DNA of 58,150 nucleotides, from NCBI GenBank assembly GCA_026984735.1, contig JALSRN010000043.1, positions 1 to 58,150 of the forward strand. The letters are read 5' to 3'. Shown here one piece after another: positions 1-58,150 of the stretch. The stretch is from Sedimenticola sp. GTDB taxonomy: Bacteria > Pseudomonadota > Gammaproteobacteria > Chromatiales > Chromatiaceae. How positions within the stretch are numbered: position 1 is the stretch's first letter; every line of letters begins with the position of its first letter. Both the position numbers and the translations under genes were made by a program. A model generated the notes under the pieces. It saw only the letters and a program-made list of their open reading frames with translations. It did no database searches and had not been told where the DNA came from.

Positions 1-36
1 GGGAGAAGGGTATAGCCATTCGGCAACGGTCACGGC

Positions 37-435
37 TTACCGTTTCGACAGTTCTTCTCTCAATCGGGTGGGCAGCGGCCGGGAACGGCCGGTGGCTCTC
101 TCCACCGCTGCATGGACGGTGGTGGCGGTGGCGCAGCGGGTTCCTTCTCGAAGGAAGGCGTAGTCCAGGGCGAAGGAGCGGTCGCCCACGCTCTTCACTC
201 GCAGCTCCACTTCGATGGTGTCGCCCAGCTTCATGGGGCGGTGGTAGTCGGCCTCCGCGCGCACCAGGGGAAGCGCGATTCCCTCTTCGATCAGGGTGGT
301 CAGGCTCAGGCCCATCGCTTCCAGAAAGCCTTCGTAGGCTTGGTGCGCATGCCGGAAGAGGTGGCCGAAGAAGAGCGCTCCGCCGGGGTCGGTCTCGTCG
401 AAAGGGACGCGGAATCGGCTGCGGTGTCGGGTCAT
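37..435 (-). CDS. Hotdog-fold acyl-CoA thioesterase, probable DHNA-CoA hydrolase (MenI-like)
   Basis: 132 residues, a single 4HBT (YbgC-type) hotdog domain. The motif FDETDPGGALFFGH (about residues 12-25) carries the Asp of the 4-hydroxybenzoyl-CoA thioesterase family. The start codon overlaps the menC stop as ATGA, so the two are translationally coupled. Thioesterases of this family include those that release 1,4-dihydroxy-2-naphthoate from its CoA ester, the step between MenB and MenA; that role is inferred from the coupling to menC and the other men genes in the window. On family grounds alone it could act on another aroyl- or acyl-CoA. It is cytosolic, with no signal peptide. Confidence 0.72.
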   Translation of the reverse strand: MTRHRSRFRVPFDETDPGGALFFGHLFRHAHQAYEGFLEAMGLSLTTLIEEGIALPLVRAEADYHRPMKLGDTIEVELRVKSVGDRSFALDYAFLREGTRCATATTVHAAVERATGRSRPLPTRLREELSKR

Positions 436-1478
436 GGATTCACTCCCAGGCCGGGAAGGTCGTTCAGATGGAGGCTGCCCCTCTCGATGCGGGGCGCGCG
501 ATGGGGATCATCGGCCAGCCAGGCTCCGGTGGCAAGGCCGTGGGCGGTCTCGGGCCGAACGGCGGCGAGGGCGGCGGCAAGCTGGCAGGCGGCATGCAGG
601 CCCACGGCCGACTCCAGGCTGGAGGTGATCACGGGCGTCATGCCGGCCCGCAGCGACCGCCGGGCCAGTTCCAGGGTGCGGCCGGGGCCGCCCTGGACCA
701 TGGGCTTGAGCACCAGCCGTTTCACGGGCGCCGAGGCGAGCACCCGCGCCGGTCCCAGAACAGCCACGGATTCGTCCAGGGCCAGGGCCACCGGGGTGCT
801 CTCCTGGAGCCGGCGCAGCGCATCGATCTCGGGGTGGCGCAGCGGTTCTTCCAGCGACTCCACCGGCAGCTCTTCGAGACCCTCGAGAAAACGGCGGGTC
901 TCCTCCAGGCTCCAGGCGCGGTTGGCGTCCAGCCGCAGGCGCACTCCTGCCGGTAGTCGGGCGCAGCAGGCGCGGAGGCAGCCCAGTTCCTCCTCCAGGT
1001 CGCCGCGGCCCACCTTCAGCTTGATCACCCGGAAGCCCTGGCGCGCCGCTGCGCCCGCCCTTGGATCGCAGGCATGGCCGGCCATGGCGTTGACCGGAAA
1101 GCGGTCCATCGCGCGGGGTTCCAGCAGGCGGCGCAAGGGGAGACGGCGTCGCCGGCTCTCCAGGTCCAGCAGCGCCGTCTCCAGGGCGCAGGCGGCGGCG
1201 GGCGCGCGGCGGGCCAGCCGGCGGGCGTGGCGGGCCAGCGTCAGGGGGTTCCAGCGCCGGGCGCACGCTTCGGCCAGGCGGCGTGACGCTGTTCGGGGTG
1301 ATTCGGTGCCGGCGGCGGGAAGAGGGGCGCACTCCCCCCATCCGTGGTGGCTTCCACAATGCAGGTGGAGCAGCCATCCCCGCCGGTGGGAGGCTTTCAG
1401 CCCCGGCCAGGGGGCGCGGAAACGAAGACGGTAGGGTCGCAGTTCCAGGCGGCAGGGGGTTGGCTCAGGAGAAAACAT
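432..1478 (-). CDS. menC: o-Succinylbenzoate synthase MenC
   Basis: 348 residues, enolase superfamily. It dehydrates SHCHC to o-succinylbenzoate in menaquinone biosynthesis. Visible family motifs are the catalytic lysine motif KLKVG, the metal-binding Asp in LRLDANRAW, the Glu in SLEEPL, the Asp in LALDESVA and a later conserved Lys (VLKPM). I chose the ATG at 1478 (MFSPEPTP); the frame stays open to 1553, but the upstream residues do not look like a MenC N-terminus. Its start lies only 6 nt from the FNR-like dyad at 1485-1498, and it is divergent from nosZ. The stop overlaps the start of the MenI-like gene. Confidence 0.85.
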   Translation of the reverse strand: MFSPEPTPCRLELRPYRLRFRAPWPGLKASHRRGWLLHLHCGSHHGWGECAPLPAAGTESPRTASRRLAEACARRWNPLTLARHARRLARRAPAAACALETALLDLESRRRRLPLRRLLEPRAMDRFPVNAMAGHACDPRAGAAARQGFRVIKLKVGRGDLEEELGCLRACCARLPAGVRLRLDANRAWSLEETRRFLEGLEELPVESLEEPLRHPEIDALRRLQESTPVALALDESVAVLGPARVLASAPVKRLVLKPMVQGGPGRTLELARRSLRAGMTPVITSSLESAVGLHAACQLAAALAAVRPETAHGLATGAWLADDPHRAPRIERGSLHLNDLPGLGVNP

Positions 1479-1484
1479 TTCGGA

Positions 1485-1498
1485 TTGACCCAGGTCAA
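1485..1498. promoter_or_regulatory. FNR/Dnr-type binding site between menC and nosZ
   Basis: A perfect dyad TTGAC-CCAG-GTCAA in the 173-bp menC-nosZ intergenic region. FNR/CRP-family regulators of anaerobic and denitrification genes bind TTGAT/C-N4-A/GTCAA. If nosZ uses class II spacing (centre at -41.5), the start point falls near 1533 and the -10 near 1521-1526 (CACACT, a weak match). For menC the site sits directly upstream of the start codon, where a bound activator could instead repress. Which family member binds cannot be told from the site. Confidence 0.72.
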
Positions 1499-1651
1499 GT
1501 GAGATCTGTGCGAAATGGCACACACTAACTGCGCTGCAATTGGCCGGCTGCACCGAGTGTCTTGGCGCTACGTGCAGCTTGAACCATGAAGTCCGGCGCC
1601 TTCGTCGTGGTTTCTGGACTTTAACGCTTGTTACCAGAAGGAGTACAACCC

Positions 1652-3964
1652 ATGAAAGTACGCAAGCCCATGCTTGCCGCCCTCGTTGCCCTGGCAGTGG
1701 GGGTCACCGCCGGAGGCCAGGCTTGGTCTCGGGAGACGTTGAAAGACGTGATGAAACGGCGGGGCCTCACCGACAAGGACATTCTGGCGGCGGCCAAGAC
1801 CTATGTCCCCACCGGTGGGCGTGACGAATACATCGTCTTCAGCTCCGGCGGCCAGAGCGGTCAGATCATCGTCTATGGCATTCCTTCCATGCGCATCCTC
1901 AAGTACGTCGGCGTCTTCACGCCGGAGCCGTGGCAGGGCTACGGCTTCGATGACGAGTCGAAGAAGGTGCTGGCCGAGGGTCGCATCAACGGCAAGGACA
2001 TCGTCTATGGGGACACCCACCACCCCGCTCTGTCGGAGACCAAGGGCGACTACGATGGCCAGTATCTCTTCATCAACGACAAGGCCAACCCGCGCATTGC
2101 GGTGATCGATCTGCACGATTTCGAGACCAAGCAGATCGTGGTCAACCCGCTGTTCCGTTCGGAACACGGCGGCGCTTTCGTCACTCCCAACACTGAGTAC
2201 GTGATGGAGGCGACCCAGTACGCTGCGCCCTACAAGGGCAGTGGCTATGTGCCCCTTTCGGACTTCAACGACAAATATCGGGGCGGCCTCACTTACTGGA
2301 AATTCGACCGAAAAGAGGGGCGCATCAAGCCGGATCAGTCCTTCACCTTCGAGCTGCCCCCCTACAGTCAGGACCTCTCCGACGCCGGCAAGGGACCCAG
2401 CTACGGTTGGGGCTTCACCAACTCCTTCTGCTCGGAGCGGTACGTGGGCGGCATCGAGAAGGGTCGTCCGCCGTTCGAGGCCGGTTGCTCCTCCAAGGAC
2501 ACCGACTTCCTCCACGTGACCAACTGGAAGAAGGCCGAATCCTTGATCAAGGCCGGCAAGATCGGCAAGAAGGTCAACGGCATGACGCTGATCTCCATGA
2601 AGGAGGCGGTGGACAACGGCCTGCTCTATCTGATTCCCGAGCCGAAGAGCCCCCATGGGGTGGACGTGGTGCCCACCGGCGACAAGATCGTCGTCTCGGG
2701 CAAGCTGGACAGCCACACCTGGGTGTATGACTGGAACAAGATCCAGAAAGCGATCAAGAGCCGCAAGTTCGAGGGCAAGGATCCTTACGGCATTCCCATC
2801 ATCGCCCTGAAGGACGTGCTCCACACCTCGGTGAACGTGGGCCTGGGGCCGCTGCACACCCAGTTCGACTCCAAGCCGTGCGTCGCCTACACCTCCATCT
2901 ATGTGGACTCCATGATCACCAAGTGGGACTACTGTAAAGGCAAGGTGCTGGACCAGTTGCCCATCCACTACAACGTGGGCCACCTGATGACGATGGAAGG
3001 CGACACCGTGAAGCCCGATGGCAAGTACCTGGTGGCGCTCAACAAGCTGGCCATCGACCGCTTCAATCCGGTGGGTCCCCTGCACCCGCAGAACCATCAG
3101 CTCATCGACATCAGCGGCGACAAGATGCAGCTGCTCTACGACATGCCGGTGCCGCTTGGCGAGCCCCACTACGCGGTGGCCATCAAGGCTGACAAGCTCA
3201 AGCCGGTGATCCGCTACAAGTCGGGCTGGAACAGCCGCGAGGACAAACGCTCGCAGTGGCGCGTGCGGGCCGGCCGCGAGAAGATCGAGCGCAGCTGCGA
3301 CGCCAACGGCAAGTGCGTGGTCAATGTCTACGGCACCACCATCCGTTCTCACATCACGCCTGAAATCATCGAGGTCACCGAAGGGGATACGGTCCATATC
3401 CACCTGACCAACCTCGAGCGGGCCGAGGACGAGGTGCACGGCTTCGCCATGTTCGGTCACAACGTCCAGCTCTCGCTCGAGCCGGGCAAGACCGCCACGG
3501 CGACCATCGTGGCCGACAAGCCGGGCGTCTATCCCTACTACTGCACCGAGTTCTGCTCGGCACTCCACCTGGAGATGCAGGGCTACCTGCTGGTGCAGCC
3601 CAAGGGATACAAGGCGAAAGGGGGCGGCCTGAAGGCAGGCACCACCTACACCGAGGCGGACTACAAGAAGCAGGTCAAGACCAACCTGCAGACCCAGGAC
3701 GTCATCAACCAAGTGGTTGGCTTCATCACCAGCCACAACTACAAGGACTTCCCCACCGTGGTCGCCTTGGTTGAGGACGCCACCGACCAGCTCGGTTTCG
3801 CCAAGGACGCTCGCGCCAAGGCTGAAGCGGCTGCCGCCAAGAAGGACTGGAACAACGCAATGCTCTGGGCCAACCAGTGGTGGCAGTACCAGGTCAAGGC
3901 GGCGGACCTCGGTCTGCGGGCCAAGACCTACCTGCAACAGCACGGCGCCAAGAAGATCAAGTAA
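1652..3964 (+). CDS. nosZ: Nitrous oxide reductase NosZ (Sec-type, clade II-like)
   Basis: 770 residues, periplasmic, reducing N2O to N2. The N-terminus has a Sec-like signal (MKVRK, hydrophobic run, AWS) without a twin arginine, typical of clade II enzymes; the nosB downstream agrees. The beta-propeller carries the CuZ histidine motifs DTHHP, SPHG, GPLHT, NVGH and EPHY. The C-terminal cupredoxin has the complete CuA motif CTEFCSALHLEM (C631, C635, H639, M642). Residues 651-770 form an extra, mainly helical, cysteine-free tail; it has no heme motif, unlike the cytochrome domain of some epsilonproteobacterial NosZ. The start was chosen because GAAGGAG lies 9 nt upstream of the ATG; an upstream GTG/TTG-type extension is not credible. 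Confidence 0.96.
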   Translation: MKVRKPMLAALVALAVGVTAGGQAWSRETLKDVMKRRGLTDKDILAAAKTYVPTGGRDEYIVFSSGGQSGQIIVYGIPSMRILKYVGVFTPEPWQGYGFDDESKKVLAEGRINGKDIVYGDTHHPALSETKGDYDGQYLFINDKANPRIAVIDLHDFETKQIVVNPLFRSEHGGAFVTPNTEYVMEATQYAAPYKGSGYVPLSDFNDKYRGGLTYWKFDRKEGRIKPDQSFTFELPPYSQDLSDAGKGPSYGWGFTNSFCSERYVGGIEKGRPPFEAGCSSKDTDFLHVTNWKKAESLIKAGKIGKKVNGMTLISMKEAVDNGLLYLIPEPKSPHGVDVVPTGDKIVVSGKLDSHTWVYDWNKIQKAIKSRKFEGKDPYGIPIIALKDVLHTSVNVGLGPLHTQFDSKPCVAYTSIYVDSMITKWDYCKGKVLDQLPIHYNVGHLMTMEGDTVKPDGKYLVALNKLAIDRFNPVGPLHPQNHQLIDISGDKMQLLYDMPVPLGEPHYAVAIKADKLKPVIRYKSGWNSREDKRSQWRVRAGREKIERSCDANGKCVVNVYGTTIRSHITPEIIEVTEGDTVHIHLTNLERAEDEVHGFAMFGHNVQLSLEPGKTATATIVADKPGVYPYYCTEFCSALHLEMQGYLLVQPKGYKAKGGGLKAGTTYTEADYKKQVKTNLQTQDVINQVVGFITSHNYKDFPTVVALVEDATDQLGFAKDARAKAEAAAAKKDWNNAMLWANQWWQYQVKAADLGLRAKTYLQQHGAKKIK

Positions 3965-3978
3965 GATCTGACGGCGTT

Positions 3979-4008
3979 CCGGAACCCCGGCCCCGGCCGG
4001 GGTTCCGG
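3979..4008 (+). other. Strong hairpin after nosZ
   Basis: A 14-base arm CCGGAACCCCGGCC is followed after 2 nt by its exact reverse complement, 15 nt past the nosZ stop. There is no U tract, so it is more likely a 3' stabiliser of the nosZ message or part of a composite terminator than a stand-alone terminator. Confidence 0.6.
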
Positions 4009-4033
4009 TGAACCTCCGCAGGTATTACCATTC

Positions 4034-4058
4034 AAGGGGTGAATCTTCACCCCTTTTT
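4034..4058 (+). terminator. Intrinsic terminator or attenuator between nosZ and the first cytochrome gene
   Basis: The arms AAGGGGTGAA and TTCACCCCTT are followed by further T residues (a run of 5 in all). It ends 21 nt before the next start codon. Its place between nosZ and the accessory genes suggests partial termination, giving more nosZ transcript than downstream transcript. Confidence 0.7.
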
Positions 4059-4079
4059 CACATCAGGAGAAACGACCCA

Positions 4080-4421
4080 ATGTTGATCAAGAAGTTTTCC
4101 ATGATCGCGCTTTCCGCGGCGTTGGCCGCGGCCGCTTTCGTCGGCCCGGCCTCCGCAGCGGACGGCAAGAAGCTCTTCATGACTTGCGCCGCCTGCCACG
4201 GCAAGGACGGCAAGAGCCCCATCATGCCGGCCTATCCCAAGATTGCCGGCCAGAACAAGGAGTATGTGCTGCAACAGCTCAAGGACATTCTGAGCGGAGC
4301 CCGGGCCAACGGCCAGTCGGCGGCCATGCGCGGCGTGCTGGTCACGCCCGAGGGTCAGCCCCGATTCAGTGACGCGGATCTCCAGGCCCTGGCGGAGTAC
4401 GTCTCCAGCCTGGCGCCCTGA
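4080..4421 (+). CDS. Monoheme cytochrome c (c553-like), probable electron donor to NosZ
   Basis: 113 residues. A Sec signal peptide (MLIKKFSMIA... ASA, about residues 1-26) precedes a small class I cytochrome c with one heme site, CAACH (C36-H40). The region around IMPAYPKIAGQ and the later AAMRG supply candidate distal Met ligands. The start at 4080 has AGGAGA 9 nt upstream. It is the first gene after nosZ, where clade II nos clusters commonly carry small cytochromes (NosC type). The role as periplasmic electron carrier to CuA of NosZ is inferred from context. Confidence 0.88.
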   Translation: MLIKKFSMIALSAALAAAAFVGPASAADGKKLFMTCAACHGKDGKSPIMPAYPKIAGQNKEYVLQQLKDILSGARANGQSAAMRGVLVTPEGQPRFSDADLQALAEYVSSLAP

Positions 4422-4435
4422 TTTTTGGAGAGCAT

Positions 4436-4475
4436 GGAGAAGGCGGCTTCCGGACGGGGAGCCGCCTCTCTTTTG
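4436..4475 (+). terminator. Intrinsic terminator after the monoheme cytochrome gene
   Basis: The arms AGGCGGCT and AGCCGCCT, extended by GAGA/TCTC with one bulge, are followed by TCTCTTTTG. It lies 15 nt past the stop codon and 39 nt before the next gene. Confidence 0.65.
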
Positions 4476-4513
4476 CGATTCCGATCCAGCAGTTTCGAAT
4501 ATTCCGAAATTCC

Positions 4514-5197
4514 ATGAAGCGTGTAAAGGTCATGGCGCTGTGCCTGGGGATGGCCTGGGCGGCGGCCGCCTTGGCGGAAAAGCGGGTGATCCCACCCTTT
4601 GACAAGTACGATGCCGAGGACATCATGGACATCTGCGCCGGTTGCCACGGAATCTATGGACAGGGCACGCCCGATGGGGAGTATCCGCGGCTCGCCGGCC
4701 AGGATCCTGCCTACCTGGCTCGAGAGATCCATCTCTTCAAAGATCGCAAAAGGATCAACATTCCCATGATTCCCTATGCCAACGATCGCGAGCTGCCGCC
4801 GGAGGACGTGGCCACCATCACCGCCTATCTGGCCAGCATCCAGTTGCCACGCCATCTCAAGCCCCTGAAGCCGGGCGAGCCCTTCGATGCCTTGGCACGG
4901 CTGGAAGAGAGCAAGAAGGTGCTGAACATCCCCCACTATCCTGGCGATCCCAAGCGCGGAGGGCGGCTCTACCGTCGCGAATGCGCCAGTTGTCACGGCA
5001 GGAAGGGGGAAGGCAACTGGGAGAAACACGTTCCCATGCTCACCGGCCAGCACAGCAAATATCTGCTGCGGCAGGTGGAGCGGATCCGCAAGGGGGAGCG
5101 GATCCACGACACTCCCGAGGACGCCGAGCTGTTTCGGGAGTACACTGACCAGGAGATTGCCGACATTTTGGCTTGGCTCTCTCGGCAGGACGACTGA
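4514..5197 (+). CDS. Diheme cytochrome c (c4-like), first copy
   Basis: 227 residues. A short Sec signal (to about ALA-E22) is followed by two tandem cytochrome c domains with heme sites CAGCH (C41-H45) and CASCH (C157-H161). Both domains share the YPRLAGQ / PMLTGQHSKYL pattern of cytochrome c4-type proteins. It lies between nosZ and nosB and resembles the next gene in length and layout, suggesting an old duplication. The ribosome binding site is weak (no clear AGGAG before 4514). A periplasmic electron-transfer role towards NosZ is inferred. Confidence 0.87.
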   Translation: MKRVKVMALCLGMAWAAAALAEKRVIPPFDKYDAEDIMDICAGCHGIYGQGTPDGEYPRLAGQDPAYLAREIHLFKDRKRINIPMIPYANDRELPPEDVATITAYLASIQLPRHLKPLKPGEPFDALARLEESKKVLNIPHYPGDPKRGGRLYRRECASCHGRKGEGNWEKHVPMLTGQHSKYLLRQVERIRKGERIHDTPEDAELFREYTDQEIADILAWLSRQDD

Positions 5198-5242
5198 GAA
5201 GTGGTGTAATACCTTGTTTGAACAATGGTTTATGGTGCCGGC

Positions 5243-5256
5243 TTGACTTTGCTCAA
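5243..5256. promoter_or_regulatory. FNR-like site before the second diheme cytochrome gene
   Basis: TTGAC-TTTG-CTCAA keeps all eight core bases TTGA-N6-TCAA. With its centre at 5249.5, class II spacing predicts a -10 at 5279-5284, where TAGCAT (4 of 6 match TATAAT) is found. A separate dyad TTGTT-TG-AACAA lies just upstream at 5214-5225. The gene starts at 5347. Confidence 0.6.
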
Positions 5257-5346
5257 GTGTACGGAAGAGAGCCGGTGATAGCATTTGAACCCGTGTCAAT
5301 CCGGGTGGGTCGAATCGCCTGATCCATTCATCTTCGGAGGAAATCA

Positions 5347-6060
5347 ATGAAAAGACGTTCCATCGTTTCCCTGGCGGGAGTGGCCGCCACCCTGCTCATC
5401 AGCAGCTCCGCCAACGCCTGGCTGGAACACACCGGCGAGCGGGACGAGGCGCTGAAACTCAAGCCGAATCGCGAGAACGGCATCGAGGTGTTCGAGGTCT
5501 GTTCCGCCTGCCACCTCACCGAAGGGTGGGGCACCAAGGACGGCACCTTCCCCCAGATCGCCGGTCAGCACCAGACGGTGCTGGTCAAACAGTTGGCCGA
5601 CATCCGCGAGGGCAACCGGGACAACCCCACCATGTATCCTTTCGCCAAGCCCGAGTCCATCGGCGGTCCGCAGGCCATGGCGGACGTGACCTACTATGTC
5701 TCCAAGCTGCCCATGAACCCGGACAACGGCAAGGGGCCCTGGAAGCCGGGTACCCCCGAGTGGAAGGAGGGCCAGAAGCTCTTCAAAGAGAACTGCGTCA
5801 AGTGCCACGGCGATCAGGGGCAAGGCAGCGCCGAGAAGTTCTATCCGCAGATTCGTGGCCAGCACTACAAGTACATGCTGCGACAGTTCGAGTGGATCCG
5901 CACGGGCAAGCGGCGCAACGCCAACCCCGACATGGTGAAGCAGATCAAGAACTTCACCCGTGATCAGGAGAAGAAGGTGATCAACTATGTCTCCTGGATC
6001 AAGGTGCCCAAGGAGCTGCTGGCGCCCTCCAAGGACTGGACCAACCCCGACTTCGACTGA
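5347..6060 (+). CDS. Diheme cytochrome c (c4-like), second copy
   Basis: 237 residues. A signal peptide (MKRRSIVSLAG... ANA, about 24 residues) precedes two cytochrome c domains with heme sites CSACH (C52-H56) and CVKCH (C150-H154). Each domain has the FPQIAGQH / YPQIRGQHYKYML segment typical of c4-type cytochromes. GGAGG precedes the ATG by 6 nt. It has its own upstream FNR-like site and a terminator-like hairpin downstream, so it may be a separate unit within the nos region. Transfer of electrons from the quinol-oxidising NosG/NosH side to NosZ is the likely but unproven job. Confidence 0.88.
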   Translation: MKRRSIVSLAGVAATLLISSSANAWLEHTGERDEALKLKPNRENGIEVFEVCSACHLTEGWGTKDGTFPQIAGQHQTVLVKQLADIREGNRDNPTMYPFAKPESIGGPQAMADVTYYVSKLPMNPDNGKGPWKPGTPEWKEGQKLFKENCVKCHGDQGQGSAEKFYPQIRGQHYKYMLRQFEWIRTGKRRNANPDMVKQIKNFTRDQEKKVINYVSWIKVPKELLAPSKDWTNPDFD

Positions 6061-6114
6061 TTCGATTCCAGCTCTGCCCGTCCTTTGGGGACGGCGAGGC
6101 CGGGGATGGACGGG

Positions 6115-6137
6115 AGAAGCGGTCAGCCGCTTCTTTC
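6115..6137 (+). terminator. Hairpin terminator after the second diheme cytochrome gene
   Basis: The arms AGAAGCGG and CCGCTTCT around a TCAG loop are followed by TTCG. The U tract is short, so termination may be partial. Confidence 0.5.
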
Positions 6138-6304
6138 GTCGTTATGGAGGAGCAAATTCCCGGCGTTCATTGGGGTTTGGATCGCAGGAGTGCGAACCGC
6201 GACATTTCAGGAAATCTTGCGTCCTGAGGGCGGATCCCTTTCGGTCGTGTCTGCCGGCTGAAAACCGGGATTCCCGGGGTGCTTGAAAACTTTTGGAGGC
6301 ACTC

Positions 6305-6318
6305 TTGAAATTGCTCAT
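6305..6318 (+). promoter_or_regulatory. Imperfect FNR-like site upstream of nosB
   Basis: TTGA-AATTGC-TCAT matches the TTGA-N6-TCAA core at 7 of 8 bases. TATGCT at 6340-6345 sits one base from the -10 position expected for class II activation. The nosB ATG follows at 6388. Confidence 0.45.
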
Positions 6319-6387
6319 GGCGTTTCCCATGGCTGTTGCTATGCTCGACGCCGTCTCCGAACCGAAACCGACTACGCAGGTGCCGAT

Positions 6388-7638
6388 ATGTCCAAGCGCG
6401 TCATTCTTTCCAATCTTCTGATCCTGGCCAGCGTGGTGTTGCTGGTGGTGATCTATTTCGCGCCCATCTGGTGGGTGTCGCTGACGGCGCCCAACTATCC
6501 CAAGGAGTCCTTCCCCGACGGCGTGCGCATCCATTTCCACATGAACGGCGTGTTCAACGGGTGCAAGAAGGTGGCCAAGAAGGAGATCGAAGAGCAGGAG
6601 GTGCTCGACTGCGTGCACGAGATGGACACCATCAACCACTATGTGGGGATGTACCCCATCGCCGCCGGAGGCGTGGTGGAGAAGGCGTTTTCTCCTTTCC
6701 TCATGTCGCTGTTGGGGGTGATGCTGCTCGGTTTCGCCTGCACCAAGCCCAAGATCCGCTTGGGGATCATGGCGGTGGGCTTTTTGGGTATCGCGGTCTG
6801 GATGTCGCTCTACTGGTTCGGCAAGGATGGGCTCAAATACCAGCCGGCCGGCTACATCGAGGCCCTGGTGAAGTCCATGGGGCAGGAGGGCGATCAGGGA
6901 GGGGGCAACGACCAGGCGGCGCGCGCGGTGATCGAACGGATCAAGTCCTCCCTCGGCAACGAGACCGTGGACATCGAGGAGGTCAAGAAGAGGGTGCGGG
7001 ACAAGCAGGCCAAGACGCTGCTCGAGATCGCTTCTTCCCTGGCTCAGGGGGACGAAGAGATCAAGAAGGAGGAGCAGCGGCTCCAGTCGGACCCCAAACT
7101 GGCCGACATCGAGACGTTGCGAGGGGCTTTCGAAGCCGACCAGGCGAAGAAGCCGGCGGATCGGCGCGAGGCCTGGACCGGCAGCGGCCGGCAGGTGCTG
7201 CGCTGGCACTATGCCAAGAGCCTCGGTCGCTATTTCAACAACCCGGCCGAGATCGAGCCCATGGCGAGGAAGATGAGCCTGGCGGCCGACATCGTCTATT
7301 GGGGCATCCTGGCGGCCATGGTGCTGCTGCTGTGGGGCGCCCGCAAGACCGGCGGCGTCATCTATTGGCTGATGATCCTGGTGCCCATGGCATTGCCTCT
7401 CTTCTTCGTGGTGGAGTATTCGGCCTGGCTGTGGTGGTATGGCCACCGGCTCAACTCCATGGGGGCCTTCACGGTGAAGCCCTTCATGCCCACGGTGTTC
7501 GGCAATGGCAAGGTGGCCCAGTTCACCACCCACTCCTATCCCTACTGGGGATTCGGCCTGATGCTCCTCATGTCGGCGCTGCTGGCCGTGGCGGCGCTGT
7601 TGCGGCGCAAGGAGTTGAAAGAGAAGGGGAGCGAATGA
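6388..7638 (+). CDS. nosB: NosB-like integral membrane protein
   Basis: 416 residues. One N-terminal membrane helix (about 8-28) precedes a periplasmic-looking segment rich in charged residues. Two helices (about 107-150), a long charged loop (about 165-305) and about four C-terminal helices (310-412) follow. This layout, and the place between nosZ and nosD, fit the NosB protein found with clade II nitrous oxide reductases; its biochemical role is not settled. The start was set at MSKRVILSNL, since the upstream frame (to 6283) is not membrane-like and lies in the promoter. The stop overlaps the nosD start. Confidence 0.75.
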   Translation: MSKRVILSNLLILASVVLLVVIYFAPIWWVSLTAPNYPKESFPDGVRIHFHMNGVFNGCKKVAKKEIEEQEVLDCVHEMDTINHYVGMYPIAAGGVVEKAFSPFLMSLLGVMLLGFACTKPKIRLGIMAVGFLGIAVWMSLYWFGKDGLKYQPAGYIEALVKSMGQEGDQGGGNDQAARAVIERIKSSLGNETVDIEEVKKRVRDKQAKTLLEIASSLAQGDEEIKKEEQRLQSDPKLADIETLRGAFEADQAKKPADRREAWTGSGRQVLRWHYAKSLGRYFNNPAEIEPMARKMSLAADIVYWGILAAMVLLLWGARKTGGVIYWLMILVPMALPLFFVVEYSAWLWWYGHRLNSMGAFTVKPFMPTVFGNGKVAQFTTHSYPYWGFGLMLLMSALLAVAALLRRKELKEKGSE

Positions 7639-8930
7639 GGGGAGCGCGCCTGTTGCTGGTGGCGTTGCTGCTACCGTTGACGGCGACGGCGGCAGGCGCT
7701 TCCGCTTCCCTGCAGAAACTGGTGGACCAGACCCCGAAAAACGGGGTGCTGGTTCCTCCGCCCGGCACCTACTCGGGCCCTGTGGTGGTGAACAAGCCGA
7801 TGGTCATCGACGGGCGCGGCAAGGTGACCATCGACGGCGGCGGCAAGGGCAGCGTCATCCTCTTGCATACCGATGGGGCCACCATCAAGAATCTGCACCT
7901 CACCCATTCGGGGGACTCTCCCAACCGCATCGATGCGGGGGTCCAGGTTCGCGGCAACTACAATGTCATCAAGGACAACGTCATCGACGACTGTCTCTTC
8001 GGCGTCGATTTGCAGCAGTCCAACAACAATATCGTGCGGCGCAACCGCATCAGCTCCAAGCTGGAGTTCGGCCTGGGGCAGCGGGGCGACTCGGTGCGCT
8101 TGTGGTACAGCTTCGGCAACAAGATCACCGACAATGTCACCACCAACGTCCGCGACATGGTGGTCTGGTATTCGGCCAACAACGTCATTGCCCGCAATCA
8201 TGGTTCCAACAGCCGCTACTCTCTCCACTTCATGTATTCGCGCTACAACCTGGTGGAGGACAATTTCTACGTGAACAACGCCGTGGGCATCTTTTTGATG
8301 TACAGCGACAGCGTGGTGCTGCGCAACAACCATATCGCCCATGCCGTCGGACCTTCCGGCGTGGGAATCGGATTCAAGGAGACCTCGGATCTGACCCTGG
8401 AAAACAACGAAGTGCTCTATTGTGCGAGCGGCCTCTACATCGATGTCTCGCCATTCCAGCCCGACACCACCAACCGCTTTCGGGGAAACCTCATCGCCTA
8501 CAACGGCATCGGCGTGCGGTTTCTCAACGACTGGCATGGAAACATCTTCCAGAACAACCAGTTCGTGGACAACCTCACCCAGGTGGTGGTGAGCGGCGGC
8601 GGCACCGCCAACCACAATCGCTGGGAAGGCAACTACTGGAGCGACTACGCCGGTTTCGACCGCGACCACGACAGCATCGGCGACCTTCCCTACGAGCTCT
8701 ACGACTATGCGGACCGCCTCTGGCAGGATGAACCCTACGCCCAGTTCTTCAAGGGTTCCCCCATGCTGGAGGTGCTCGATTTTCTGGAGAAGCTGGCTCC
8801 CTTTTCCAAGCCCACTCTTCTGGTTCGGGACGAGAAGCCTTACATGCACACCCTGGCGAAGGTGGAGACCCAGACCAAAAAGGAGGAGATGGACGCCTAC
8901 GAGCTCTTGAAGAAGAGCCTGGAGAACTGA
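7635..8930 (+). CDS. nosD: NosD, periplasmic copper-cofactor assembly protein
   Basis: 431 residues. A Sec signal (MRGARLLLVALLLP... ASA) is followed by a right-handed beta-helix of carbohydrate-binding-like repeats, visible as recurring N-N-x-I/V turns such as NNNIVRRNRIS, NNVIARN, LRNNHI and LENNEV. NosD works with the NosFY ABC transporter in building the CuZ centre of NosZ. The ATG overlaps the nosB stop by 4 nt. Length is in the usual 400-450 range. Confidence 0.93.
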   Translation: MRGARLLLVALLLPLTATAAGASASLQKLVDQTPKNGVLVPPPGTYSGPVVVNKPMVIDGRGKVTIDGGGKGSVILLHTDGATIKNLHLTHSGDSPNRIDAGVQVRGNYNVIKDNVIDDCLFGVDLQQSNNNIVRRNRISSKLEFGLGQRGDSVRLWYSFGNKITDNVTTNVRDMVVWYSANNVIARNHGSNSRYSLHFMYSRYNLVEDNFYVNNAVGIFLMYSDSVVLRNNHIAHAVGPSGVGIGFKETSDLTLENNEVLYCASGLYIDVSPFQPDTTNRFRGNLIAYNGIGVRFLNDWHGNIFQNNQFVDNLTQVVVSGGGTANHNRWEGNYWSDYAGFDRDHDSIGDLPYELYDYADRLWQDEPYAQFFKGSPMLEVLDFLEKLAPFSKPTLLVRDEKPYMHTLAKVETQTKKEEMDAYELLKKSLEN

Positions 8931-8933
8931 ATC

Positions 8934-9788
8934 ATGAGCAAGAAGCCTCGTTTGACCCCCCAGCAGCGCGCCAGGCGCCGATTTCTCAATTCGGTGTTGC
9001 TTTCCGCCGGCGTGGCCGGCGCCTCGCTGCTGGGTTTCGTTCCGGTGTTGGCCGGCCGCCTCGACCGGCGGGTGCGCCCGCCGGGCGCCATGCGCGAAAG
9101 CGAATTTCTCTCCGCCTGCATCAAGTGCGGGCAGTGCGTCCAGGTGTGCCCGGTGGAGGCGATCAAGCTGGCCGATCTCACCGACGGATTCGGAGTGGGC
9201 GTGCCGCACATCGAGCCGCGTGAACAGGCGTGCGACTTCTCTTGTGACGGTCTGCAGTGCGTGCTCGCCTGTCCCACCGGCGCCCTGATCCACGAGATCG
9301 CCTTCCCTTCGCAGGTGGATGCGGGGGTGGCCAAGGTGGTGGCGCCCGCCAAGTGCCTGGCGGTGCAGGGCAAGGGCTTCAGAGGGCTGGCCCGGGGACC
9401 AGCGTTCAAAGGCAAGCTGCGGTACGCCGAGATCGATCGTTGGCATCCTCAGCCGGTGGCCGAACACCCCTATGACCTGGAACTGTGCGATCTTTGCGTT
9501 CGCCAGTGTCCCATCGAGATCCAGATCGCCGACTGCGCCAAAGAGGACGAGAAGAAACGGGCGCAGATGGGTCTGGTGGCCAAGCGGCAGCCGGGAGAGT
9601 GCCCGCCCAGGCACGCCATTGAGCTGCGACCCATCGATCAGGGCGACGGCGTGAAGCGGATGAAGCCGGTGATCCTGGAGGGCTGCGTGGGGTGCGGCGT
9701 TTGTGAAATGATCTGCCCGGTGGAGCCGTCGGTGATCGTCATCGACAGCAGCGAGAGCCGGGAGAAGAGCCGGGGGATGCGGACATGA
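8934..9788 (+). CDS. nosG: NosG, NapG-like polyferredoxin (menaquinol dehydrogenase subunit)
   Basis: 284 residues. A twin-arginine-like leader (RARRRFLNS with a hydrophobic stretch to residue 40) precedes four iron-sulfur motifs: CIKCGQCVQVCP (C62 onward), CDFSCDGLQCVLACP, CDLCVRQCP and CVGCGVCEMICP. It is homologous to NapG. With NosH it is thought to oxidise menaquinol and feed electrons to periplasmic cytochromes in clade II N2O respiration. It starts 3 nt after nosD and its end overlaps nosH by 4 nt. Confidence 0.9.
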   Translation: MSKKPRLTPQQRARRRFLNSVLLSAGVAGASLLGFVPVLAGRLDRRVRPPGAMRESEFLSACIKCGQCVQVCPVEAIKLADLTDGFGVGVPHIEPREQACDFSCDGLQCVLACPTGALIHEIAFPSQVDAGVAKVVAPAKCLAVQGKGFRGLARGPAFKGKLRYAEIDRWHPQPVAEHPYDLELCDLCVRQCPIEIQIADCAKEDEKKRAQMGLVAKRQPGECPPRHAIELRPIDQGDGVKRMKPVILEGCVGCGVCEMICPVEPSVIVIDSSESREKSRGMRT

Positions 9789-10762
9789 GCAGTGTGGTCG
9801 AATCGATCCGGGTGTTGTTGGGAGGCGATCCCAAACGGATTCCCAAAAGCGAGATGCCGGACGAGGTGCGTGAGCTGCACGCGCGCAAGTTCAGCGACAA
9901 GGAGCGCATCGAAGCGATCCGCATCGAGCTGGCTGAAAAGAAAGCGAAAAAAGCGCCCGAGAAGAAACGGCGGTTGCGCTGGGCGGTGCTGCTGGCGGTG
10001 AATCTGCTGTTCGTGCTCTCCTACCATCTGGACATCCAGTTGTTGGAGGGCGCCCTCACCGCCTCCCGCTTCGCCGGATTCCATATGGCGGATCTCAATT
10101 CGGCGCTGCAGGTGATGCTGGCGTTCAAGCATGTGGTGATCAACCTGCTCATCGGCACCAGCACGGTGTTCGTGCTCTGGTGGCTGCTGGGGGGGCGCAC
10201 CTTCTGCTCCTGGGTCTGCCCCTATCACCTGGTGGCCGAGTGGGCGGAGATGCTGCATCTGAAGTTGCGCGAGAAGGGGCTGGCGAAGGACATCCAGTTC
10301 GATCGTCGCGCCCGCGCCTGGCTCTGGGCGCTGTTCGCGGTGCTCGCCTTCGTCACCGGCTATACCGTCTTCGAGACCATCTCTCCCACGGGCATCCTCA
10401 GCCGAGCCCTCATCTACGGCCCCGGAGTGGCGCTGGTCTGGGTGGGGTTGATTCTGCTCTTCGAGATCTTCTTCTCGCGGCGTGCCTGGTGCCGCTACGC
10501 CTGTCCCATCGGCCTGACCTACGGCTTCGTGGGGGCCACTTCGCCGTTCCGGGTGCACTACAAGCTGCCCAACTGCTTCCACGAGGGTGAATGCCGCAAG
10601 GTCTGCCTGGTGCCCCATGTGCTGGACACCGTGCTCAAGGGCAAGGCCGCGGCGATGGAGGTGGACATCGGCGCCGACTGCACCCGCTGTCTCCGTTGTG
10701 TGGACGCCTGCCCCACCGGCGCCCTCACTTTCCGCTACAAAGGGTTGGAGAAGCTGTTGTGA
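9785..10762 (+). CDS. nosH: NosH, NapH-like membrane ferredoxin (quinol-oxidising partner of NosG)
   Basis: 325 residues. A charged cytosolic N-terminus with a Lys-rich stretch (AEKKAKKAPEKKRR) is followed by four membrane helices. Two CX3CP motifs (TFCSWVCPYH and AWCRYACPIG) lie at helix ends as in NapH, and a C-terminal ferredoxin part has CTRCLRCVDACP plus CRKVCLVP. It is the membrane anchor and likely menaquinol-oxidising subunit of the NosGH pair. Menaquinone genes further along the same transcript suit this function. Confidence 0.9.
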   Translation: MSSVVESIRVLLGGDPKRIPKSEMPDEVRELHARKFSDKERIEAIRIELAEKKAKKAPEKKRRLRWAVLLAVNLLFVLSYHLDIQLLEGALTASRFAGFHMADLNSALQVMLAFKHVVINLLIGTSTVFVLWWLLGGRTFCSWVCPYHLVAEWAEMLHLKLREKGLAKDIQFDRRARAWLWALFAVLAFVTGYTVFETISPTGILSRALIYGPGVALVWVGLILLFEIFFSRRAWCRYACPIGLTYGFVGATSPFRVHYKLPNCFHEGECRKVCLVPHVLDTVLKGKAAAMEVDIGADCTRCLRCVDACPTGALTFRYKGLEKLL

Positions 10763-10805
10763 GCGTTGCTTGCGCCGACGCCGAAGGCAGCGGGGGAAGA
10801 CGGCC

Positions 10806-11681
10806 ATGCCGATGATCGAGCTGAGCCGGGTCACCAAGAAGTTCCGGCGCCAGGAGGTGCTCAAAGGGATCGACCTGACGCTGGAGGAGGGCGATCGTGT
10901 GGCGCTGGTGGGCTCCAACGGGGCCGGCAAGACCACCTTGATCCGCTGCCTGCTGGGGGAATACCGCTGCGGCGGGCATGTGCGGGTGGACGGGCGCGAG
11001 CCACGCGCCCATCGCACCGAAGTGCTGCGCCGGGTGGGCTTCGTGCCGCAGATCTCGCCGCCGCTGAAGATGCCGGTGGGGCAGCTGGTCCACTTTGCCG
11101 CCGGAGTGTGCGACAGTTCCCCCGACCGCATGTTCGAAGTGGCCGAGCGGCTGGGGCTGGATGCCCGCAAGATCCGCCGCCAGCCTTTCAACAAACTTTC
11201 GGGCGGCATGAAGCAGAAGCTGCTTATCGCCGTCGCGTTGGGGCGCGAGTGCAAGCTGCTGGTGCTGGACGAACCGGCGGCCAATCTCGATCCGGAAGCC
11301 CGCCATCGCTTCTTCCAGTTGCTGGCCGAGCGGAAGGAGAAAGCCGCCATGATCATTTCCAGCCACCGGCTCGACGAGGTGGCATCTCTGGTGAACCGGG
11401 TGGTGGAGATGGATCAGGGCCGCGTGGTGCTCGACGATCAGGTGGCCGATGACGTCTCCATGACCGCCATGCTCCGCAGCCGGATCGAGCTGGCGCGTCC
11501 CAGCGACGCATTCGCCCGCGCCGCGCGGGAGTGGGGGTTCGAAGAGAGCGAGGAAGGCCGGGTGTGGGAAGGCCGGGTGGCCGGTCCGGACCGCTTGCGT
11601 TTCCTGGGCGTGGTGTCGCGGTACGCGGCCCTCCTCAAAGGGATCGAGCTGCGGGAACAGGGGGGTGTCCATGCGGAGTGA
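10806..11681 (+). CDS. nosF: NosF, ABC transporter ATPase for NosZ maturation
   Basis: 291 residues. Walker A GSNGAGKTT (36-44), ABC signature LSGGMKQKL and Walker B LLVLDEPAANLD are intact. It pairs with the permease NosY to supply sulfur or another factor for CuZ assembly through NosD. The ATG at 10806 (MPMIEL) follows nosH by 43 nt; an internal ATG two codons on is also possible. Its end overlaps nosL by 11 nt. Confidence 0.93.
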   Translation: MPMIELSRVTKKFRRQEVLKGIDLTLEEGDRVALVGSNGAGKTTLIRCLLGEYRCGGHVRVDGREPRAHRTEVLRRVGFVPQISPPLKMPVGQLVHFAAGVCDSSPDRMFEVAERLGLDARKIRRQPFNKLSGGMKQKLLIAVALGRECKLLVLDEPAANLDPEARHRFFQLLAERKEKAAMIISSHRLDEVASLVNRVVEMDQGRVVLDDQVADDVSMTAMLRSRIELARPSDAFARAAREWGFEESEEGRVWEGRVAGPDRLRFLGVVSRYAALLKGIELREQGGVHAE

Positions 11682-12177
11682 ACGCATCGCCTGGGCGGCG
11701 GTCGCGGGAATTTTGCTCCTGCTGGCCGGTTGCGGGGGCGAGCCCGACACCGGCCCCGGCAAGGTGCGTTGGGACCGCGAGACCTGCGTCCGCTGCGGCA
11801 TGGCCGTCAGCGATCCCAAATACTCCGCCCAGGTGCGGGCGCCGCGCCAGCATGGCAAACGGCCGTTGTACAAGTTCGACGACATCGGTTGCGCCATCAT
11901 CTGGCTGGATCAACAGCCGTGGAAGGACGATCCCACGGTGGAGATCTGGGTGAACGACTATCACGACGGCAAGTGGCTCGATGCGCGCAAGGCGTGGTAT
12001 GTGCCCGGAAAGATCACCCCCATGGGCTATGGGCTGGGAGCCACCGACAAGAAAGAGCCGGGCGCCATGGATTTCGCCGCCGCCCGCAAGCACGTCTACG
12101 AGGTGGAAGAGAAGTACCATGTCCATCGCGGGGGCGAGTCGCACGCGGTTCCCGCGCCGCAAGAGGCACACCCATGA
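11671..12177 (+). CDS. nosL: NosL, outer-membrane copper chaperone lipoprotein
   Basis: 168 residues from the ATG at 11671 (a GTG two codons upstream is the alternative). A lipoprotein signal with lipobox LLAGC is followed by the NosL domain with the Cu(I)-binding motif CVRCGM and the conserved FDDIGC segment. NosL delivers copper to apo-NosZ. The stop overlaps the nosY start (ATGA). Confidence 0.93.
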   Translation: MRSERIAWAAVAGILLLLAGCGGEPDTGPGKVRWDRETCVRCGMAVSDPKYSAQVRAPRQHGKRPLYKFDDIGCAIIWLDQQPWKDDPTVEIWVNDYHDGKWLDARKAWYVPGKITPMGYGLGATDKKEPGAMDFAAARKHVYEVEEKYHVHRGGESHAVPAPQEAHP

Positions 12178-13001
12178 AACATCTGCTGCTCACCGCCAAG
12201 GCGGATATCAGTGAATCGCTCCGTTCCCGCTGGTTTCTCATCTACACCCTGGTGTTCGGCGGCGTGGTGGTGGCGCTGTTCATCTCCGGCCTCACCGAAT
12301 CGCGCGTGATGGGCTTCACCGGCCTGTCGCGGCTGCTGGTCACCTATCTGCAGATCACCATGGCGATCCTGCCGCTCTTCGTGCTCATCACCACGGTGCG
12401 TTCGGTGGCGGGGGACCGGGAAGCGGGGATCTTCGAGTACATGCTTTCCCTGCCGGTGAGCCTGTCGAGCTGGTTCTGGGGCAAGCTGGCGGGGCGTTTT
12501 CTGGTGGTGTTCCTGCCTGTCATCCTCGCGCTGTTCGGCGCGGTGGTGTGGGGCAAGCTCAAAGGCGTTGAGATTCCCTGGGCTCAGGTGACGCTCTATA
12601 CCGCCTTTCTGATCTCGCTGGCGTGGTGTTTTCTCGGCATCGGCATGTTCATCTCCACCGTCGCCCGCTCCTCGGATGTGGCCACCGGGGCCGCTTTCAT
12701 CGTCTGGCTCTTTCTGCTGCTCTTTCTGGATCTCATCCTTCTGGGGGTGCTGATCCGGGAAGGGCTGCCGCCGGAGACCGTCATCGCCATCGCGCTGGCC
12801 AATCCGCTGCAGGTGTTCCGCACCGGCTCCATGTTGCTGTTCGATCCCCAACTGGTGCTGCTGGGGCCGGCCGCCTACGTCATCCTCGACAACTTTGGAG
12901 AGAAGGGCTATCTCGCCTGGAGCATCCTCTATCCCTTGGCGTTGGGGACCCTCTTCGCCTGGCTGGGGTTTCGGCTCTTCCGCAAGGGTGACCTGCCCTG
13001 A
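12174..13001 (+). CDS. nosY: NosY, ABC transporter permease for NosZ maturation
   Basis: 275 residues with six predicted membrane helices and the ABC-2 permease motif region SVAGDREAGIFEYMLSLP after the second helix. It forms the inner-membrane channel with NosF. The start is the ATG inside the nosL stop; the reading frame extends upstream but there it only shadows nosL. The last base of its stop is the first base of the next start. Confidence 0.92.
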   Translation: MKHLLLTAKADISESLRSRWFLIYTLVFGGVVVALFISGLTESRVMGFTGLSRLLVTYLQITMAILPLFVLITTVRSVAGDREAGIFEYMLSLPVSLSSWFWGKLAGRFLVVFLPVILALFGAVVWGKLKGVEIPWAQVTLYTAFLISLAWCFLGIGMFISTVARSSDVATGAAFIVWLFLLLFLDLILLGVLIREGLPPETVIAIALANPLQVFRTGSMLLFDPQLVLLGPAAYVILDNFGEKGYLAWSILYPLALGTLFAWLGFRLFRKGDLP

Positions 13002-13474
13002 TGGCCTCGTCCCGGAGCAGGTGGCTCTCGTCGCTGCTGGTGATTGCGTTGCTGGCCGTCGCCGGGGGAGCCTGGTGGCATTTCCGGGACTATTTCCAGC
13101 CGCCTCCGGCGCAGCGTCTGCCGCTCGACGGTTGCGATCTCCAGAAACAGGCCTGTCGGCGCGCCCTGCCCGGCGGGGGGACGCTGGAGTTCAGCATCAC
13201 GCCGAGGCCCATTCCGCTGGTCGCCCCGTTGAAACTGCGGGTGCGGCTCGAAGGAGTGGAAGCGCGGCGGGTGGAGGTGGACTTCGCCGGCTTGAACATG
13301 AACATGGGCTACAACCGGCCGAGGTTGAAAAGGGCGGGCGCCGGCGTCTTCGAAGGAGAGGGGTATCTTCCGGTGTGCATTCGCCGCCACATGGAGTGGG
13401 AGGCGCAGGTACTTCTCTATTTGCGTCACCGGGTGCTCGCCGTTCCTTTCCGCTTCGACACCTATAAGAACTGA
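13001..13474 (+). CDS. Membrane-anchored periplasmic protein of unknown function in the nos operon
   Basis: 157 residues. One N-terminal helix (about 9-27) anchors a mostly beta domain with the Met-rich motif LNMNMGYNRPRL, a later RRHMEW, and cysteines in DGCDLQKQAC and PVCIRRH. Met and Cys clusters in a small periplasmic protein inside a copper-enzyme operon suggest copper handling, as in CopC- or SCO-linked proteins, but I do not recognise the family. It overlaps nosY by one base and ends 1 nt before menF, so it bridges the nos and men genes in one transcript. Confidence 0.7.
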   Translation: MASSRSRWLSSLLVIALLAVAGGAWWHFRDYFQPPPAQRLPLDGCDLQKQACRRALPGGGTLEFSITPRPIPLVAPLKLRVRLEGVEARRVEVDFAGLNMNMGYNRPRLKRAGAGVFEGEGYLPVCIRRHMEWEAQVLLYLRHRVLAVPFRFDTYKN

Positions 13475-13475
13475 G

Positions 13476-14864
13476 ATGCATTCTCCCGAAGCCAAGCCGA
13501 TGCCGCCCACGCCGGTCTGGGTGGGACGGCTCGCTCTGGAGCTGAGACGTCTGGCGGCGCCGCTGCTGGGCGGGCGCCGGGATGGCCTGCTCTCCTTCAC
13601 CTTCGAGGTTCCCATCGGGCCTTTCGCCCCTTCGGCAGCGGCGGCCCGCCGCTGGTTCTATTGGCACCGGCCGGAGAGCGATCATCGGCTGCTCGGCGTG
13701 GGAGAGGCCTTTTCGGCGCGTGAGCGGGGCGAGGGGCGCTTTGCCCGTCTCGGCCGCCAAGTGCGCCGCCTCCAGGAGCAGTGGACGCACATCAACCAGG
13801 GGCGGGCCGATCCTCTCGCCCGCGCTTTTCTCGGCTTCGCCTTCGATCCCGAGGAGCGGCCCGAAGGCGCCTGGCGCACCTTTCCCAATGCGGCCTGGGT
13901 GGTGCCCACACTGTTGCTGGAGTGGCGCGAGGACCGATGCACCCTCACCTTCACGCACCACTGCGGGCGACGTTCGCCCACCGCCGGCCAGGTGGTGGAC
14001 GGCTGGATCAGCCAGCTTCGGCGGCTGCTGGAGGCGTCCGCCGAGGGCGAACCCGGCGAGCCGCTCCGGTTGCTGAATCGCCGGGAGTCTCCCGGCGCGG
14101 AGCGGTGGAAGGCGGAGGTGGCCGCAGCGGTGACCGCCATCCGCGAGGGAGAGCGCCTGCGCAAGGTGGTGCTCTCCCGCACCCTGGAACTCGGCTTCCA
14201 GGCGCCGCCGCCGATCGGCCCGTTGCTGCAAGCGCTGGCGCGGGATTTCCCCGGCTGCGCCACTTTGGGCGCGCGGTTCGGCGAGAATGCCCTGGTGGCG
14301 GCCACGCCCGAACGGTTGCTGGCCCTGCGGAGGGGCGAAGTGTTCAGCGACGCCATCGCCGGCACCCTGCCCGACGACGCCGTCGTCGCCGATGAAGGGA
14401 TGCGGTGGCACGAACATCAGCCAGTGGTGGAGGGGATCCGCGCCGCCCTCGGCCCTTGGTGCGAGGAGGTGGATGCGGCGGCGCGGCCCCGTTTGCTGAG
14501 AATGCCCGCCTTCTCCCATCTTGCCACTCCGGTGCGGGCGAGGCTGCGCCGCGATGCCGATCTCTTCTTCCTGCTCGACGCCCTTCATCCCACCCCGGCG
14601 GTGGGCGGAGTGCCGCGCGAAGAGGCGATGGCCTGGATCCGCGGCTGCGAAGGGCACCGGCGGGGGTGGTACACCGGCGCCTTCGGATGGATGGCGGACT
14701 TGGGACGGGCGGAGCTGTCGGTGGTGCTGCGCTGCGGCTTGGTGGAGGGCGCGCACCTCACTCTGTTCGCCGGCGCCGGAATCACCGAGGTCTCGGACCC
14801 CCGCGCCGAATTGGGGGAGACCGACCTCAAGTTCCGGACGCTCCTGGACCGGCTGCCTCAATGA
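13476..14864 (+). CDS. menF: Isochorismate synthase MenF
   Basis: 462 residues, chorismate-utilising enzyme family. It makes isochorismate, the first committed step of menaquinone synthesis. The C-terminal catalytic half shows KVVLSRTLEL, the AIAGT motif, LHPTPAVGG and the metal and substrate motif GAGITEVSDPRAELGETDLK. The paired synthase motifs and the next gene being menD favour MenF over salicylate or siderophore isochorismate synthases. It starts 1 nt after the preceding gene. Confidence 0.9.
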   Translation: MHSPEAKPMPPTPVWVGRLALELRRLAAPLLGGRRDGLLSFTFEVPIGPFAPSAAAARRWFYWHRPESDHRLLGVGEAFSARERGEGRFARLGRQVRRLQEQWTHINQGRADPLARAFLGFAFDPEERPEGAWRTFPNAAWVVPTLLLEWREDRCTLTFTHHCGRRSPTAGQVVDGWISQLRRLLEASAEGEPGEPLRLLNRRESPGAERWKAEVAAAVTAIREGERLRKVVLSRTLELGFQAPPPIGPLLQALARDFPGCATLGARFGENALVAATPERLLALRRGEVFSDAIAGTLPDDAVVADEGMRWHEHQPVVEGIRAALGPWCEEVDAAARPRLLRMPAFSHLATPVRARLRRDADLFFLLDALHPTPAVGGVPREEAMAWIRGCEGHRRGWYTGAFGWMADLGRAELSVVLRCGLVEGAHLTLFAGAGITEVSDPRAELGETDLKFRTLLDRLPQ

Positions 14865-16480
14865 GCGATCCGGGCCGGGTCAACCTGGAGTGGGCGCTCT
14901 CGCTGCTGGACGGCCTGGCGGGAGCGGGCCTGGAAGAGGTGGTGATCTCGCCCGGTTCGCGCAGCACGCCATTGGTGCTGGGAACCCTTCTTCATCCCCG
15001 CTTGCGGGAGACGGTGGTGGTGGACGAGCGTTGCGCCGCTTTCACCGCCCTGGGCATGGCGAAGGCGGCCCGGCGGCCCGTGGCCCTGGTGGCCACCTCC
15101 GGCAGCGCGCCGGGCAACTGGATGCCGGCGGTGATGGAGGCGTCCGAGAGCGGCGTGCCGCTGCTGTTGCTCAGCGCCGACCGCCCCTGGGAGCTCCATG
15201 GCTGCGGCGCCAATCAGACCACCGACCAGATTCGGCTCTTCGGCGCCCATGCGCGGGCGTTCCATGCGGTGTCGGAGGCGGCGGACGACGAGGGGCAACG
15301 GCGCCGGTTGCGATCGCTCGGCCGCCAGGCGATGCGACAGTGCCAGTGGCCCGACCCCGGCCCCGTGCATCTGAATCTCCCTTTCCGCGAACCGCTGGTG
15401 CCTTCCGGACAACTTCCCCAACCGGCGGAGTGCGCGGTTCGTCCGCTCTTCTTTCCCTCGTCGAGTCCGCCACCCGCTTTGCTCACCCGCTTGCTGGAGT
15501 GCTTTTCCGCCGGGCCGGGGCTGATTTTGTGCGGAGAGAGCAGCGCTCCTCTGGAAAGCATCCCCGAGCTTGCGGAGGCTCTGGGAGTGCCGCTGCTGGC
15601 CGATCCTCTCTCGGGATTGCGCTTCACCGACCAAGCCTCTCCCAACCGCATCGCCGCCTATTCGCGGTTCCTCGCCTCGCCCGAAAGGGTGGAGGAGCTC
15701 CGTCCCCACTGGATCCTCCAGTTCGGCGGCCTGCCCATCGCCGCCACCTTGCGCCGGGCGCTGGAAGCGTGGCGAGTGGAGCGACATTGGGTGGTGGATC
15801 CCCGGGGACGCCGCGTCGATCCCCTCGGGCTCGGAGCGGAGACGCTGGCGGTGGAACCGGCGTTGCTGGCCGACGCGATTCGCAAGCTGCGGCCCAACCG
15901 CGAGGAACCCCAGTGGCTCTACCGCTGGCGCCATGCGGAAGGGGGGGCGCAAGCGCCGCTGCCCGAAGCGGGGGTGATCCGCCGGGTAGTGGAAGCGCTG
16001 CCCGACGGCAGCCTGTTCTTTTGCGGCAACTCGCTGGCCATCCGCTGGCTGGACGCCTGGTCGGGGGAGGGAGCGCGCCGCATCGCCATCCACGGCAATC
16101 GGGGGTTGAGCGGCATCGACGGCAACCTCTCCACCTTCATCGGCATGGCCCGGCGCTGGAGGGGCGCGGGCCGCCGGCTGGCGCTGCTGGGCGATCTCAC
16201 CTTTCAACACGACCTGGGCGCCCTGGCCAACACCGACGGGGTGGAGGCGGTGGCGGTGGTGGTGAACAATGGCGGCGGCGCCATTTTCGACACGCTGCCC
16301 CAGCGCCGTCTGCCCCATTTCGAGGCCTGCTGGCGCACCCCTCAGTCGCTCGACCTGGCCCACCTGGCGGGCCTTTTCGGGATCGGCTTCCGGCGCGTGG
16401 AGAAGAGCGAAGGGGTGAAAGAGGCGCTGGAGGCGGCTTTCGAGGCTGGCGGCTTCCAGGTGGTGGAGCTGCGGCTGTAG
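14861..16480 (+). CDS. menD: SEPHCHC synthase MenD
   Basis: 539 residues, thiamine diphosphate enzyme joining 2-oxoglutarate and isochorismate. The N-terminal motif VVISPGSRSTPL and the C-terminal ThDP site (LALLGDLTFQHDLGALAN, VVVNNGGGAIFDTLPQ) are characteristic. Length is close to the usual 550. The ATG overlaps the menF stop by 4 nt. No menH follows; SHCHC may form without it or menH lies elsewhere. Confidence 0.94.
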   Translation: MSDPGRVNLEWALSLLDGLAGAGLEEVVISPGSRSTPLVLGTLLHPRLRETVVVDERCAAFTALGMAKAARRPVALVATSGSAPGNWMPAVMEASESGVPLLLLSADRPWELHGCGANQTTDQIRLFGAHARAFHAVSEAADDEGQRRRLRSLGRQAMRQCQWPDPGPVHLNLPFREPLVPSGQLPQPAECAVRPLFFPSSSPPPALLTRLLECFSAGPGLILCGESSAPLESIPELAEALGVPLLADPLSGLRFTDQASPNRIAAYSRFLASPERVEELRPHWILQFGGLPIAATLRRALEAWRVERHWVVDPRGRRVDPLGLGAETLAVEPALLADAIRKLRPNREEPQWLYRWRHAEGGAQAPLPEAGVIRRVVEALPDGSLFFCGNSLAIRWLDAWSGEGARRIAIHGNRGLSGIDGNLSTFIGMARRWRGAGRRLALLGDLTFQHDLGALANTDGVEAVAVVVNNGGGAIFDTLPQRRLPHFEACWRTPQSLDLAHLAGLFGIGFRRVEKSEGVKEALEAAFEAGGFQVVELRL

Positions 16481-16569
16481 GGGCTCCGCGCGGCCGAGGG
16501 ACTGCTGCCGGGGAAGGCAGGGGGACGCCTCGAAAAATCGGGATGCCCGTGCGGGCGAGGGAGATCCCT

Positions 16570-16575
16570 TATAAT
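16570..16575 (+). promoter_or_regulatory. -10 box of a likely menB promoter
   Basis: A perfect TATAAT lies in the 129-bp menD-menB gap, 34 nt before the menB ATG. No good -35 is visible. It suggests that menB-menA can be transcribed independently of the nos-men polycistron. Confidence 0.45.
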
Positions 16576-16609
16576 CTTCCGCCAGTTTCCCCCCAGGAGT
16601 GCTCTTTCC

Positions 16610-17434
16610 ATGAGTTGGCAGGCCGTGCCCGACCGGGAATACCAGGACATTCTCTACCACCACCATCCGGAGGGCGTCGCCCGCATCACCATCAACCGGC
16701 CCGAAGTGCGCAACGCCTTCCGGCCGCGCACGGTGATGGAGTTGATGGATGCTTTCCACCACGCCCACATGGCGCAGGAGATCGGCGTCATCGTGCTCAC
16801 CGGCGCCGGCAAAGAGGCTTTCTGCTCCGGCGGCGACCAGAAAGTGCGGGGCGATGAGGGGGGCTATCGGGACGAGCGGGGGGTGCACCATCTAAACGTG
16901 CTCGATCTGCAGATGCAGATCCGCCGCCTTCCCAAGCCGGTGGTGGCCCAGGTGGCGGGCTACGCCATCGGCGGCGGCCATGTATTGCACTTGGTGTGCG
17001 ACCTCACCATCGCCGCCGACAACGCCCGCTTCGGCCAGACCGGTCCGCGGGTGGGCTCTTTCGACGCCGGCCTGGGCGCCGGCATCCTGGCGCGCACGGT
17101 GGGACTGAAAAGAGCCAAGGAGATCTGGTTCCTCTGCCGCCAGTACGACGCCCAGGAGGCTTTGGCCATGGGACTGGTGAACGCCGTGGTGCCCTTGGAG
17201 CGGCTGGAGGAGGAGACGCTGGCCTGGTGCCGGCGGATGCTCAGACACTCGCCCACCGCCCTGCGCCTGCTCAAGGCGGGGTTCAACGCCGACACCGACG
17301 GCCTCGCCGGCATCCAGGAGCTGGCCGGCAACGCCACCGCGCTCTTCTACATGACCGCCGAGGGCCAGGAAGGGCGGGATGCCTTTCTGGAGAAGCGCGA
17401 GCCCGATTTCGGGCGCTTTCCCCGCCGGCCCTGA
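16610..17434 (+). CDS. menB: 1,4-Dihydroxy-2-naphthoyl-CoA synthase MenB
   Basis: 274 residues, crotonase fold. It closes the naphthoquinone ring from o-succinylbenzoyl-Co[29 protein letters not shown] and [10 protein letters not shown] are MenB-type oxyanion-hole and active-site segments, and the HNLD-like stretch HHLNVLDLQ is present. A clear AGGAG precedes the ATG. The stop shares a base with the menA start. Confidence 0.94.
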
Positions 17435-18315
17435 TGGCGCCTCTCTCCGCCTGGCTCGCGGCCGTCCGCCCCACGACCTTGGGCCTCTCCATCAGTCCCG
17501 TGTTGGCAGGCACGGCCCTGGCGGTGGGCGATACCGGCCGTTTTCATCTCCCGGTCTTCGGGGCGGCGCTGGCGGCGGCGCTGCTCATACAGATCGGCAC
17601 CAATCTGCACAATGACGTGGCCGATCATCGCCGGGGCACCGACCGTCCCGGTCGCGCGGGCCCGCCGAGAGCGGTGGCCGAAGGGTGGCTCAGCGCCGCT
17701 GCCGTGGAGCGCGGCGCCTGGGCCGCTTTCTTCGCCGCTTTCCTGATCGGCGTCTATCTGGCGTGGGTGGGGGGCTGGCCCATCGTGGCGTTGGGGTTGG
17801 CTTCGCTGGCGGCGGGCGCCGCCTATTCGGGAGGGCCGCGTCCCCTCTCCTCCCTGCCGGTGGGAGAGCTCTTCGTGCTGCTCTTCTTCGGCTTGGCGGC
17901 AGTGGCGGGCAGCTACTATCTGCAAACGGGCGCGGTGACGCCGCGCGCGCTGCTGGCCGGGGCGGCGCTGGGGTCGCCGGCGGCCGCCGTGCTGGTGGTG
18001 AACAACCTGCGCGACCGGGAGGAGGACGCCCGATCGGGGCGAGCGACCCTGGCGGTGTTGCTGCCGGTATGGGGCAGCCGCCTGGAGTACACGCTGCTGA
18101 CGCTCGTCCCTTTCTTGTTGCTCGTTCCGTTGCTGCCTTTTCCCTGGCTCGGCCTGCCTTTGGCCGCATTGCCGGTCGCGCTCGCTTTGGTGCGGGCGCT
18201 GTGGCGGCTGCCGCCGGGGAGGGCGTTCAACGGCCTGTTGGCCCGGACCGCCCGGCTGGATCTGCTTCTAGGGCTGCTGTTCTCGTCCGCGGCGGTGGCG
18301 CCGCGAATGCTATGA
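17434..18315 (+). CDS. menA: 1,4-Dihydroxy-2-naphthoate polyprenyltransferase MenA
   Basis: 293 residues with eight to nine membrane helices. The UbiA-family prenyl-diphosphate motifs are NLHNDVADHRRGTD (first Asp-rich motif) and NNLRDREEDARSG (second). It attaches the isoprenoid tail, giving demethylmenaquinone. The start is the ATG that overlaps the menB stop (TGATG). Confidence 0.93.
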   Translation: MAPLSAWLAAVRPTTLGLSISPVLAGTALAVGDTGRFHLPVFGAALAAALLIQIGTNLHNDVADHRRGTDRPGRAGPPRAVAEGWLSAAAVERGAWAAFFAAFLIGVYLAWVGGWPIVALGLASLAAGAAYSGGPRPLSSLPVGELFVLLFFGLAAVAGSYYLQTGAVTPRALLAGAALGSPAAAVLVVNNLRDREEDARSGRATLAVLLPVWGSRLEYTLLTLVPFLLLVPLLPFPWLGLPLAALPVALALVRALWRLPPGRAFNGLLARTARLDLLLGLLFSSAAVAPRML

Positions 18316-18316
18316 T
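18308..18316 (+). promoter_or_regulatory. Extended -10 promoter for sppA
   Basis: TGC-TATGAT across the end of menA is an extended -10 element, 37 nt upstream of the sppA ATG. No strong -35 is visible, which is tolerated for extended -10 promoters. Confidence 0.4.
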
Positions 18317-18352
18317 CCCTTTCCATATCTTCACTGAGTTTCCGGTTTCGTC

Positions 18353-20116
18353 ATGAAGGGATTCGTCAAACAGGTGGCCGCCATGCTGGTGGCGCTGGTC
18401 CTCTTCCTGGTTCTGGGGCTGCTCTTCCTGGGCATGATTCTGGGAACCCAGGAAACGGCACCTTCCATCGAAGCGAAGACGCTGCTCACGCTGGACTTGG
18501 AGAACCCCATTTCCGACCGGCCCTCGCTGCAGCGCTTCTCCGACCTGGTGGACGACGCTTTGCGCGGGCGGGTGCGCCGCGGCTACGCGCTGCGGGAAGT
18601 GGTCGCCGCCATCGACCACGCGGCCGAAGACGACCGCATCAGCGGGCTCTTTCTCAAGGGAGAGGTGGCGCGCGAGGGTTACCGCTCGGGATGGGGCGCG
18701 CTGGCGGAGGTGCGGGCAGCCATCGAGCGTTTCCGCGCCAAGGGGAAGCCGGTGATCACCTGGCAGGAGAATCTGGACGAGGCGACGCTCTACGTGGTCT
18801 CTCCGGCGAACCGCATCCTGCTCCATCCTCTCGGGCTGGTGGAGTTCAACGGCCTGGCCGCCGAGACGCTCTATTTCCATGACGCCTTCGAGAAGTACGG
18901 CATCGGCGTCCAGGCGGTGCGCGTGGGGCGGTACAAGTCGGCGGTGGAACCGTTCGTGAAGAGCCACATGAGCGACGCGAACCGGGAACAGCTCGAAACC
19001 CTGCTGCGGGATCTCTTCGACGAGATCAGCGGCGCCATCGCTTCCAGCCGGGGAATCGATCCGCGGCGGTTGCGGCAGGTCGCCCGCGGCGAAGGGGTGC
19101 TGCAGGCGGAAGAAGCCAGGCGTATGGGGCTGGTCACTTCGGTCGCCTACTACGACGAGACGCTTCGGCGTCTGCGCGAGCTCACCGATACCGCGGCCGA
19201 CAAAGCCATCGAGCGCCAGATTGATGTGGCCGACTATTTCACGGCGCTCCGGCCCGAGCGATCCGAGGGCAAGGTGGCGGTGATCTACGCGGAAGGGGAG
19301 ATCGTCTCGGGCGACGAAGAACAGGAGGTGGGCGCGCGGCGCCTGGCGCGCCTTTTGCGCAAGGCGCGGCGGGACGAGAAAGTGAAGGCAGTGGTGCTGC
19401 GCATCAACAGCCCGGGCGGCAGCGCTTCGGCGGCGGACGTGATCGGCCGTGAAGTGGATCGGCTGAAGAAGCGCAAGCCGGTGGTGGTCTCCTTGGGGAG
19501 CGTGGCCGCTTCCGGCGGCTACTGGATCGCGGCCACCGCGGACCAAGTGTGGGCCGAGCCCACCACCCTCACCGGATCCATCGGGGTCTTCGGGCTCTTT
19601 TTCAACCTTCAGCGGCTGGCCAACGACCACGGCCTGAACCGGGAGGCGGTGCGCACGGCGCCGCGAGCCGACTTCTACAGCCTGTTCCGGCCCAAGAGCG
19701 AGGCGGAGTTGGCCACGGTGCGGCGCATCGTCGAAGGAGTCTATGACCGCTTCATGGAGCGGGTGGCGCGGGGACGGGCGCTTCCTTTGAAGCGGGTCCA
19801 GGCGTTGGCCCAGGGGCGGGTCTGGTCGGGAAAACGGGCTCTGGCCCTCGGCCTGGCGGATCGCGCCGGCGGTCTCCAGGAAGCGATCGCCGCCGCCGCG
19901 GAACGGGCGGGCCTGAAGAGTTACCAGATCCTCGAGTACCAGCGCGCCGAGAACTGGCTGGATGCGCTGATGCGGCAACTGGGCCTCGAGCCCGAAGAGG
20001 GCGATGCCCAGGAGTCTGGCATGAAAACGCTGTGGGGTGCTCTGGAGAAGCTGCTCCTCGTTGCCGACCGGCGGCATGTCCAGGCGCGTCTTCCCTTCGA
20101 TCTTTTCATTCGCTGA
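18353..20116 (+). CDS. sppA: Signal peptide peptidase SppA, 67K type
   Basis: 587 residues. One N-terminal membrane helix (about 8-32) is followed by the tandem ClpP-like domains of long SppA enzymes. The Lys of the dyad lies in VRVGRYKSAVEP and the nucleophilic Ser in SVAASGGYW. It degrades cleaved signal peptides at the periplasmic side of the inner membrane. A start upstream is not possible without entering menA. Confidence 0.93.
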   Translation: MKGFVKQVAAMLVALVLFLVLGLLFLGMILGTQETAPSIEAKTLLTLDLENPISDRPSLQRFSDLVDDALRGRVRRGYALREVVAAIDHAAEDDRISGLFLKGEVAREGYRSGWGALAEVRAAIERFRAKGKPVITWQENLDEATLYVVSPANRILLHPLGLVEFNGLAAETLYFHDAFEKYGIGVQAVRVGRYKSAVEPFVKSHMSDANREQLETLLRDLFDEISGAIASSRGIDPRRLRQVARGEGVLQAEEARRMGLVTSVAYYDETLRRLRELTDTAADKAIERQIDVADYFTALRPERSEGKVAVIYAEGEIVSGDEEQEVGARRLARLLRKARRDEKVKAVVLRINSPGGSASAADVIGREVDRLKKRKPVVVSLGSVAASGGYWIAATADQVWAEPTTLTGSIGVFGLFFNLQRLANDHGLNREAVRTAPRADFYSLFRPKSEAELATVRRIVEGVYDRFMERVARGRALPLKRVQALAQGRVWSGKRALALGLADRAGGLQEAIAAAAERAGLKSYQILEYQRAENWLDALMRQLGLEPEEGDAQESGMKTLWGALEKLLLVADRRHVQARLPFDLFIR

Positions 20117-20129
20117 CCAGGATTGAACG

Positions 20130-20825
20130 ATGAATCAGGAGACAGAAACGACCGATTCCGGCTCTGACGGGCGTCGGGGAATCAAGGGGAGCACCGTGGT
20201 CTGGATCGTTCTGGGTACGGTGCTGGTGACCGTGGCGCTCACTTGGTGGGCGTTGCGCACCTATCTCTATGCCCGTCCTTTCGAGCCGGTGCAGCTCACC
20301 CCCAAGGAGGAGGTCCGCCTCGATGCCAAGTTGCGGGCTTTGGGATACGACCCCGCTCCTGCAAATGGCTCGGGGAGAGGGGAGAGCGATCAGCAGTGGT
20401 TGCGGCCGGAGGCTTACCGCGAGGAGGCGGGCAAGCGCACTCTCTTTTTCACCGAACGGGAGCTCAACGCGCTCATTGCCAACAACCGCGATTTGGCGCG
20501 CCGCGTGGCGGTGGACCTGTCGGACGACCTGATCAGCGTGCGGGCCTTGATCCATGTGGATCCCGATTTTCCCATCCTGGGGGGCAAGACGTTACGGGTC
20601 TCCAGCGGCGTGGAACTGGCGTTCCGCAACGGGCGGCCGGTGGTCCAGCTGCGGGGAGTGAGCCTCATGGGGGTTCCCATTCCCGGCGCCTGGCTGGGGG
20701 GGCTGAAGAACGTGGATCTCATCCAGGAGTTCGGCGACGCCGGTGGCTTCTGGGAGGCTTTCGCCAAAGGGGTGGAGGACGTCCAGGTGGAGGACGGGCG
20801 ACTCAAGGTCACCCTGCGAGAGTAG
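20130..20825 (+). CDS. Single-pass membrane protein of unknown function
   Basis: 231 residues. A short cytosolic N-terminus, one membrane helix (about 22-44) and a periplasmic domain of alternating strands. The segment KRTLFFTERELNALIANN followed by VSSGVELAFRNGRPVVQLRGVSL recalls the layout of DUF2140/YpmS-type membrane-anchored proteins, but I cannot assign it firmly. It follows sppA by 13 nt on the same strand, so probably co-transcribed. Confidence 0.7.
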   Translation: MNQETETTDSGSDGRRGIKGSTVVWIVLGTVLVTVALTWWALRTYLYARPFEPVQLTPKEEVRLDAKLRALGYDPAPANGSGRGESDQQWLRPEAYREEAGKRTLFFTERELNALIANNRDLARRVAVDLSDDLISVRALIHVDPDFPILGGKTLRVSSGVELAFRNGRPVVQLRGVSLMGVPIPGAWLGGLKNVDLIQEFGDAGGFWEAFAKGVEDVQVEDGRLKVTLRE

Positions 20826-20830
20826 GAGCC

Positions 20831-20849
20831 CCCCGGCACATGGCCGGGG
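20831..20849. terminator. Hairpin between convergent genes
   Basis: CCCCGG and CCGGGG arms around a 7-base loop, extended by CC/GG past a bulge, in the 36-bp gap between two convergent genes. No U tract on either strand, so terminator function is uncertain. Confidence 0.35.
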
Positions 20850-20861
20850 AGGGCGGTGCCG

Positions 20862-21197
20862 CTACGCTTTCGCTTCCTGCACCGAGGCTTCCGGCGCGTT
20901 CCTGGCCACGGAATCGATGCCGTTGTTGCGGCCCCTTTCGGTCTTGTACATCTGGCTCTTGCCGATCACCTGGCCGTTGGTGGCGTTGAGGGTAAAGAAG
21001 AATTTGCCGTTCTTGGCCACCTTTTTCTCGAACCGTTTCGGATCCTGGCTGTTTTTGCGCACCGATTCGATGCCGTTGTCCCGGCTCTTGGCCGAGGCGT
21101 ACCCCTGGCTCTGGAGAATGGTTTCGCCGTTGCCGGCCTTGAGAACGAAGTAGTGCTTGCCGTCCTTGCCGACGGAAGTCACGAATTTCCCAGCCAT
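20862..21197 (-). CDS. DUF1508 (YegP-like) tandem-repeat protein
   Basis: 111 residues made of two copies of a 50-residue unit: first GKHYFVLKAGNGETILQSQ...RDNGIESVRKN, second GKFFFTLNATNGQVIGKSQ...RNNGIDSVARN. This is the DUF1508 family, soluble alpha/beta proteins of unknown function found widely in proteobacteria. It has a very strong ribosome binding site (AGGAGG, 5 nt before the ATG), suggesting high expression. It is the last gene of the leftward set. Confidence 0.9.
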   Translation of the reverse strand: MAGKFVTSVGKDGKHYFVLKAGNGETILQSQGYASAKSRDNGIESVRKNSQDPKRFEKKVAKNGKFFFTLNATNGQVIGKSQMYKTERGRNNGIDSVARNAPEASVQEAKA

Positions 21198-21237
21198 TGG
21201 TATCCTCCTTTTGCGTTGGTTGAGGGATCGTGTTTTT

Positions 21238-21660
21238 TCAGGTCTGTTCGATTTCGTCCACGTCCACCTGGCCGGTAAGGCGGCGCCGCACGTGGGACCA
21301 TGAGATGCCGATGGCGAGCAGGACCGACAGCAGAACGAGCGCGACCCAGCTCAGCGTGGAAGGATTGTTGAGAGAGAGCCACCCGTAATAGACCATGGCC
21401 CACACCAAGGTTCCGAACAGCGCTGTCACCAGGAGGGCGCCGAAAAAGCCGAGAGAGCGGGCGGTGGCGCGGAGAAAGATGACCCAGCCGATGACCAGCA
21501 GAACCGCGCTGAGCAAAATCAGCGGATCGAGTTTGTTGCTGCTGTTTCGTACCCAGTGGACCCAGGAGTAGCCCGAAGGGTTGTAGGTGGTGAAAACCAG
21601 AAAGAGCGCGGCGCCCAAACGAATGAGGAAATTGGGCCAGCCGAAGGTGGATCCTGCCAT
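21238..21660 (-). CDS. Four-helix membrane protein, DUF6524-like
   Basis: 140 residues with four predicted membrane helices and a charged C-terminus (QVDVDEIEQT). The N-terminal FTTYNPSGYSWVHWV is a recognisable signature of small conserved proteobacterial membrane proteins now placed in DUF6524. Function unknown. It sits 51 nt after the SirB-like gene on the same strand. Confidence 0.78.
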   Translation of the reverse strand: MAGSTFGWPNFLIRLGAALFLVFTTYNPSGYSWVHWVRNSSNKLDPLILLSAVLLVIGWVIFLRATARSLGFFGALLVTALFGTLVWAMVYYGWLSLNNPSTLSWVALVLLSVLLAIGISWSHVRRRLTGQVDVDEIEQT

Positions 21661-21711
21661 GGACGCATTCCCGAAGCCGAAGGATGAACCGGAGTATATA
21701 GGAGTTGCGCC

Positions 21712-22089
21712 CTACCAGGGAAGCGGGTTCTTGGTCAAGGCCACGCCCACCATGTAGGCGAAAGAGGCGTAGGCCAGCAGCAGCGCCGGGATTCGGTGGG
21801 AGAGCTTCGCTCCCCGGAGGGCGACGGCGCCCGCCAGAACGTAGAGCACCAACGCCGCCAGCTTGGCGGTGAGCCAGGGGGTGGTCACCGGATACTGGTG
21901 GCGTAGGTAGGCCAGTCCCAGCCCGCTGAAGAAGAGCAAGGTGTCGATGAAGTGGGGAACCGTGCGCACCCAACGGCGGCGCAGCAGGCGGGAGCCCGTC
22001 AGCATGAGGCCGGCGCGCAGAGTGAAGCCGGTGATGGAGAGCACCACGCAGCTCAGGTGGGTGAGCTTGAGCAGGCTGTAGTCAATCAC
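21712..22089 (-). CDS. SirB-family membrane protein
   Basis: 125 residues, four membrane helices; [19 protein letters not shown] and [18 protein letters not shown] match the SirB (SirB2-like) family, whose function is not established. The start is a GTG at 22089 that overlaps the end of nadA, so the two are translationally coupled. Confidence 0.82.
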
Positions 22090-23146
22090 CGGCGGGCTTG
22101 GCGCCGATGCCGTGTTCGCGCGCGAAATCGAGCATGCGTTGGATGGGCACCACAGCGCGCTCGCGGACTGCTTCGTTGATGAGAATCTCGTTGTCGCCGC
22201 GCTCCAGCACCCGCTCCAGGTTCTGAAGCGCGTTCATGGCCATCCAGGGACAGTGTCCGCAGGAGACGCAAGTGGCGCCTTCGCCGGCGGTCGGGGCGAT
22301 GAGCAGCTTCTTGCCGCCGGCCATCTGCTGCATCTTCCAGAAGATGCCCTCGTCCGTGGCGACGATGAACTCCTGGTTGGGTAGCTCGTGCACCGCTTTG
22401 ATGAGCGCGGTGGTGGAGCCCACCACGTCGGCCTGCTCGATCACCGCTTCCGGGGATTCGGGATGCACCAGCACGGCGGCGTCGGGGTGAAGGCGCCTCA
22501 ACCGCTGCAGGGCGAAGGACTTGAACTCTTCATGCACCACGCAGGAGCCCTGCCAGAGCAGCATTTCGGCGCCGGTCTGTCGCTGGATGTAGTGGCCCAG
22601 ATGGCGGTCCGGCGCCCACAGCACCTTTTCCCCTCGGGAGGCCAGGTGTTTGACGATGGGCAGGGCGATGCTGGAGGTGACCATCCAGTCGGCGCGCGCT
22701 TTCACCTCGGCGCTGGTATTGGCGTAGACCACCACGGTGTGGTCGGGGTGGGCGTCGCAGAACTCGCTGAACTCGTCCGCCGGGCAGCCCTCGTCGAGGG
22801 AACAGGTGGCGTGGAGGTCGGGCATCAATACCCGTTTCTCCGGGTTGAGGATCTTGGAGGTTTCCCCCATGAAGCGCACTCCGCACACCACCAGGGTGTC
22901 GGCGCCGGTGGTGGTGCCGTAGCGCGCCATCTCCAGGGAGTCGGCCACGCAGCCGCCCGTCTCCTCGGCCAGCGCCTGCAGGTCGCCGTCCACGTAGTAG
23001 TGGGCCACCAGCACCGCGTTGCGCTCCTCGAGGAGCTTTTTGATGCGTTCCTTCAGAGCCTCCTTCTCCGGCTCGGACAGTTCCGGCCACTCGGGGCGGG
23101 GTGGAACCTCAATCTTCCTGCGGGCGGTCTCTTCTACGGCGATCAT
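22082..23146 (-). CDS. nadA: Quinolinate synthase NadA
   Basis: 354 residues. It condenses iminoaspartate with dihydroxyacetone phosphate in NAD synthesis, using a [4Fe-4S] cluster. Visible family features are [40 protein letters not shown], the [11 protein letters not shown] segment and a C-terminal [13 protein letters not shown]. Length matches the family. It lies downstream of the ROK kinase gene with an 82-bp gap and overlaps the SirB-like gene. Confidence 0.95.
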
Positions 23147-23228
23147 GTTCGGCGGATACTCGTGAAGGTGTGGTGCGTTGGTCCTGGTCTTTTTCTAAAC
23201 GACCCGGAATCCTCAAAAAAGTTTACCA

Positions 23229-24131
23229 TTACACTTGGTCTTTCCACAGCCAGGCCGCGCCCCGCACGCCGCTGCTGTCGCCGTGGAGGGGCGGCAGCAG
23301 ACGGGTGGCCACGGTGTCGGAGAAGACATGTTCACGCCATAGCCGTGGCACGTTTTCGTAGAGCCGGCCGATGGCGGAGAGGCCTCCTCCCAGCACGATG
23401 ACCTCCGGGTCCAACACGTTGATGATGCTGGCCAGGCCGCGCGCAAGGCGCTCCTCGTAGCGCCGTAGGGTGGCGATGGCCCGCATCTCTCCTGCTTCGG
23501 CCCGGGAGGCGATCTCGCGGGCGGTGAGGATCTCCCCCGCGCGGCGCTGGTGGTCGTTCTCCATGCCCGGTCCCGACAGATAGGTCTCGATGCAGCCGCG
23601 CCGCCCGCAGTAACAGGCCGGCCCCGGTAGCTCGTCGGAGCGTGGCCAGGGAAGCGGGTTGTGTCCCCACTCGCCGGTAACCGCGTTGACCCCTTGCAGC
23701 AGCTTGCCCTGGACCGCCACGCCGCCGCCCGTTCCGGTGCCGAGAATGACGCCGAACACCACTCCGGCGCCCGCGCCGGCGCCGTCCACCGCTTCGGAGA
23801 GGGTGAAACAGTCGGCGTCGTTGGCGATGCGCAGGGGGCGCCGCAGCCGGCGTCGTAGATCCTCGTGCAGGGGGCGGCCGTTGAGGCAGGTGGAGTTGGC
23901 GTTGCGCATCAGCCTGGTGGCGGGGGAAGGAGAGCCCGGCGTCCCCAGCCCCAGAGGGAGGCGCGCGCCGGCCTCCTTTTCGAGCTCCTCATGGAGAGCC
24001 GCGATGGCCTCGAGAGTGGCTGCGTAATCGCCGGCGGGCGTCGGCACTCTGCGGCGGAAACGGACGGCGCCGGCGTCGTCCAGCAGGACGCCCTCAATCT
24101 TGGTGCCTCCCAGATCGACGCCGGCCAGCAC
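23229..24131 (-). CDS. ROK-family sugar kinase (fructokinase/N-acetylhexosamine kinase type)
   Basis: 300 residues, GTG start. DLGGTKIEGVL is the N-terminal phosphate motif, GLGTPGSP and GTGTGGG are the other ATPase motifs, and GHNPLPWP plus the zinc site CYCGRRGCIETYLSG are the ROK signature. The substrate (fructose, glucose, mannose or an amino sugar) cannot be told from sequence. It starts 3 nt after the dynamin-like gene, so the two are one transcript. Confidence 0.88.
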   Translation of the reverse strand: MLAGVDLGGTKIEGVLLDDAGAVRFRRRVPTPAGDYAATLEAIAALHEELEKEAGARLPLGLGTPGSPSPATRLMRNANSTCLNGRPLHEDLRRRLRRPLRIANDADCFTLSEAVDGAGAGAGVVFGVILGTGTGGGVAVQGKLLQGVNAVTGEWGHNPLPWPRSDELPGPACYCGRRGCIETYLSGPGMENDHQRRAGEILTAREIASRAEAGEMRAIATLRRYEERLARGLASIINVLDPEVIVLGGGLSAIGRLYENVPRLWREHVFSDTVATRLLPPLHGDSSGVRGAAWLWKDQV

Positions 24132-24134
24132 GCT

Positions 24135-25622
24135 TCAGCGCTCTTGTTCGACGGGAACGGCGCTCTCCGCCGGTTTTTCTGGAGAAGAGGGTTCCGGTTC
24201 CTCGACGCTTCCCGAAGGATTGGTGAAGCGGTCGTTGAGTTTCTGGATGTAGCCGTCCGCCTCGGCGATGACCGCGGCCAGCGCTTCCCGGCTGTGTCGT
24301 CCCCATCCGGCCGGCGATGCGGCGAAAAGGGTGCGCCAGAAGCGGGTGGAACGGCGGAAGGCGCCGGTCAGATCGAGGCGGCGGCTCACCCGTCGCTGCT
24401 GCTTGCGGAGCCAGCGCGACAGACTGCGGGCCGCGAGTCGGCGCATGCCGAAATGGAGCGCCAGCAGCAGGGCCAGGAGCGCCGCGAGGGTGCCGAGGGT
24501 ATGGCCGGCGGAGGCGGTGAACCACTGCCAGAAAGCGCCTCCATGGCCTCCGGCGGCCAGCAACAGGGCCAGGATGGCGAGCGTGCCCAAAACGACGGCG
24601 TCGCCCCAAAGCGTGCGCTTTTTCCATTTCGCCAGCGCCTCTTTGAGGATGGGAAGCGCTTTGTCCTCGATCTCCCGGGCGGTCTTCTCCAGCGAGCCGA
24701 TGATGCGGTAGGCGCGGCTCACTTCCACTTCGGTCATCTGGTCGTAGATCTCCGACAGGTCCCGGTCCCGTTTGGATTCATAGCGCTCGCGCAACCTTTC
24801 GTCTTCGATGGGAACCGAGGCGCTGGGGCTGTAGATGGTGTAGAAGCGGCCGGCGGTGAGTCCGTGCTCGCCCAATGCCCGCTGCCAGGCGGCGATCACC
24901 TCCTCGGGGTTGTCTTCGTTGGCGGAGGTGTCGAGCTGATTGAGAATGTAAAGAAACTTGTCCGAATCGGGGCGGTGAATGGTGTCCGCCACCAGGTGCT
25001 TGAGGGTGTCGCGCATGGCGCCGGGCTCGGGGTGGCGGGCATCGAAGAAGACCAGCACCAGATCGGAGAGATCGATCATGTGATCGGTGATGCGCAGGGT
25101 GGAGGTGCGCTGGGCGTCGGCGTCGAAGCCGGGGGAGTCGATGAGGATCTTCCCCTTGAGGCGCTCGCTGTTGCAGGTCTTGAGTTGCAGATAGGCGTCG
25201 ATGCGGTCGCCTTCCCCCTCCGCCACCGCCTCGATCTCCCGGCTGAACTTGTAGAAGGGAAAGCGGGGATCGGAATCGAGCGCCACTCCCGGCAGCGTAT
25301 GAGGCTCCGCGTCTTCGCTGTAGCAGATGACGGTGAACTTGTCGTCCACCGCCTGGCTGCCGGCGCGTTGGAGTTTTTGGCCGAGATAGTCGTTGATGAA
25401 GGTGGATTTGCCGGCGGAGAAGGTGCCCAGAATGGAGATCAGGGGCCACCAGGGAATGCGGGTGGCGAAGGAGTCCTCCTGTTGGAGCAACCCCATGCGG
25501 CGGGCGACTCGGTCGAGATCGCGAAAACTCTGTACCGCCTTCAGCAGAAGAGGGTTTTCCCTGGCGAGGTGGCTCTCCAGTTTCTTCAGCCTGTCGTCGA
25601 TGAGCCGGGTTTCGTTGGACAT
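24135..25622 (-). CDS. Dynamin-like membrane GTPase
   Basis: 495 residues. The GTPase domain has G1 GTFSAGKST (66-74), G3 DSPGFD and G4 NQLD. A helical region follows, then two hydrophobic segments (about 345-385) separated by a short loop rich in Gly and Trp, and an Arg-rich region; this suits a bacterial dynamin-family protein that binds or remodels membranes. The C-terminal 40 residues are polar and Pro/Glu-rich. It heads the leftward set. The biological role is unknown. Confidence 0.82.
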   Translation of the reverse strand: MSNETRLIDDRLKKLESHLARENPLLLKAVQSFRDLDRVARRMGLLQQEDSFATRIPWWPLISILGTFSAGKSTFINDYLGQKLQRAGSQAVDDKFTVICYSEDAEPHTLPGVALDSDPRFPFYKFSREIEAVAEGEGDRIDAYLQLKTCNSERLKGKILIDSPGFDADAQRTSTLRITDHMIDLSDLVLVFFDARHPEPGAMRDTLKHLVADTIHRPDSDKFLYILNQLDTSANEDNPEEVIAAWQRALGEHGLTAGRFYTIYSPSASVPIEDERLRERYESKRDRDLSEIYDQMTEVEVSRAYRIIGSLEKTAREIEDKALPILKEALAKWKKRTLWGDAVVLGTLAILALLLAAGGHGGAFWQWFTASAGHTLGTLAALLALLLALHFGMRRLAARSLSRWLRKQQRRVSRRLDLTGAFRRSTRFWRTLFAASPAGWGRHSREALAAVIAEADGYIQKLNDRFTNPSGSVEEPEPSSPEKPAESAVPVEQER

Positions 25623-25744
25623 CGTGTCACCTGTTCGTCGTCATGTGGAAGGTTGGCTGCAAATGGTACTCCCGGCAAGTTCCCGGCGGTAGTCCAGCCT
25701 CGGCATATTCTGGTGGGGAGCGATATGCAAAAGCCACGTGGTTA

Positions 25745-25773
25745 TGGAAAAAAAGGGCGGAATATCGGATAAT
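25745..25773 (+). promoter_or_regulatory. Promoter of the SCP2-like gene
   Basis: TGGAAA (-35, 4 of 6) and GATAAT (-10, 5 of 6) are separated by 17 nt in the 232-bp gap between the divergent GTPase and SCP2-like genes. Confidence 0.42.
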
Positions 25774-25854
25774 CTGCTGCCGCCCCCTCGATGGGGAGAA
25801 ACGACAAGAAACACAGGCTTTTGGTGGATCACTGAAGGATAACTGGAGGGTTTC

Positions 25855-26250
25855 ATGGCTGAACTGTTTTCTGCGGAGTGGATGGCCTCGTTTGCACAGA
25901 AGTGGAACGAAGAACCTGAACTGACGGAGCCACTGGGCGAGATCGGTTTCAACAGCACCATCGGTTACGGTTTCCCCGACGACGACCAGCCCACGGGCGT
26001 GCTGGTGGTGGAGAACGGCAAGGCGGTATCCGGCGGTGCTTACGAAGGCCAGGAACTGAACTGGGACATCCGCGCGTCGGAAGAGCAGTGGAAGAAGTGG
26101 ATGGCTAAGCCGCCGGGCATGATGGGGCTGGGCACCGCTTTCGCTTCCGGCAAGATGAAGTTCAAGGTGGGCGACTACGCCTCCATGCTGAAGGAGCCTC
26201 GAATGGCCAAACCCTTCATCAAGAGCTTTTCGGTGATGGCAAAGGCCTGA
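25855..26250 (+). CDS. SCP2-like sterol/lipid-binding domain protein
   Basis: 131 residues. GIGFNSTIGYGF-like and VLVVENGKAVSGGAYEGQELNWDIRA strands followed by EEQWKKWMAKPPG and the KMKFKVGDYASML segment give the SCP2 sterol-carrier fold. No signal peptide, so cytosolic. GGAGG precedes the ATG. Such small SCP2 proteins bind hydrophobic ligands such as lipids or acyl-CoA. It lies 85 nt upstream of an RND pump pair, so a link with hydrophobic substrates is possible but unproven. Confidence 0.72.
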   Translation: MAELFSAEWMASFAQKWNEEPELTEPLGEIGFNSTIGYGFPDDDQPTGVLVVENGKAVSGGAYEGQELNWDIRASEEQWKKWMAKPPGMMGLGTAFASGKMKFKVGDYASMLKEPRMAKPFIKSFSVMAKA

Positions 26251-26335
26251 CTCCTGCGCGCCGGACGGGTGTCGCCGCCGCCTCACATTGTCAGCGGCAA
26301 CTGCTGCCGCTCCCCTGGGAGAACGATTCAACTCT

Positions 26336-27478
26336 ATGATTAAGAAGAGGAAATCATCGGTCTGGCTGGCTGTTCTGCTGGTTCTCGTCTCCGCTGCCGG
26401 GTGGGCCCAGCAGCAGGCGAAGCCGGAGATCTTCATCGTCCAGGCCTCGGACCGGCAGCCCACGGTGGCAGTGAGCGGCACGGTGGTGCCCTACAAGCAG
26501 GTGTTGCTCTCGGCCCAGTTGCCGGGGCGGGTCAAGTACATCGCCGGCATCGAGGGCGACTTCTTCAAAGAAGGGACCCTCTTGGTGGCCATCGACGATT
26601 CCGAGCTGCTGGCCAAGCGGTCGGCGCTCTACGCCCAGCTGGCCACCGCCGAGGCGGAGCTGCGCAACGCCAGCGTGCAGTATTCGCGCGAGCTCTGGTC
26701 GCCCCAATCCAAGGCGGCGCCCGGGGGCATGGCCATCCCCAACCTGTTCGACCAGATGTTCACCCGTCCCGCGGAAGAGTTCATGGACATCCGCGACCAG
26801 GACGCCGAGCGCAGCGCCGACCTCTTTTCCGCCAGCACCCGCATCGAGCAGGCGCGCAACTCCATCATGCGCATCCGTTCGGAGATCCAGGCGCTGGAGG
26901 CCAAGATTCGGGATGCCAAGTCGGTGGCTCCTTTCGACGGCGTGATCATCAAGAAGATGGTGGAGGTGGGAGACACCGTGCAGCCGGGTCAGCCCATGCT
27001 CAAGTTCGCCGACGTCACCTGGTTGCAGGTGGAGGTGGACGTTCCGGCACGGTTGGTCACCGGTCTCCAGGAGATGATGGTGCTGAAGAAGGCCGCCATC
27101 TTCGACGATTATCCCGAACCGGTGGACGTGCGCGTGGCGCAGATCTATCCCATGGCCGACGCCAAGCGCCACACCATCAAGGTGAAATTCGACATTCCCC
27201 AGGGGATCTCCCAACCGGGGATGTACGCCAAGATCCTCATTCCGGATACCAGCCAGGCGGCCGCTTCGGGCAGCCTGCCGGTGGTGCCCGCGAGCGCCAT
27301 CCGCTATCGTGGCAGCCTGCCCGTGGTCTATGTCCAGAACGAAGAGGGCAAGCCGGAGCTGCGGCTGATTCGGGAGGGTCGGCGGCTTCCCAACGGCATG
27401 GTCACCGTTCTGTCGGGGCTGGCGCCCGGCGATCGGGTCTATGCCAATCCCCCTCCAGGACTGATCGGTGGCTCCTGA
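26336..27478 (+). CDS. RND efflux membrane fusion protein, first system
   Basis: 380 residues. A cleavable signal (MIKKRKSSVWLAVLL... GWAQ) precedes barrel-sandwich halves (SAQLPGRVKYIAG...EGDFFKEGTLLVAIDD and SVAPFDGVIIKKMVEVGDTVQPGQPML) around a helical hairpin, a beta-barrel and a C-terminal membrane-proximal domain (GLAPGDRVY). It is the periplasmic adaptor between the RND pump that follows and an outer-membrane channel, which is not in the window. The ATG at 26336 gives the signal peptide directly after Met, so it is preferred to the upstream one. Confidence 0.9.
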   Translation: MIKKRKSSVWLAVLLVLVSAAGWAQQQAKPEIFIVQASDRQPTVAVSGTVVPYKQVLLSAQLPGRVKYIAGIEGDFFKEGTLLVAIDDSELLAKRSALYAQLATAEAELRNASVQYSRELWSPQSKAAPGGMAIPNLFDQMFTRPAEEFMDIRDQDAERSADLFSASTRIEQARNSIMRIRSEIQALEAKIRDAKSVAPFDGVIIKKMVEVGDTVQPGQPMLKFADVTWLQVEVDVPARLVTGLQEMMVLKKAAIFDDYPEPVDVRVAQIYPMADAKRHTIKVKFDIPQGISQPGMYAKILIPDTSQAAASGSLPVVPASAIRYRGSLPVVYVQNEEGKPELRLIREGRRLPNGMVTVLSGLAPGDRVYANPPPGLIGGS

Positions 27479-27544
27479 CGAAGTCTCGGCGGCTGCGGGG
27501 ACCCCTTCCTTTGCAGCTATTCGGGCCGTGCGCAGGCACGTGGT

Positions 27545-27564
27545 GGAGCCGCCTCCGTTTTTTT
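27545..27564 (+). terminator. Weak terminator or attenuator between adaptor and pump genes
   Basis: GGAG-CCGC-CTCC is followed by G and seven T residues. AGCCGCC within it can also pair with GGCGGCT at 27489-27495. The stem is short, so read-through into the pump gene is expected. Confidence 0.35.
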
Positions 27565-27596
27565 AACAACCAGCGAGCGACGACCAAACCAAAGGG

Positions 27597-30500
27597 ATGA
27601 GCGACTTCGACGACAACAATTCGACCGAATCTTCGGTGGAGGGGCGGCAAGAGCAGAGCCTCGGCATCGCCGGCAGGACCGCCAGATTCTTCATTAATTC
27701 GCCGCTGTCGCCGCTCTTCTACGCCACCATGTTTCTGCTGGGCCTGGCCGGGTTGATCATGACGCCCCGCCAGGAGGACCCGCAGATCTCGGTGCCGCTC
27801 ATCGACCTCTTCATCCAGTATCCCGGTACCCCCGCCGACGAAGTGGCTTCGCTCGCCATTCAGCCGCTGGAGCGGATGATGTGGGAGATCCACGGCGTGA
27901 AGCACGTCTATTCCGCGGCGGACCGCGGCAAGGGGATGGTGACGGTGCAGTTCAAGGTGGGGCAGCAGATGGAGCCCTCCCTGGTGAAGGTGAACGAGCA
28001 GCTTGCGGCCAACATGGACAAGATCCCGCCGGGAGTCTCCATGCCGCTGGTGCAGGCGAAAGGGATCGACGACGTTCCCATCGTCACGCTCACGCTCTGG
28101 TCCAACCAGGACTACAACGGCGACGGCATTCCCGACGTGGACGACAGCCAGCTGCGGCGGCTGGCGCTCTCCGTGCTGCAGGCGCTCAAGGAGATTCCGG
28201 AGACCGGCAAGGGGTTCGTGGTGGGTGGTCGCGCTGAGCAGGTGACCATCGAAGTGCTGCCCGAACGGCTTGCCGGCTACGGCATCAGCCTGGGGCAGGT
28301 GGCGCGTGCCATCCAGGCGGCCAACTCCGAGCAGCAGGTGGGGAGCCTGGAGAGTTCCGGATCCCATTTCACGGTGGTCACCGGCAAATTCCTGCAGACC
28401 GCCGACGATATCGCCGGGCTCAAAGTGGGCAGTCATAATGGCGTGCCGGTCTATGTGCGCGACGTCGCCCATGTCCGCCAGGGGCCGGAGGATGCCAAGC
28501 AGCTGGTGGCCTACTACACCGGCGCGGCCGCCGAAAACCCCGATCTCGCCCGGGCCGTGCCGGCGGTGACCATCGCCATCGCCAAGAAGAAGGGCACCAA
28601 TGGCGTGGTGGTGGCCAAGAAGATCCTGGACCGGGTGAAAAGCCTCAAGGGGCGTCTCATCCCGCCCAGCGTTCATGTGAGCGTGACGCGCAACTATGGA
28701 AAGACGGCGAACGAGAAGGTCAGCGAGCTGATTCTCAAGCTGTTCGTCGCCACCTTCTGCGTCTTCCTCCTGGTTTGGCTGGCTTTCCGCGCCCTGAAGC
28801 CGGCGGTGGTGGTGTTGATGGTGGTGCCGGTAGTGATCCTTTTCACCGTCTTCGGCGCCTGGATCCTCGGTTTTACCATCGACCGGGTCTCTCTGTTCGC
28901 GCTGATCTTCGCCATCGGCATCCTGGTGGACGACGCCATCGTGGTGGTGGAGAACATCTATCGCCGCTGGCTGGAGGAGGGACGGACCGATTCCGAGACG
29001 GCGGTGGATGCGGTGCGCGAAGTGGGCAACCCCACCATTTTGGCCACTTTCACCGTGATCGCGGCGCTCATGCCCATGGGGTTCGTCACCGGTATGATGG
29101 GGCCCTACATGATGCCCATTCCCGCGCTGGGGTCGGTGGCCATGTTCATCTCGCTGTTCGCCGCCTTTGTCTTCACTCCCTGGCTGGCGCACAGCAAATT
29201 CTTCAAGCCTTCCATGGGGTATCTGAGCAGCGCTTCCCACCGGGAGCACCAGGAGGCCGAGAAGCTAGAGGGGCTTTTCCGGCGTATCCTCACGCCGATG
29301 ATCGAGGATCGTCGCAGGCTGCGTCTCTTCCGCCTTTCCCTCTGGGCGCTCCTGCTGTTGGCCTGTTCCATGTTCTATTTCAAGTGGGTGGTGGTGAAGA
29401 TGCTGCCCCTGGACAACAAGCCGGAATATTCGGTGGTGCTCGACATGCCGGAGGGGACGGCCTTGGCCGAGACCGCCAACCGCGCCAATCAGATCGCCAA
29501 CCTGGTGCGCAAGATTCCTGAAGTGAAGGCGGTGCAGATCTATGTGGGCACCGCCAAACCGTTCGATTTCAACGGTATGGTGCGTCACTACTACTTGCGC
29601 AAATATCCCTGGCAGGCGGAGGTCCAGGTGCAACTGCTGGACAAGCACGAGCGTGATCGCACCAGTCACGAGATTGCCGTGGAGACACGGAAAAAATTGC
29701 GCAAGCTCTTCAAGGGTGTGCCTCTCCATTTCGCGGTGGTGGAGATGCCGCCGGGGCCTCCGGTGCTGGAATCGGTGGTGGCCGAAGTGCACGGCCCGGA
29801 CGGCAATACCCGGCGGACGGTGGCGGCCGATCTCACCAAAATCTTCGAAGCCACGCCCAACTTGGTGGACGTGGACAATTACATGCGTGAGCCCCACGAC
29901 TACTGGCGTTTCATCGTCGATCGCGAAAAAGCCGACGAGCGTGGCATCTCGGTGGAGACGATCAACAGGAACCTGGCCATGGCGCTGGGCGGCAAGGTGC
30001 TGGGCGACGTGAAGCAGCGCGCCGGCCACGAGCCGGTGAACATCGTCATCCAGGTGCCCCTGGCGGTGCGGTCGCAAGTGAGCCGTCTGGGCGACATCCT
30101 TGTGCAGTCGCCTTCAGGCGTGACCGTGCCGTTGCGGGAGCTGGGCCATTTCGTCAAAGTGCCGGAGGATCCCATCATCTACCACAAGGACCTGCGGCCG
30201 GTGGAGTATGTGGTGGCCGATGTGGGCGGCAAGTACGCGGCACCCGTCTACGGCATGTTCGAGGTGCAGGATCTTTTGCAGGAGTGGAAGGACGGCAAAC
30301 CCTACGTGACGCCGGATGGAATCAAGTTGGTGGACGAGACCTATTGGACTGGGCCGCCGCCGGACGATGCCCATTCCGCTTTCGAATGGTCGGGTGAGTG
30401 GACGGTCACCTACGAGACCTTCCGCGACATGGGCATCGCCTTCGCCGCCGCTCTGGTGCTCATCTACATTCTGGTGGTGTGGGAGTTCGGAAACTTCCGT

Positions 30501-31730
30501 ATTCCCGCTCTGATCATGGCGCCCATTCCTCTCACCCTTCTCGGCATTCTGCCCACTCACGCCCTTTTCTTCGCCAATGGTTGGGGCGGAGAGTTCACCG
30601 CCACCTCAATGATCGGCTGGATCGCTCTGGCCGGCATCATCGTGCGCAACTCCATCCTCTTGGTGGACTTCTCCATCCATGAGGTGGCGAAAGGGGTGCC
30701 GGTGGCCGAAGCGGTGATCCGGGCGTGTAAGACGCGGACCCGTCCCATCCTCATCACCGCTTTTGCGCTGGTGTTCGCTTCCACCGTCATCTTTTTCGAT
30801 CCCATCTTCCAGGGGATGGCCATCTCTCTGGCTTCGGGGGTGCTGGTCTCCACATTGCTCACCCTGGTTGTGATCCCCCTGGGTTGCGTGCAGGCTTCGG
30901 AAGCCCTTTGCGAAGTGGCGGGCCGCAAGTGCGAGAAGGCCCGTGGCGGGGGAGGGAGTTCGGAATCGGGCGGCGCCAAGGCCATGTCATTGGGCAAACG
31001 CGCATGGCAGCTTGCCGCCACCTTGCTCATCGCCTTGTTCAACCTCGTCGGCTCGGCGGTTCGTCTGGTGCGCTCTCGGCGTGGCCAGCCCAAGCCGCCG
31101 GTCGCGCGCGGGGAAACGGCCTCGCCTACTCCTACGCCTACTCCTAAAGGGAGGGCTCCGCAGTCCGAAACTGAGCCGGTGGCGCCGAAAGCGGCTCCTC
31201 CCATGGAAGAAGTTGCGACCGAATTCGAGGGGGGGAAGGATCTCAGACCGGAACCTTCTTCCGAAGGAGGGCAGCAGGAAGGTGCGGGGATCGAAGCGGT
31301 GTTGGCGTCCCTGGAGGAGAAAGTTCCCACGGGCAAGGCTTTTCGCAAGGCCACCACCGACAAGGTGGAATTTCCCGTCGAGTCGGCGGCGGCTGCCGAT
31401 GATCTGGAACTCATCTCCCGCCCCTTGAAGAAATCTTCGGCGAAGAAGAGTGGAAAGAAAAGCAAACCGGAGAAAGGGGCGGTCGCGGGTGGAACCGAAG
31501 CGGGAAAGACGTCGAGCGATAAGGCTGCCAAGAAAAAATCTTCTGTCAAGAAGAAGACGGCCGCAAAGAAAGCCGCCGTCTCCCGAAAGAGAGCGGCCGC
31601 GACCGGCAAGAAAGAGAAGGACGACAGCGTCTCCGCGAATGTCAAACGTGTGGCCATGGCGGGAGGCAAAAAGGGTGGCCGTCGCGGCATTCGGCTTAAA
31701 AGTCTCGATACCGACGACGGACTCTCCTGA
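27597..31730 (+). CDS. RND efflux pump with a long Lys/Ala-rich C-terminal tail
   Basis: 1377 residues. The core (about 25-1105) is a standard HAE-type RND transporter: twelve membrane helices, two large periplasmic loops and the proton-relay Asp pair in GILVDDAIVVVENIYRRW of helix 4. The remaining 270 residues are unusual. There is a hydrophobic helix (about 1130-1160), a TPTPTPT linker (about 1177-1183, encoded by a CTACTC/CTCCTA-type repeat), an acidic region, and residues 1278-1377 rich in Lys, Ala and Ser (KKSSVKKKTAAKKAAVSRKR) like histone H1 or AlgP-type tails. The helical count implies that the tail starts in the cytosol. Substrate unknown. Confidence 0.9.
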   Translation: MSDFDDNNSTESSVEGRQEQSLGIAGRTARFFINSPLSPLFYATMFLLGLAGLIMTPRQEDPQISVPLIDLFIQYPGTPADEVASLAIQPLERMMWEIHGVKHVYSAADRGKGMVTVQFKVGQQMEPSLVKVNEQLAANMDKIPPGVSMPLVQAKGIDDVPIVTLTLWSNQDYNGDGIPDVDDSQLRRLALSVLQALKEIPETGKGFVVGGRAEQVTIEVLPERLAGYGISLGQVARAIQAANSEQQVGSLESSGSHFTVVTGKFLQTADDIAGLKVGSHNGVPVYVRDVAHVRQGPEDAKQLVAYYTGAAAENPDLARAVPAVTIAIAKKKGTNGVVVAKKILDRVKSLKGRLIPPSVHVSVTRNYGKTANEKVSELILKLFVATFCVFLLVWLAFRALKPAVVVLMVVPVVILFTVFGAWILGFTIDRVSLFALIFAIGILVDDAIVVVENIYRRWLEEGRTDSETAVDAVREVGNPTILATFTVIAALMPMGFVTGMMGPYMMPIPALGSVAMFISLFAAFVFTPWLAHSKFFKPSMGYLSSASHREHQEAEKLEGLFRRILTPMIEDRRRLRLFRLSLWALLLLACSMFYFKWVVVKMLPLDNKPEYSVVLDMPEGTALAETANRANQIANLVRKIPEVKAVQIYVGTAKPFDFNGMVRHYYLRKYPWQAEVQVQLLDKHERDRTSHEIAVETRKKLRKLFKGVPLHFAVVEMPPGPPVLESVVAEVHGPDGNTRRTVAADLTKIFEATPNLVDVDNYMREPHDYWRFIVDREKADERGISVETINRNLAMALGGKVLGDVKQRAGHEPVNIVIQVPLAVRSQVSRLGDILVQSPSGVTVPLRELGHFVKVPEDPIIYHKDLRPVEYVVADVGGKYAAPVYGMFEVQDLLQEWKDGKPYVTPDGIKLVDETYWTGPPPDDAHSAFEWSGEWTVTYETFRDMGIAFAAALVLIYILVVWEFGNFRIPALIMAPIPLTLLGILPTHALFFANGWGGEFTATSMIGWIALAGIIVRNSILLVDFSIHEVAKGVPVAEAVIRACKTRTRPILITAFALVFASTVIFFDPIFQGMAISLASGVLVSTLLTLVVIPLGCVQASEALCEVAGRKCEKARGGGGSSESGGAKAMSLGKRAWQLAATLLIALFNLVGSAVRLVRSRRGQPKPPVARGETASPTPTPTPKGRAPQSETEPVAPKAAPPMEEVATEFEGGKDLRPEPSSEGGQQEGAGIEAVLASLEEKVPTGKAFRKATTDKVEFPVESAAAADDLELISRPLKKSSAKKSGKKSKPEKGAVAGGTEAGKTSSDKAAKKKSSVKKKTAAKKAAVSRKRAAATGKKEKDDSVSANVKRVAMAGGKKGGRRGIRLKSLDTDDGLS

Positions 31731-31869
31731 GTCATCGGCAACCGGTGGGAGGAACCGTGCTTGAAGGACAGGTGTGGTCTGACCTCCTTTTCTGCGGGTA
31801 GAATCCGCTTGATCCGCGTGCCGCCGCGCGGCTGAACCCAGTGGTTATTCAGGGGAGGGCTTCCAGAGA

Positions 31870-32511
31870 ATGATTACCGTGATCGGCAGCCTCAAGGGCG
31901 GCTCGGGAAAGAGTACCATCGCTTTCAATCTTGCAATCTGGCTGGCCTATGCCCGCCGCAACGTCCTGGCGATCGATGCAGATCCCCAGGCCACGCTCAC
32001 CGACGTGGTGGAGGTGCGGGAGGAGGAAGGCTTCGAACCGCCCGTGCGTTTGGCTCACAAGGAGCAGCTGTGGTACCCGGAACGGTTGTCAGGATACGAC
32101 GAGGTGCTGGTGGACGTCGGTACCGCCGATCTCGAATCATTGAAGCAGGCCATCCGGGTGGCGGATCGAATCGTGATCCCCGTTCCCCCCAGCCAGGCCG
32201 ACATCTGGTCGACCCAGCGGTTTCTCCGGCTCATCGATGTGGTGTCGCAAAATCGAAACGATCCTCCTCGGGTGGTGGCTTTCATCAATCGTGGAGACAC
32301 CCACCATGCGGTGCGGGAAAGCGATGAGGCGGCGGCGGCGCTGGTTTCGCTGCCCGGCGTGGAGTTCATCAAACAGCGGTTGGCCCAGCGTACGGCCTTT
32401 CGGCGCTCTTTCAGCGAAGGCTTGGCGGTTTTCGAGATGGAGCCGCGAAGCAAAGCGGCTCAGGAGTGGAATGCGCTGGCCGCCGTCCTCTATCCCGAGG
32501 TCCTCCGCTGA
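31870..32511 (+). CDS. Orphan ParA/MinD-like ATPase
   Basis: 213 residues. The deviant Walker A motif KGGSGKST (9-16) with the signature Lys, the DADPQ switch I region and VLVDVGTADLES (in place of the usual DTPG switch II) are visible. No parB or parS-like gene is adjacent, so it is an orphan ParA of the kind that positions protein clusters or is linked to plasmid-like partition. It lies 139 bp after the RND pump with the Lys-rich tail and before a membrane coiled-coil protein, which may be its partner. Confidence 0.85.
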   Translation: MITVIGSLKGGSGKSTIAFNLAIWLAYARRNVLAIDADPQATLTDVVEVREEEGFEPPVRLAHKEQLWYPERLSGYDEVLVDVGTADLESLKQAIRVADRIVIPVPPSQADIWSTQRFLRLIDVVSQNRNDPPRVVAFINRGDTHHAVRESDEAAAALVSLPGVEFIKQRLAQRTAFRRSFSEGLAVFEMEPRSKAAQEWNALAAVLYPEVLR

Positions 32512-32560
32512 GGGCGGATGCTCCACTGGTCCAATCCGCTGGATGTCGGTGCCTGCCGGT

Positions 32561-32588
32561 TTTCCACAAGCGGGTTGTTGGGTATCAT
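32561..32588 (+). promoter_or_regulatory. Promoter before the membrane coiled-coil gene
   Basis: TTTCCA (-35, 4 of 6) and TATCAT (-10, 5 of 6) with a 16-nt spacer, 57 nt before the ATG at 32646. Confidence 0.42.
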
Positions 32589-32645
32589 GTTTCCTGAGGA
32601 GCGGGGCGAACGTTTCCGCCTGCTTCCCCCAAGGCGACAGGGCAC

Positions 32646-33152
32646 ATGAGCCAGATTGACGACAAGCAACAGTCGAAGAAAGGGGTAACGGTGGATCCTG
32701 CGGGGATCGACCGCCTCTCCGATGCCTTCGAAAGCAGCGCAAGGCGATGGGAACTGATCATCTATCCCTCCATGTTCGCCTTCGTCGTCTTGGCGGCTTA
32801 TGGCTTCTTTCTCATCTACCGGCTCGCGGGCGACGTGCACTATCTGGCCATCAGCGTGGACTCCCACATGTCGGCTCTTTCCAGCAACATGCAGAACATG
32901 TCGGAGAACATGGGACGGATCACCACCAACATTCGTACCATGACGGTGAGCCTCGATTCCATCGAGCAGCGGGTGTCGACGCTCAAGCCCATCCTGGCCA
33001 GCATGGAGTCCATGGATCGCTCCATCCAGATGATGAACCTCAGCACGCAGGACATGAGCCTGACCACGCGGGGGATGCAGTACGATATGTCCCGCCTCAA
33101 CAGACGCATCGGCCCTCCCATGTCCTTCATGAACACCTTCCTGCCCTGGTGA
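32646..33152 (+). CDS. Met-rich membrane-anchored coiled-coil protein of unknown function
   Basis: 168 residues. A polar N-terminus is followed by one membrane helix (about 39-61), then about 90 residues of heptad-like sequence unusually rich in Met, Ser and Asn (SNMQNMSENMGRITTNIRTM, SMESMDRSIQMMNLS) that should form a long periplasmic coiled coil. A few Pro and aromatic residues (GPPMSFMNTFLPW) end the protein. It belongs with the upstream ParA-like gene by position. No enzyme motif is present. The stop overlaps the GTG start of the next gene. Confidence 0.82.
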   Translation: MSQIDDKQQSKKGVTVDPAGIDRLSDAFESSARRWELIIYPSMFAFVVLAAYGFFLIYRLAGDVHYLAISVDSHMSALSSNMQNMSENMGRITTNIRTMTVSLDSIEQRVSTLKPILASMESMDRSIQMMNLSTQDMSLTTRGMQYDMSRLNRRIGPPMSFMNTFLPW

Positions 33153-34090
33153 GCATCCTTTCCACGGAAAGCTCCCGTCCCACCCTGGTGGTGGCGACCT
33201 CTTCCAGAGCTTTGTTCGACCTGGACGAGTCTCACCGTGTCTTCGAAGAGCATGGAGTGGACGCCTACCACCAATACCAGATCGAGCACGAGGAAGACAT
33301 TCTGGAGCCCGGGGTGGCTTTCCCTCTGGTTCGCAAGCTGCTCCGCCTGAACGAGCTGTTCCACGGAAAGGTCAAAGTGGAAGTGGTTCTGTTGTCGCGC
33401 AACAGCGCCGATACCGGGTTGCGGGTGTTCAACTCCATCGAACATCACAGTTTGGACATCACCCGGGCTGCCTTCACCAGCGGACGGAGCCCTTTCGAGT
33501 ATGCTTCCGTGTTGGGTGCACATCTCTTCCTTTCAGCCGAGCCGGAAGACGTGGCGCGGGCCTTGAATGCCGGAGTGGCGGCGGCCACCATCACGCCTGT
33601 TCCCAGCCGTTCACAAGAGCGGAAAGAGAGGGAGAATGAGAACGGCGAAGAGCAGCTACGCATCGCTTTCGACGGAGATGCCGTGCTCTTCTCCGACGAA
33701 GCGGAACGCATCTACCGCAGCCAGGGGCTAAAGGCGTTCGAGGAAAGTGAAAAGGCGGCTGCCCGCAAGCCGCTGGAAGCAGGACCTTTCCGACGTTTCC
33801 TGGAGGTGCTGCACCGCATGCAGACCCTGGCGGACACGGGCACCTCACCCATTCGGACCGCCCTGGTCACCGCCCGCGGGGCACCGGCTCATGAACGGGT
33901 GATCCGCACTTTGCGGGCTTGGAACATTCGCATCGATGAAGCGCTGTTTCTCGGGGGAATGGACAAAGGGGCCTTTCTAAAGGCCTTCCAGGCCGACATC
34001 TTTTTCGACGATCAGAGCCATCATGTCGACCTAGCCGCCAAATTCGTGCCTGCGGGACACGTTCCCAGCGGAGTGGCGAATCAGGGTTGA
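33149..34090 (+). CDS. Cytosolic 5'-nucleotidase (NT5C1-like family)
   Basis: 313 residues from a GTG that overlaps the preceding stop (GTGA). The N-terminal SRALFDLDESHRVF, the VEVVLLSRNSADTGLRVFNSIEHH stretch and the HAD-like FDGDAVLFSDEAE fit the family of bacterial proteins related to cytosolic 5'-nucleotidase 1, which dephosphorylates AMP or IMP. The upstream frame is only a shadow of the coiled-coil gene. Coupling to a membrane coiled-coil gene is odd and unexplained. The next gene is convergent. Confidence 0.8.
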   Translation: MSILSTESSRPTLVVATSSRALFDLDESHRVFEEHGVDAYHQYQIEHEEDILEPGVAFPLVRKLLRLNELFHGKVKVEVVLLSRNSADTGLRVFNSIEHHSLDITRAAFTSGRSPFEYASVLGAHLFLSAEPEDVARALNAGVAAATITPVPSRSQERKERENENGEEQLRIAFDGDAVLFSDEAERIYRSQGLKAFEESEKAAARKPLEAGPFRRFLEVLHRMQTLADTGTSPIRTALVTARGAPAHERVIRTLRAWNIRIDEALFLGGMDKGAFLKAFQADIFFDDQSHHVDLAAKFVPAGHVPSGVANQG

Positions 34091-34131
34091 GGGGGAGGGC
34101 CCGCCCGACGAGTGGCGCTTCTGCCCGTGTT

Positions 34132-36225
34132 TTAGAGCTCTGCCTCGTAGACGATGCTGTCCACTGGTTCCTGGATGAAGTTCCCCTGAATATAGTTCAC
34201 GCCGATGTTCCACAGTAGCGCTAGTTGAGCTGCTTCCTCGATATGGGTGACGACGGTCTTCACTCCCATCTTCTGCAATTGATCGTTATAGCTGTGGAGC
34301 AGATCTCGGTGTTCCTTGTCCTTGGAGATGTTGCTGGCGGTATCGGTTTCGAAATAGACCATGTCGGCGCCGAGGTGCTTCACCAGGTTGACTGTCTCCT
34401 GTTCGAAAGAGAAGTGGCTTAGGGCAATCTGACAGTTGATCTTCTTCAGCCCCTCGGTGAGCTGTTCCACGGCCTCAAGGTTGCGCATCACATCATGCTG
34501 CGACACGATGAAAGTGAGCCAGGCGCCCTTGGCTTTGAACTCGCGAAGGCAGTCGCAGACCCAAAGAAGCAGCGAGTCGTCGGTGATGGCCGCAGCCGAA
34601 AGATTGATGAAGAAATTGAGCCGTTGACCATTGGCACGGTGTTGGGCCAGCTCGCTGATCGCCTTGCGGATTACCCACCGGTCGATGTCGGCCTGCCGTT
34701 CCGCCTTTTCGGCCTCTGGCAGGAACTCGCCAGGCTGCAGTACTTCACCCTCCTCATTCCGCAACCGCAAATAGATCACGTAGTGTTCTCTACTGTTGCC
34801 ATGCAGACTGACCACCGGCTGATAGTAGGGAATGAACAGTTCGTCCTGTTCGATGGCTCGATCGATGAGCTGTACGATTCGCTCATCGAATTCCCGATCC
34901 ATGGGCGTGGCATGGCGCAAACTCTCATCGAAGATGACCAGCCCGTCGTCTTTTTTCTGCGCGTGTTTGCACGCTTGCATTGCGTTGTGCACCAGGTCGT
35001 TGGCGCTGTGCGCAGGTGGATCAGTGGAATACGCAAGGCCAGCCACGAAGCGGGGCGCCTCGGGATTCCCTTCATGATGTTCGGCCAACTTTGCGAGAAG
35101 TCGGTTGCCCACCGCTTTCGCGTCGGTGGCGAGAGTGCACAGAAGGCCAAACTGATGTTCACCCAGACGCGCCACCAAGTCTGATTCATAGGTGGACTCG
35201 TTCAGCAGGCGAGCGCTTTCCTGGAGGAGACGGCTGGCTGGTTCTTCTCCTGCTTCCGTGGCCAGTTCTTTGAAATTGACCAAGTCGAAGATCAACAAGC
35301 TCAGCCTGCCGCCATCGGTACGAGTTTTCTCGAGCCGCTGTTCCAACTCTTCGAGAAAATATTTGCGGTTGAAAAGGGCGGTTTCCACGTCATAGTGGGC
35401 CAGGTCTTCCAACTGCACCCGGGAGTGGGCCGAGCGGTCAGCCACGATCACCTGGGTGCAGGCTTCTCCATCCACTCTTGCAGGAGCGAAACGCATCTCT
35501 ACCGGAATGATCTTTCCCTGCCGGGTTACACAGTCAATGTGGATGTTTTCTGCAGTATGCTCCTTTTCCAGCATGCGCAACACCGGTTTGAATTTCAGAC
35601 GGTCTTCGCTGGCGATGAGATCCATGAAGGGGAGTCCTTCCATTGCGTCGGCGTCCTCATGGCCGAACAGCGAAAGGTAGGCTGGGTTGACATGGATGTG
35701 CATCCCTTCGTGGATATAAGCCACGGCATCCTCCACTGCATCCGACAGGGAACGCCAACGCTCCTCGATCTCCTCGGCGTGGGCTTCGGCTTCCTGAAGC
35801 TGGCGCTTCGTTACCATGTTCTGCTGCTCGCGGTTCACCACGTAGATCAGGTGGGCATGGTCGTGGCGTTGGATGATATCCTGCGCACCCGTTTCCGCTG
35901 CGAAGAAAAGTTCTTCACCGGGGTTGTCGGAAAGGAGAATGAAAGAGGCGAGAGGGGACTGCTTCCGGATCTGGCGAATCGCCGTGGTGAAGTCGATCTC
36001 TTCGGCATCGCAGTTCACCAGCACCACGTCGGCATGGCTCGACTCGAGGAACCGTTCCAGTTCATCCTGAGTGTCTGCGGTGGTGAGATGGATCGCCATG
36101 CCGGAGTTTCTCAGAGTCTGGGCGTATTGATTGGCATCTTCCGCGGGACAGCCCAGCACTAAAAGCTCGATCACATCGGTGAGTGGTGTAACGATCTGGA
36201 TGATTCTTTCTGCCGTGGTGTTCAT
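34132..36225 (-). CDS. FimX-like REC-PAS-GGDEF-EAL protein with degenerate catalytic motifs
   Basis: 697 residues: REC-like domain (about 15-130), coiled linker, PAS (about 150-265), GGDEF (about 275-430) and EAL (about 440-690). The diguanylate cyclase motif is replaced by RLGEHQFG, and the EAL motif by YVIYLRL; the metal-binding residues of the second domain are also lost (FIVSQHDV, LSHFSF). The C-terminus keeps IQGNFIQEPVD, as in FimX. Such proteins sense c-di-GMP through the EAL domain and steer type IV pilus assembly. It is probably co-transcribed with the PilZ-like gene 29 nt upstream. Confidence 0.88.
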   Translation of the reverse strand: MNTTAERIIQIVTPLTDVIELLVLGCPAEDANQYAQTLRNSGMAIHLTTADTQDELERFLESSHADVVLVNCDAEEIDFTTAIRQIRKQSPLASFILLSDNPGEELFFAAETGAQDIIQRHDHAHLIYVVNREQQNMVTKRQLQEAEAHAEEIEERWRSLSDAVEDAVAYIHEGMHIHVNPAYLSLFGHEDADAMEGLPFMDLIASEDRLKFKPVLRMLEKEHTAENIHIDCVTRQGKIIPVEMRFAPARVDGEACTQVIVADRSAHSRVQLEDLAHYDVETALFNRKYFLEELEQRLEKTRTDGGRLSLLIFDLVNFKELATEAGEEPASRLLQESARLLNESTYESDLVARLGEHQFGLLCTLATDAKAVGNRLLAKLAEHHEGNPEAPRFVAGLAYSTDPPAHSANDLVHNAMQACKHAQKKDDGLVIFDESLRHATPMDREFDERIVQLIDRAIEQDELFIPYYQPVVSLHGNSREHYVIYLRLRNEEGEVLQPGEFLPEAEKAERQADIDRWVIRKAISELAQHRANGQRLNFFINLSAAAITDDSLLLWVCDCLREFKAKGAWLTFIVSQHDVMRNLEAVEQLTEGLKKINCQIALSHFSFEQETVNLVKHLGADMVYFETDTASNISKDKEHRDLLHSYNDQLQKMGVKTVVTHIEEAAQLALLWNIGVNYIQGNFIQEPVDSIVYEAEL

Positions 36226-36254
36226 GATTTATGTCTCCCTATCCCCCGCTTCCT

Positions 36255-38108
36255 TCAGAGTTCGTTCCAGATATCATCGAATTCCGGTTTTCCTGCGCCA
36301 TTCTTTCCATCTTTTCGATCAGAGTCGATGTATTTGAATCTGTAGTGGACGAAGTTGTTGGTGGACTCGATCCAGTGGGTCAGCTCGATTTGGTGCCGTC
36401 CAAATTCGGTGATGAGAGTGACTTGGCTTCCGGCTTTGAACACATGAGTATTGGTGAGGAGGCTCTGTTCGTATTCTTCCTCATCATTGTTGGAGAGGAG
36501 CAGGCAGCGGTACCCTTCCTGATTTGAGCCTGGCTTTCGAGATGGCATTACTGTAACAGTGGCACAACTTGGAGCAAGTATCTGAATTCCCAAGTAGAGT
36601 TCTCTGTCGGAGTGCTGACGCAACCAGCGTACCACGGCCACTCCGAAATCGTCTGACTTGTCCGGAGAGCGTACGCCAAGTATGTCTCCGACTCGCACCC
36701 GCATGGGGTAACTCTTTCTCCAGGAAAGACAATATCCCTCTACGCTTTCATTGTAACTCAAGGCGGCAAATGGGCTTTCCTGATGGGATGCATTTCGCTT
36801 GGGGGAGAAACGCTCGGCTTCTGATGTGCCCAGCAGGGTACTGATGACCGTCTTGCTGTCAGCGAAGAGCGAGTCGCCGCTGAGGCTGTGCGCCGGCGAG
36901 TTGATGGCGAGGCTGCTGAAGACGCTGTCGTTCCAGGTCAAGCGGCTCGCGGGAGAAATCGTCTTCTCCACCGGCTCCGGGGGCGGAGCGTGCTGTTCCG
37001 CTTCGGCTTTGCGGCGCTCTTCCAGTAGTCTTAACAAATGACTCAAGCCGACGATGGCTTCGATCTCGTTGCGGGTGTTGTCCCGCGGAAACTTGCGCTC
37101 GAGGGACTTGGTCCATTGGCGGATGAGCGGCCTCAAAAGGGTCTTGGAAAGGTGAGTGTGATCTTGGCTGAGGTGGGCAGGGGACTCCCATTCCGAGATC
37201 TCGAATTCCGCCCGTGCCTCGTCGATCACCGGATTGACATCCAAGGCGAAGAAGCGCGCATCTCGCCGCTCCTCCTCGCTCAGTGTCGGCCGGGGAGGTG
37301 CGTCCTCCCAAAGATTCACGAAAAAGAGGCCAGTATTTCCCTTGGTTTCGTGAGCCGGTTGTAAACGGGCCAGATCAGCCCAATGAAGCGCCTTTTCACG
37401 CAGCTGGCGAATCTGGGACTGGCGCAGGCGATAGGGATTGGTGGTGGCGAGCAGCAACATACTTTTGTATACATTGCCGATGCTCCGTGCATTCTTCTTG
37501 GAACGCAGGAAGCCGCGATTCTCTTTCACTGCGACCTCCTCCACCTGATTCTGCGCAGCCCAAGCATAGAGATAGTTGGCTTCGCGCCATGCATTTGCAG
37601 GATAGTCCCGATAGACCAGGAGGTTGTGAAACATCTTTTCCCCCAGGTAGAGGATGGCTCGTTGTGCTGCAACGATGACCAGTTTCTGGTTGAAACTGCG
37701 CTCGTCACCAAGAATTTGGTCGAGGAACAAGATTTTGTAGGCGTTGGCCACCTCGTCACACAGAGCACCGGTGAGCTGGGCAGCTTTTTGCGCCCTGGAG
37801 GAGAGTGGAAAGCCCACGTTGAAATAGTGGCGTGAGATGTTGTGATTAACGTAGCGGACGGGTTCTCGAAAGGTTTCGATGATCTCGGTTCGCACCAGAG
37901 TGGGAATGCGGATGCGGTTGAAGGTGACCAGGGTGTTGTAGACCTGACGCGCGGTTTCGCCGATGTTGGCCACCGGCAACTCTTCCGCCCAGCGCCGTAC
38001 CTCCTTGGGATTGAGGAGGAAAGAGTCTGGTGGCGGCGCGGATTGCGCCGGAATGGTGAGCACTTCCGAAGAGCGCTTTCGGAGTTCATCGGTTTCCTGG
38101 TCAGCCAT
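36255..38108 (-). CDS. Large protein with a C-terminal PilZ-like domain
   Basis: 617 residues from the ATG at 38108 (MADQETDELRKRS); the frame remains open to 38258 but the upstream part is Arg/Pro/Gly-rich and unlikely to be coding. The first 450 residues are helical with no motif I know. From about 470 a PilZ-like beta-barrel is suggested by YNESVEGYCLSW, VRVGDILGV, FGVAVVRWLR and YLGIQIL, though the RxxxR c-di-GMP motif is not obvious. It stands before the FimX-like gene, a pairing also known near psd in Pseudomonas, so a role in c-di-GMP control of pili is likely. Confidence 0.75.
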   Translation of the reverse strand: MADQETDELRKRSSEVLTIPAQSAPPPDSFLLNPKEVRRWAEELPVANIGETARQVYNTLVTFNRIRIPTLVRTEIIETFREPVRYVNHNISRHYFNVGFPLSSRAQKAAQLTGALCDEVANAYKILFLDQILGDERSFNQKLVIVAAQRAILYLGEKMFHNLLVYRDYPANAWREANYLYAWAAQNQVEEVAVKENRGFLRSKKNARSIGNVYKSMLLLATTNPYRLRQSQIRQLREKALHWADLARLQPAHETKGNTGLFFVNLWEDAPPRPTLSEEERRDARFFALDVNPVIDEARAEFEISEWESPAHLSQDHTHLSKTLLRPLIRQWTKSLERKFPRDNTRNEIEAIVGLSHLLRLLEERRKAEAEQHAPPPEPVEKTISPASRLTWNDSVFSSLAINSPAHSLSGDSLFADSKTVISTLLGTSEAERFSPKRNASHQESPFAALSYNESVEGYCLSWRKSYPMRVRVGDILGVRSPDKSDDFGVAVVRWLRQHSDRELYLGIQILAPSCATVTVMPSRKPGSNQEGYRCLLLSNNDEEEYEQSLLTNTHVFKAGSQVTLITEFGRHQIELTHWIESTNNFVHYRFKYIDSDRKDGKNGAGKPEFDDIWNEL

Positions 38109-38365
38109 GATTCGTGGTCGTCCTGTTTCAAGTGGCTGGAATCGTCCGCGGTTTCCGTTTCCCGCCGGCAATTGGCTCTGGATCGGGCGACGCAAACCGG
38201 GCCGCCGGCCTCGGGCAGGACGGGGGGCCCATCCATCGAGGTCGGCTTTATTAGGCAAAAGTTAACATACCGCTCAGATTGCAGCTAAGCAAATGTGGCT
38301 AAATGTTGATGGAGTATGCAAATTGTCCTTATGGCGATTCGTGCGTTGTTGGTTTTTCTCTCAAG

Positions 38366-39370
38366 TCACAGCGGATGTTTATGGGCAGATCCCGGCCGTT
38401 CTTCCACCAGCGCAGGGAGCAGATAGCCGGGCAAGCGGCACCGCATTTGCTCGTGCAGTGCCTTTGCGCGCGCTCTGGACACCTCGAAATGAGCCGCTCC
38501 GGCAACCCGATCCAATTGATGAAGATAGTACGGCAATACCCCGATATCGAACAATTTTTCACAAAGAAGCAGCTGCGTATCAAGGGCGTCGTTGATGCCT
38601 TTGAGCAGCACGGCCTGGTTGAGCAAGGTAACGCCCGCCGGGCGCAAAGGGGCGAGTGCTGTGGCGAGCCAGGTGGTGATCTCCGCCGGGTGGTTGACGT
38701 GCAGCACCATCACGCAGCGGAAACGGCTTTCGGTCAGAATCGAAAGCAGCTCCCTGTCGAGACGCGCGGGCAGCACCACCGGCAGGCGCGTGTGGATGCG
38801 CAGCCGATCGAGGTGAGGTACCTCCTGCAGCCTTTCGATCAGGAAGCGCAGCCGTGAGTTGGCCAGGGTCAGAGGATCGCCACCACTGAGAATCACCTCG
38901 GAGACCTCTTTTTTTTCCGCCAAGGATTCGGCCAAGTCCCGCCATTGCCGGTCGTGGGCGCGGTGGGCCGCATAGGGAAAGTGGCGTCGGAAGCAGTAAC
39001 GGCAGTGGATGGCGCAGCTCCCTGTGGTCACCACCAGCGCCCTGCCGTGGTATTTGTGCAAAAGGCCGGGGCCCGCCGCCGCGGCCAGGTCTCCGGTGGG
39101 GTCCGGGCCGTAGCCGGCGGTCGGATCCAGTTCCCGCCGAGTGGGCAAAACCTGGCGCAACAGAGGATCGTCGGCATCGCCTTTTTTCATCAAGCCGGCG
39201 AAATAGCGGGTCACCCGCAGGGGGAAGTCGGTTGCGGCCCGCTCCATATCCGGGCTCCAGAGCCGCTCCAGATCCAGATGGCGAAGCAGGGAGCGGGGGG
39301 AGCGGAAGCTTTCGGCAAGTTGCGCCTGCCAGCATTCGGTGTTCGTCGGGAGGCGGGAAAACGGTATCAT
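38366..39370 (-). CDS. epmB: EF-P beta-lysylation protein EpmB (lysine 2,3-aminomutase-like)
   Basis: 334 residues, radical SAM enzyme of the KamA family. The [4Fe-4S] motif CAIHCRYCFRRHFPY and the SAM-binding SGGDPLTL are clear. It converts (S)-alpha-lysine to (R)-beta-lysine for attachment to EF-P by EpmA. It is divergent from efp with only 33 bp between the starts, so both promoters must lie within the coding regions or overlap there. Confidence 0.94.
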   Translation of the reverse strand: MIPFSRLPTNTECWQAQLAESFRSPRSLLRHLDLERLWSPDMERAATDFPLRVTRYFAGLMKKGDADDPLLRQVLPTRRELDPTAGYGPDPTGDLAAAAGPGLLHKYHGRALVVTTGSCAIHCRYCFRRHFPYAAHRAHDRQWRDLAESLAEKKEVSEVILSGGDPLTLANSRLRFLIERLQEVPHLDRLRIHTRLPVVLPARLDRELLSILTESRFRCVMVLHVNHPAEITTWLATALAPLRPAGVTLLNQAVLLKGINDALDTQLLLCEKLFDIGVLPYYLHQLDRVAGAAHFEVSRARAKALHEQMRCRLPGYLLPALVEERPGSAHKHPL

Positions 39371-39403
39371 TAACAGGTTGTTCCCATTCAGGCCGAGGAG
39401 ACC

Positions 39404-39973
39404 ATGGCGACCTATAGTACCAACGAATTCCGGGGCGGGCTGAAGTTGCTGCTCGACGGCGACCCCTGCGTCATCATCGAGAACGAATTCGTCAAGCCGG
39501 GCAAGGGCCAGGCGTTCAACCGCGTGAAGCTGCGCAATCTGAAGACGGGGCGGGTACTGGAAAAGACCTTCAAATCCGGCGAGAGCGTGGAGGCGGCGGA
39601 CGTGGTGGAACGGGACCTGCAGTACCTCTACACCGACGGGGAGTACTGGTACTTCATGGATCCGGAAACGTTCGAACAGTACCAGGCCGACGCCAACGCC
39701 ATGGGCGAGGCGGTGAAGTGGATCAAGGACCAGGACGTCTGCAACGTCACCCTCTGGAACGGACAGCCCATCGCCGTGGAAGCGCCCAATTTCGTGGTGC
39801 TGGAGATCACCGACACCGACCCCGGCCTCAAGGGCGACACCTCCGGCGGCGGCGGCAAGCCGGCGACGTTGGAGACCGGCGCCGTGGTCCGGGTGCCGCT
39901 CTTCGTGCAGATCGGTGAAAAGATCAAGGTGGACACGCGCAGCGGAGAGTACGTCAGCCGCGTGAAAGATTGA
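39404..39973 (+). CDS. efp: Elongation factor P
   Basis: 189 residues, three beta-barrel domains. The modification site is Lys34 in VKPGKGQAF, the form that EpmA lysylates. The C-terminal [13 protein letters not shown] is the EF-P signature. EF-P relieves ribosome stalling at polyproline. The stop overlaps the epmA start codon by 4 nt. Confidence 0.96.
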
Positions 39974-40923
39974 AGAGAAGCGCCCCCATCCGGGAACTTC
40001 TGCAGGCCCGCGCCGACCTCTTCGACGAGGTCCGGCGTTTCTTTCGGGCGCGCGGCGTGTTGGAAGTGGACACGCCTCTGCTCTCCGCCGCGGCGGGCAC
40101 CGATCCGGCGCTGGAGCCCTTCGTCACCCGCCATTGCGGCGCCGAAGGAGACCGCGCCCGTTATCTCCAGACCTCGCCGGAGTTCCACATGAAGCGGCTG
40201 CTCGCCGAGGGCAGCGGCGACATCTTCCAGATCGCCCACGCCTTCCGGCAAGGAGAGCTGGGGCGGCGCCACAACCCCGAGTTCATCTTGCTGGAGTGGT
40301 ACCGCATCGGTTACGACCATCACCGGCTCATGGTCGAGGTGGCCGAGCTGGTGAACCGTCTGCTGGATCGCAAGCTGCCGGTGGAGAAGATCACCTACCG
40401 CTCTCTGTTCCAGCGGCGGTTCGGCTGGGATCCGCTCGAGACCGCCGCCGCCGAGATGGCCCGAACGGCGGCGAAAGAGGGGATCGCCATGGGCGGTTCG
40501 CTGGACCGCGACCAGTGGCTCGATCTATTGATGGGAGCCGTGGTGCAACGGGAGCTGGGGCGGGGAGCGCTCACCTTCGTGCACGACTATCCGGCGAGCC
40601 AGGCTTCGTTGGCCAGGCTCCATCCCCAGGATTTTCGCCTGGCCTCCCGCTTCGAGCTCTACTTGGAGGGGGTGGAACTGGCCAACGGTTTCCATGAGCT
40701 GACCGACGCCGCCGAGCAGTTGGCCCGCTTCGAGGCCGACAACCGCAAACGCCGACAGCGGGGCCAGCAACCGTTGCCGGTGGACCGGCGGCTCATCGAG
40801 GCGCTCGAACGGGGCTTGCCCGACTGCTCCGGCGTCGCCTTGGGGCTGGACCGGCTGCTCATGCTCAAGCTGGAAGCCGGAGCCCTCGCGGAGGTGCTCA
40901 CCTTTCCTTACGCGGTGGCTTGA
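39970..40923 (+). CDS. epmA: EF-P lysine ligase EpmA
   Basis: 317 residues, a shortened class II lysyl-tRNA synthetase lacking the anticodon-binding domain. Motif 2 ([26 protein letters not shown]) and motif 3 ([11 protein letters not shown]) are present. It lysylates EF-P Lys34. The start is taken as TTG at 39970, within the efp stop (TTGA); no ATG or GTG lies closer that would keep the N-terminal helix. Its 3' end overlaps psd (convergent) by 26 bp. Confidence 0.93.
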
Positions 40924-41782
40924 CCTTGCCGATGCGCTGACCCATGCGCACCCGCACGCCGGGCACCAGGGCCGGATCCCAGGTGACCCGCCCCTTGGCG
41001 AAGAGGGCGATCACGGTGGAGCCCATGTTGAAGCGTCCCATCTCCTGCCCCTTCTTCAGGGTGATGGAGGGAGCGTCGCCATAGAGCCAGGTGGTGGGCT
41101 CGTCCGAGGGGCCGCGCACCTCGCCGGCCCAGACCGTTTCCATGCTGCCCACGAAGATGGCGCCCACCAGGATCAGCGCCATGGGGCCGGCGACGGTGTC
41201 GAACAGACAGATCAGCCGCTCATTGCGGGCGAACAGTCCGGGCACCAGCTGGGTGGTCGCCTCGCTCACGCTGAAGAGGGTGCCGGGCACGAAGATCATC
41301 TCGCGCAGCCGTCCGGAGAGCGGCATGTGGACGCGGTGGTAGTCTCGGGGAGAGAGATAGACGGTGGCGTAGCTCCCTTCGGCGAATTCCGCCGTCAGAT
41401 CGTAGCGCCCGGCCAACAGTTGGAGCAGGGAAAACGTCCGCCCTTTGGCTTGCAGCAGATGGCCGTCGCGGATGTATCCCGCCTGATTGATCTTGCCGTC
41501 CGCCGGACTGGCCACCGCGTCCGCCTCGGGCGCGATGGGGCGGGCGTCGGCTTTGAGAGCGCGGGTGAAGAAGTCGTTGAAACAGGAGTAGCTGGCGGGG
41601 CGGGGGTTCTCCGCCTCGAACATGTCCACCGCGTAGCGGCTCACCACCTCCTTGATGAGAACATTCTTGAAAGGCTTCCAGGTGATCCGCGTGGCGCGGT
41701 ACATGAGACCGGAGAGGGCGTGCTGGGGCAGCACCTTCAGCAGGTTGGTGAAGAGTCTGTCCTTGAACCCGGGAGCGGTCAT
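40898..41782 (-). CDS. psd: Phosphatidylserine decarboxylase proenzyme
   Basis: 294 residues, membrane-associated. It makes phosphatidylethanolamine. DYHRVHMP and NMGSTV are the catalytic motifs; the pyruvoyl group forms by self-cleavage at Gly-Ser of the GST motif (the more common LGST is MGST here). The early ASPADGKI segment is also typical. It starts 3 nt after the SCO-like gene and overlaps epmA at the 3' end. Confidence 0.94.
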   Translation of the reverse strand: MTAPGFKDRLFTNLLKVLPQHALSGLMYRATRITWKPFKNVLIKEVVSRYAVDMFEAENPRPASYSCFNDFFTRALKADARPIAPEADAVASPADGKINQAGYIRDGHLLQAKGRTFSLLQLLAGRYDLTAEFAEGSYATVYLSPRDYHRVHMPLSGRLREMIFVPGTLFSVSEATTQLVPGLFARNERLICLFDTVAGPMALILVGAIFVGSMETVWAGEVRGPSDEPTTWLYGDAPSITLKKGQEMGRFNMGSTVIALFAKGRVTWDPALVPGVRVRMGQRIGKVKPPRKER

Positions 41783-41785
41783 GGT

Positions 41786-42397
41786 CTACTGGAAATAGCG
41801 GAGGTCGTGAGCGATGACGGCGGGGTCGGTGACGCCGGTGAACAATGCTAGCAGAAAGCCTTTCGGATCGATGAGCGCCACCACTCCGTTTTGTGAATCG
41901 CATCGAACGCCGTCCCGAAGAGCGCTCTCCGGAACGCCGAGCTGGCGGGCCAGCGCCTCTTTCTGGGCGGGTGCACCGTCGATGGCGGTGAAGGCGAGGT
42001 TGAAAAAGTCGATGAACTTTTTCAACTCCGCGGGGGAGCGGCTCTTTCTCCCCAAGGCCAGAAAGACCACCCGGGTTTTTCGCTGCAGTTTGGGGCGAGC
42101 CGCCAAGTCGTTCCAGGCCAGCACATAGCGGAAGAGCAACGTCCGGCACTGGCCGCGGTCAAGGTCGCCGGTGACCACGAAATTCCAGTGGCCCAGGAGG
42201 TCCGCCTCGGTGAAAGGGTTCCCCTCCTTGTCCACCAGCCGGAAAGGAGCCACTTTCACAGGGTCCGGGAAAGCGAAGGCCTGAATCTGTCCACGGCGCG
42301 GGTGCGCATAGCGGTTGCCCAGGTAGTAGCTGAATGTGAAGACGGCGACCGCCGCCAGGGCGAAGAACAGTCTGGAAAGGGGGCTTGCAAGCTGCAT
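41786..42397 (-). CDS. SCO-like membrane-anchored protein without the copper-binding CxxxC
   Basis: 203 residues from the ATG at 42397; the upstream frame reads through tRNA-Leu and is not coding. One N-terminal helix (about 8-27) is followed by a thioredoxin-like fold: FAFPDPVKVAPFRLVDKEGNPFTEADLLGHWNFV is the start typical of SCO1/SenC. Where CxxxC should follow, only one Cys is found (DLDRGQCRTLL), and the later metal-binding His is not obvious; a second Cys lies in RCDSQNG. It may be a degenerate SCO without a copper role. It sits in front of psd. Confidence 0.78.
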   Translation of the reverse strand: MQLASPLSRLFFALAAVAVFTFSYYLGNRYAHPRRGQIQAFAFPDPVKVAPFRLVDKEGNPFTEADLLGHWNFVVTGDLDRGQCRTLLFRYVLAWNDLAARPKLQRKTRVVFLALGRKSRSPAELKKFIDFFNLAFTAIDGAPAQKEALARQLGVPESALRDGVRCDSQNGVVALIDPKGFLLALFTGVTDPAVIAHDLRYFQ

Positions 42398-42432
42398 CCG
42401 CGAACCCGGGAAGAGACCCGGAGATGACAAAG

Positions 42433-42519
42433 TGGTACCGAGGGCGGGACTTGAACCCGCAAGGCCGCGAGGCCGGTGGATTTTGAGTCCACTGCGTCTA
42501 CCAATTCCGCCACCTCGGC
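42433..42519 (-). tRNA. tRNA-Leu (CAA)
   Basis: Full cloverleaf on the minus strand with an encoded CCA end. Acceptor GCCGAGG pairs with CCTCGGT, the D arm is GGTGGCGGAATTGG, the anticodon loop CTCAAAA gives CAA (reads UUG), a long variable arm follows (typical of Leu), and the T arm contains GGTTCAA. It reads into the SCO-like gene 35 nt downstream. Confidence 0.95.
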
Positions 42520-42531
42520 AGGGAAGGGGAG

Positions 42532-42559
42532 AGTATACCGGCTGCCGCTCTCCTGGCAA
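42532..42559 (-). promoter_or_regulatory. Promoter of tRNA-Leu
   Basis: Minus strand: TTGCCA (-35, 42554-42559) and TATACT (-10, 42532-42537), spacer 16 nt. The predicted start is about 6 nt before the mature 5' end. Confidence 0.6.
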
Positions 42560-42874
42560 GTATCGCCGGGGCAATCGCATGCACAGGCCTCCGGCTGGTT
42601 GGAGGGTCCGGAAGGGGGATGACAGGGTTTCCGAGGCAGGGGCGCCGAGGCCGAACCCACAGGGAGGCGTTCACGGCGTTCCCGACAGACCCTTTCGGTC
42701 CCTCGAACCGGGTTCCCGGCGAATCGCGCCCCGATTCATGCGTTTGCCCCGCAAGTGTCGCCCTCGTGCATTCGCGGTCAGTCTTATCCAAACCAAAGTT
42801 TCGGCGCTCCGTCACCGGAAGAAGCGCCTGCGGAGATACAGGCTCGCGCGCTCCATGCAGTAGAATGCGGTGCC
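42560..42874. other. Gene-free stretch before queA
   Basis: About 315 bases with no credible ORF. Short GC-rich hairpins (GACC-CTTTC-GGTC, CCGGG-TT-CCCGG) are seen near 42688-42722, and a TAGAAT-like -10 at 42861-42866 just before queA. No known RNA family could be recognised. Confidence 0.5.
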
Positions 42875-43957
42875 ATGCGCAGATCCGACTTCCGCTACTT
42901 CCTGCCCGAGTCGCTCATCGCCCAGTACCCCGTGTCCGACCGAAGCGCCAGCCGCCTGCTGGTGTTGGGGGCGCGTGGCAGGGTGCAGGATCGCCGTTTC
43001 CGTGACCTGACCAGGTTGCTGCGTCCTGGGGACCTGCTGGTGTTCAACGACACCCGGGTGATGCGCGCCCGGCTGTTCGGGCGCAAAGAGAGCGGAGGAA
43101 AGGTGGAAGTGCTCGTCGAACGGCTGCTGGCGGCGGATCGGGCCGTGGCGCATGTTCGAGCCAGCAAGGCGCCAAAGGCCGGCAGCCGGATCGTGATCGG
43201 CGGCCGCCGTTTGCGGGTGGAGGGCCGACAGGAGGATCTCTTCCGCCTGAGGCTGGAAGAAGGGGGGTTCCAGTCGTTGATGGAGGAGCATGGCCACATG
43301 CCCCTGCCTCCTTACATCCGCCGCGACGACGAGACTTTCGACGAATCCCGCTACCAGACGGTGTACGGCCGCCGCGAGGGATCGGTGGCGGCGCCCACCG
43401 CCGGCCTCCATTTCGACGAGCCCCTGCTGCAGCGGCTGCGAGAGCGGGGCGTCCATCAGGCCCGGGTCACCTTGCATGTGGGGGCGGGCACCTTTCAGCC
43501 GGTGCGCACCGAAGAGCTGGAGCGCCATCGCATGCACAGCGAATGGCTGGAGGTGGACGAAGCCACCTGTGAAGCGGTGGCCCAGACCCGTCGGCGCGGC
43601 GGACGCGTGGTGGCCGTGGGCACCACCAGCGTGCGCAGCCTGGAGACGGCGGCGGCCGGGGGGGAACTGCGTCCCTTTCGCGGCGAAACCGACCTCTTCA
43701 TCACCCCCGGCTACGAGTTCAAGGTGGTGGATGCCCTGGTGACCAATTTCCACCTGCCTGAATCCACGCTGCTGATGCTGGTTTGCGCTTTCGGCGGTTA
43801 TCAGGAGGTGATGGCCGCCTACCGCCACGCCGTGGAGAAAGGGTACCGTTTTTTCAGCTACGGCGACGCCATGTTCTTGGAAGGCGGAACGAAAAAAGGC
43901 GCGGCAGGGGATGCCGCGCCAAAAGTTCCACCAAAGGAGGATGGAGGAGTGTACTGA
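42875..43957 (+). CDS. queA: S-adenosylmethionine:tRNA ribosyltransferase-isomerase QueA
   Basis: 360 residues. It transfers and rearranges ribose from SAM onto preQ1 in tRNA to form epoxyqueuosine. The start [19 protein letters not shown] and the [26 protein letters not shown] and FNTHP-like regions are typical. Compared with the family (usually ending near FLE), it carries some 24 extra C-terminal residues ([20 protein letters not shown]...), encoded across a hairpin that is a terminator on the minus strand. The ATG at 42875 is preferred to the longer frame. Confidence 0.94.
43892..43920 (-). terminator. Minus-strand intrinsic terminator inside the queA 3' end
   Basis: On the minus strand GGCGCGGCA-TCCCC-TGCCGCGCC is followed by TTTTTT. 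On the plus strand there is only AAAAG after the stem, so it should not stop queA transcription. It lies within coding sequence of the QueA extension. Confidence 0.7.
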
Positions 43958-44001
43958 ATTTCAGCACGTGGCAATTCTCTGATATTGTCCGAAAACGCAC
44001 A

Positions 44002-44015
44002 TTGACAATCGTCAA
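44002..44015. promoter_or_regulatory. FNR/Dnr-like site upstream of tgt
   Basis: A perfect TTGAC-AATC-GTCAA dyad in the AT-rich queA-tgt gap. It overlaps a possible -35 (TTGACA 44002-44007) whose -10 could be TTGAAT (44024-44029). A second TTGACA (44032) and a perfect dyad GGTTA-TT-TAACC (44040-44051) follow before tgt. Confidence 0.55.
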
Positions 44016-44035
44016 AGAATTCATTGAATTATTGA

Positions 44036-45429
<1,394 letters not shown>

Positions 45430-45524
45430 GGTTTTCGGGGCGCGCCAATGCAAGCTGGATCGTCCAACGGCACCCGGGGCAGAGCGGGGGCGATACCGCT
45501 CCGTCCAAGTTGCCTCGAAGGTGT

Positions 45525-45556
45525 CCGCCAATTGTTACGCAGCATGGAATTGGCGG
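45525..45556. promoter_or_regulatory. Nine-base inverted repeat upstream of the second RND operon
   Basis: CCGCCAATT and AATTGGCGG with a 14-base spacer, ending 46 nt before the adaptor start codon. It is perfect over 9 bp and could be an operator or an RNA hairpin. No U tract. Confidence 0.45.
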
Positions 45557-45602
45557 TAGCACGGAAGGACTTCCTCCGCCGAAAACCTTTGGAGCCGTCG
45601 TG

Positions 45603-46685
45603 ATGAAACGGATGGTGTCGATGCTGGTGATGGGGCTGTGGGTAGCCGCCGTCCCGGCCGCTCCTCCCGCTTCGGCGCCTGCCACGGCGGGAAGCTGGCG
45701 GCCGGCGGAAGAGGCCTTCGGCCGCGTCAGCGCGCCCTGGCAGGCCGTTCTTCGCCTGCCGTTCGCGGCCCGCATCACCGCGCTGAAGGTGGAGCCGGGC
45801 ATGAGGGTGAAAGCAGGGGAGGAGTTGGCGCGCTTCGATGCCCCCCTGCTCAGGCGCTATCTGGCGGATTGGCAGCAGGCCCGGCATGCCGAAGCGGTGG
45901 CGCGGGAACGCCTGCATCTGCTTCAGAAAGGAGAGAAGAGCCACATCCTGCCCTTGCGCGATCTGGTGCAGGGCGAGCAGGCGCTGGTCGAAGCCCAGGG
46001 AAAGAGCCGGCTCGCCTGGGAGGCTGTGGCGGCGGACCTGGACAATCTGCATTTGAAGGCCGCGGCGGAGCCCCTCGCGCAACGCCTCGACAAGGAGGGG
46101 GCGGCCGCCGTCGCCCGTGCGCTGGGTCGGCTCCAGGCCCCTTTCGCCGGCGTGGTGACCAAGCGCCAGGCGGCGCTGGGAGAGCAGCTTGCCGCGGGCG
46201 AGGCGGTGCTGGAGCTGGAGGCGCTGGATTCGGTCTATGTGGATGTGGAGGTTGCCGCCGCTTCGCTGCCGCGTTGGCGGAAAGGGGAGAGCTGGGGGCG
46301 AGCGGGAGAGGAGCGGATTCCGCTGCGTCCCCTGGATGGGGTGCCGCTCTACGACGCAGCCACCGGGCTCTGGAGGCTGCGCTTTCAAAGTGACAATCCG
46401 GGGCTGGTGCTGCGCGAAGGGGCCTGGATCGAGGTGGAACATCTGGGGGCGGCCCGGGCCGTGGTCTGGGTTCCGGCCTCCGCGGTGGTGGCGCGCAACG
46501 GCAAGAGTTGGTGCATCGTACGCAAGGCGGGTCGTTTCCAACCCGTGGAGGTGCGGGTGGGGCGGGCGCAAGGAGATCGCCTGCCGGTGCTGTCGGGGAT
46601 CGCCGCGGGCACGGAGGTGGTCACCCAAGGCGCTTACGAGTTGCTCTACCGGGATCTGAAAGAACTGATCCGGTTCGTGGACTGA
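45603..46685 (+). CDS. RND efflux membrane fusion protein, second system
   Basis: 360 residues. A signal peptide (MKRMVSMLVMGLWVAA... ASA) precedes biotinyl-lipoyl-like halves (LPFAARITALKVEPGMRVKAGEELARFD and LQAPFAGVVTKRQAALGEQLAAGE) flanking a helical hairpin. The barrel and membrane-proximal domains follow. It is the adaptor for the pump encoded 5 nt downstream. The ATG at 45603 follows a GTG by one codon; either may be used. Confidence 0.9.
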   Translation: MKRMVSMLVMGLWVAAVPAAPPASAPATAGSWRPAEEAFGRVSAPWQAVLRLPFAARITALKVEPGMRVKAGEELARFDAPLLRRYLADWQQARHAEAVARERLHLLQKGEKSHILPLRDLVQGEQALVEAQGKSRLAWEAVAADLDNLHLKAAAEPLAQRLDKEGAAAVARALGRLQAPFAGVVTKRQAALGEQLAAGEAVLELEALDSVYVDVEVAAASLPRWRKGESWGRAGEERIPLRPLDGVPLYDAATGLWRLRFQSDNPGLVLREGAWIEVEHLGAARAVVWVPASAVVARNGKSWCIVRKAGRFQPVEVRVGRAQGDRLPVLSGIAAGTEVVTQGAYELLYRDLKELIRFVD

Positions 46686-46690
46686 AAGCG

Positions 46691-49600
46691 GTGTTCGCAC
46701 GGCTCCTCCAACACCCTCTCGCCGTGGTCTTCGGGGTGTTGCTCCTGGGCGTGGGTGGCCTGGCCTCTTTGCACCAGATGCCGGTGGACCTCTTTCCGCC
46801 CCTGGACTATCCGCTCATCAATGTGGTCACCCACTACCCGGCCGGCACGGCAGAGGACATGGAGCTGTTGGTCACCCGTCCCATCGAGAACGCCATGTTG
46901 GGGCTGACTCACCTGCGCCGGGTGCGCTCCACTTCCGCGCCCGGCTTTTCGCAAGTGACCGTGGAGTTCACTTGGGGGGTGGACGTCCTGCAGGCGCGGC
47001 AACTGGTGAGCAGCCGCCTGGCCGGCCTCGATCTGCCGGCGGGTGCCCGGCCGCAGCTGGAGAACATCGGCACTTCGCTGGCCATGCTCTCCACCTATAC
47101 CCTGAGCGGAGGAGATCCAGTGGCCCTGCGGGCCTGGGCGCAGTACCGCCTGGCGCCACGGCTGGCGGCCTTGCCAGGCGTGGCGCGGGTGCACGTGATG
47201 GGGGGTGGCGAGGCGGCTTGGCGGATCGACCTCGACCCCCTGGCGCTGCAACGCCACCATCTTACCGCCGCGCGCATCGCCGACTCGGTGCGGGCCGCCA
47301 ACGTGCTCTCCACCGGCGGCTATCTGGAGCGGTTTGGACGCGATCTGCTGATCCGCACCGATGGGCGCCTGCGGAAGCTGGACGACCTGAAGGCCGTGGT
47401 CGTGGCCCATGGACCTCAGGGATGGCCCGTACGCCTCGCGGAGGTGGCGCGGGTCTATCGCGGAACCCTGCCGCGCCGATACGTGCTCACCAGCGACCGT
47501 CTGCCCGCGGTGGCACTGACCATCCAGAAGCAGCCGGCGGCCAGCACGCTGGAAGTCTCCCGCGCAGTGGACGCGGCGCTGGGCCGCATCCCGCTGCCCC
47601 CGGGCGCCTCCCTGAAGAAATTCTACGACCAGGCCGAAATCATCGGCCTGGCCTACCGCAACATGCGCGACAACCTCTTTCTCGGCGCCCTGTTGGCCAT
47701 CGTGGCCCTCTTCTGGGTGCTCGGCCGCCACCGCTCCAGCCTGGTGATCGCCGCCGGTTTTCCCCTGGTGGTGCTCTCCACCTTCGCCGCCATGGGCGTA
47801 TTCGATCTGGGACTGAACCTCATGACCCTGGGCGCGCTGACGGTGGCCATCGGGCTCATCGACGACGACGCCATCGTGGTGCTCGAAAACATCGACCGCC
47901 ATCGACTTCTCGGCAAGCCGCCGTTGCGGGCCGCCCTGGACGGCACCCGCGAAGTCATGGCGCCGGACATCGCCGGCACGCTGACGGTACTGGCGGCCTT
48001 CGTGCCCCTGGTGCTGGTGAGCGGCCTGGCGGGACGGTTGTTTCAGCCTTTCGGGCTCACCTTTGGGTTGATCCTGCTCTTTTCCCTGCTGCTCTCTCTG
48101 ATCTTGATTCCGCTGGCGGCCATCCATTGGGCTCCGCGCCGGCCGGAAACCGCCGCCGCGCCCACTTGGGGAGGGCGGTGGATCCAGTGGTTGGGGAAGT
48201 GGAACCTGCGCCTTCTGGACCACCTGTTGCGCCATCGGGCGGCGACTCTCCTGCTCACGCTGTTGCTGTTGCTGGGAAGCCTGGCGCTGCTGGTCTTCAA
48301 TCCGACGCGCATGCTGCCGCTGCTGGACGAAGAGAGCCTGCTGTTGAGTTACGGCCTGGCGCCGGGCAGCTCGCTCGCCGAGAGCGACCGCGTGGGCGAC
48401 GAGCTGGAGCGACGGCTGCTGAAGCTGCCCGGCGTGGCCGCCGTCTTTCGCCGCACCGGTTCCCCGCAGTCCTCTTTCTACATCGAACGGCCGGAGGAGG
48501 GGGAGCTGGTGGTGCGGTTGGAGCGGAACCGCTCCCGCGATCTGCCGGCGGTACGGTCAGCCATCGAGCGGCTGCTGGCGGAAACGCCAGGCGTGGTCGG
48601 CCGGGTCAACGAACCCACCACCGAGAAGCTGGAAGAGTCCTTCTCCGGCCTGCCCGCCCTGTTCGGCATCACCCTCTATGGCACCAATCTGCGGCAGCTT
48701 TACGCCGCGGCGGCGAAAGTGGAGAAGGCGGCGCGTGCGGTTCCAGGGGTGACCAACGTGGTCAACAACACCCGGGTGCCGGTGGATCAGCTGCGGCTTG
48801 CGGTGGACCGATCGGCGTTGGCCCGCTTCGACGTGGACGCCGCCGCCCTGGCCCGGGCGGTGCGCGCCGCCATGCAGGGGGAGTCCATCAGCCGGGTGGT
48901 GGTCGATCAGCAGCCCATCGATCTCTATCTCCGTTATGCCCGGCCTCGGCGGGCCAGCCTCGACGACCTGCGCCAGGTGAGGATCCCTAACCGCCAGGGA
49001 CGCCTGATTCCCCTCGAGGAGCTGGTGAAGATCGAGCCCCGCTCCAGCTACCCGCTCATCGAACACCAACGGGGCATCCGCACCCTCACCCTCACCGCCG
49101 AGATCGAAGGCAATCCGCTCACCGTGATCCGGCGCCTGGACCAGGCCCTCTCCCGACTGGACCTGCCGGCTCAGATTCAATGGGGCTATACGGGCGAATA
49201 CGGCCAGTTGCTGCGCACCGGCGGGCAACTGCTGTGGGTGTTGTTGGCTTCGGCGCTGCTGGTCTACGGCATCATCGCCATCCAGCTCAGCAGCCTGCTC
49301 GATCCGGCGGTGGTCCTGGGCAAGCTGCCGCTCGATTTCATGGGCGCGGCCCTGGCGCTCTTCTTCACCCGGCAGCAGTTGGACCTGACCGTGGCCATCG
49401 GTTTCATCACCCTCGTCGGCGTGGCCACCAACAACGGCATCATGCTGCTGACCTTCACCCGCGCCTTTCGTGACCAGGGGCTCGATGCCGTGGCCGCCGT
49501 GCGCGAAGCGGTGCGGCTGCGCACGCGGCCGATGCTGCTCTCCCATCTCACCACCCTGCTGGCCTTGATCCCGGCGGCGCTGGGCATCGGCCGGGGGCCA

Positions 49601-49738
49601 CAACTGCTGCAGCCGCTGGGGATCATGCTGTTCGGCGGTCTCACCGCCGGCACCCTGCTCACGCTCAACCTGCTGCCGGTGCTCTACGTGGCCACCGAGC
49701 GCTGGCGGCGTCCATCACAACGAGGTAACCGTCGATGA
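46691..49738 (+). CDS. RND efflux pump, second system
   Basis: 1015 residues from GTG at 46691 ([13 protein letters not shown]); a CTG at 46682 is the alternative. Twelve helices, two periplasmic loops and the Asp pair in [17 protein letters not shown] of helix 4 show a proton-driven HAE-type pump. Length is normal for the family, with no tail. Substrate not predictable. The outer-membrane channel is not in the window. Its stop overlaps the cytochrome gene start by 4 nt. Confidence 0.91.
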
Positions 49739-50166
49739 AGATCTCTTTCGCTTTTCTTGCGATTCTGTTCCTGCTCGGTGTTTCCGCCCAGGCCGGGGAC
49801 GGGCGACGCCTGGCGCGGCTGCCGGAACGAATGAAGGAGCACATGATGCACAACATGCGCGACCATCTGTCGGCGCTGCAGACCATCACCCGCCAGTTGG
49901 CGGACGGTGAATACGACGCCGCCGCGGACACGGCCGAACAGCGCCTGGGCATGAGTTCCATGTCGCGCCACGGCGCTGCCCACATGGCGCCCTACATGCC
50001 CAAGGGGATGCGGGCCGCCGGCACCGCCATGCACCGGGCCGCGAGCCGTTTCGCCGTCGCCGCCCGCAACGCCGAGGTGGAGGGCGGGCTGTCGCGGGCC
50101 TTCGGCGCGCTCTCCGAAGTGATGGCCGCCTGCGTGGCGTGCCATTCGGCGTACCGCGTCCACTGA
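49735..50166 (+). CDS. Cytochrome c'-like class II cytochrome
   Basis: 143 residues. A signal peptide ([15 protein letters not shown]... AQA) is followed by a helical bundle rich in Met and His with the heme site CVACH at the C-terminus (C133, C136, H137), the layout of cytochrome c'/c556. Cytochromes c' bind NO, while c556 types transfer electrons; sequence alone cannot separate them here. Translational coupling to an RND pump gene is unusual. The next gene is convergent. Confidence 0.85.
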
Positions 50167-50171
50167 CCGGA

Positions 50172-51533
50172 TCAGTCGCCGTCGTCGGGCTGGATCTCTT
50201 CCACCACAGAGAGCAGCGTCCCCTTGGCCAGGCGGGTGTGGATGGGCGTGCCGGGCTTCACCTGATCGGCCCGGGTGAGGATCTCGCCGCTGCGGGCATC
50301 GCTGGTGATGGAGTAGCCACGCGCCAGGGTCTGCAGCGGGCTCACGCCGTTCAGCGTGCGTGAGAGCAGGGCGAGACGCTCCCGTTCCCGGGCGAGCCGG
50401 TTGCCGATGGCGTCGCGCAGCCGCCGACGGCCGCTCTCCAGATCGCGAGTAAGCAACGCCATCTTGGCCGTCGGCCCGTGGGCGCGCAGCCGTTCCTGCG
50501 CCAGTTGCAGCCGCTGGCGCCGCCTCTGCAGCAGTTGGCGGATCTCCCGCTCCAGCCGCTGGGAGAGCTCGTCCACTTTTTGTTGCTGCTGCTCCATGCG
50601 GCGTCGAGGGTGCAGCAGATGCAGCTTGTGGGCGGTGTGCTCCAGGCGCGAGCGCTCCTTTTGCAGCTGCTGTCCGATGGCGCGCGCCAACCGCCGGGCC
50701 TGGCGGCCAAGTCGATCGCGGACTTCGTCGCGATCGGGAGTGGCCAGCTCGGCGGCGGCGGAGGGGGTGGGCGCGCGCCGGTCGGCCACGAAGTCGGCGA
50801 TGGTGAAATCGGTTTCGTGGCCGATGGCGCTGATGAGAGGGGTTTCGAGCTGGGCGATGGTCCGCGCCAGCCGCTCGTCGTTGAAGGCGGACAGGTCCTC
50901 CAGCGAGCCGCCGCCGCGGGCCAGGATGATGAGGTCGCATTCGCCGCGGGCGTCGGCCAGACGGAGCGCTTCGACGATCTCGCGGGGCGCTTCCTCGCCC
51001 TGCACCCGGGTGGGGTAGAGGATCACCGGCAGCCCGGGCCAGCGCCTTCTCATCACCTGGAGAATGTCGCGGATGGCGGCGCCGGTGGGCGAGGTCACCA
51101 CCCCCACGCAGCGGGGGAAGGGAGGGATCGGCTTTTTGCGCCCGCTGTCGAACAACCCTTCCTTCTCCAGCTTCGCCTTCAGCTCCTGGAAGGCGCGCAG
51201 CAACTCGCCTTCGCCGGCCGGCTCCATCTGCTCGACGATGAGCTGAAAGTCGCCCCGCGCTTCGTAGAGGCTCACCCGCGCCCACACCACCACCCTGTCC
51301 CCCTCGCGTGGCTGAAAGCGCAGCAGTCGACGCCGGTTGCGGAACAGGGCACAGCGCACCTGGGCGTGGGCGTCCTTCAGGCTGAAATAGCTGTGGCCGG
51401 AACGGGGTTGGGCGAGGTTGGAGATTTCGCCCTCCACCCAGACCAGGGGGAAGCTCCCTTCGAGCACCGCGCGAATTTCCGCGTTGAGCCGGGATACGCT
51501 GTAGACATCGCGGGAGGGAGGGGTGGACTGCAT
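50172..51533 (-). CDS. xseA: Exodeoxyribonuclease VII large subunit
   Basis: 453 residues. An N-terminal OB fold ([30 protein letters not shown]) precedes the catalytic domain with [20 protein letters not shown] and [24 protein letters not shown], then a coiled-coil region and C-terminal TLARGYSI. It degrades single-stranded DNA with XseB, which is not in the window. It is divergent from guaB. Confidence 0.95.
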
Positions 51534-51566
51534 GGCCGGAGTTTAGCGCGAGCGGCGCAAATTTCA

Positions 51567-53083
<1,517 letters not shown>

Positions 53084-53090
53084 ACGGCTC

Positions 53091-54665
53091 ATGACCAACA
53101 TCCACGACCATCGCATACTCATCGTCGATTTCGGCTCCCAGTACACTCAGCTCATCGCCCGCCGAGTGCGCGAGGCCGGGGTCTACTGCGAGATCTGGCC
53201 ATGGGACAACTGCGAGAGCGCCATCCGCGAGCAGCGGCCGAGGGGCATCATCCTTTCCGGAGGGCCCGAGACAGTCACCGGCGACAATCCGCCTCGGGCG
53301 CCGCGGCTCGTCTTCGAACTGGGCGTGCCGGTGCTGGGCATCTGTTACGGCATGCAGACCATGGCGGCCCAGCTTGGCGGCGAGGTGGCCGGCGCCGAAA
53401 AGCACGAATACGGCTATGCCCAGGTGCGCGCCCGGGGCCATTCGAAGCTGCTGCGCGACATCGAGGATCATGTCAGCCCCGAGGGCTACGGCCTGCTCGA
53501 CGTCTGGATGAGCCACGGCGACCGGGTGGAGAAGCTGCCGCCGGGCTTTTCGGTCATCGCCGAGACCGACAACGCGCCGTTGGCCGGCATCGCCGACGAG
53601 CGTCGTGGATTCTACGGCCTGCAGTTCCATCCCGAGGTGACCCACACTCCCCAGGGAAAGCGGATCATCGAGCGCTTCGTGCACGAGATCTGCGGCTGCG
53701 AGGCGCTGTGGACGCCGGAGAACATCATCGACGAGACGGTGGCCGCCATCCGCGCCCAGGTGGGCGGCGGCAAGGTGCTGCTGGGGCTCTCCGGCGGGGT
53801 GGACTCCTCGGTGGTGGCGGCTCTGCTGCACAAGGCCATCGGCGACCGCCTCACCTGCATCTTCGTGGACAACGGCCTGTTGCGCCACCAGGAGGGCGAC
53901 CAGGTGATGGCCACCTTCGCCCGCCACATGGGGGTGAAGGTGATCCGGGTGGACGCCGAGCCGCGCTTCCTGGCGGCCTTGAAAGGGGTGACCGATCCCG
54001 AGGCCAAGCGCAAGATCATCGGCAATCTCTTCATCGAGATCTTCGAGGAGGAGGCCCGCAAGATCGAAGAGGTGGACTTTCTCGCCCAGGGCACCATCTA
54101 TCCCGATGTCATCGAATCGGCGGGCGCCGCCTCGGGCAAGGCCCACGTGATCAAGTCCCACCACAACGTGGGCGGGCTGCCCGAGCAGATGAAGCTGAAA
54201 CTGGTGGAGCCGCTGCGCGAGCTGTTCAAGGACGAGGTGCGCAAGATCGGCATCGAGCTGGGCCTGCCGGCGGAGATGGTCTATCGGCACCCCTTCCCTG
54301 GGCCGGGGTTGGGCGTGCGCATCCTCGGCGAGGTGAAGAAAGAGTACGCCGACATCCTGCGGCTGGCCGACCACATCTTCATCGAGGAGCTGCGCGAGGC
54401 GGGCCTTTACGACGAGGTGAGCCAGGCCTTCGCCGTCTTCCTGCCGGTGAAGTCGGTGGGAGTCACCGGCGACGCCCGCCGCTATGAGTACGTCATCAGC
54501 CTGCGCGCGGTGAAGACGGTGGATTTCATGACCGCCCGCATCGGCCACCTGCCGTGGGAGTTCCTCGAGAAGGTCTCCAGCCGCATCATCAACGAGGTCA
54601 AAGGAGTCTCCCGGGTGGCCTACGACATCTCCAGCAAACCGCCGGCGACCATCGAGTGGGAATAG
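53091..54665 (+). CDS. guaA: GMP synthase (glutamine-hydrolysing) GuaA
   Basis: 524 residues. The class I amidotransferase domain has the nucleophile in LGICYGMQ and the His-Glu pair in QFHPEV. The ATP pyrophosphatase domain has LSGGVDSSV, and the C-terminal dimerisation domain ends in KPPATIEWE. It converts XMP to GMP. It is in one operon with guaB. Confidence 0.97.
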
Positions 54666-54843
54666 GGCGGCTCCTCGGCGGGGGTAGGCTTGCCGAGCCG
54701 TTCTGCAAACGAAGGTTGAGTCCGGTTATTGCGCCAGCCCCGAAGGGGTGAGGCGCGGGGAAGCACTGAGCAACATCTCTCCGGGAAAATTCCGGGTTCC
54801 GGTGCAATCTCCGGGCTCGAAACGGAAGACGCTTGCAAGCATG
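54666..54843. other. Non-coding gap after guaA with several stems
   Basis: 178 bases with no gene. A bipartite hairpin (GCGCC-AG-CCCC-GAA-GGGG-TGA-GGCGC, 54731-54756), a CCGG-GAAAATT-CCGG stem and an ATTGC/GCAAT pair that could close them are visible. No known RNA family is recognised. A GGCTC..GCCGAGCC element near 54669-54698 might end the guaA message. Confidence 0.4.
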
Positions 54844-54867
54844 AAAAAAGCCGCCGGATGGCGGCTT
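54844..54867 (-). terminator. Terminator of tRNA-Val
   Basis: Minus strand: AAGCCGCC-ATCC-GGCGGCTT continuing into a run of six T (including the stem end). It is 8 nt past the mature tRNA end. Confidence 0.85.
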
Positions 54868-54874
54868 GTCGGGT

Positions 54875-56821
<1,947 letters not shown>

Positions 56822-57079
56822 AGCCGGCCGTCCAAGCATCGTTTTGTGGTTGTCGTTCGATGGCGGCATGCTATTAACCCAGTATCGATCCATGTCGCCC
56901 TCGGCCGCCAAGAGCGCGCTCGTGGTGGCCGAGCCGGCTGAAATGCAAAAAGGTCGGGGCATCAGACAGAAGCCGGCACTTTGTTGCGCTTCTTGCCAAT
57001 GGAATCGCCATTGCCCTCGAAGCGCGCCGCGTTCCGACTTCTGTCCAACGCCCTGAGGATGGCATGGATTGGTGCGGGG

Positions 57080-58150
57080 TTAATAGCACGGCTGCAGACC
57101 CTTTTTCAGTTGCACGGGCGGGGCCGTGGCGGGGTCGTCCGGCCAGTGGTGCTTGGGATAGCGGCCGCGCATCTCCTTTTGCACCTCTTTCCAACCGTGC
57201 CGCCAAAAATGGTGGAGGTCTTGGGTCTGCTGCAGCGGACGTCCGGCGGGCGAGAGGAGAACGAGCATCAACGGCAGCCGGCCCCGCAATACCGTGGGTG
57301 TCTGCGTGGTTCCGTAGAGCCGCTGCACCGGCACCGCCAGGCGGGGTGGAGCCTGAAGATAGTCGATGGGAGCCTCGCCGCCGTCGGCGAACCGCCAACG
57401 CGGCGGCAGCAGGGCGTCGAGTCGTTCGCGTCGCTCCCAGCCGAGCAGGTTGTGGAACAGCGCCGGCCATGGCAATCGCCGCACCTGTTCCAGGCTGTGG
57501 AGCCCCTCCAGCCAAGGGGCCAGCCACTGGTCCAGGGTCTCGAGCAGACGCGCCTCGTCCACTTGGGGCCACCGCTCTTCCGGAAGATGGTGCCGCGCCA
57601 GCCGGATCCGCGCCCGCAGCTGTTCGATCTCTTTCGACCAGCGCAGAGACTCCAGCCCCCCTTCGCGGATGGCGTTTAGCAGCAGGGGGGTTACATCCGC
57701 TCCCGCCGGTCGGGGCAGTTCGCGGGAGTCGAGCTCCAGAGCGTCCAGCAGGCGAAGGGCGCGCGCCTTCACCCGCTCCTTGGCCCCGTCCCATTCGAGG
57801 ATCTCTCTTTCTCGGATGCGTTCTCCATGGCTCTTCTCCAGCTCCTCCAGGGATAGCTCCATGGCCAGCCAGATGCGCCCATCGCGGCGGCCGGCGTCGA
57901 GAGCGGCCACCGCCAGCAGATCGGAGGTGGCGAGAGGGTCCTCCTCGGGAAGTCGCGCGCCCCGGCCCGAGGCGAGGAGAAAACGTCCCCGCCCCCCGCG
58001 GTTCAGAGCGATACGGTCGGGCCACGCCAGGGAGAGGAGGGCGGCGGGGGAGAGCTCTTCCCGGCCCTGACAGCCTTCCAGGCGTCGGCGGAGCTGTCGG
58101 GAGAGGGCGAGAATGCGGCGCAACGCGGCGGGGTCGAACTCTGCGCCAGG
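57080..58150 (-). CDS. hrpB: ATP-dependent helicase HrpB, C-terminal part (cut by window end)
   Basis: About 357 residues; the frame is open to the edge of the window, so the 5' part with the helicase motifs lies beyond. The sequence (LEWDGAKERVKARALRLLDALEL, WRFADGGEAPIDYLQAPPRL, and VQRLYGTTQTP) is the HrpB C-terminal domain, ending in HHWPDDPATAPP. The molecular role of this DEAH-box protein in bacteria is poorly known. Confidence 0.9.
   Translation of the reverse strand, partial: PGAEFDPAALRRILALSRQLRRRLEGCQGREELSPAALLSLAWPDRIALNRGGRGRFLLASGRGARLPEEDPLATSDLLAVAALDAGRRDGRIWLAMELSLEELEKSHGERIREREILEWDGAKERVKARALRLLDALELDSRELPRPAGADVTPLLLNAIREGGLESLRWSKEIEQLRARIRLARHHLPEERWPQVDEARLLETLDQWLAPWLEGLHSLEQVRRLPWPALFHNLLGWERRERLDALLPPRWRFADGGEAPIDYLQAPPRLAVPVQRLYGTTQTPTVLRGRLPLMLVLLSPAGRPLQQTQDLHHFWRHGWKEVQKEMRGRYPKHHWPDDPATAPPVQLKKGLQPCY

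Follow-up and report, generated by a model that had tools for sequence, protein, structure and literature searches.

Nitrous oxide is a greenhouse gas, and menaquinone is a membrane electron carrier. The clade II N2O reductase is the enzyme of many N2O sinks, so that its quinone source matters, and knowledge of the quinone that feeds it rests largely on Wolinella. The nos cluster of the Wolinella succinogenes type, reportedly described by Simon in 2004 and Hein in 2017, contains to our knowledge no men genes. The window analyzed here is one entire MAG contig of 58,150 nt, and its locus resembles that type in encoding clade II NosZ, NosB, NosD, NosG, NosH, NosF, NosY, NosL, and cytochromes c (a likeness drawn in part from PMC11102522 and PMC11539149) but differs in that men genes flank and follow nos and in carrying an extra gene, u157. 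Compared to the stand-alone men operon menF-D-B-A-C(-I), as found in relatives without nosZ nearby (L056-L060, L062, L064-L066, L070, L071), it encodes the same enzymes in a similar order, but split in two around nos. In line with the first-pass annotation, which knew of no nos cluster with its own quinone pathway, no description of nos and men genes together was found in the open literature, including the available portions of PMC11355018, PMC10300362, PMC6461927, PMC11539149, PMC11102522, PMC6195509, PMC12569097, and PMC11409646. In Nitrosophilus, the available text of PMC11539149 reports no significant change in the expression of menaquinone synthesis upon N2O addition, which counts against the module proposed here. 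From gene content and order, we lean toward the reading that nos genes inside a split men cluster form one oxygen-controlled module, likely supplying menaquinol to N2O respiration.

Gene content and layout

All genes named in the first-pass annotation are present, forming a complete clade II nos cluster between menC-menI and menF-menD-menB-menA, with the contig edge 36 nt from menI:

37..435, minus strand, menI-like hotdog thioesterase, predicted DHNA-CoA thioesterase (PF13279, 75.8 bits)
432..1478, minus strand, menC, o-succinylbenzoate synthase, ATG at 1478 (TIGR01927, 163.8 bits, cut-off 130.55)
1485..1498, unstranded, FNR-type box TTGACCCAGGTCAA, exact match in the divergent menC-nosZ gap
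1652..3964, plus strand, nosZ, clade II (Sec-dependent) nitrous oxide reductase (TIGR04246, 860.8 bits, cut-off 625)
4080..4421, plus strand, c-type cytochrome 1, one CxxCH, weak NCBIfam cytochrome c matches, kept after nosZ
4441..4467, plus strand, terminator-like hairpin of 11 pairs, 3' of cytochrome 1, from a pattern match alone
4514..5197, plus strand, c-type cytochrome 2, two CxxCH, conserved
5243..5256, unstranded, FNR-like box 2 TTGACTTTGCTCAA, one mismatch, upstream of cytochrome 3
5347..6060, plus strand, c-type cytochrome 3, two CxxCH, conserved
6388..7638, plus strand, nosB-like membrane protein, from place, size, and conservation (alternative start TTG 6283)
7635..8930, plus strand, nosD (TIGR04247, 400.2 bits, cut-off 300)
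8934..9788, plus strand, nosG, NapG-type ferredoxin (NF007012, 117.6 bits, below cut-off 269)
9785..10762, plus strand, nosH, NapH-type membrane ferredoxin (TIGR02163, 240.8 bits, cut-off 213.05)
10806..11681, plus strand, nosF, general ABC ATPase matches only
11665..12177, plus strand, nosL (PF05573, 32.4 bits, cut-off 24)
12174..13001, plus strand, nosY, ABC-2 permease (PF12679, 78.7 bits, cut-off 27.2)
13001..13474, plus strand, u157, 157-aa membrane-anchored beta-sandwich protein (alignment of 18 and structure model)
13476..14864, plus strand, menF, isochorismate synthase (TIGR00543, 247.8 bits, cut-off 224.75)
14861..16480, plus strand, menD (TIGR00173, 395.9 bits, cut-off 244.2)
16610..17434, plus strand, menB (NF005637, 477.9 bits, cut-off 380)
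17434..18315, plus strand, menA (TIGR00751, 157.3 bits, cut-off 102.15)
18353..20116, plus strand, sppA, right edge of the block in the window's genus (TIGR00705, 457.4 bits, cut-off 311.45)

As annotated at first, menC and the MenI-like gene diverge from nosZ, and gaps from nosB to menD are at most 43 nt; the largest, between nosH and nosF, has this length because nosF has its ATG at 10806. The genes menB and menA follow menD, also as described, after a gap of 130 nt, and overlap each other. Three c-type cytochrome genes, absent from the first-pass annotation, lie between nosZ and nosB.

Against the clade I model, NosZ scored 375.6 bits, below the cut-off of 625, and it passed the clade II model. 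Accompanying nosZ are nosB, nosD, nosF, nosY, and nosL, of which nosB had no Pfam or NCBIfam match and is named from its place, size, and conservation, and nosF is recognized as a general ABC ATPase. The cluster also encodes NapG- and NapH-type ferredoxins, with NosH above its cut-off and NosG similar to NapG but under the NapG cut-off. The product of u157 likewise had no Pfam or NCBIfam match; its alignment of 18 sequences revealed six invariant residues (Cys45, Cys52, Met100, Met102, Cys126, Met131), and its structure model is a confident beta-sandwich (mean pLDDT 89.8) with no PDB match at E <= 0.001. Because u157 also adjoins nosY in stretches that have no men genes (L052, L089), we assign it by neighborhood to the nos genes and not to men. 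A copper-handling role, from the Met/Cys pattern, is only a guess.

Menaquinone supply and the quinone used by NosGH

Each of menF, menD, menC, menB, and menA scored above at least one curated cut-off. The putative MenI is a YbgC/FadM-type hotdog thioesterase that falls under every curated NCBIfam cut-off; a menI-like gene stands beside menC in the window's genus (g1), in its sister genus (g3), and in other men clusters. A second contig of the MAG carries a menE candidate at its end (C44:11901-13130), which fell short of the 330 cut-off at 284-288 bits but had MenE as the best-scoring family. In relatives menE adjoins menI, and menE is likely to be adjacent to the window in this MAG as well, with no sequence overlap found between the end of C44 and the window start. 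The MAG has only two UbiA-family matches, MenA and UbiA itself (341.5 bits, cut-off 275).

We propose that the men enzymes, with MenE putatively encoded on the other contig, would build up menaquinone alongside the ubiquinone that UbiA is expected to provide. NosG-NosH, which are NapGH-like, would then oxidize menaquinol, and the cytochromes c encoded in the cluster would carry the electrons to NosZ for the reduction of N2O to N2. The first-pass annotation took NosG/NosH homologues to be menaquinol dehydrogenases; that they are so specifically is not supported by a related genus-level group, g4. Clade II nosZ was above cut-off in 20 of 22 sampled g4 genomes, menD in none of the 22, and 17 of the 20 nosZ genomes also lacked an MqnC match and so carried neither menaquinone marker (menD, MqnC). 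The two g4 nos loci that were read, L051 (G008) and L052 (G019), both keep nosB, nosG, and nosH; the single-contig genome G019 lacks both markers yet retains NosG and NosH, and in G008 an MqnC-like match fell short of the cut-off. In view of g4, we do not take strict menaquinol specificity of NosGH as a general rule. Because g4 genomes keep nosZ without menaquinone markers, menaquinone is, judged from genome content, not obligatory for clade II NosZ.

These g4 genomes, whose L051 and L052 loci retain NosG and NosH, together with the true UbiA of the MAG, are what favors a reading in which NosZ runs on ubiquinol (through bc1 or NosGH), as presumably in g4, and the men genes are present for reasons other than N2O. 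We regard it as improbable, given that the linkage is repeated in different gene orders and that nested and divergent forms share the divergent gap with its box. The nos-men linkage would be an advantage and not a requirement, as there are relatives that retain NosZ and show no trace of menaquinone synthesis. It was likely favored because co-induction would make a low-potential quinone available at the very time N2O serves as acceptor, and also because nos and men could transfer as one piece.

It is also conceivable that men joined nos through a shared Fnr regulon, with menaquinone having no special tie to N2O and supporting anaerobic respiration as a whole, through Nap/Nir type cytochromes and the Dsr membrane complex. 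The same MAG encodes two NapC/NirT-family proteins and one DsrM-like protein, which could use menaquinol too, and many sampled family members that lack nosZ have menD (72/110). Against this, the partner is nos repeatedly, in several orders and families, and the upstream regions of unlinked menF genes (see below) do not show the shared control; we therefore consider it rather unlikely, although in a survey that covered nos linkage, nos may not be the only respiratory partner of men. Co-occurrence was rejected as support for a module, as nosZ and menD show no joint enrichment across 195 genomes (menD in 47/85 with nosZ versus the 72/110 without; Fisher p = 0.18). The earlier proposal that the locus is one module making and spending quinol is partly supported: the recurrent linkage, the predicted co-regulation through FNR-type boxes, and the apparent inheritance and single transfer of the block as a unit speak in favor; neither menaquinol specificity of NosG/NosH nor nosZ-menD co-occurrence is supported.

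Predicted oxygen control

Two exact FNR-type boxes occur in the window against 0.10 expected. One, at 44002, has queA on one side and tgt on the other and was taken as chance. The other (TTGAY-N4-RTCAA) occupies the menC-nosZ gap and is followed ~32 bp later by a conserved -10-like CACACTA, a box and spacing which we take to be the pattern of Fnr/Dnr-type denitrification promoters; the locus differs from such promoters in that the gap also faces menC-menI. The gap box appears to stand at activator distance, and Fnr is encoded in the same MAG (274.3 bits, cut-off 228). A one-mismatch box in the gap upstream of cytochrome 3 was also found in L037, L038, L039, and L042, and L037 and L038 have an additional one-mismatch site after nosZ. 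We propose that Fnr would bind the menC-nosZ gap box and the imperfect box before cytochrome 3, so that anoxia would jointly induce nosZ, menC-menI, and the run from cytochrome 3 and nosB through u157 to menF-D-B-A.

An FNR-type box is present in the menC-nosZ gap of all nested loci read, between nosZ and menF in 8/8 distinct divergent loci, and no more than 300 nt from nosZ in 48 of 51 records, duplicates included (L063, L069, and L093 are without). As the box precedes nosZ with or without adjacent men genes, it gives no separate proof of men control, and in the shared gap it may serve nosZ alone. Upstream of unlinked menF, in contrast to the split locus, an exact box within 800 nt was found in 0/61 of the genes with at least 800 nt upstream (a set without linked loci, L140 [g13, on another contig], the duplicates L018 and L101, and short flanks), and men genes therefore do not seem to be under Fnr control as a rule. 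In the convergent loci L049, L074, and L088, which are linked and not among the 61, menF is also without a box, and convergent arrangements (g12, g13, g48, f123) have no promoter in common with nosZ. All six g12 genomes have a box 615-725 nt before the menF match, which was not counted because it lies inside divergent coding sequence in L098, the g12 locus read.

Terminator-like hairpins number 16 in the region compared to 11.9 expected. Given the hairpin after cytochrome 1, the genes 3' of it may not share the nosZ promoter. No hairpin was found between u157 and menF, and this absence and the spacing agree with one predicted nos-men transcript through 13474-13476.

Recurrence, transfer, and loss of the linkage

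A neighborhood survey found nos-men linkage in many genomes and in several arrangements, and therefore the statement that no other genome shows it, which the first-pass annotation had set against its own proposal, is false. The divergent menC and nosZ with a box between them occur in 13/13 sampled g1 genomes, and u157 and menF are joined on one contig in 8 of the 13, with the remaining five breaking at contig ends. This nested block also occurs in two genomes of the sister genus g3, G002 and G004. A chance neighborhood or an assembly artefact could be suspected, in that the window is a MAG contig and, in one of the g1 relatives (L039), 3.8 kb of inserted DNA separates u157 from menF. Yet the same join occurs in the single-contig G004, in G024 (3 contigs), and in the MAGs L004 and L006, and together with the binomial chances below it makes this explanation, already disfavored, very improbable.

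In six more lineages (g12, g13, g48, f99, f103, f123), three of them from other families, nos and men lie at most 26 kb apart, a limit chosen after the data were seen, in other gene orders that are divergent, convergent, or co-directional. Among 14 lineages with a known nos-men distance, 7 are linked (binomial chance ~6e-9, with lineages sharing ancestry), a count that omits g30, g31, g32, g39, g41, and f58, whose genes lie near contig ends, and enters g13 as linked though only one of its two genomes is (G077; in G027 the genes are far apart). For 6/14 the chance would be 2.4e-7, and for 4/14 it would be 1.7e-4. Besides G027, both gene sets are present and far apart in g29 (>1 Mb), f126, and f85. 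The MenD tree requires at least five changes of linkage state when six rows without a settled distance are left out (G083, G066, G087, G081, G110, G491), and seven if these count as unlinked, a class that includes genomes without nosZ. The recurrent joining suggests a quinone preference for which evolution has found more than one solution.

The nested block was probably transferred from one genus to another in one piece, because NosZ and MenD of G002/G004 nest inside g1 but RpoB does not, separating g1 and g3 at 100/100 (in a tree without G078, which is short; with G021, G112, and G184 partial; and with no match in G182 and G077). The right flank of the block differs between g1 and g3 G002; sppA stands beside or near menA in g1 loci, and a different gene occupies that place in g3 G031 and G002. 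It is tempting, though we hold it only tentatively, to see here a self-supplied, transferable N2O-respiration module under one oxygen-sensing control, put together on several independent occasions in Gammaproteobacteria and passed from genus to genus in one block. If so, a ubiquinone-based host would gain menaquinol-driven N2O reduction in one step, and transfer as one piece would offer a route for the spread of N2O respiration. The family provides natural contrasts in its nested, divergent, co-directional, and convergent blocks, in g4, which is mostly without a menaquinone marker, and in G031, where most of nos was lost together with menF and menD.

Gene content of the nested nos-men block

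The window is the whole of contig C43 (58,150 bases), one of 101 contigs of a 2.44-Mb MAG (99.99% complete, 1.99% contaminated). Its nos and men genes are arranged as follows.

Features of the block in the window
Within 37-18,315, minus strand: menI-like gene and menC, the block's left end
1485-1498: exact Fnr-type box (TTGAY-N4-RTCAA)
After menC, plus strand: nosZ, three c-type cytochrome genes, nosB, nosD, nosG, nosH, nosF, nosL, nosY
4441-4467: terminator-like hairpin 3' of cytochrome 1 (hairpin scan)
5243-5256: one-mismatch box before cytochrome 3
After nosY, plus strand: u157 (157 aa; 13001-13474), menF, menD, menB, menA (ending at 18,315), then sppA

The gene run reported in the first-pass annotation was borne out, with overlaps or gaps of at most 43 nt from nosB to menD, and the three c-type cytochrome genes, absent from its list, can be added. 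The menD-menB gap is 130 nt, and a scan for terminator-like hairpins found none at the u157-menF junction. The u157 product, which combines a single N-terminal helix with a β-sandwich and has invariant Met and Cys residues (alignment A1), is encoded by a conserved nos-cluster gene that lies near nosY also where the stretch has no men genes.

Across all 13 sampled genomes of the window's genus-level group of Gammaproteobacteria (g1), menC and nosZ are divergent, and the gap they share holds an Fnr-type box. Eight of these (G000, G021, G024, G078, G094, G112, G182, and G187) show the u157-menF join on a single contig, and the other five reach a contig edge. MenD scored over cut-off in 10/13; G173, G187, and G188, without it, are 84-93% complete, and the contig end in G187 falls within menF. 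Among the stretches of g1 and its sister genus g3 that are long enough to tell, menE lies within ~0.4 kb after menI in 11 and 2.2 kb from menI in G173, so that men genes E, I, C, F, D, B, and A embrace the nos cluster. The window MAG's menE candidate sits at the 3' end of contig C44, ~230 nt short of the contig end; no overlap was found between that end and the window start. The same nested block occurs in the g3 genomes G002 and G004, the latter a single-contig genome.

Two stretches depart from this plan. In G094, a 3.8-kb insert of opposite-strand genes separates u157 and menF (L039:13475-17053). An exact Fnr-type box is missing from the 1 kb around that menF, which may therefore be controlled differently. 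The single-contig g3 genome G031 (L055:6624-13178) retains menE, menI, menC, and menB-menA, along with a piece of nosZ that is ~130 codons long and covers model positions 1-85; most of nos is gone together with menF and menD, a natural loss.

Recurrence of linkage across lineages

Our survey, which ignored linkage, took in 195 genomes of the order (one family, 56 genera) and 369 of the class, drawn from larger groups. Within the order, clade II nosZ scored over cut-off in 85 genomes, menD in 119, and both in 47. The two lay on one contig within 26 kb in g1 (6/6), g3 (2/2), g12 (6/6), g13 (1/1), and g48 (1/1). A g13 counter-example, G027, has them on different contigs, with nosZ >59 kb from both ends of its own; they are farther apart in g20 (60-75 kb, 4/4), g24 (89 kb), and g29 (>1 Mb, 3/3). 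Outside the family, the search for menD covered 20 genomes with nosZ, which was over cut-off in 18 and partial in two; menD scored over cut-off in 10, of which six are linked: f99 (G509, G411), f103 (G412, G296, G511), and f123 (G316). G319 and G278 are unlinked, contig arithmetic puts the two genes of G291 no less than 28 kb from each other, and G491, whose distance is not settled, is not among the six. The original observation is not only right but more general than could be known from one contig, recurring across lineages and in several gene orders.

Arrangements of linked nos and men genes outside g1 and g3
g12, g48: menF-D-B-A-C(-I) and menE, convergent with nos
g13 (G077): menF-D convergent with nos, menB-A farther on
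f99 and named MAG loci L012-L015, L020, L022, L023: menF-D-B-A-C-I, nosZ divergent from menF
f103: nosZ ... nosY-cytochrome 2-menC-menI-menD-menB-menF, a single co-directional run; menA not in the stretches examined
f123: nos and men convergent

The named loci came from a MenF search and are a biased sample; L023 and L083 (G411), whose contigs are equally long, were counted as one.

Fourteen lineages have a known nosZ-menD distance, seven linked (the g1/g3 block, g12, g13, g48, f99, f103, f123) and seven unlinked (g20, g24, g26, g29, f85, f98, f126). For a 2.44-Mb genome, the binomial probability of 7/14 within 26 kb is ~6e-9, for a limit chosen after the data were seen and lineages with shared ancestry; with g13 shifted to unlinked (6/14) it is 2.4e-7, and for 4/14 it is 1.7e-4.

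In the MenD tree (48 rows), linkage must change state seven times, each either a gain or a loss, if six rows without a settled distance are called unlinked; the number falls to five without those rows, and is five again when the tree is restricted to the 31 rows that have nosZ at a known distance. The differing gene orders speak for several joins of nos and men. Within g3, G002 and G004 group with the window and G094 in the NosZ tree, apart from other g1 rows (100/99), and likewise in the MenD tree (100/100); in the RpoB tree g1 and g3 are separate, each at 100/100. The right flank of the block is sppA in g1. In g3 the comparison covers G031, where the gene after menA resembles by eye a molybdopterin nitrate reductase, and G002, which has an 85-aa match (89%) to it in the same place. 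Other g3 genomes (G066, G083) have a nosZ ~77% identical and a menD of another branch, at a nosZ-menD distance that is not settled. The simplest reading is that the whole block was transferred between g1 and g3, in either direction.

In G046 (g20; L066:14696-16986), cytochrome 2 with an Fnr-type box adjoins menE, with nosZ 61 kb off, which looks like a trace of older, closer linkage. The single-contig genome G052 has a true MenA ~4 kb from nosZ (L053:13654-14541), followed by an IS110-like transposase (by eye), and gave neither menD over cut-off nor an MqnC match; its MenA is possibly a remnant of a lost nos-men block.

Predicted Fnr control and quinone use

Exact Fnr-type boxes number two in the window against 0.10 expected. 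The one at 1485-1498 sits ~32 bp before a conserved CACACTA, a spacing we take to be that of an Fnr-activated promoter; the other, at 44002-44015 between queA and tgt, was taken as chance. Four relatives have candidate one-mismatch sites in the same gap before cytochrome 3 as the window, and in two of the four such a site occurs after nosZ too; at many further loci an exact box stands close to cytochrome 3. Of 51 nosZ records, 48 have a box no more than 300 nt away, whereas none of 61 unlinked menF genes has one in the 800 nt upstream; in 8/8 distinct divergent loci the box is between nosZ and menF. Fnr itself is among the proteins of the MAG (274 bits against a cut-off of 228). Because nosZ has its box with or without adjoining men genes, the box is an opportunity for shared control rather than proof. 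In nested, divergent, and co-directional forms, men genes are predicted to fall under or beside nosZ's control; in convergent forms they are outside it.

The best reading of the observed gene content, order, recurrence, and boxes is a co-induced module. Anoxia would activate Fnr, whose control here is predicted, and nos and men would be made together, with predicted read-through into menF; electrons would then pass from menaquinol through NosG-NosH and cytochromes c to NosZ. That menaquinol is the donor is our inference, as is the selective reason for the linkage. In the closest literature, PMC11539149 gives two routes to NosZ, via bc1 and via NosGH-NosBC2-NosC1, and reports no significant change in menaquinone-synthesis expression on N2O addition in Nitrosophilus. 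NosC1 and NosC2 of Wolinella are predicted to carry menaquinol electrons, a prediction repeated in PMC11102522. According to PMC10300362, nosZ and men genes are both absent from one reduced tubeworm symbiont genome, which fits this reading for one genome only. Clade II nos clusters and the classical men pathway are each of a known kind; in the literature searched, their combination, its recurrence, and apparent block transfer were not found described.

The first-pass interpretation, a module that makes the quinol and spends it on N2O, is partly right: the linkage recurs and co-control is predicted, but several results argue against a strict need for menaquinone. In the related genus g4, nosZ is present in 20/22 sampled genomes and menD over cut-off in 0/22; 4/22 (3/20 with nosZ) have a strong MqnC-family match, which lies in an 800-aa frame and falls short of the family cut-off. 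Two g4 nos loci were examined from end to end. In one of them, from the single-contig genome G019, nosB, nosD, nosG, nosH, nosF, nosL, nosY, and u157 are all retained; this genome has neither the menD nor the MqnC marker. Co-occurrence of nosZ and menD was not enriched (Fisher p = 0.18). A true UbiA (341.5 bits) in the window MAG makes it likely that ubiquinone is made as well. Other possible menaquinol users of this MAG, none of them reaching its NCBIfam cut-off, are a DsrM-like protein and two proteins of the NapC/NirT family. The ~800-aa open frames of g4, in G008 (G008:C1:4186964-4189231), G048, G059, and G072, each hold several MqnC-family matches, as if two futalosine-pathway radical enzymes had been fused.
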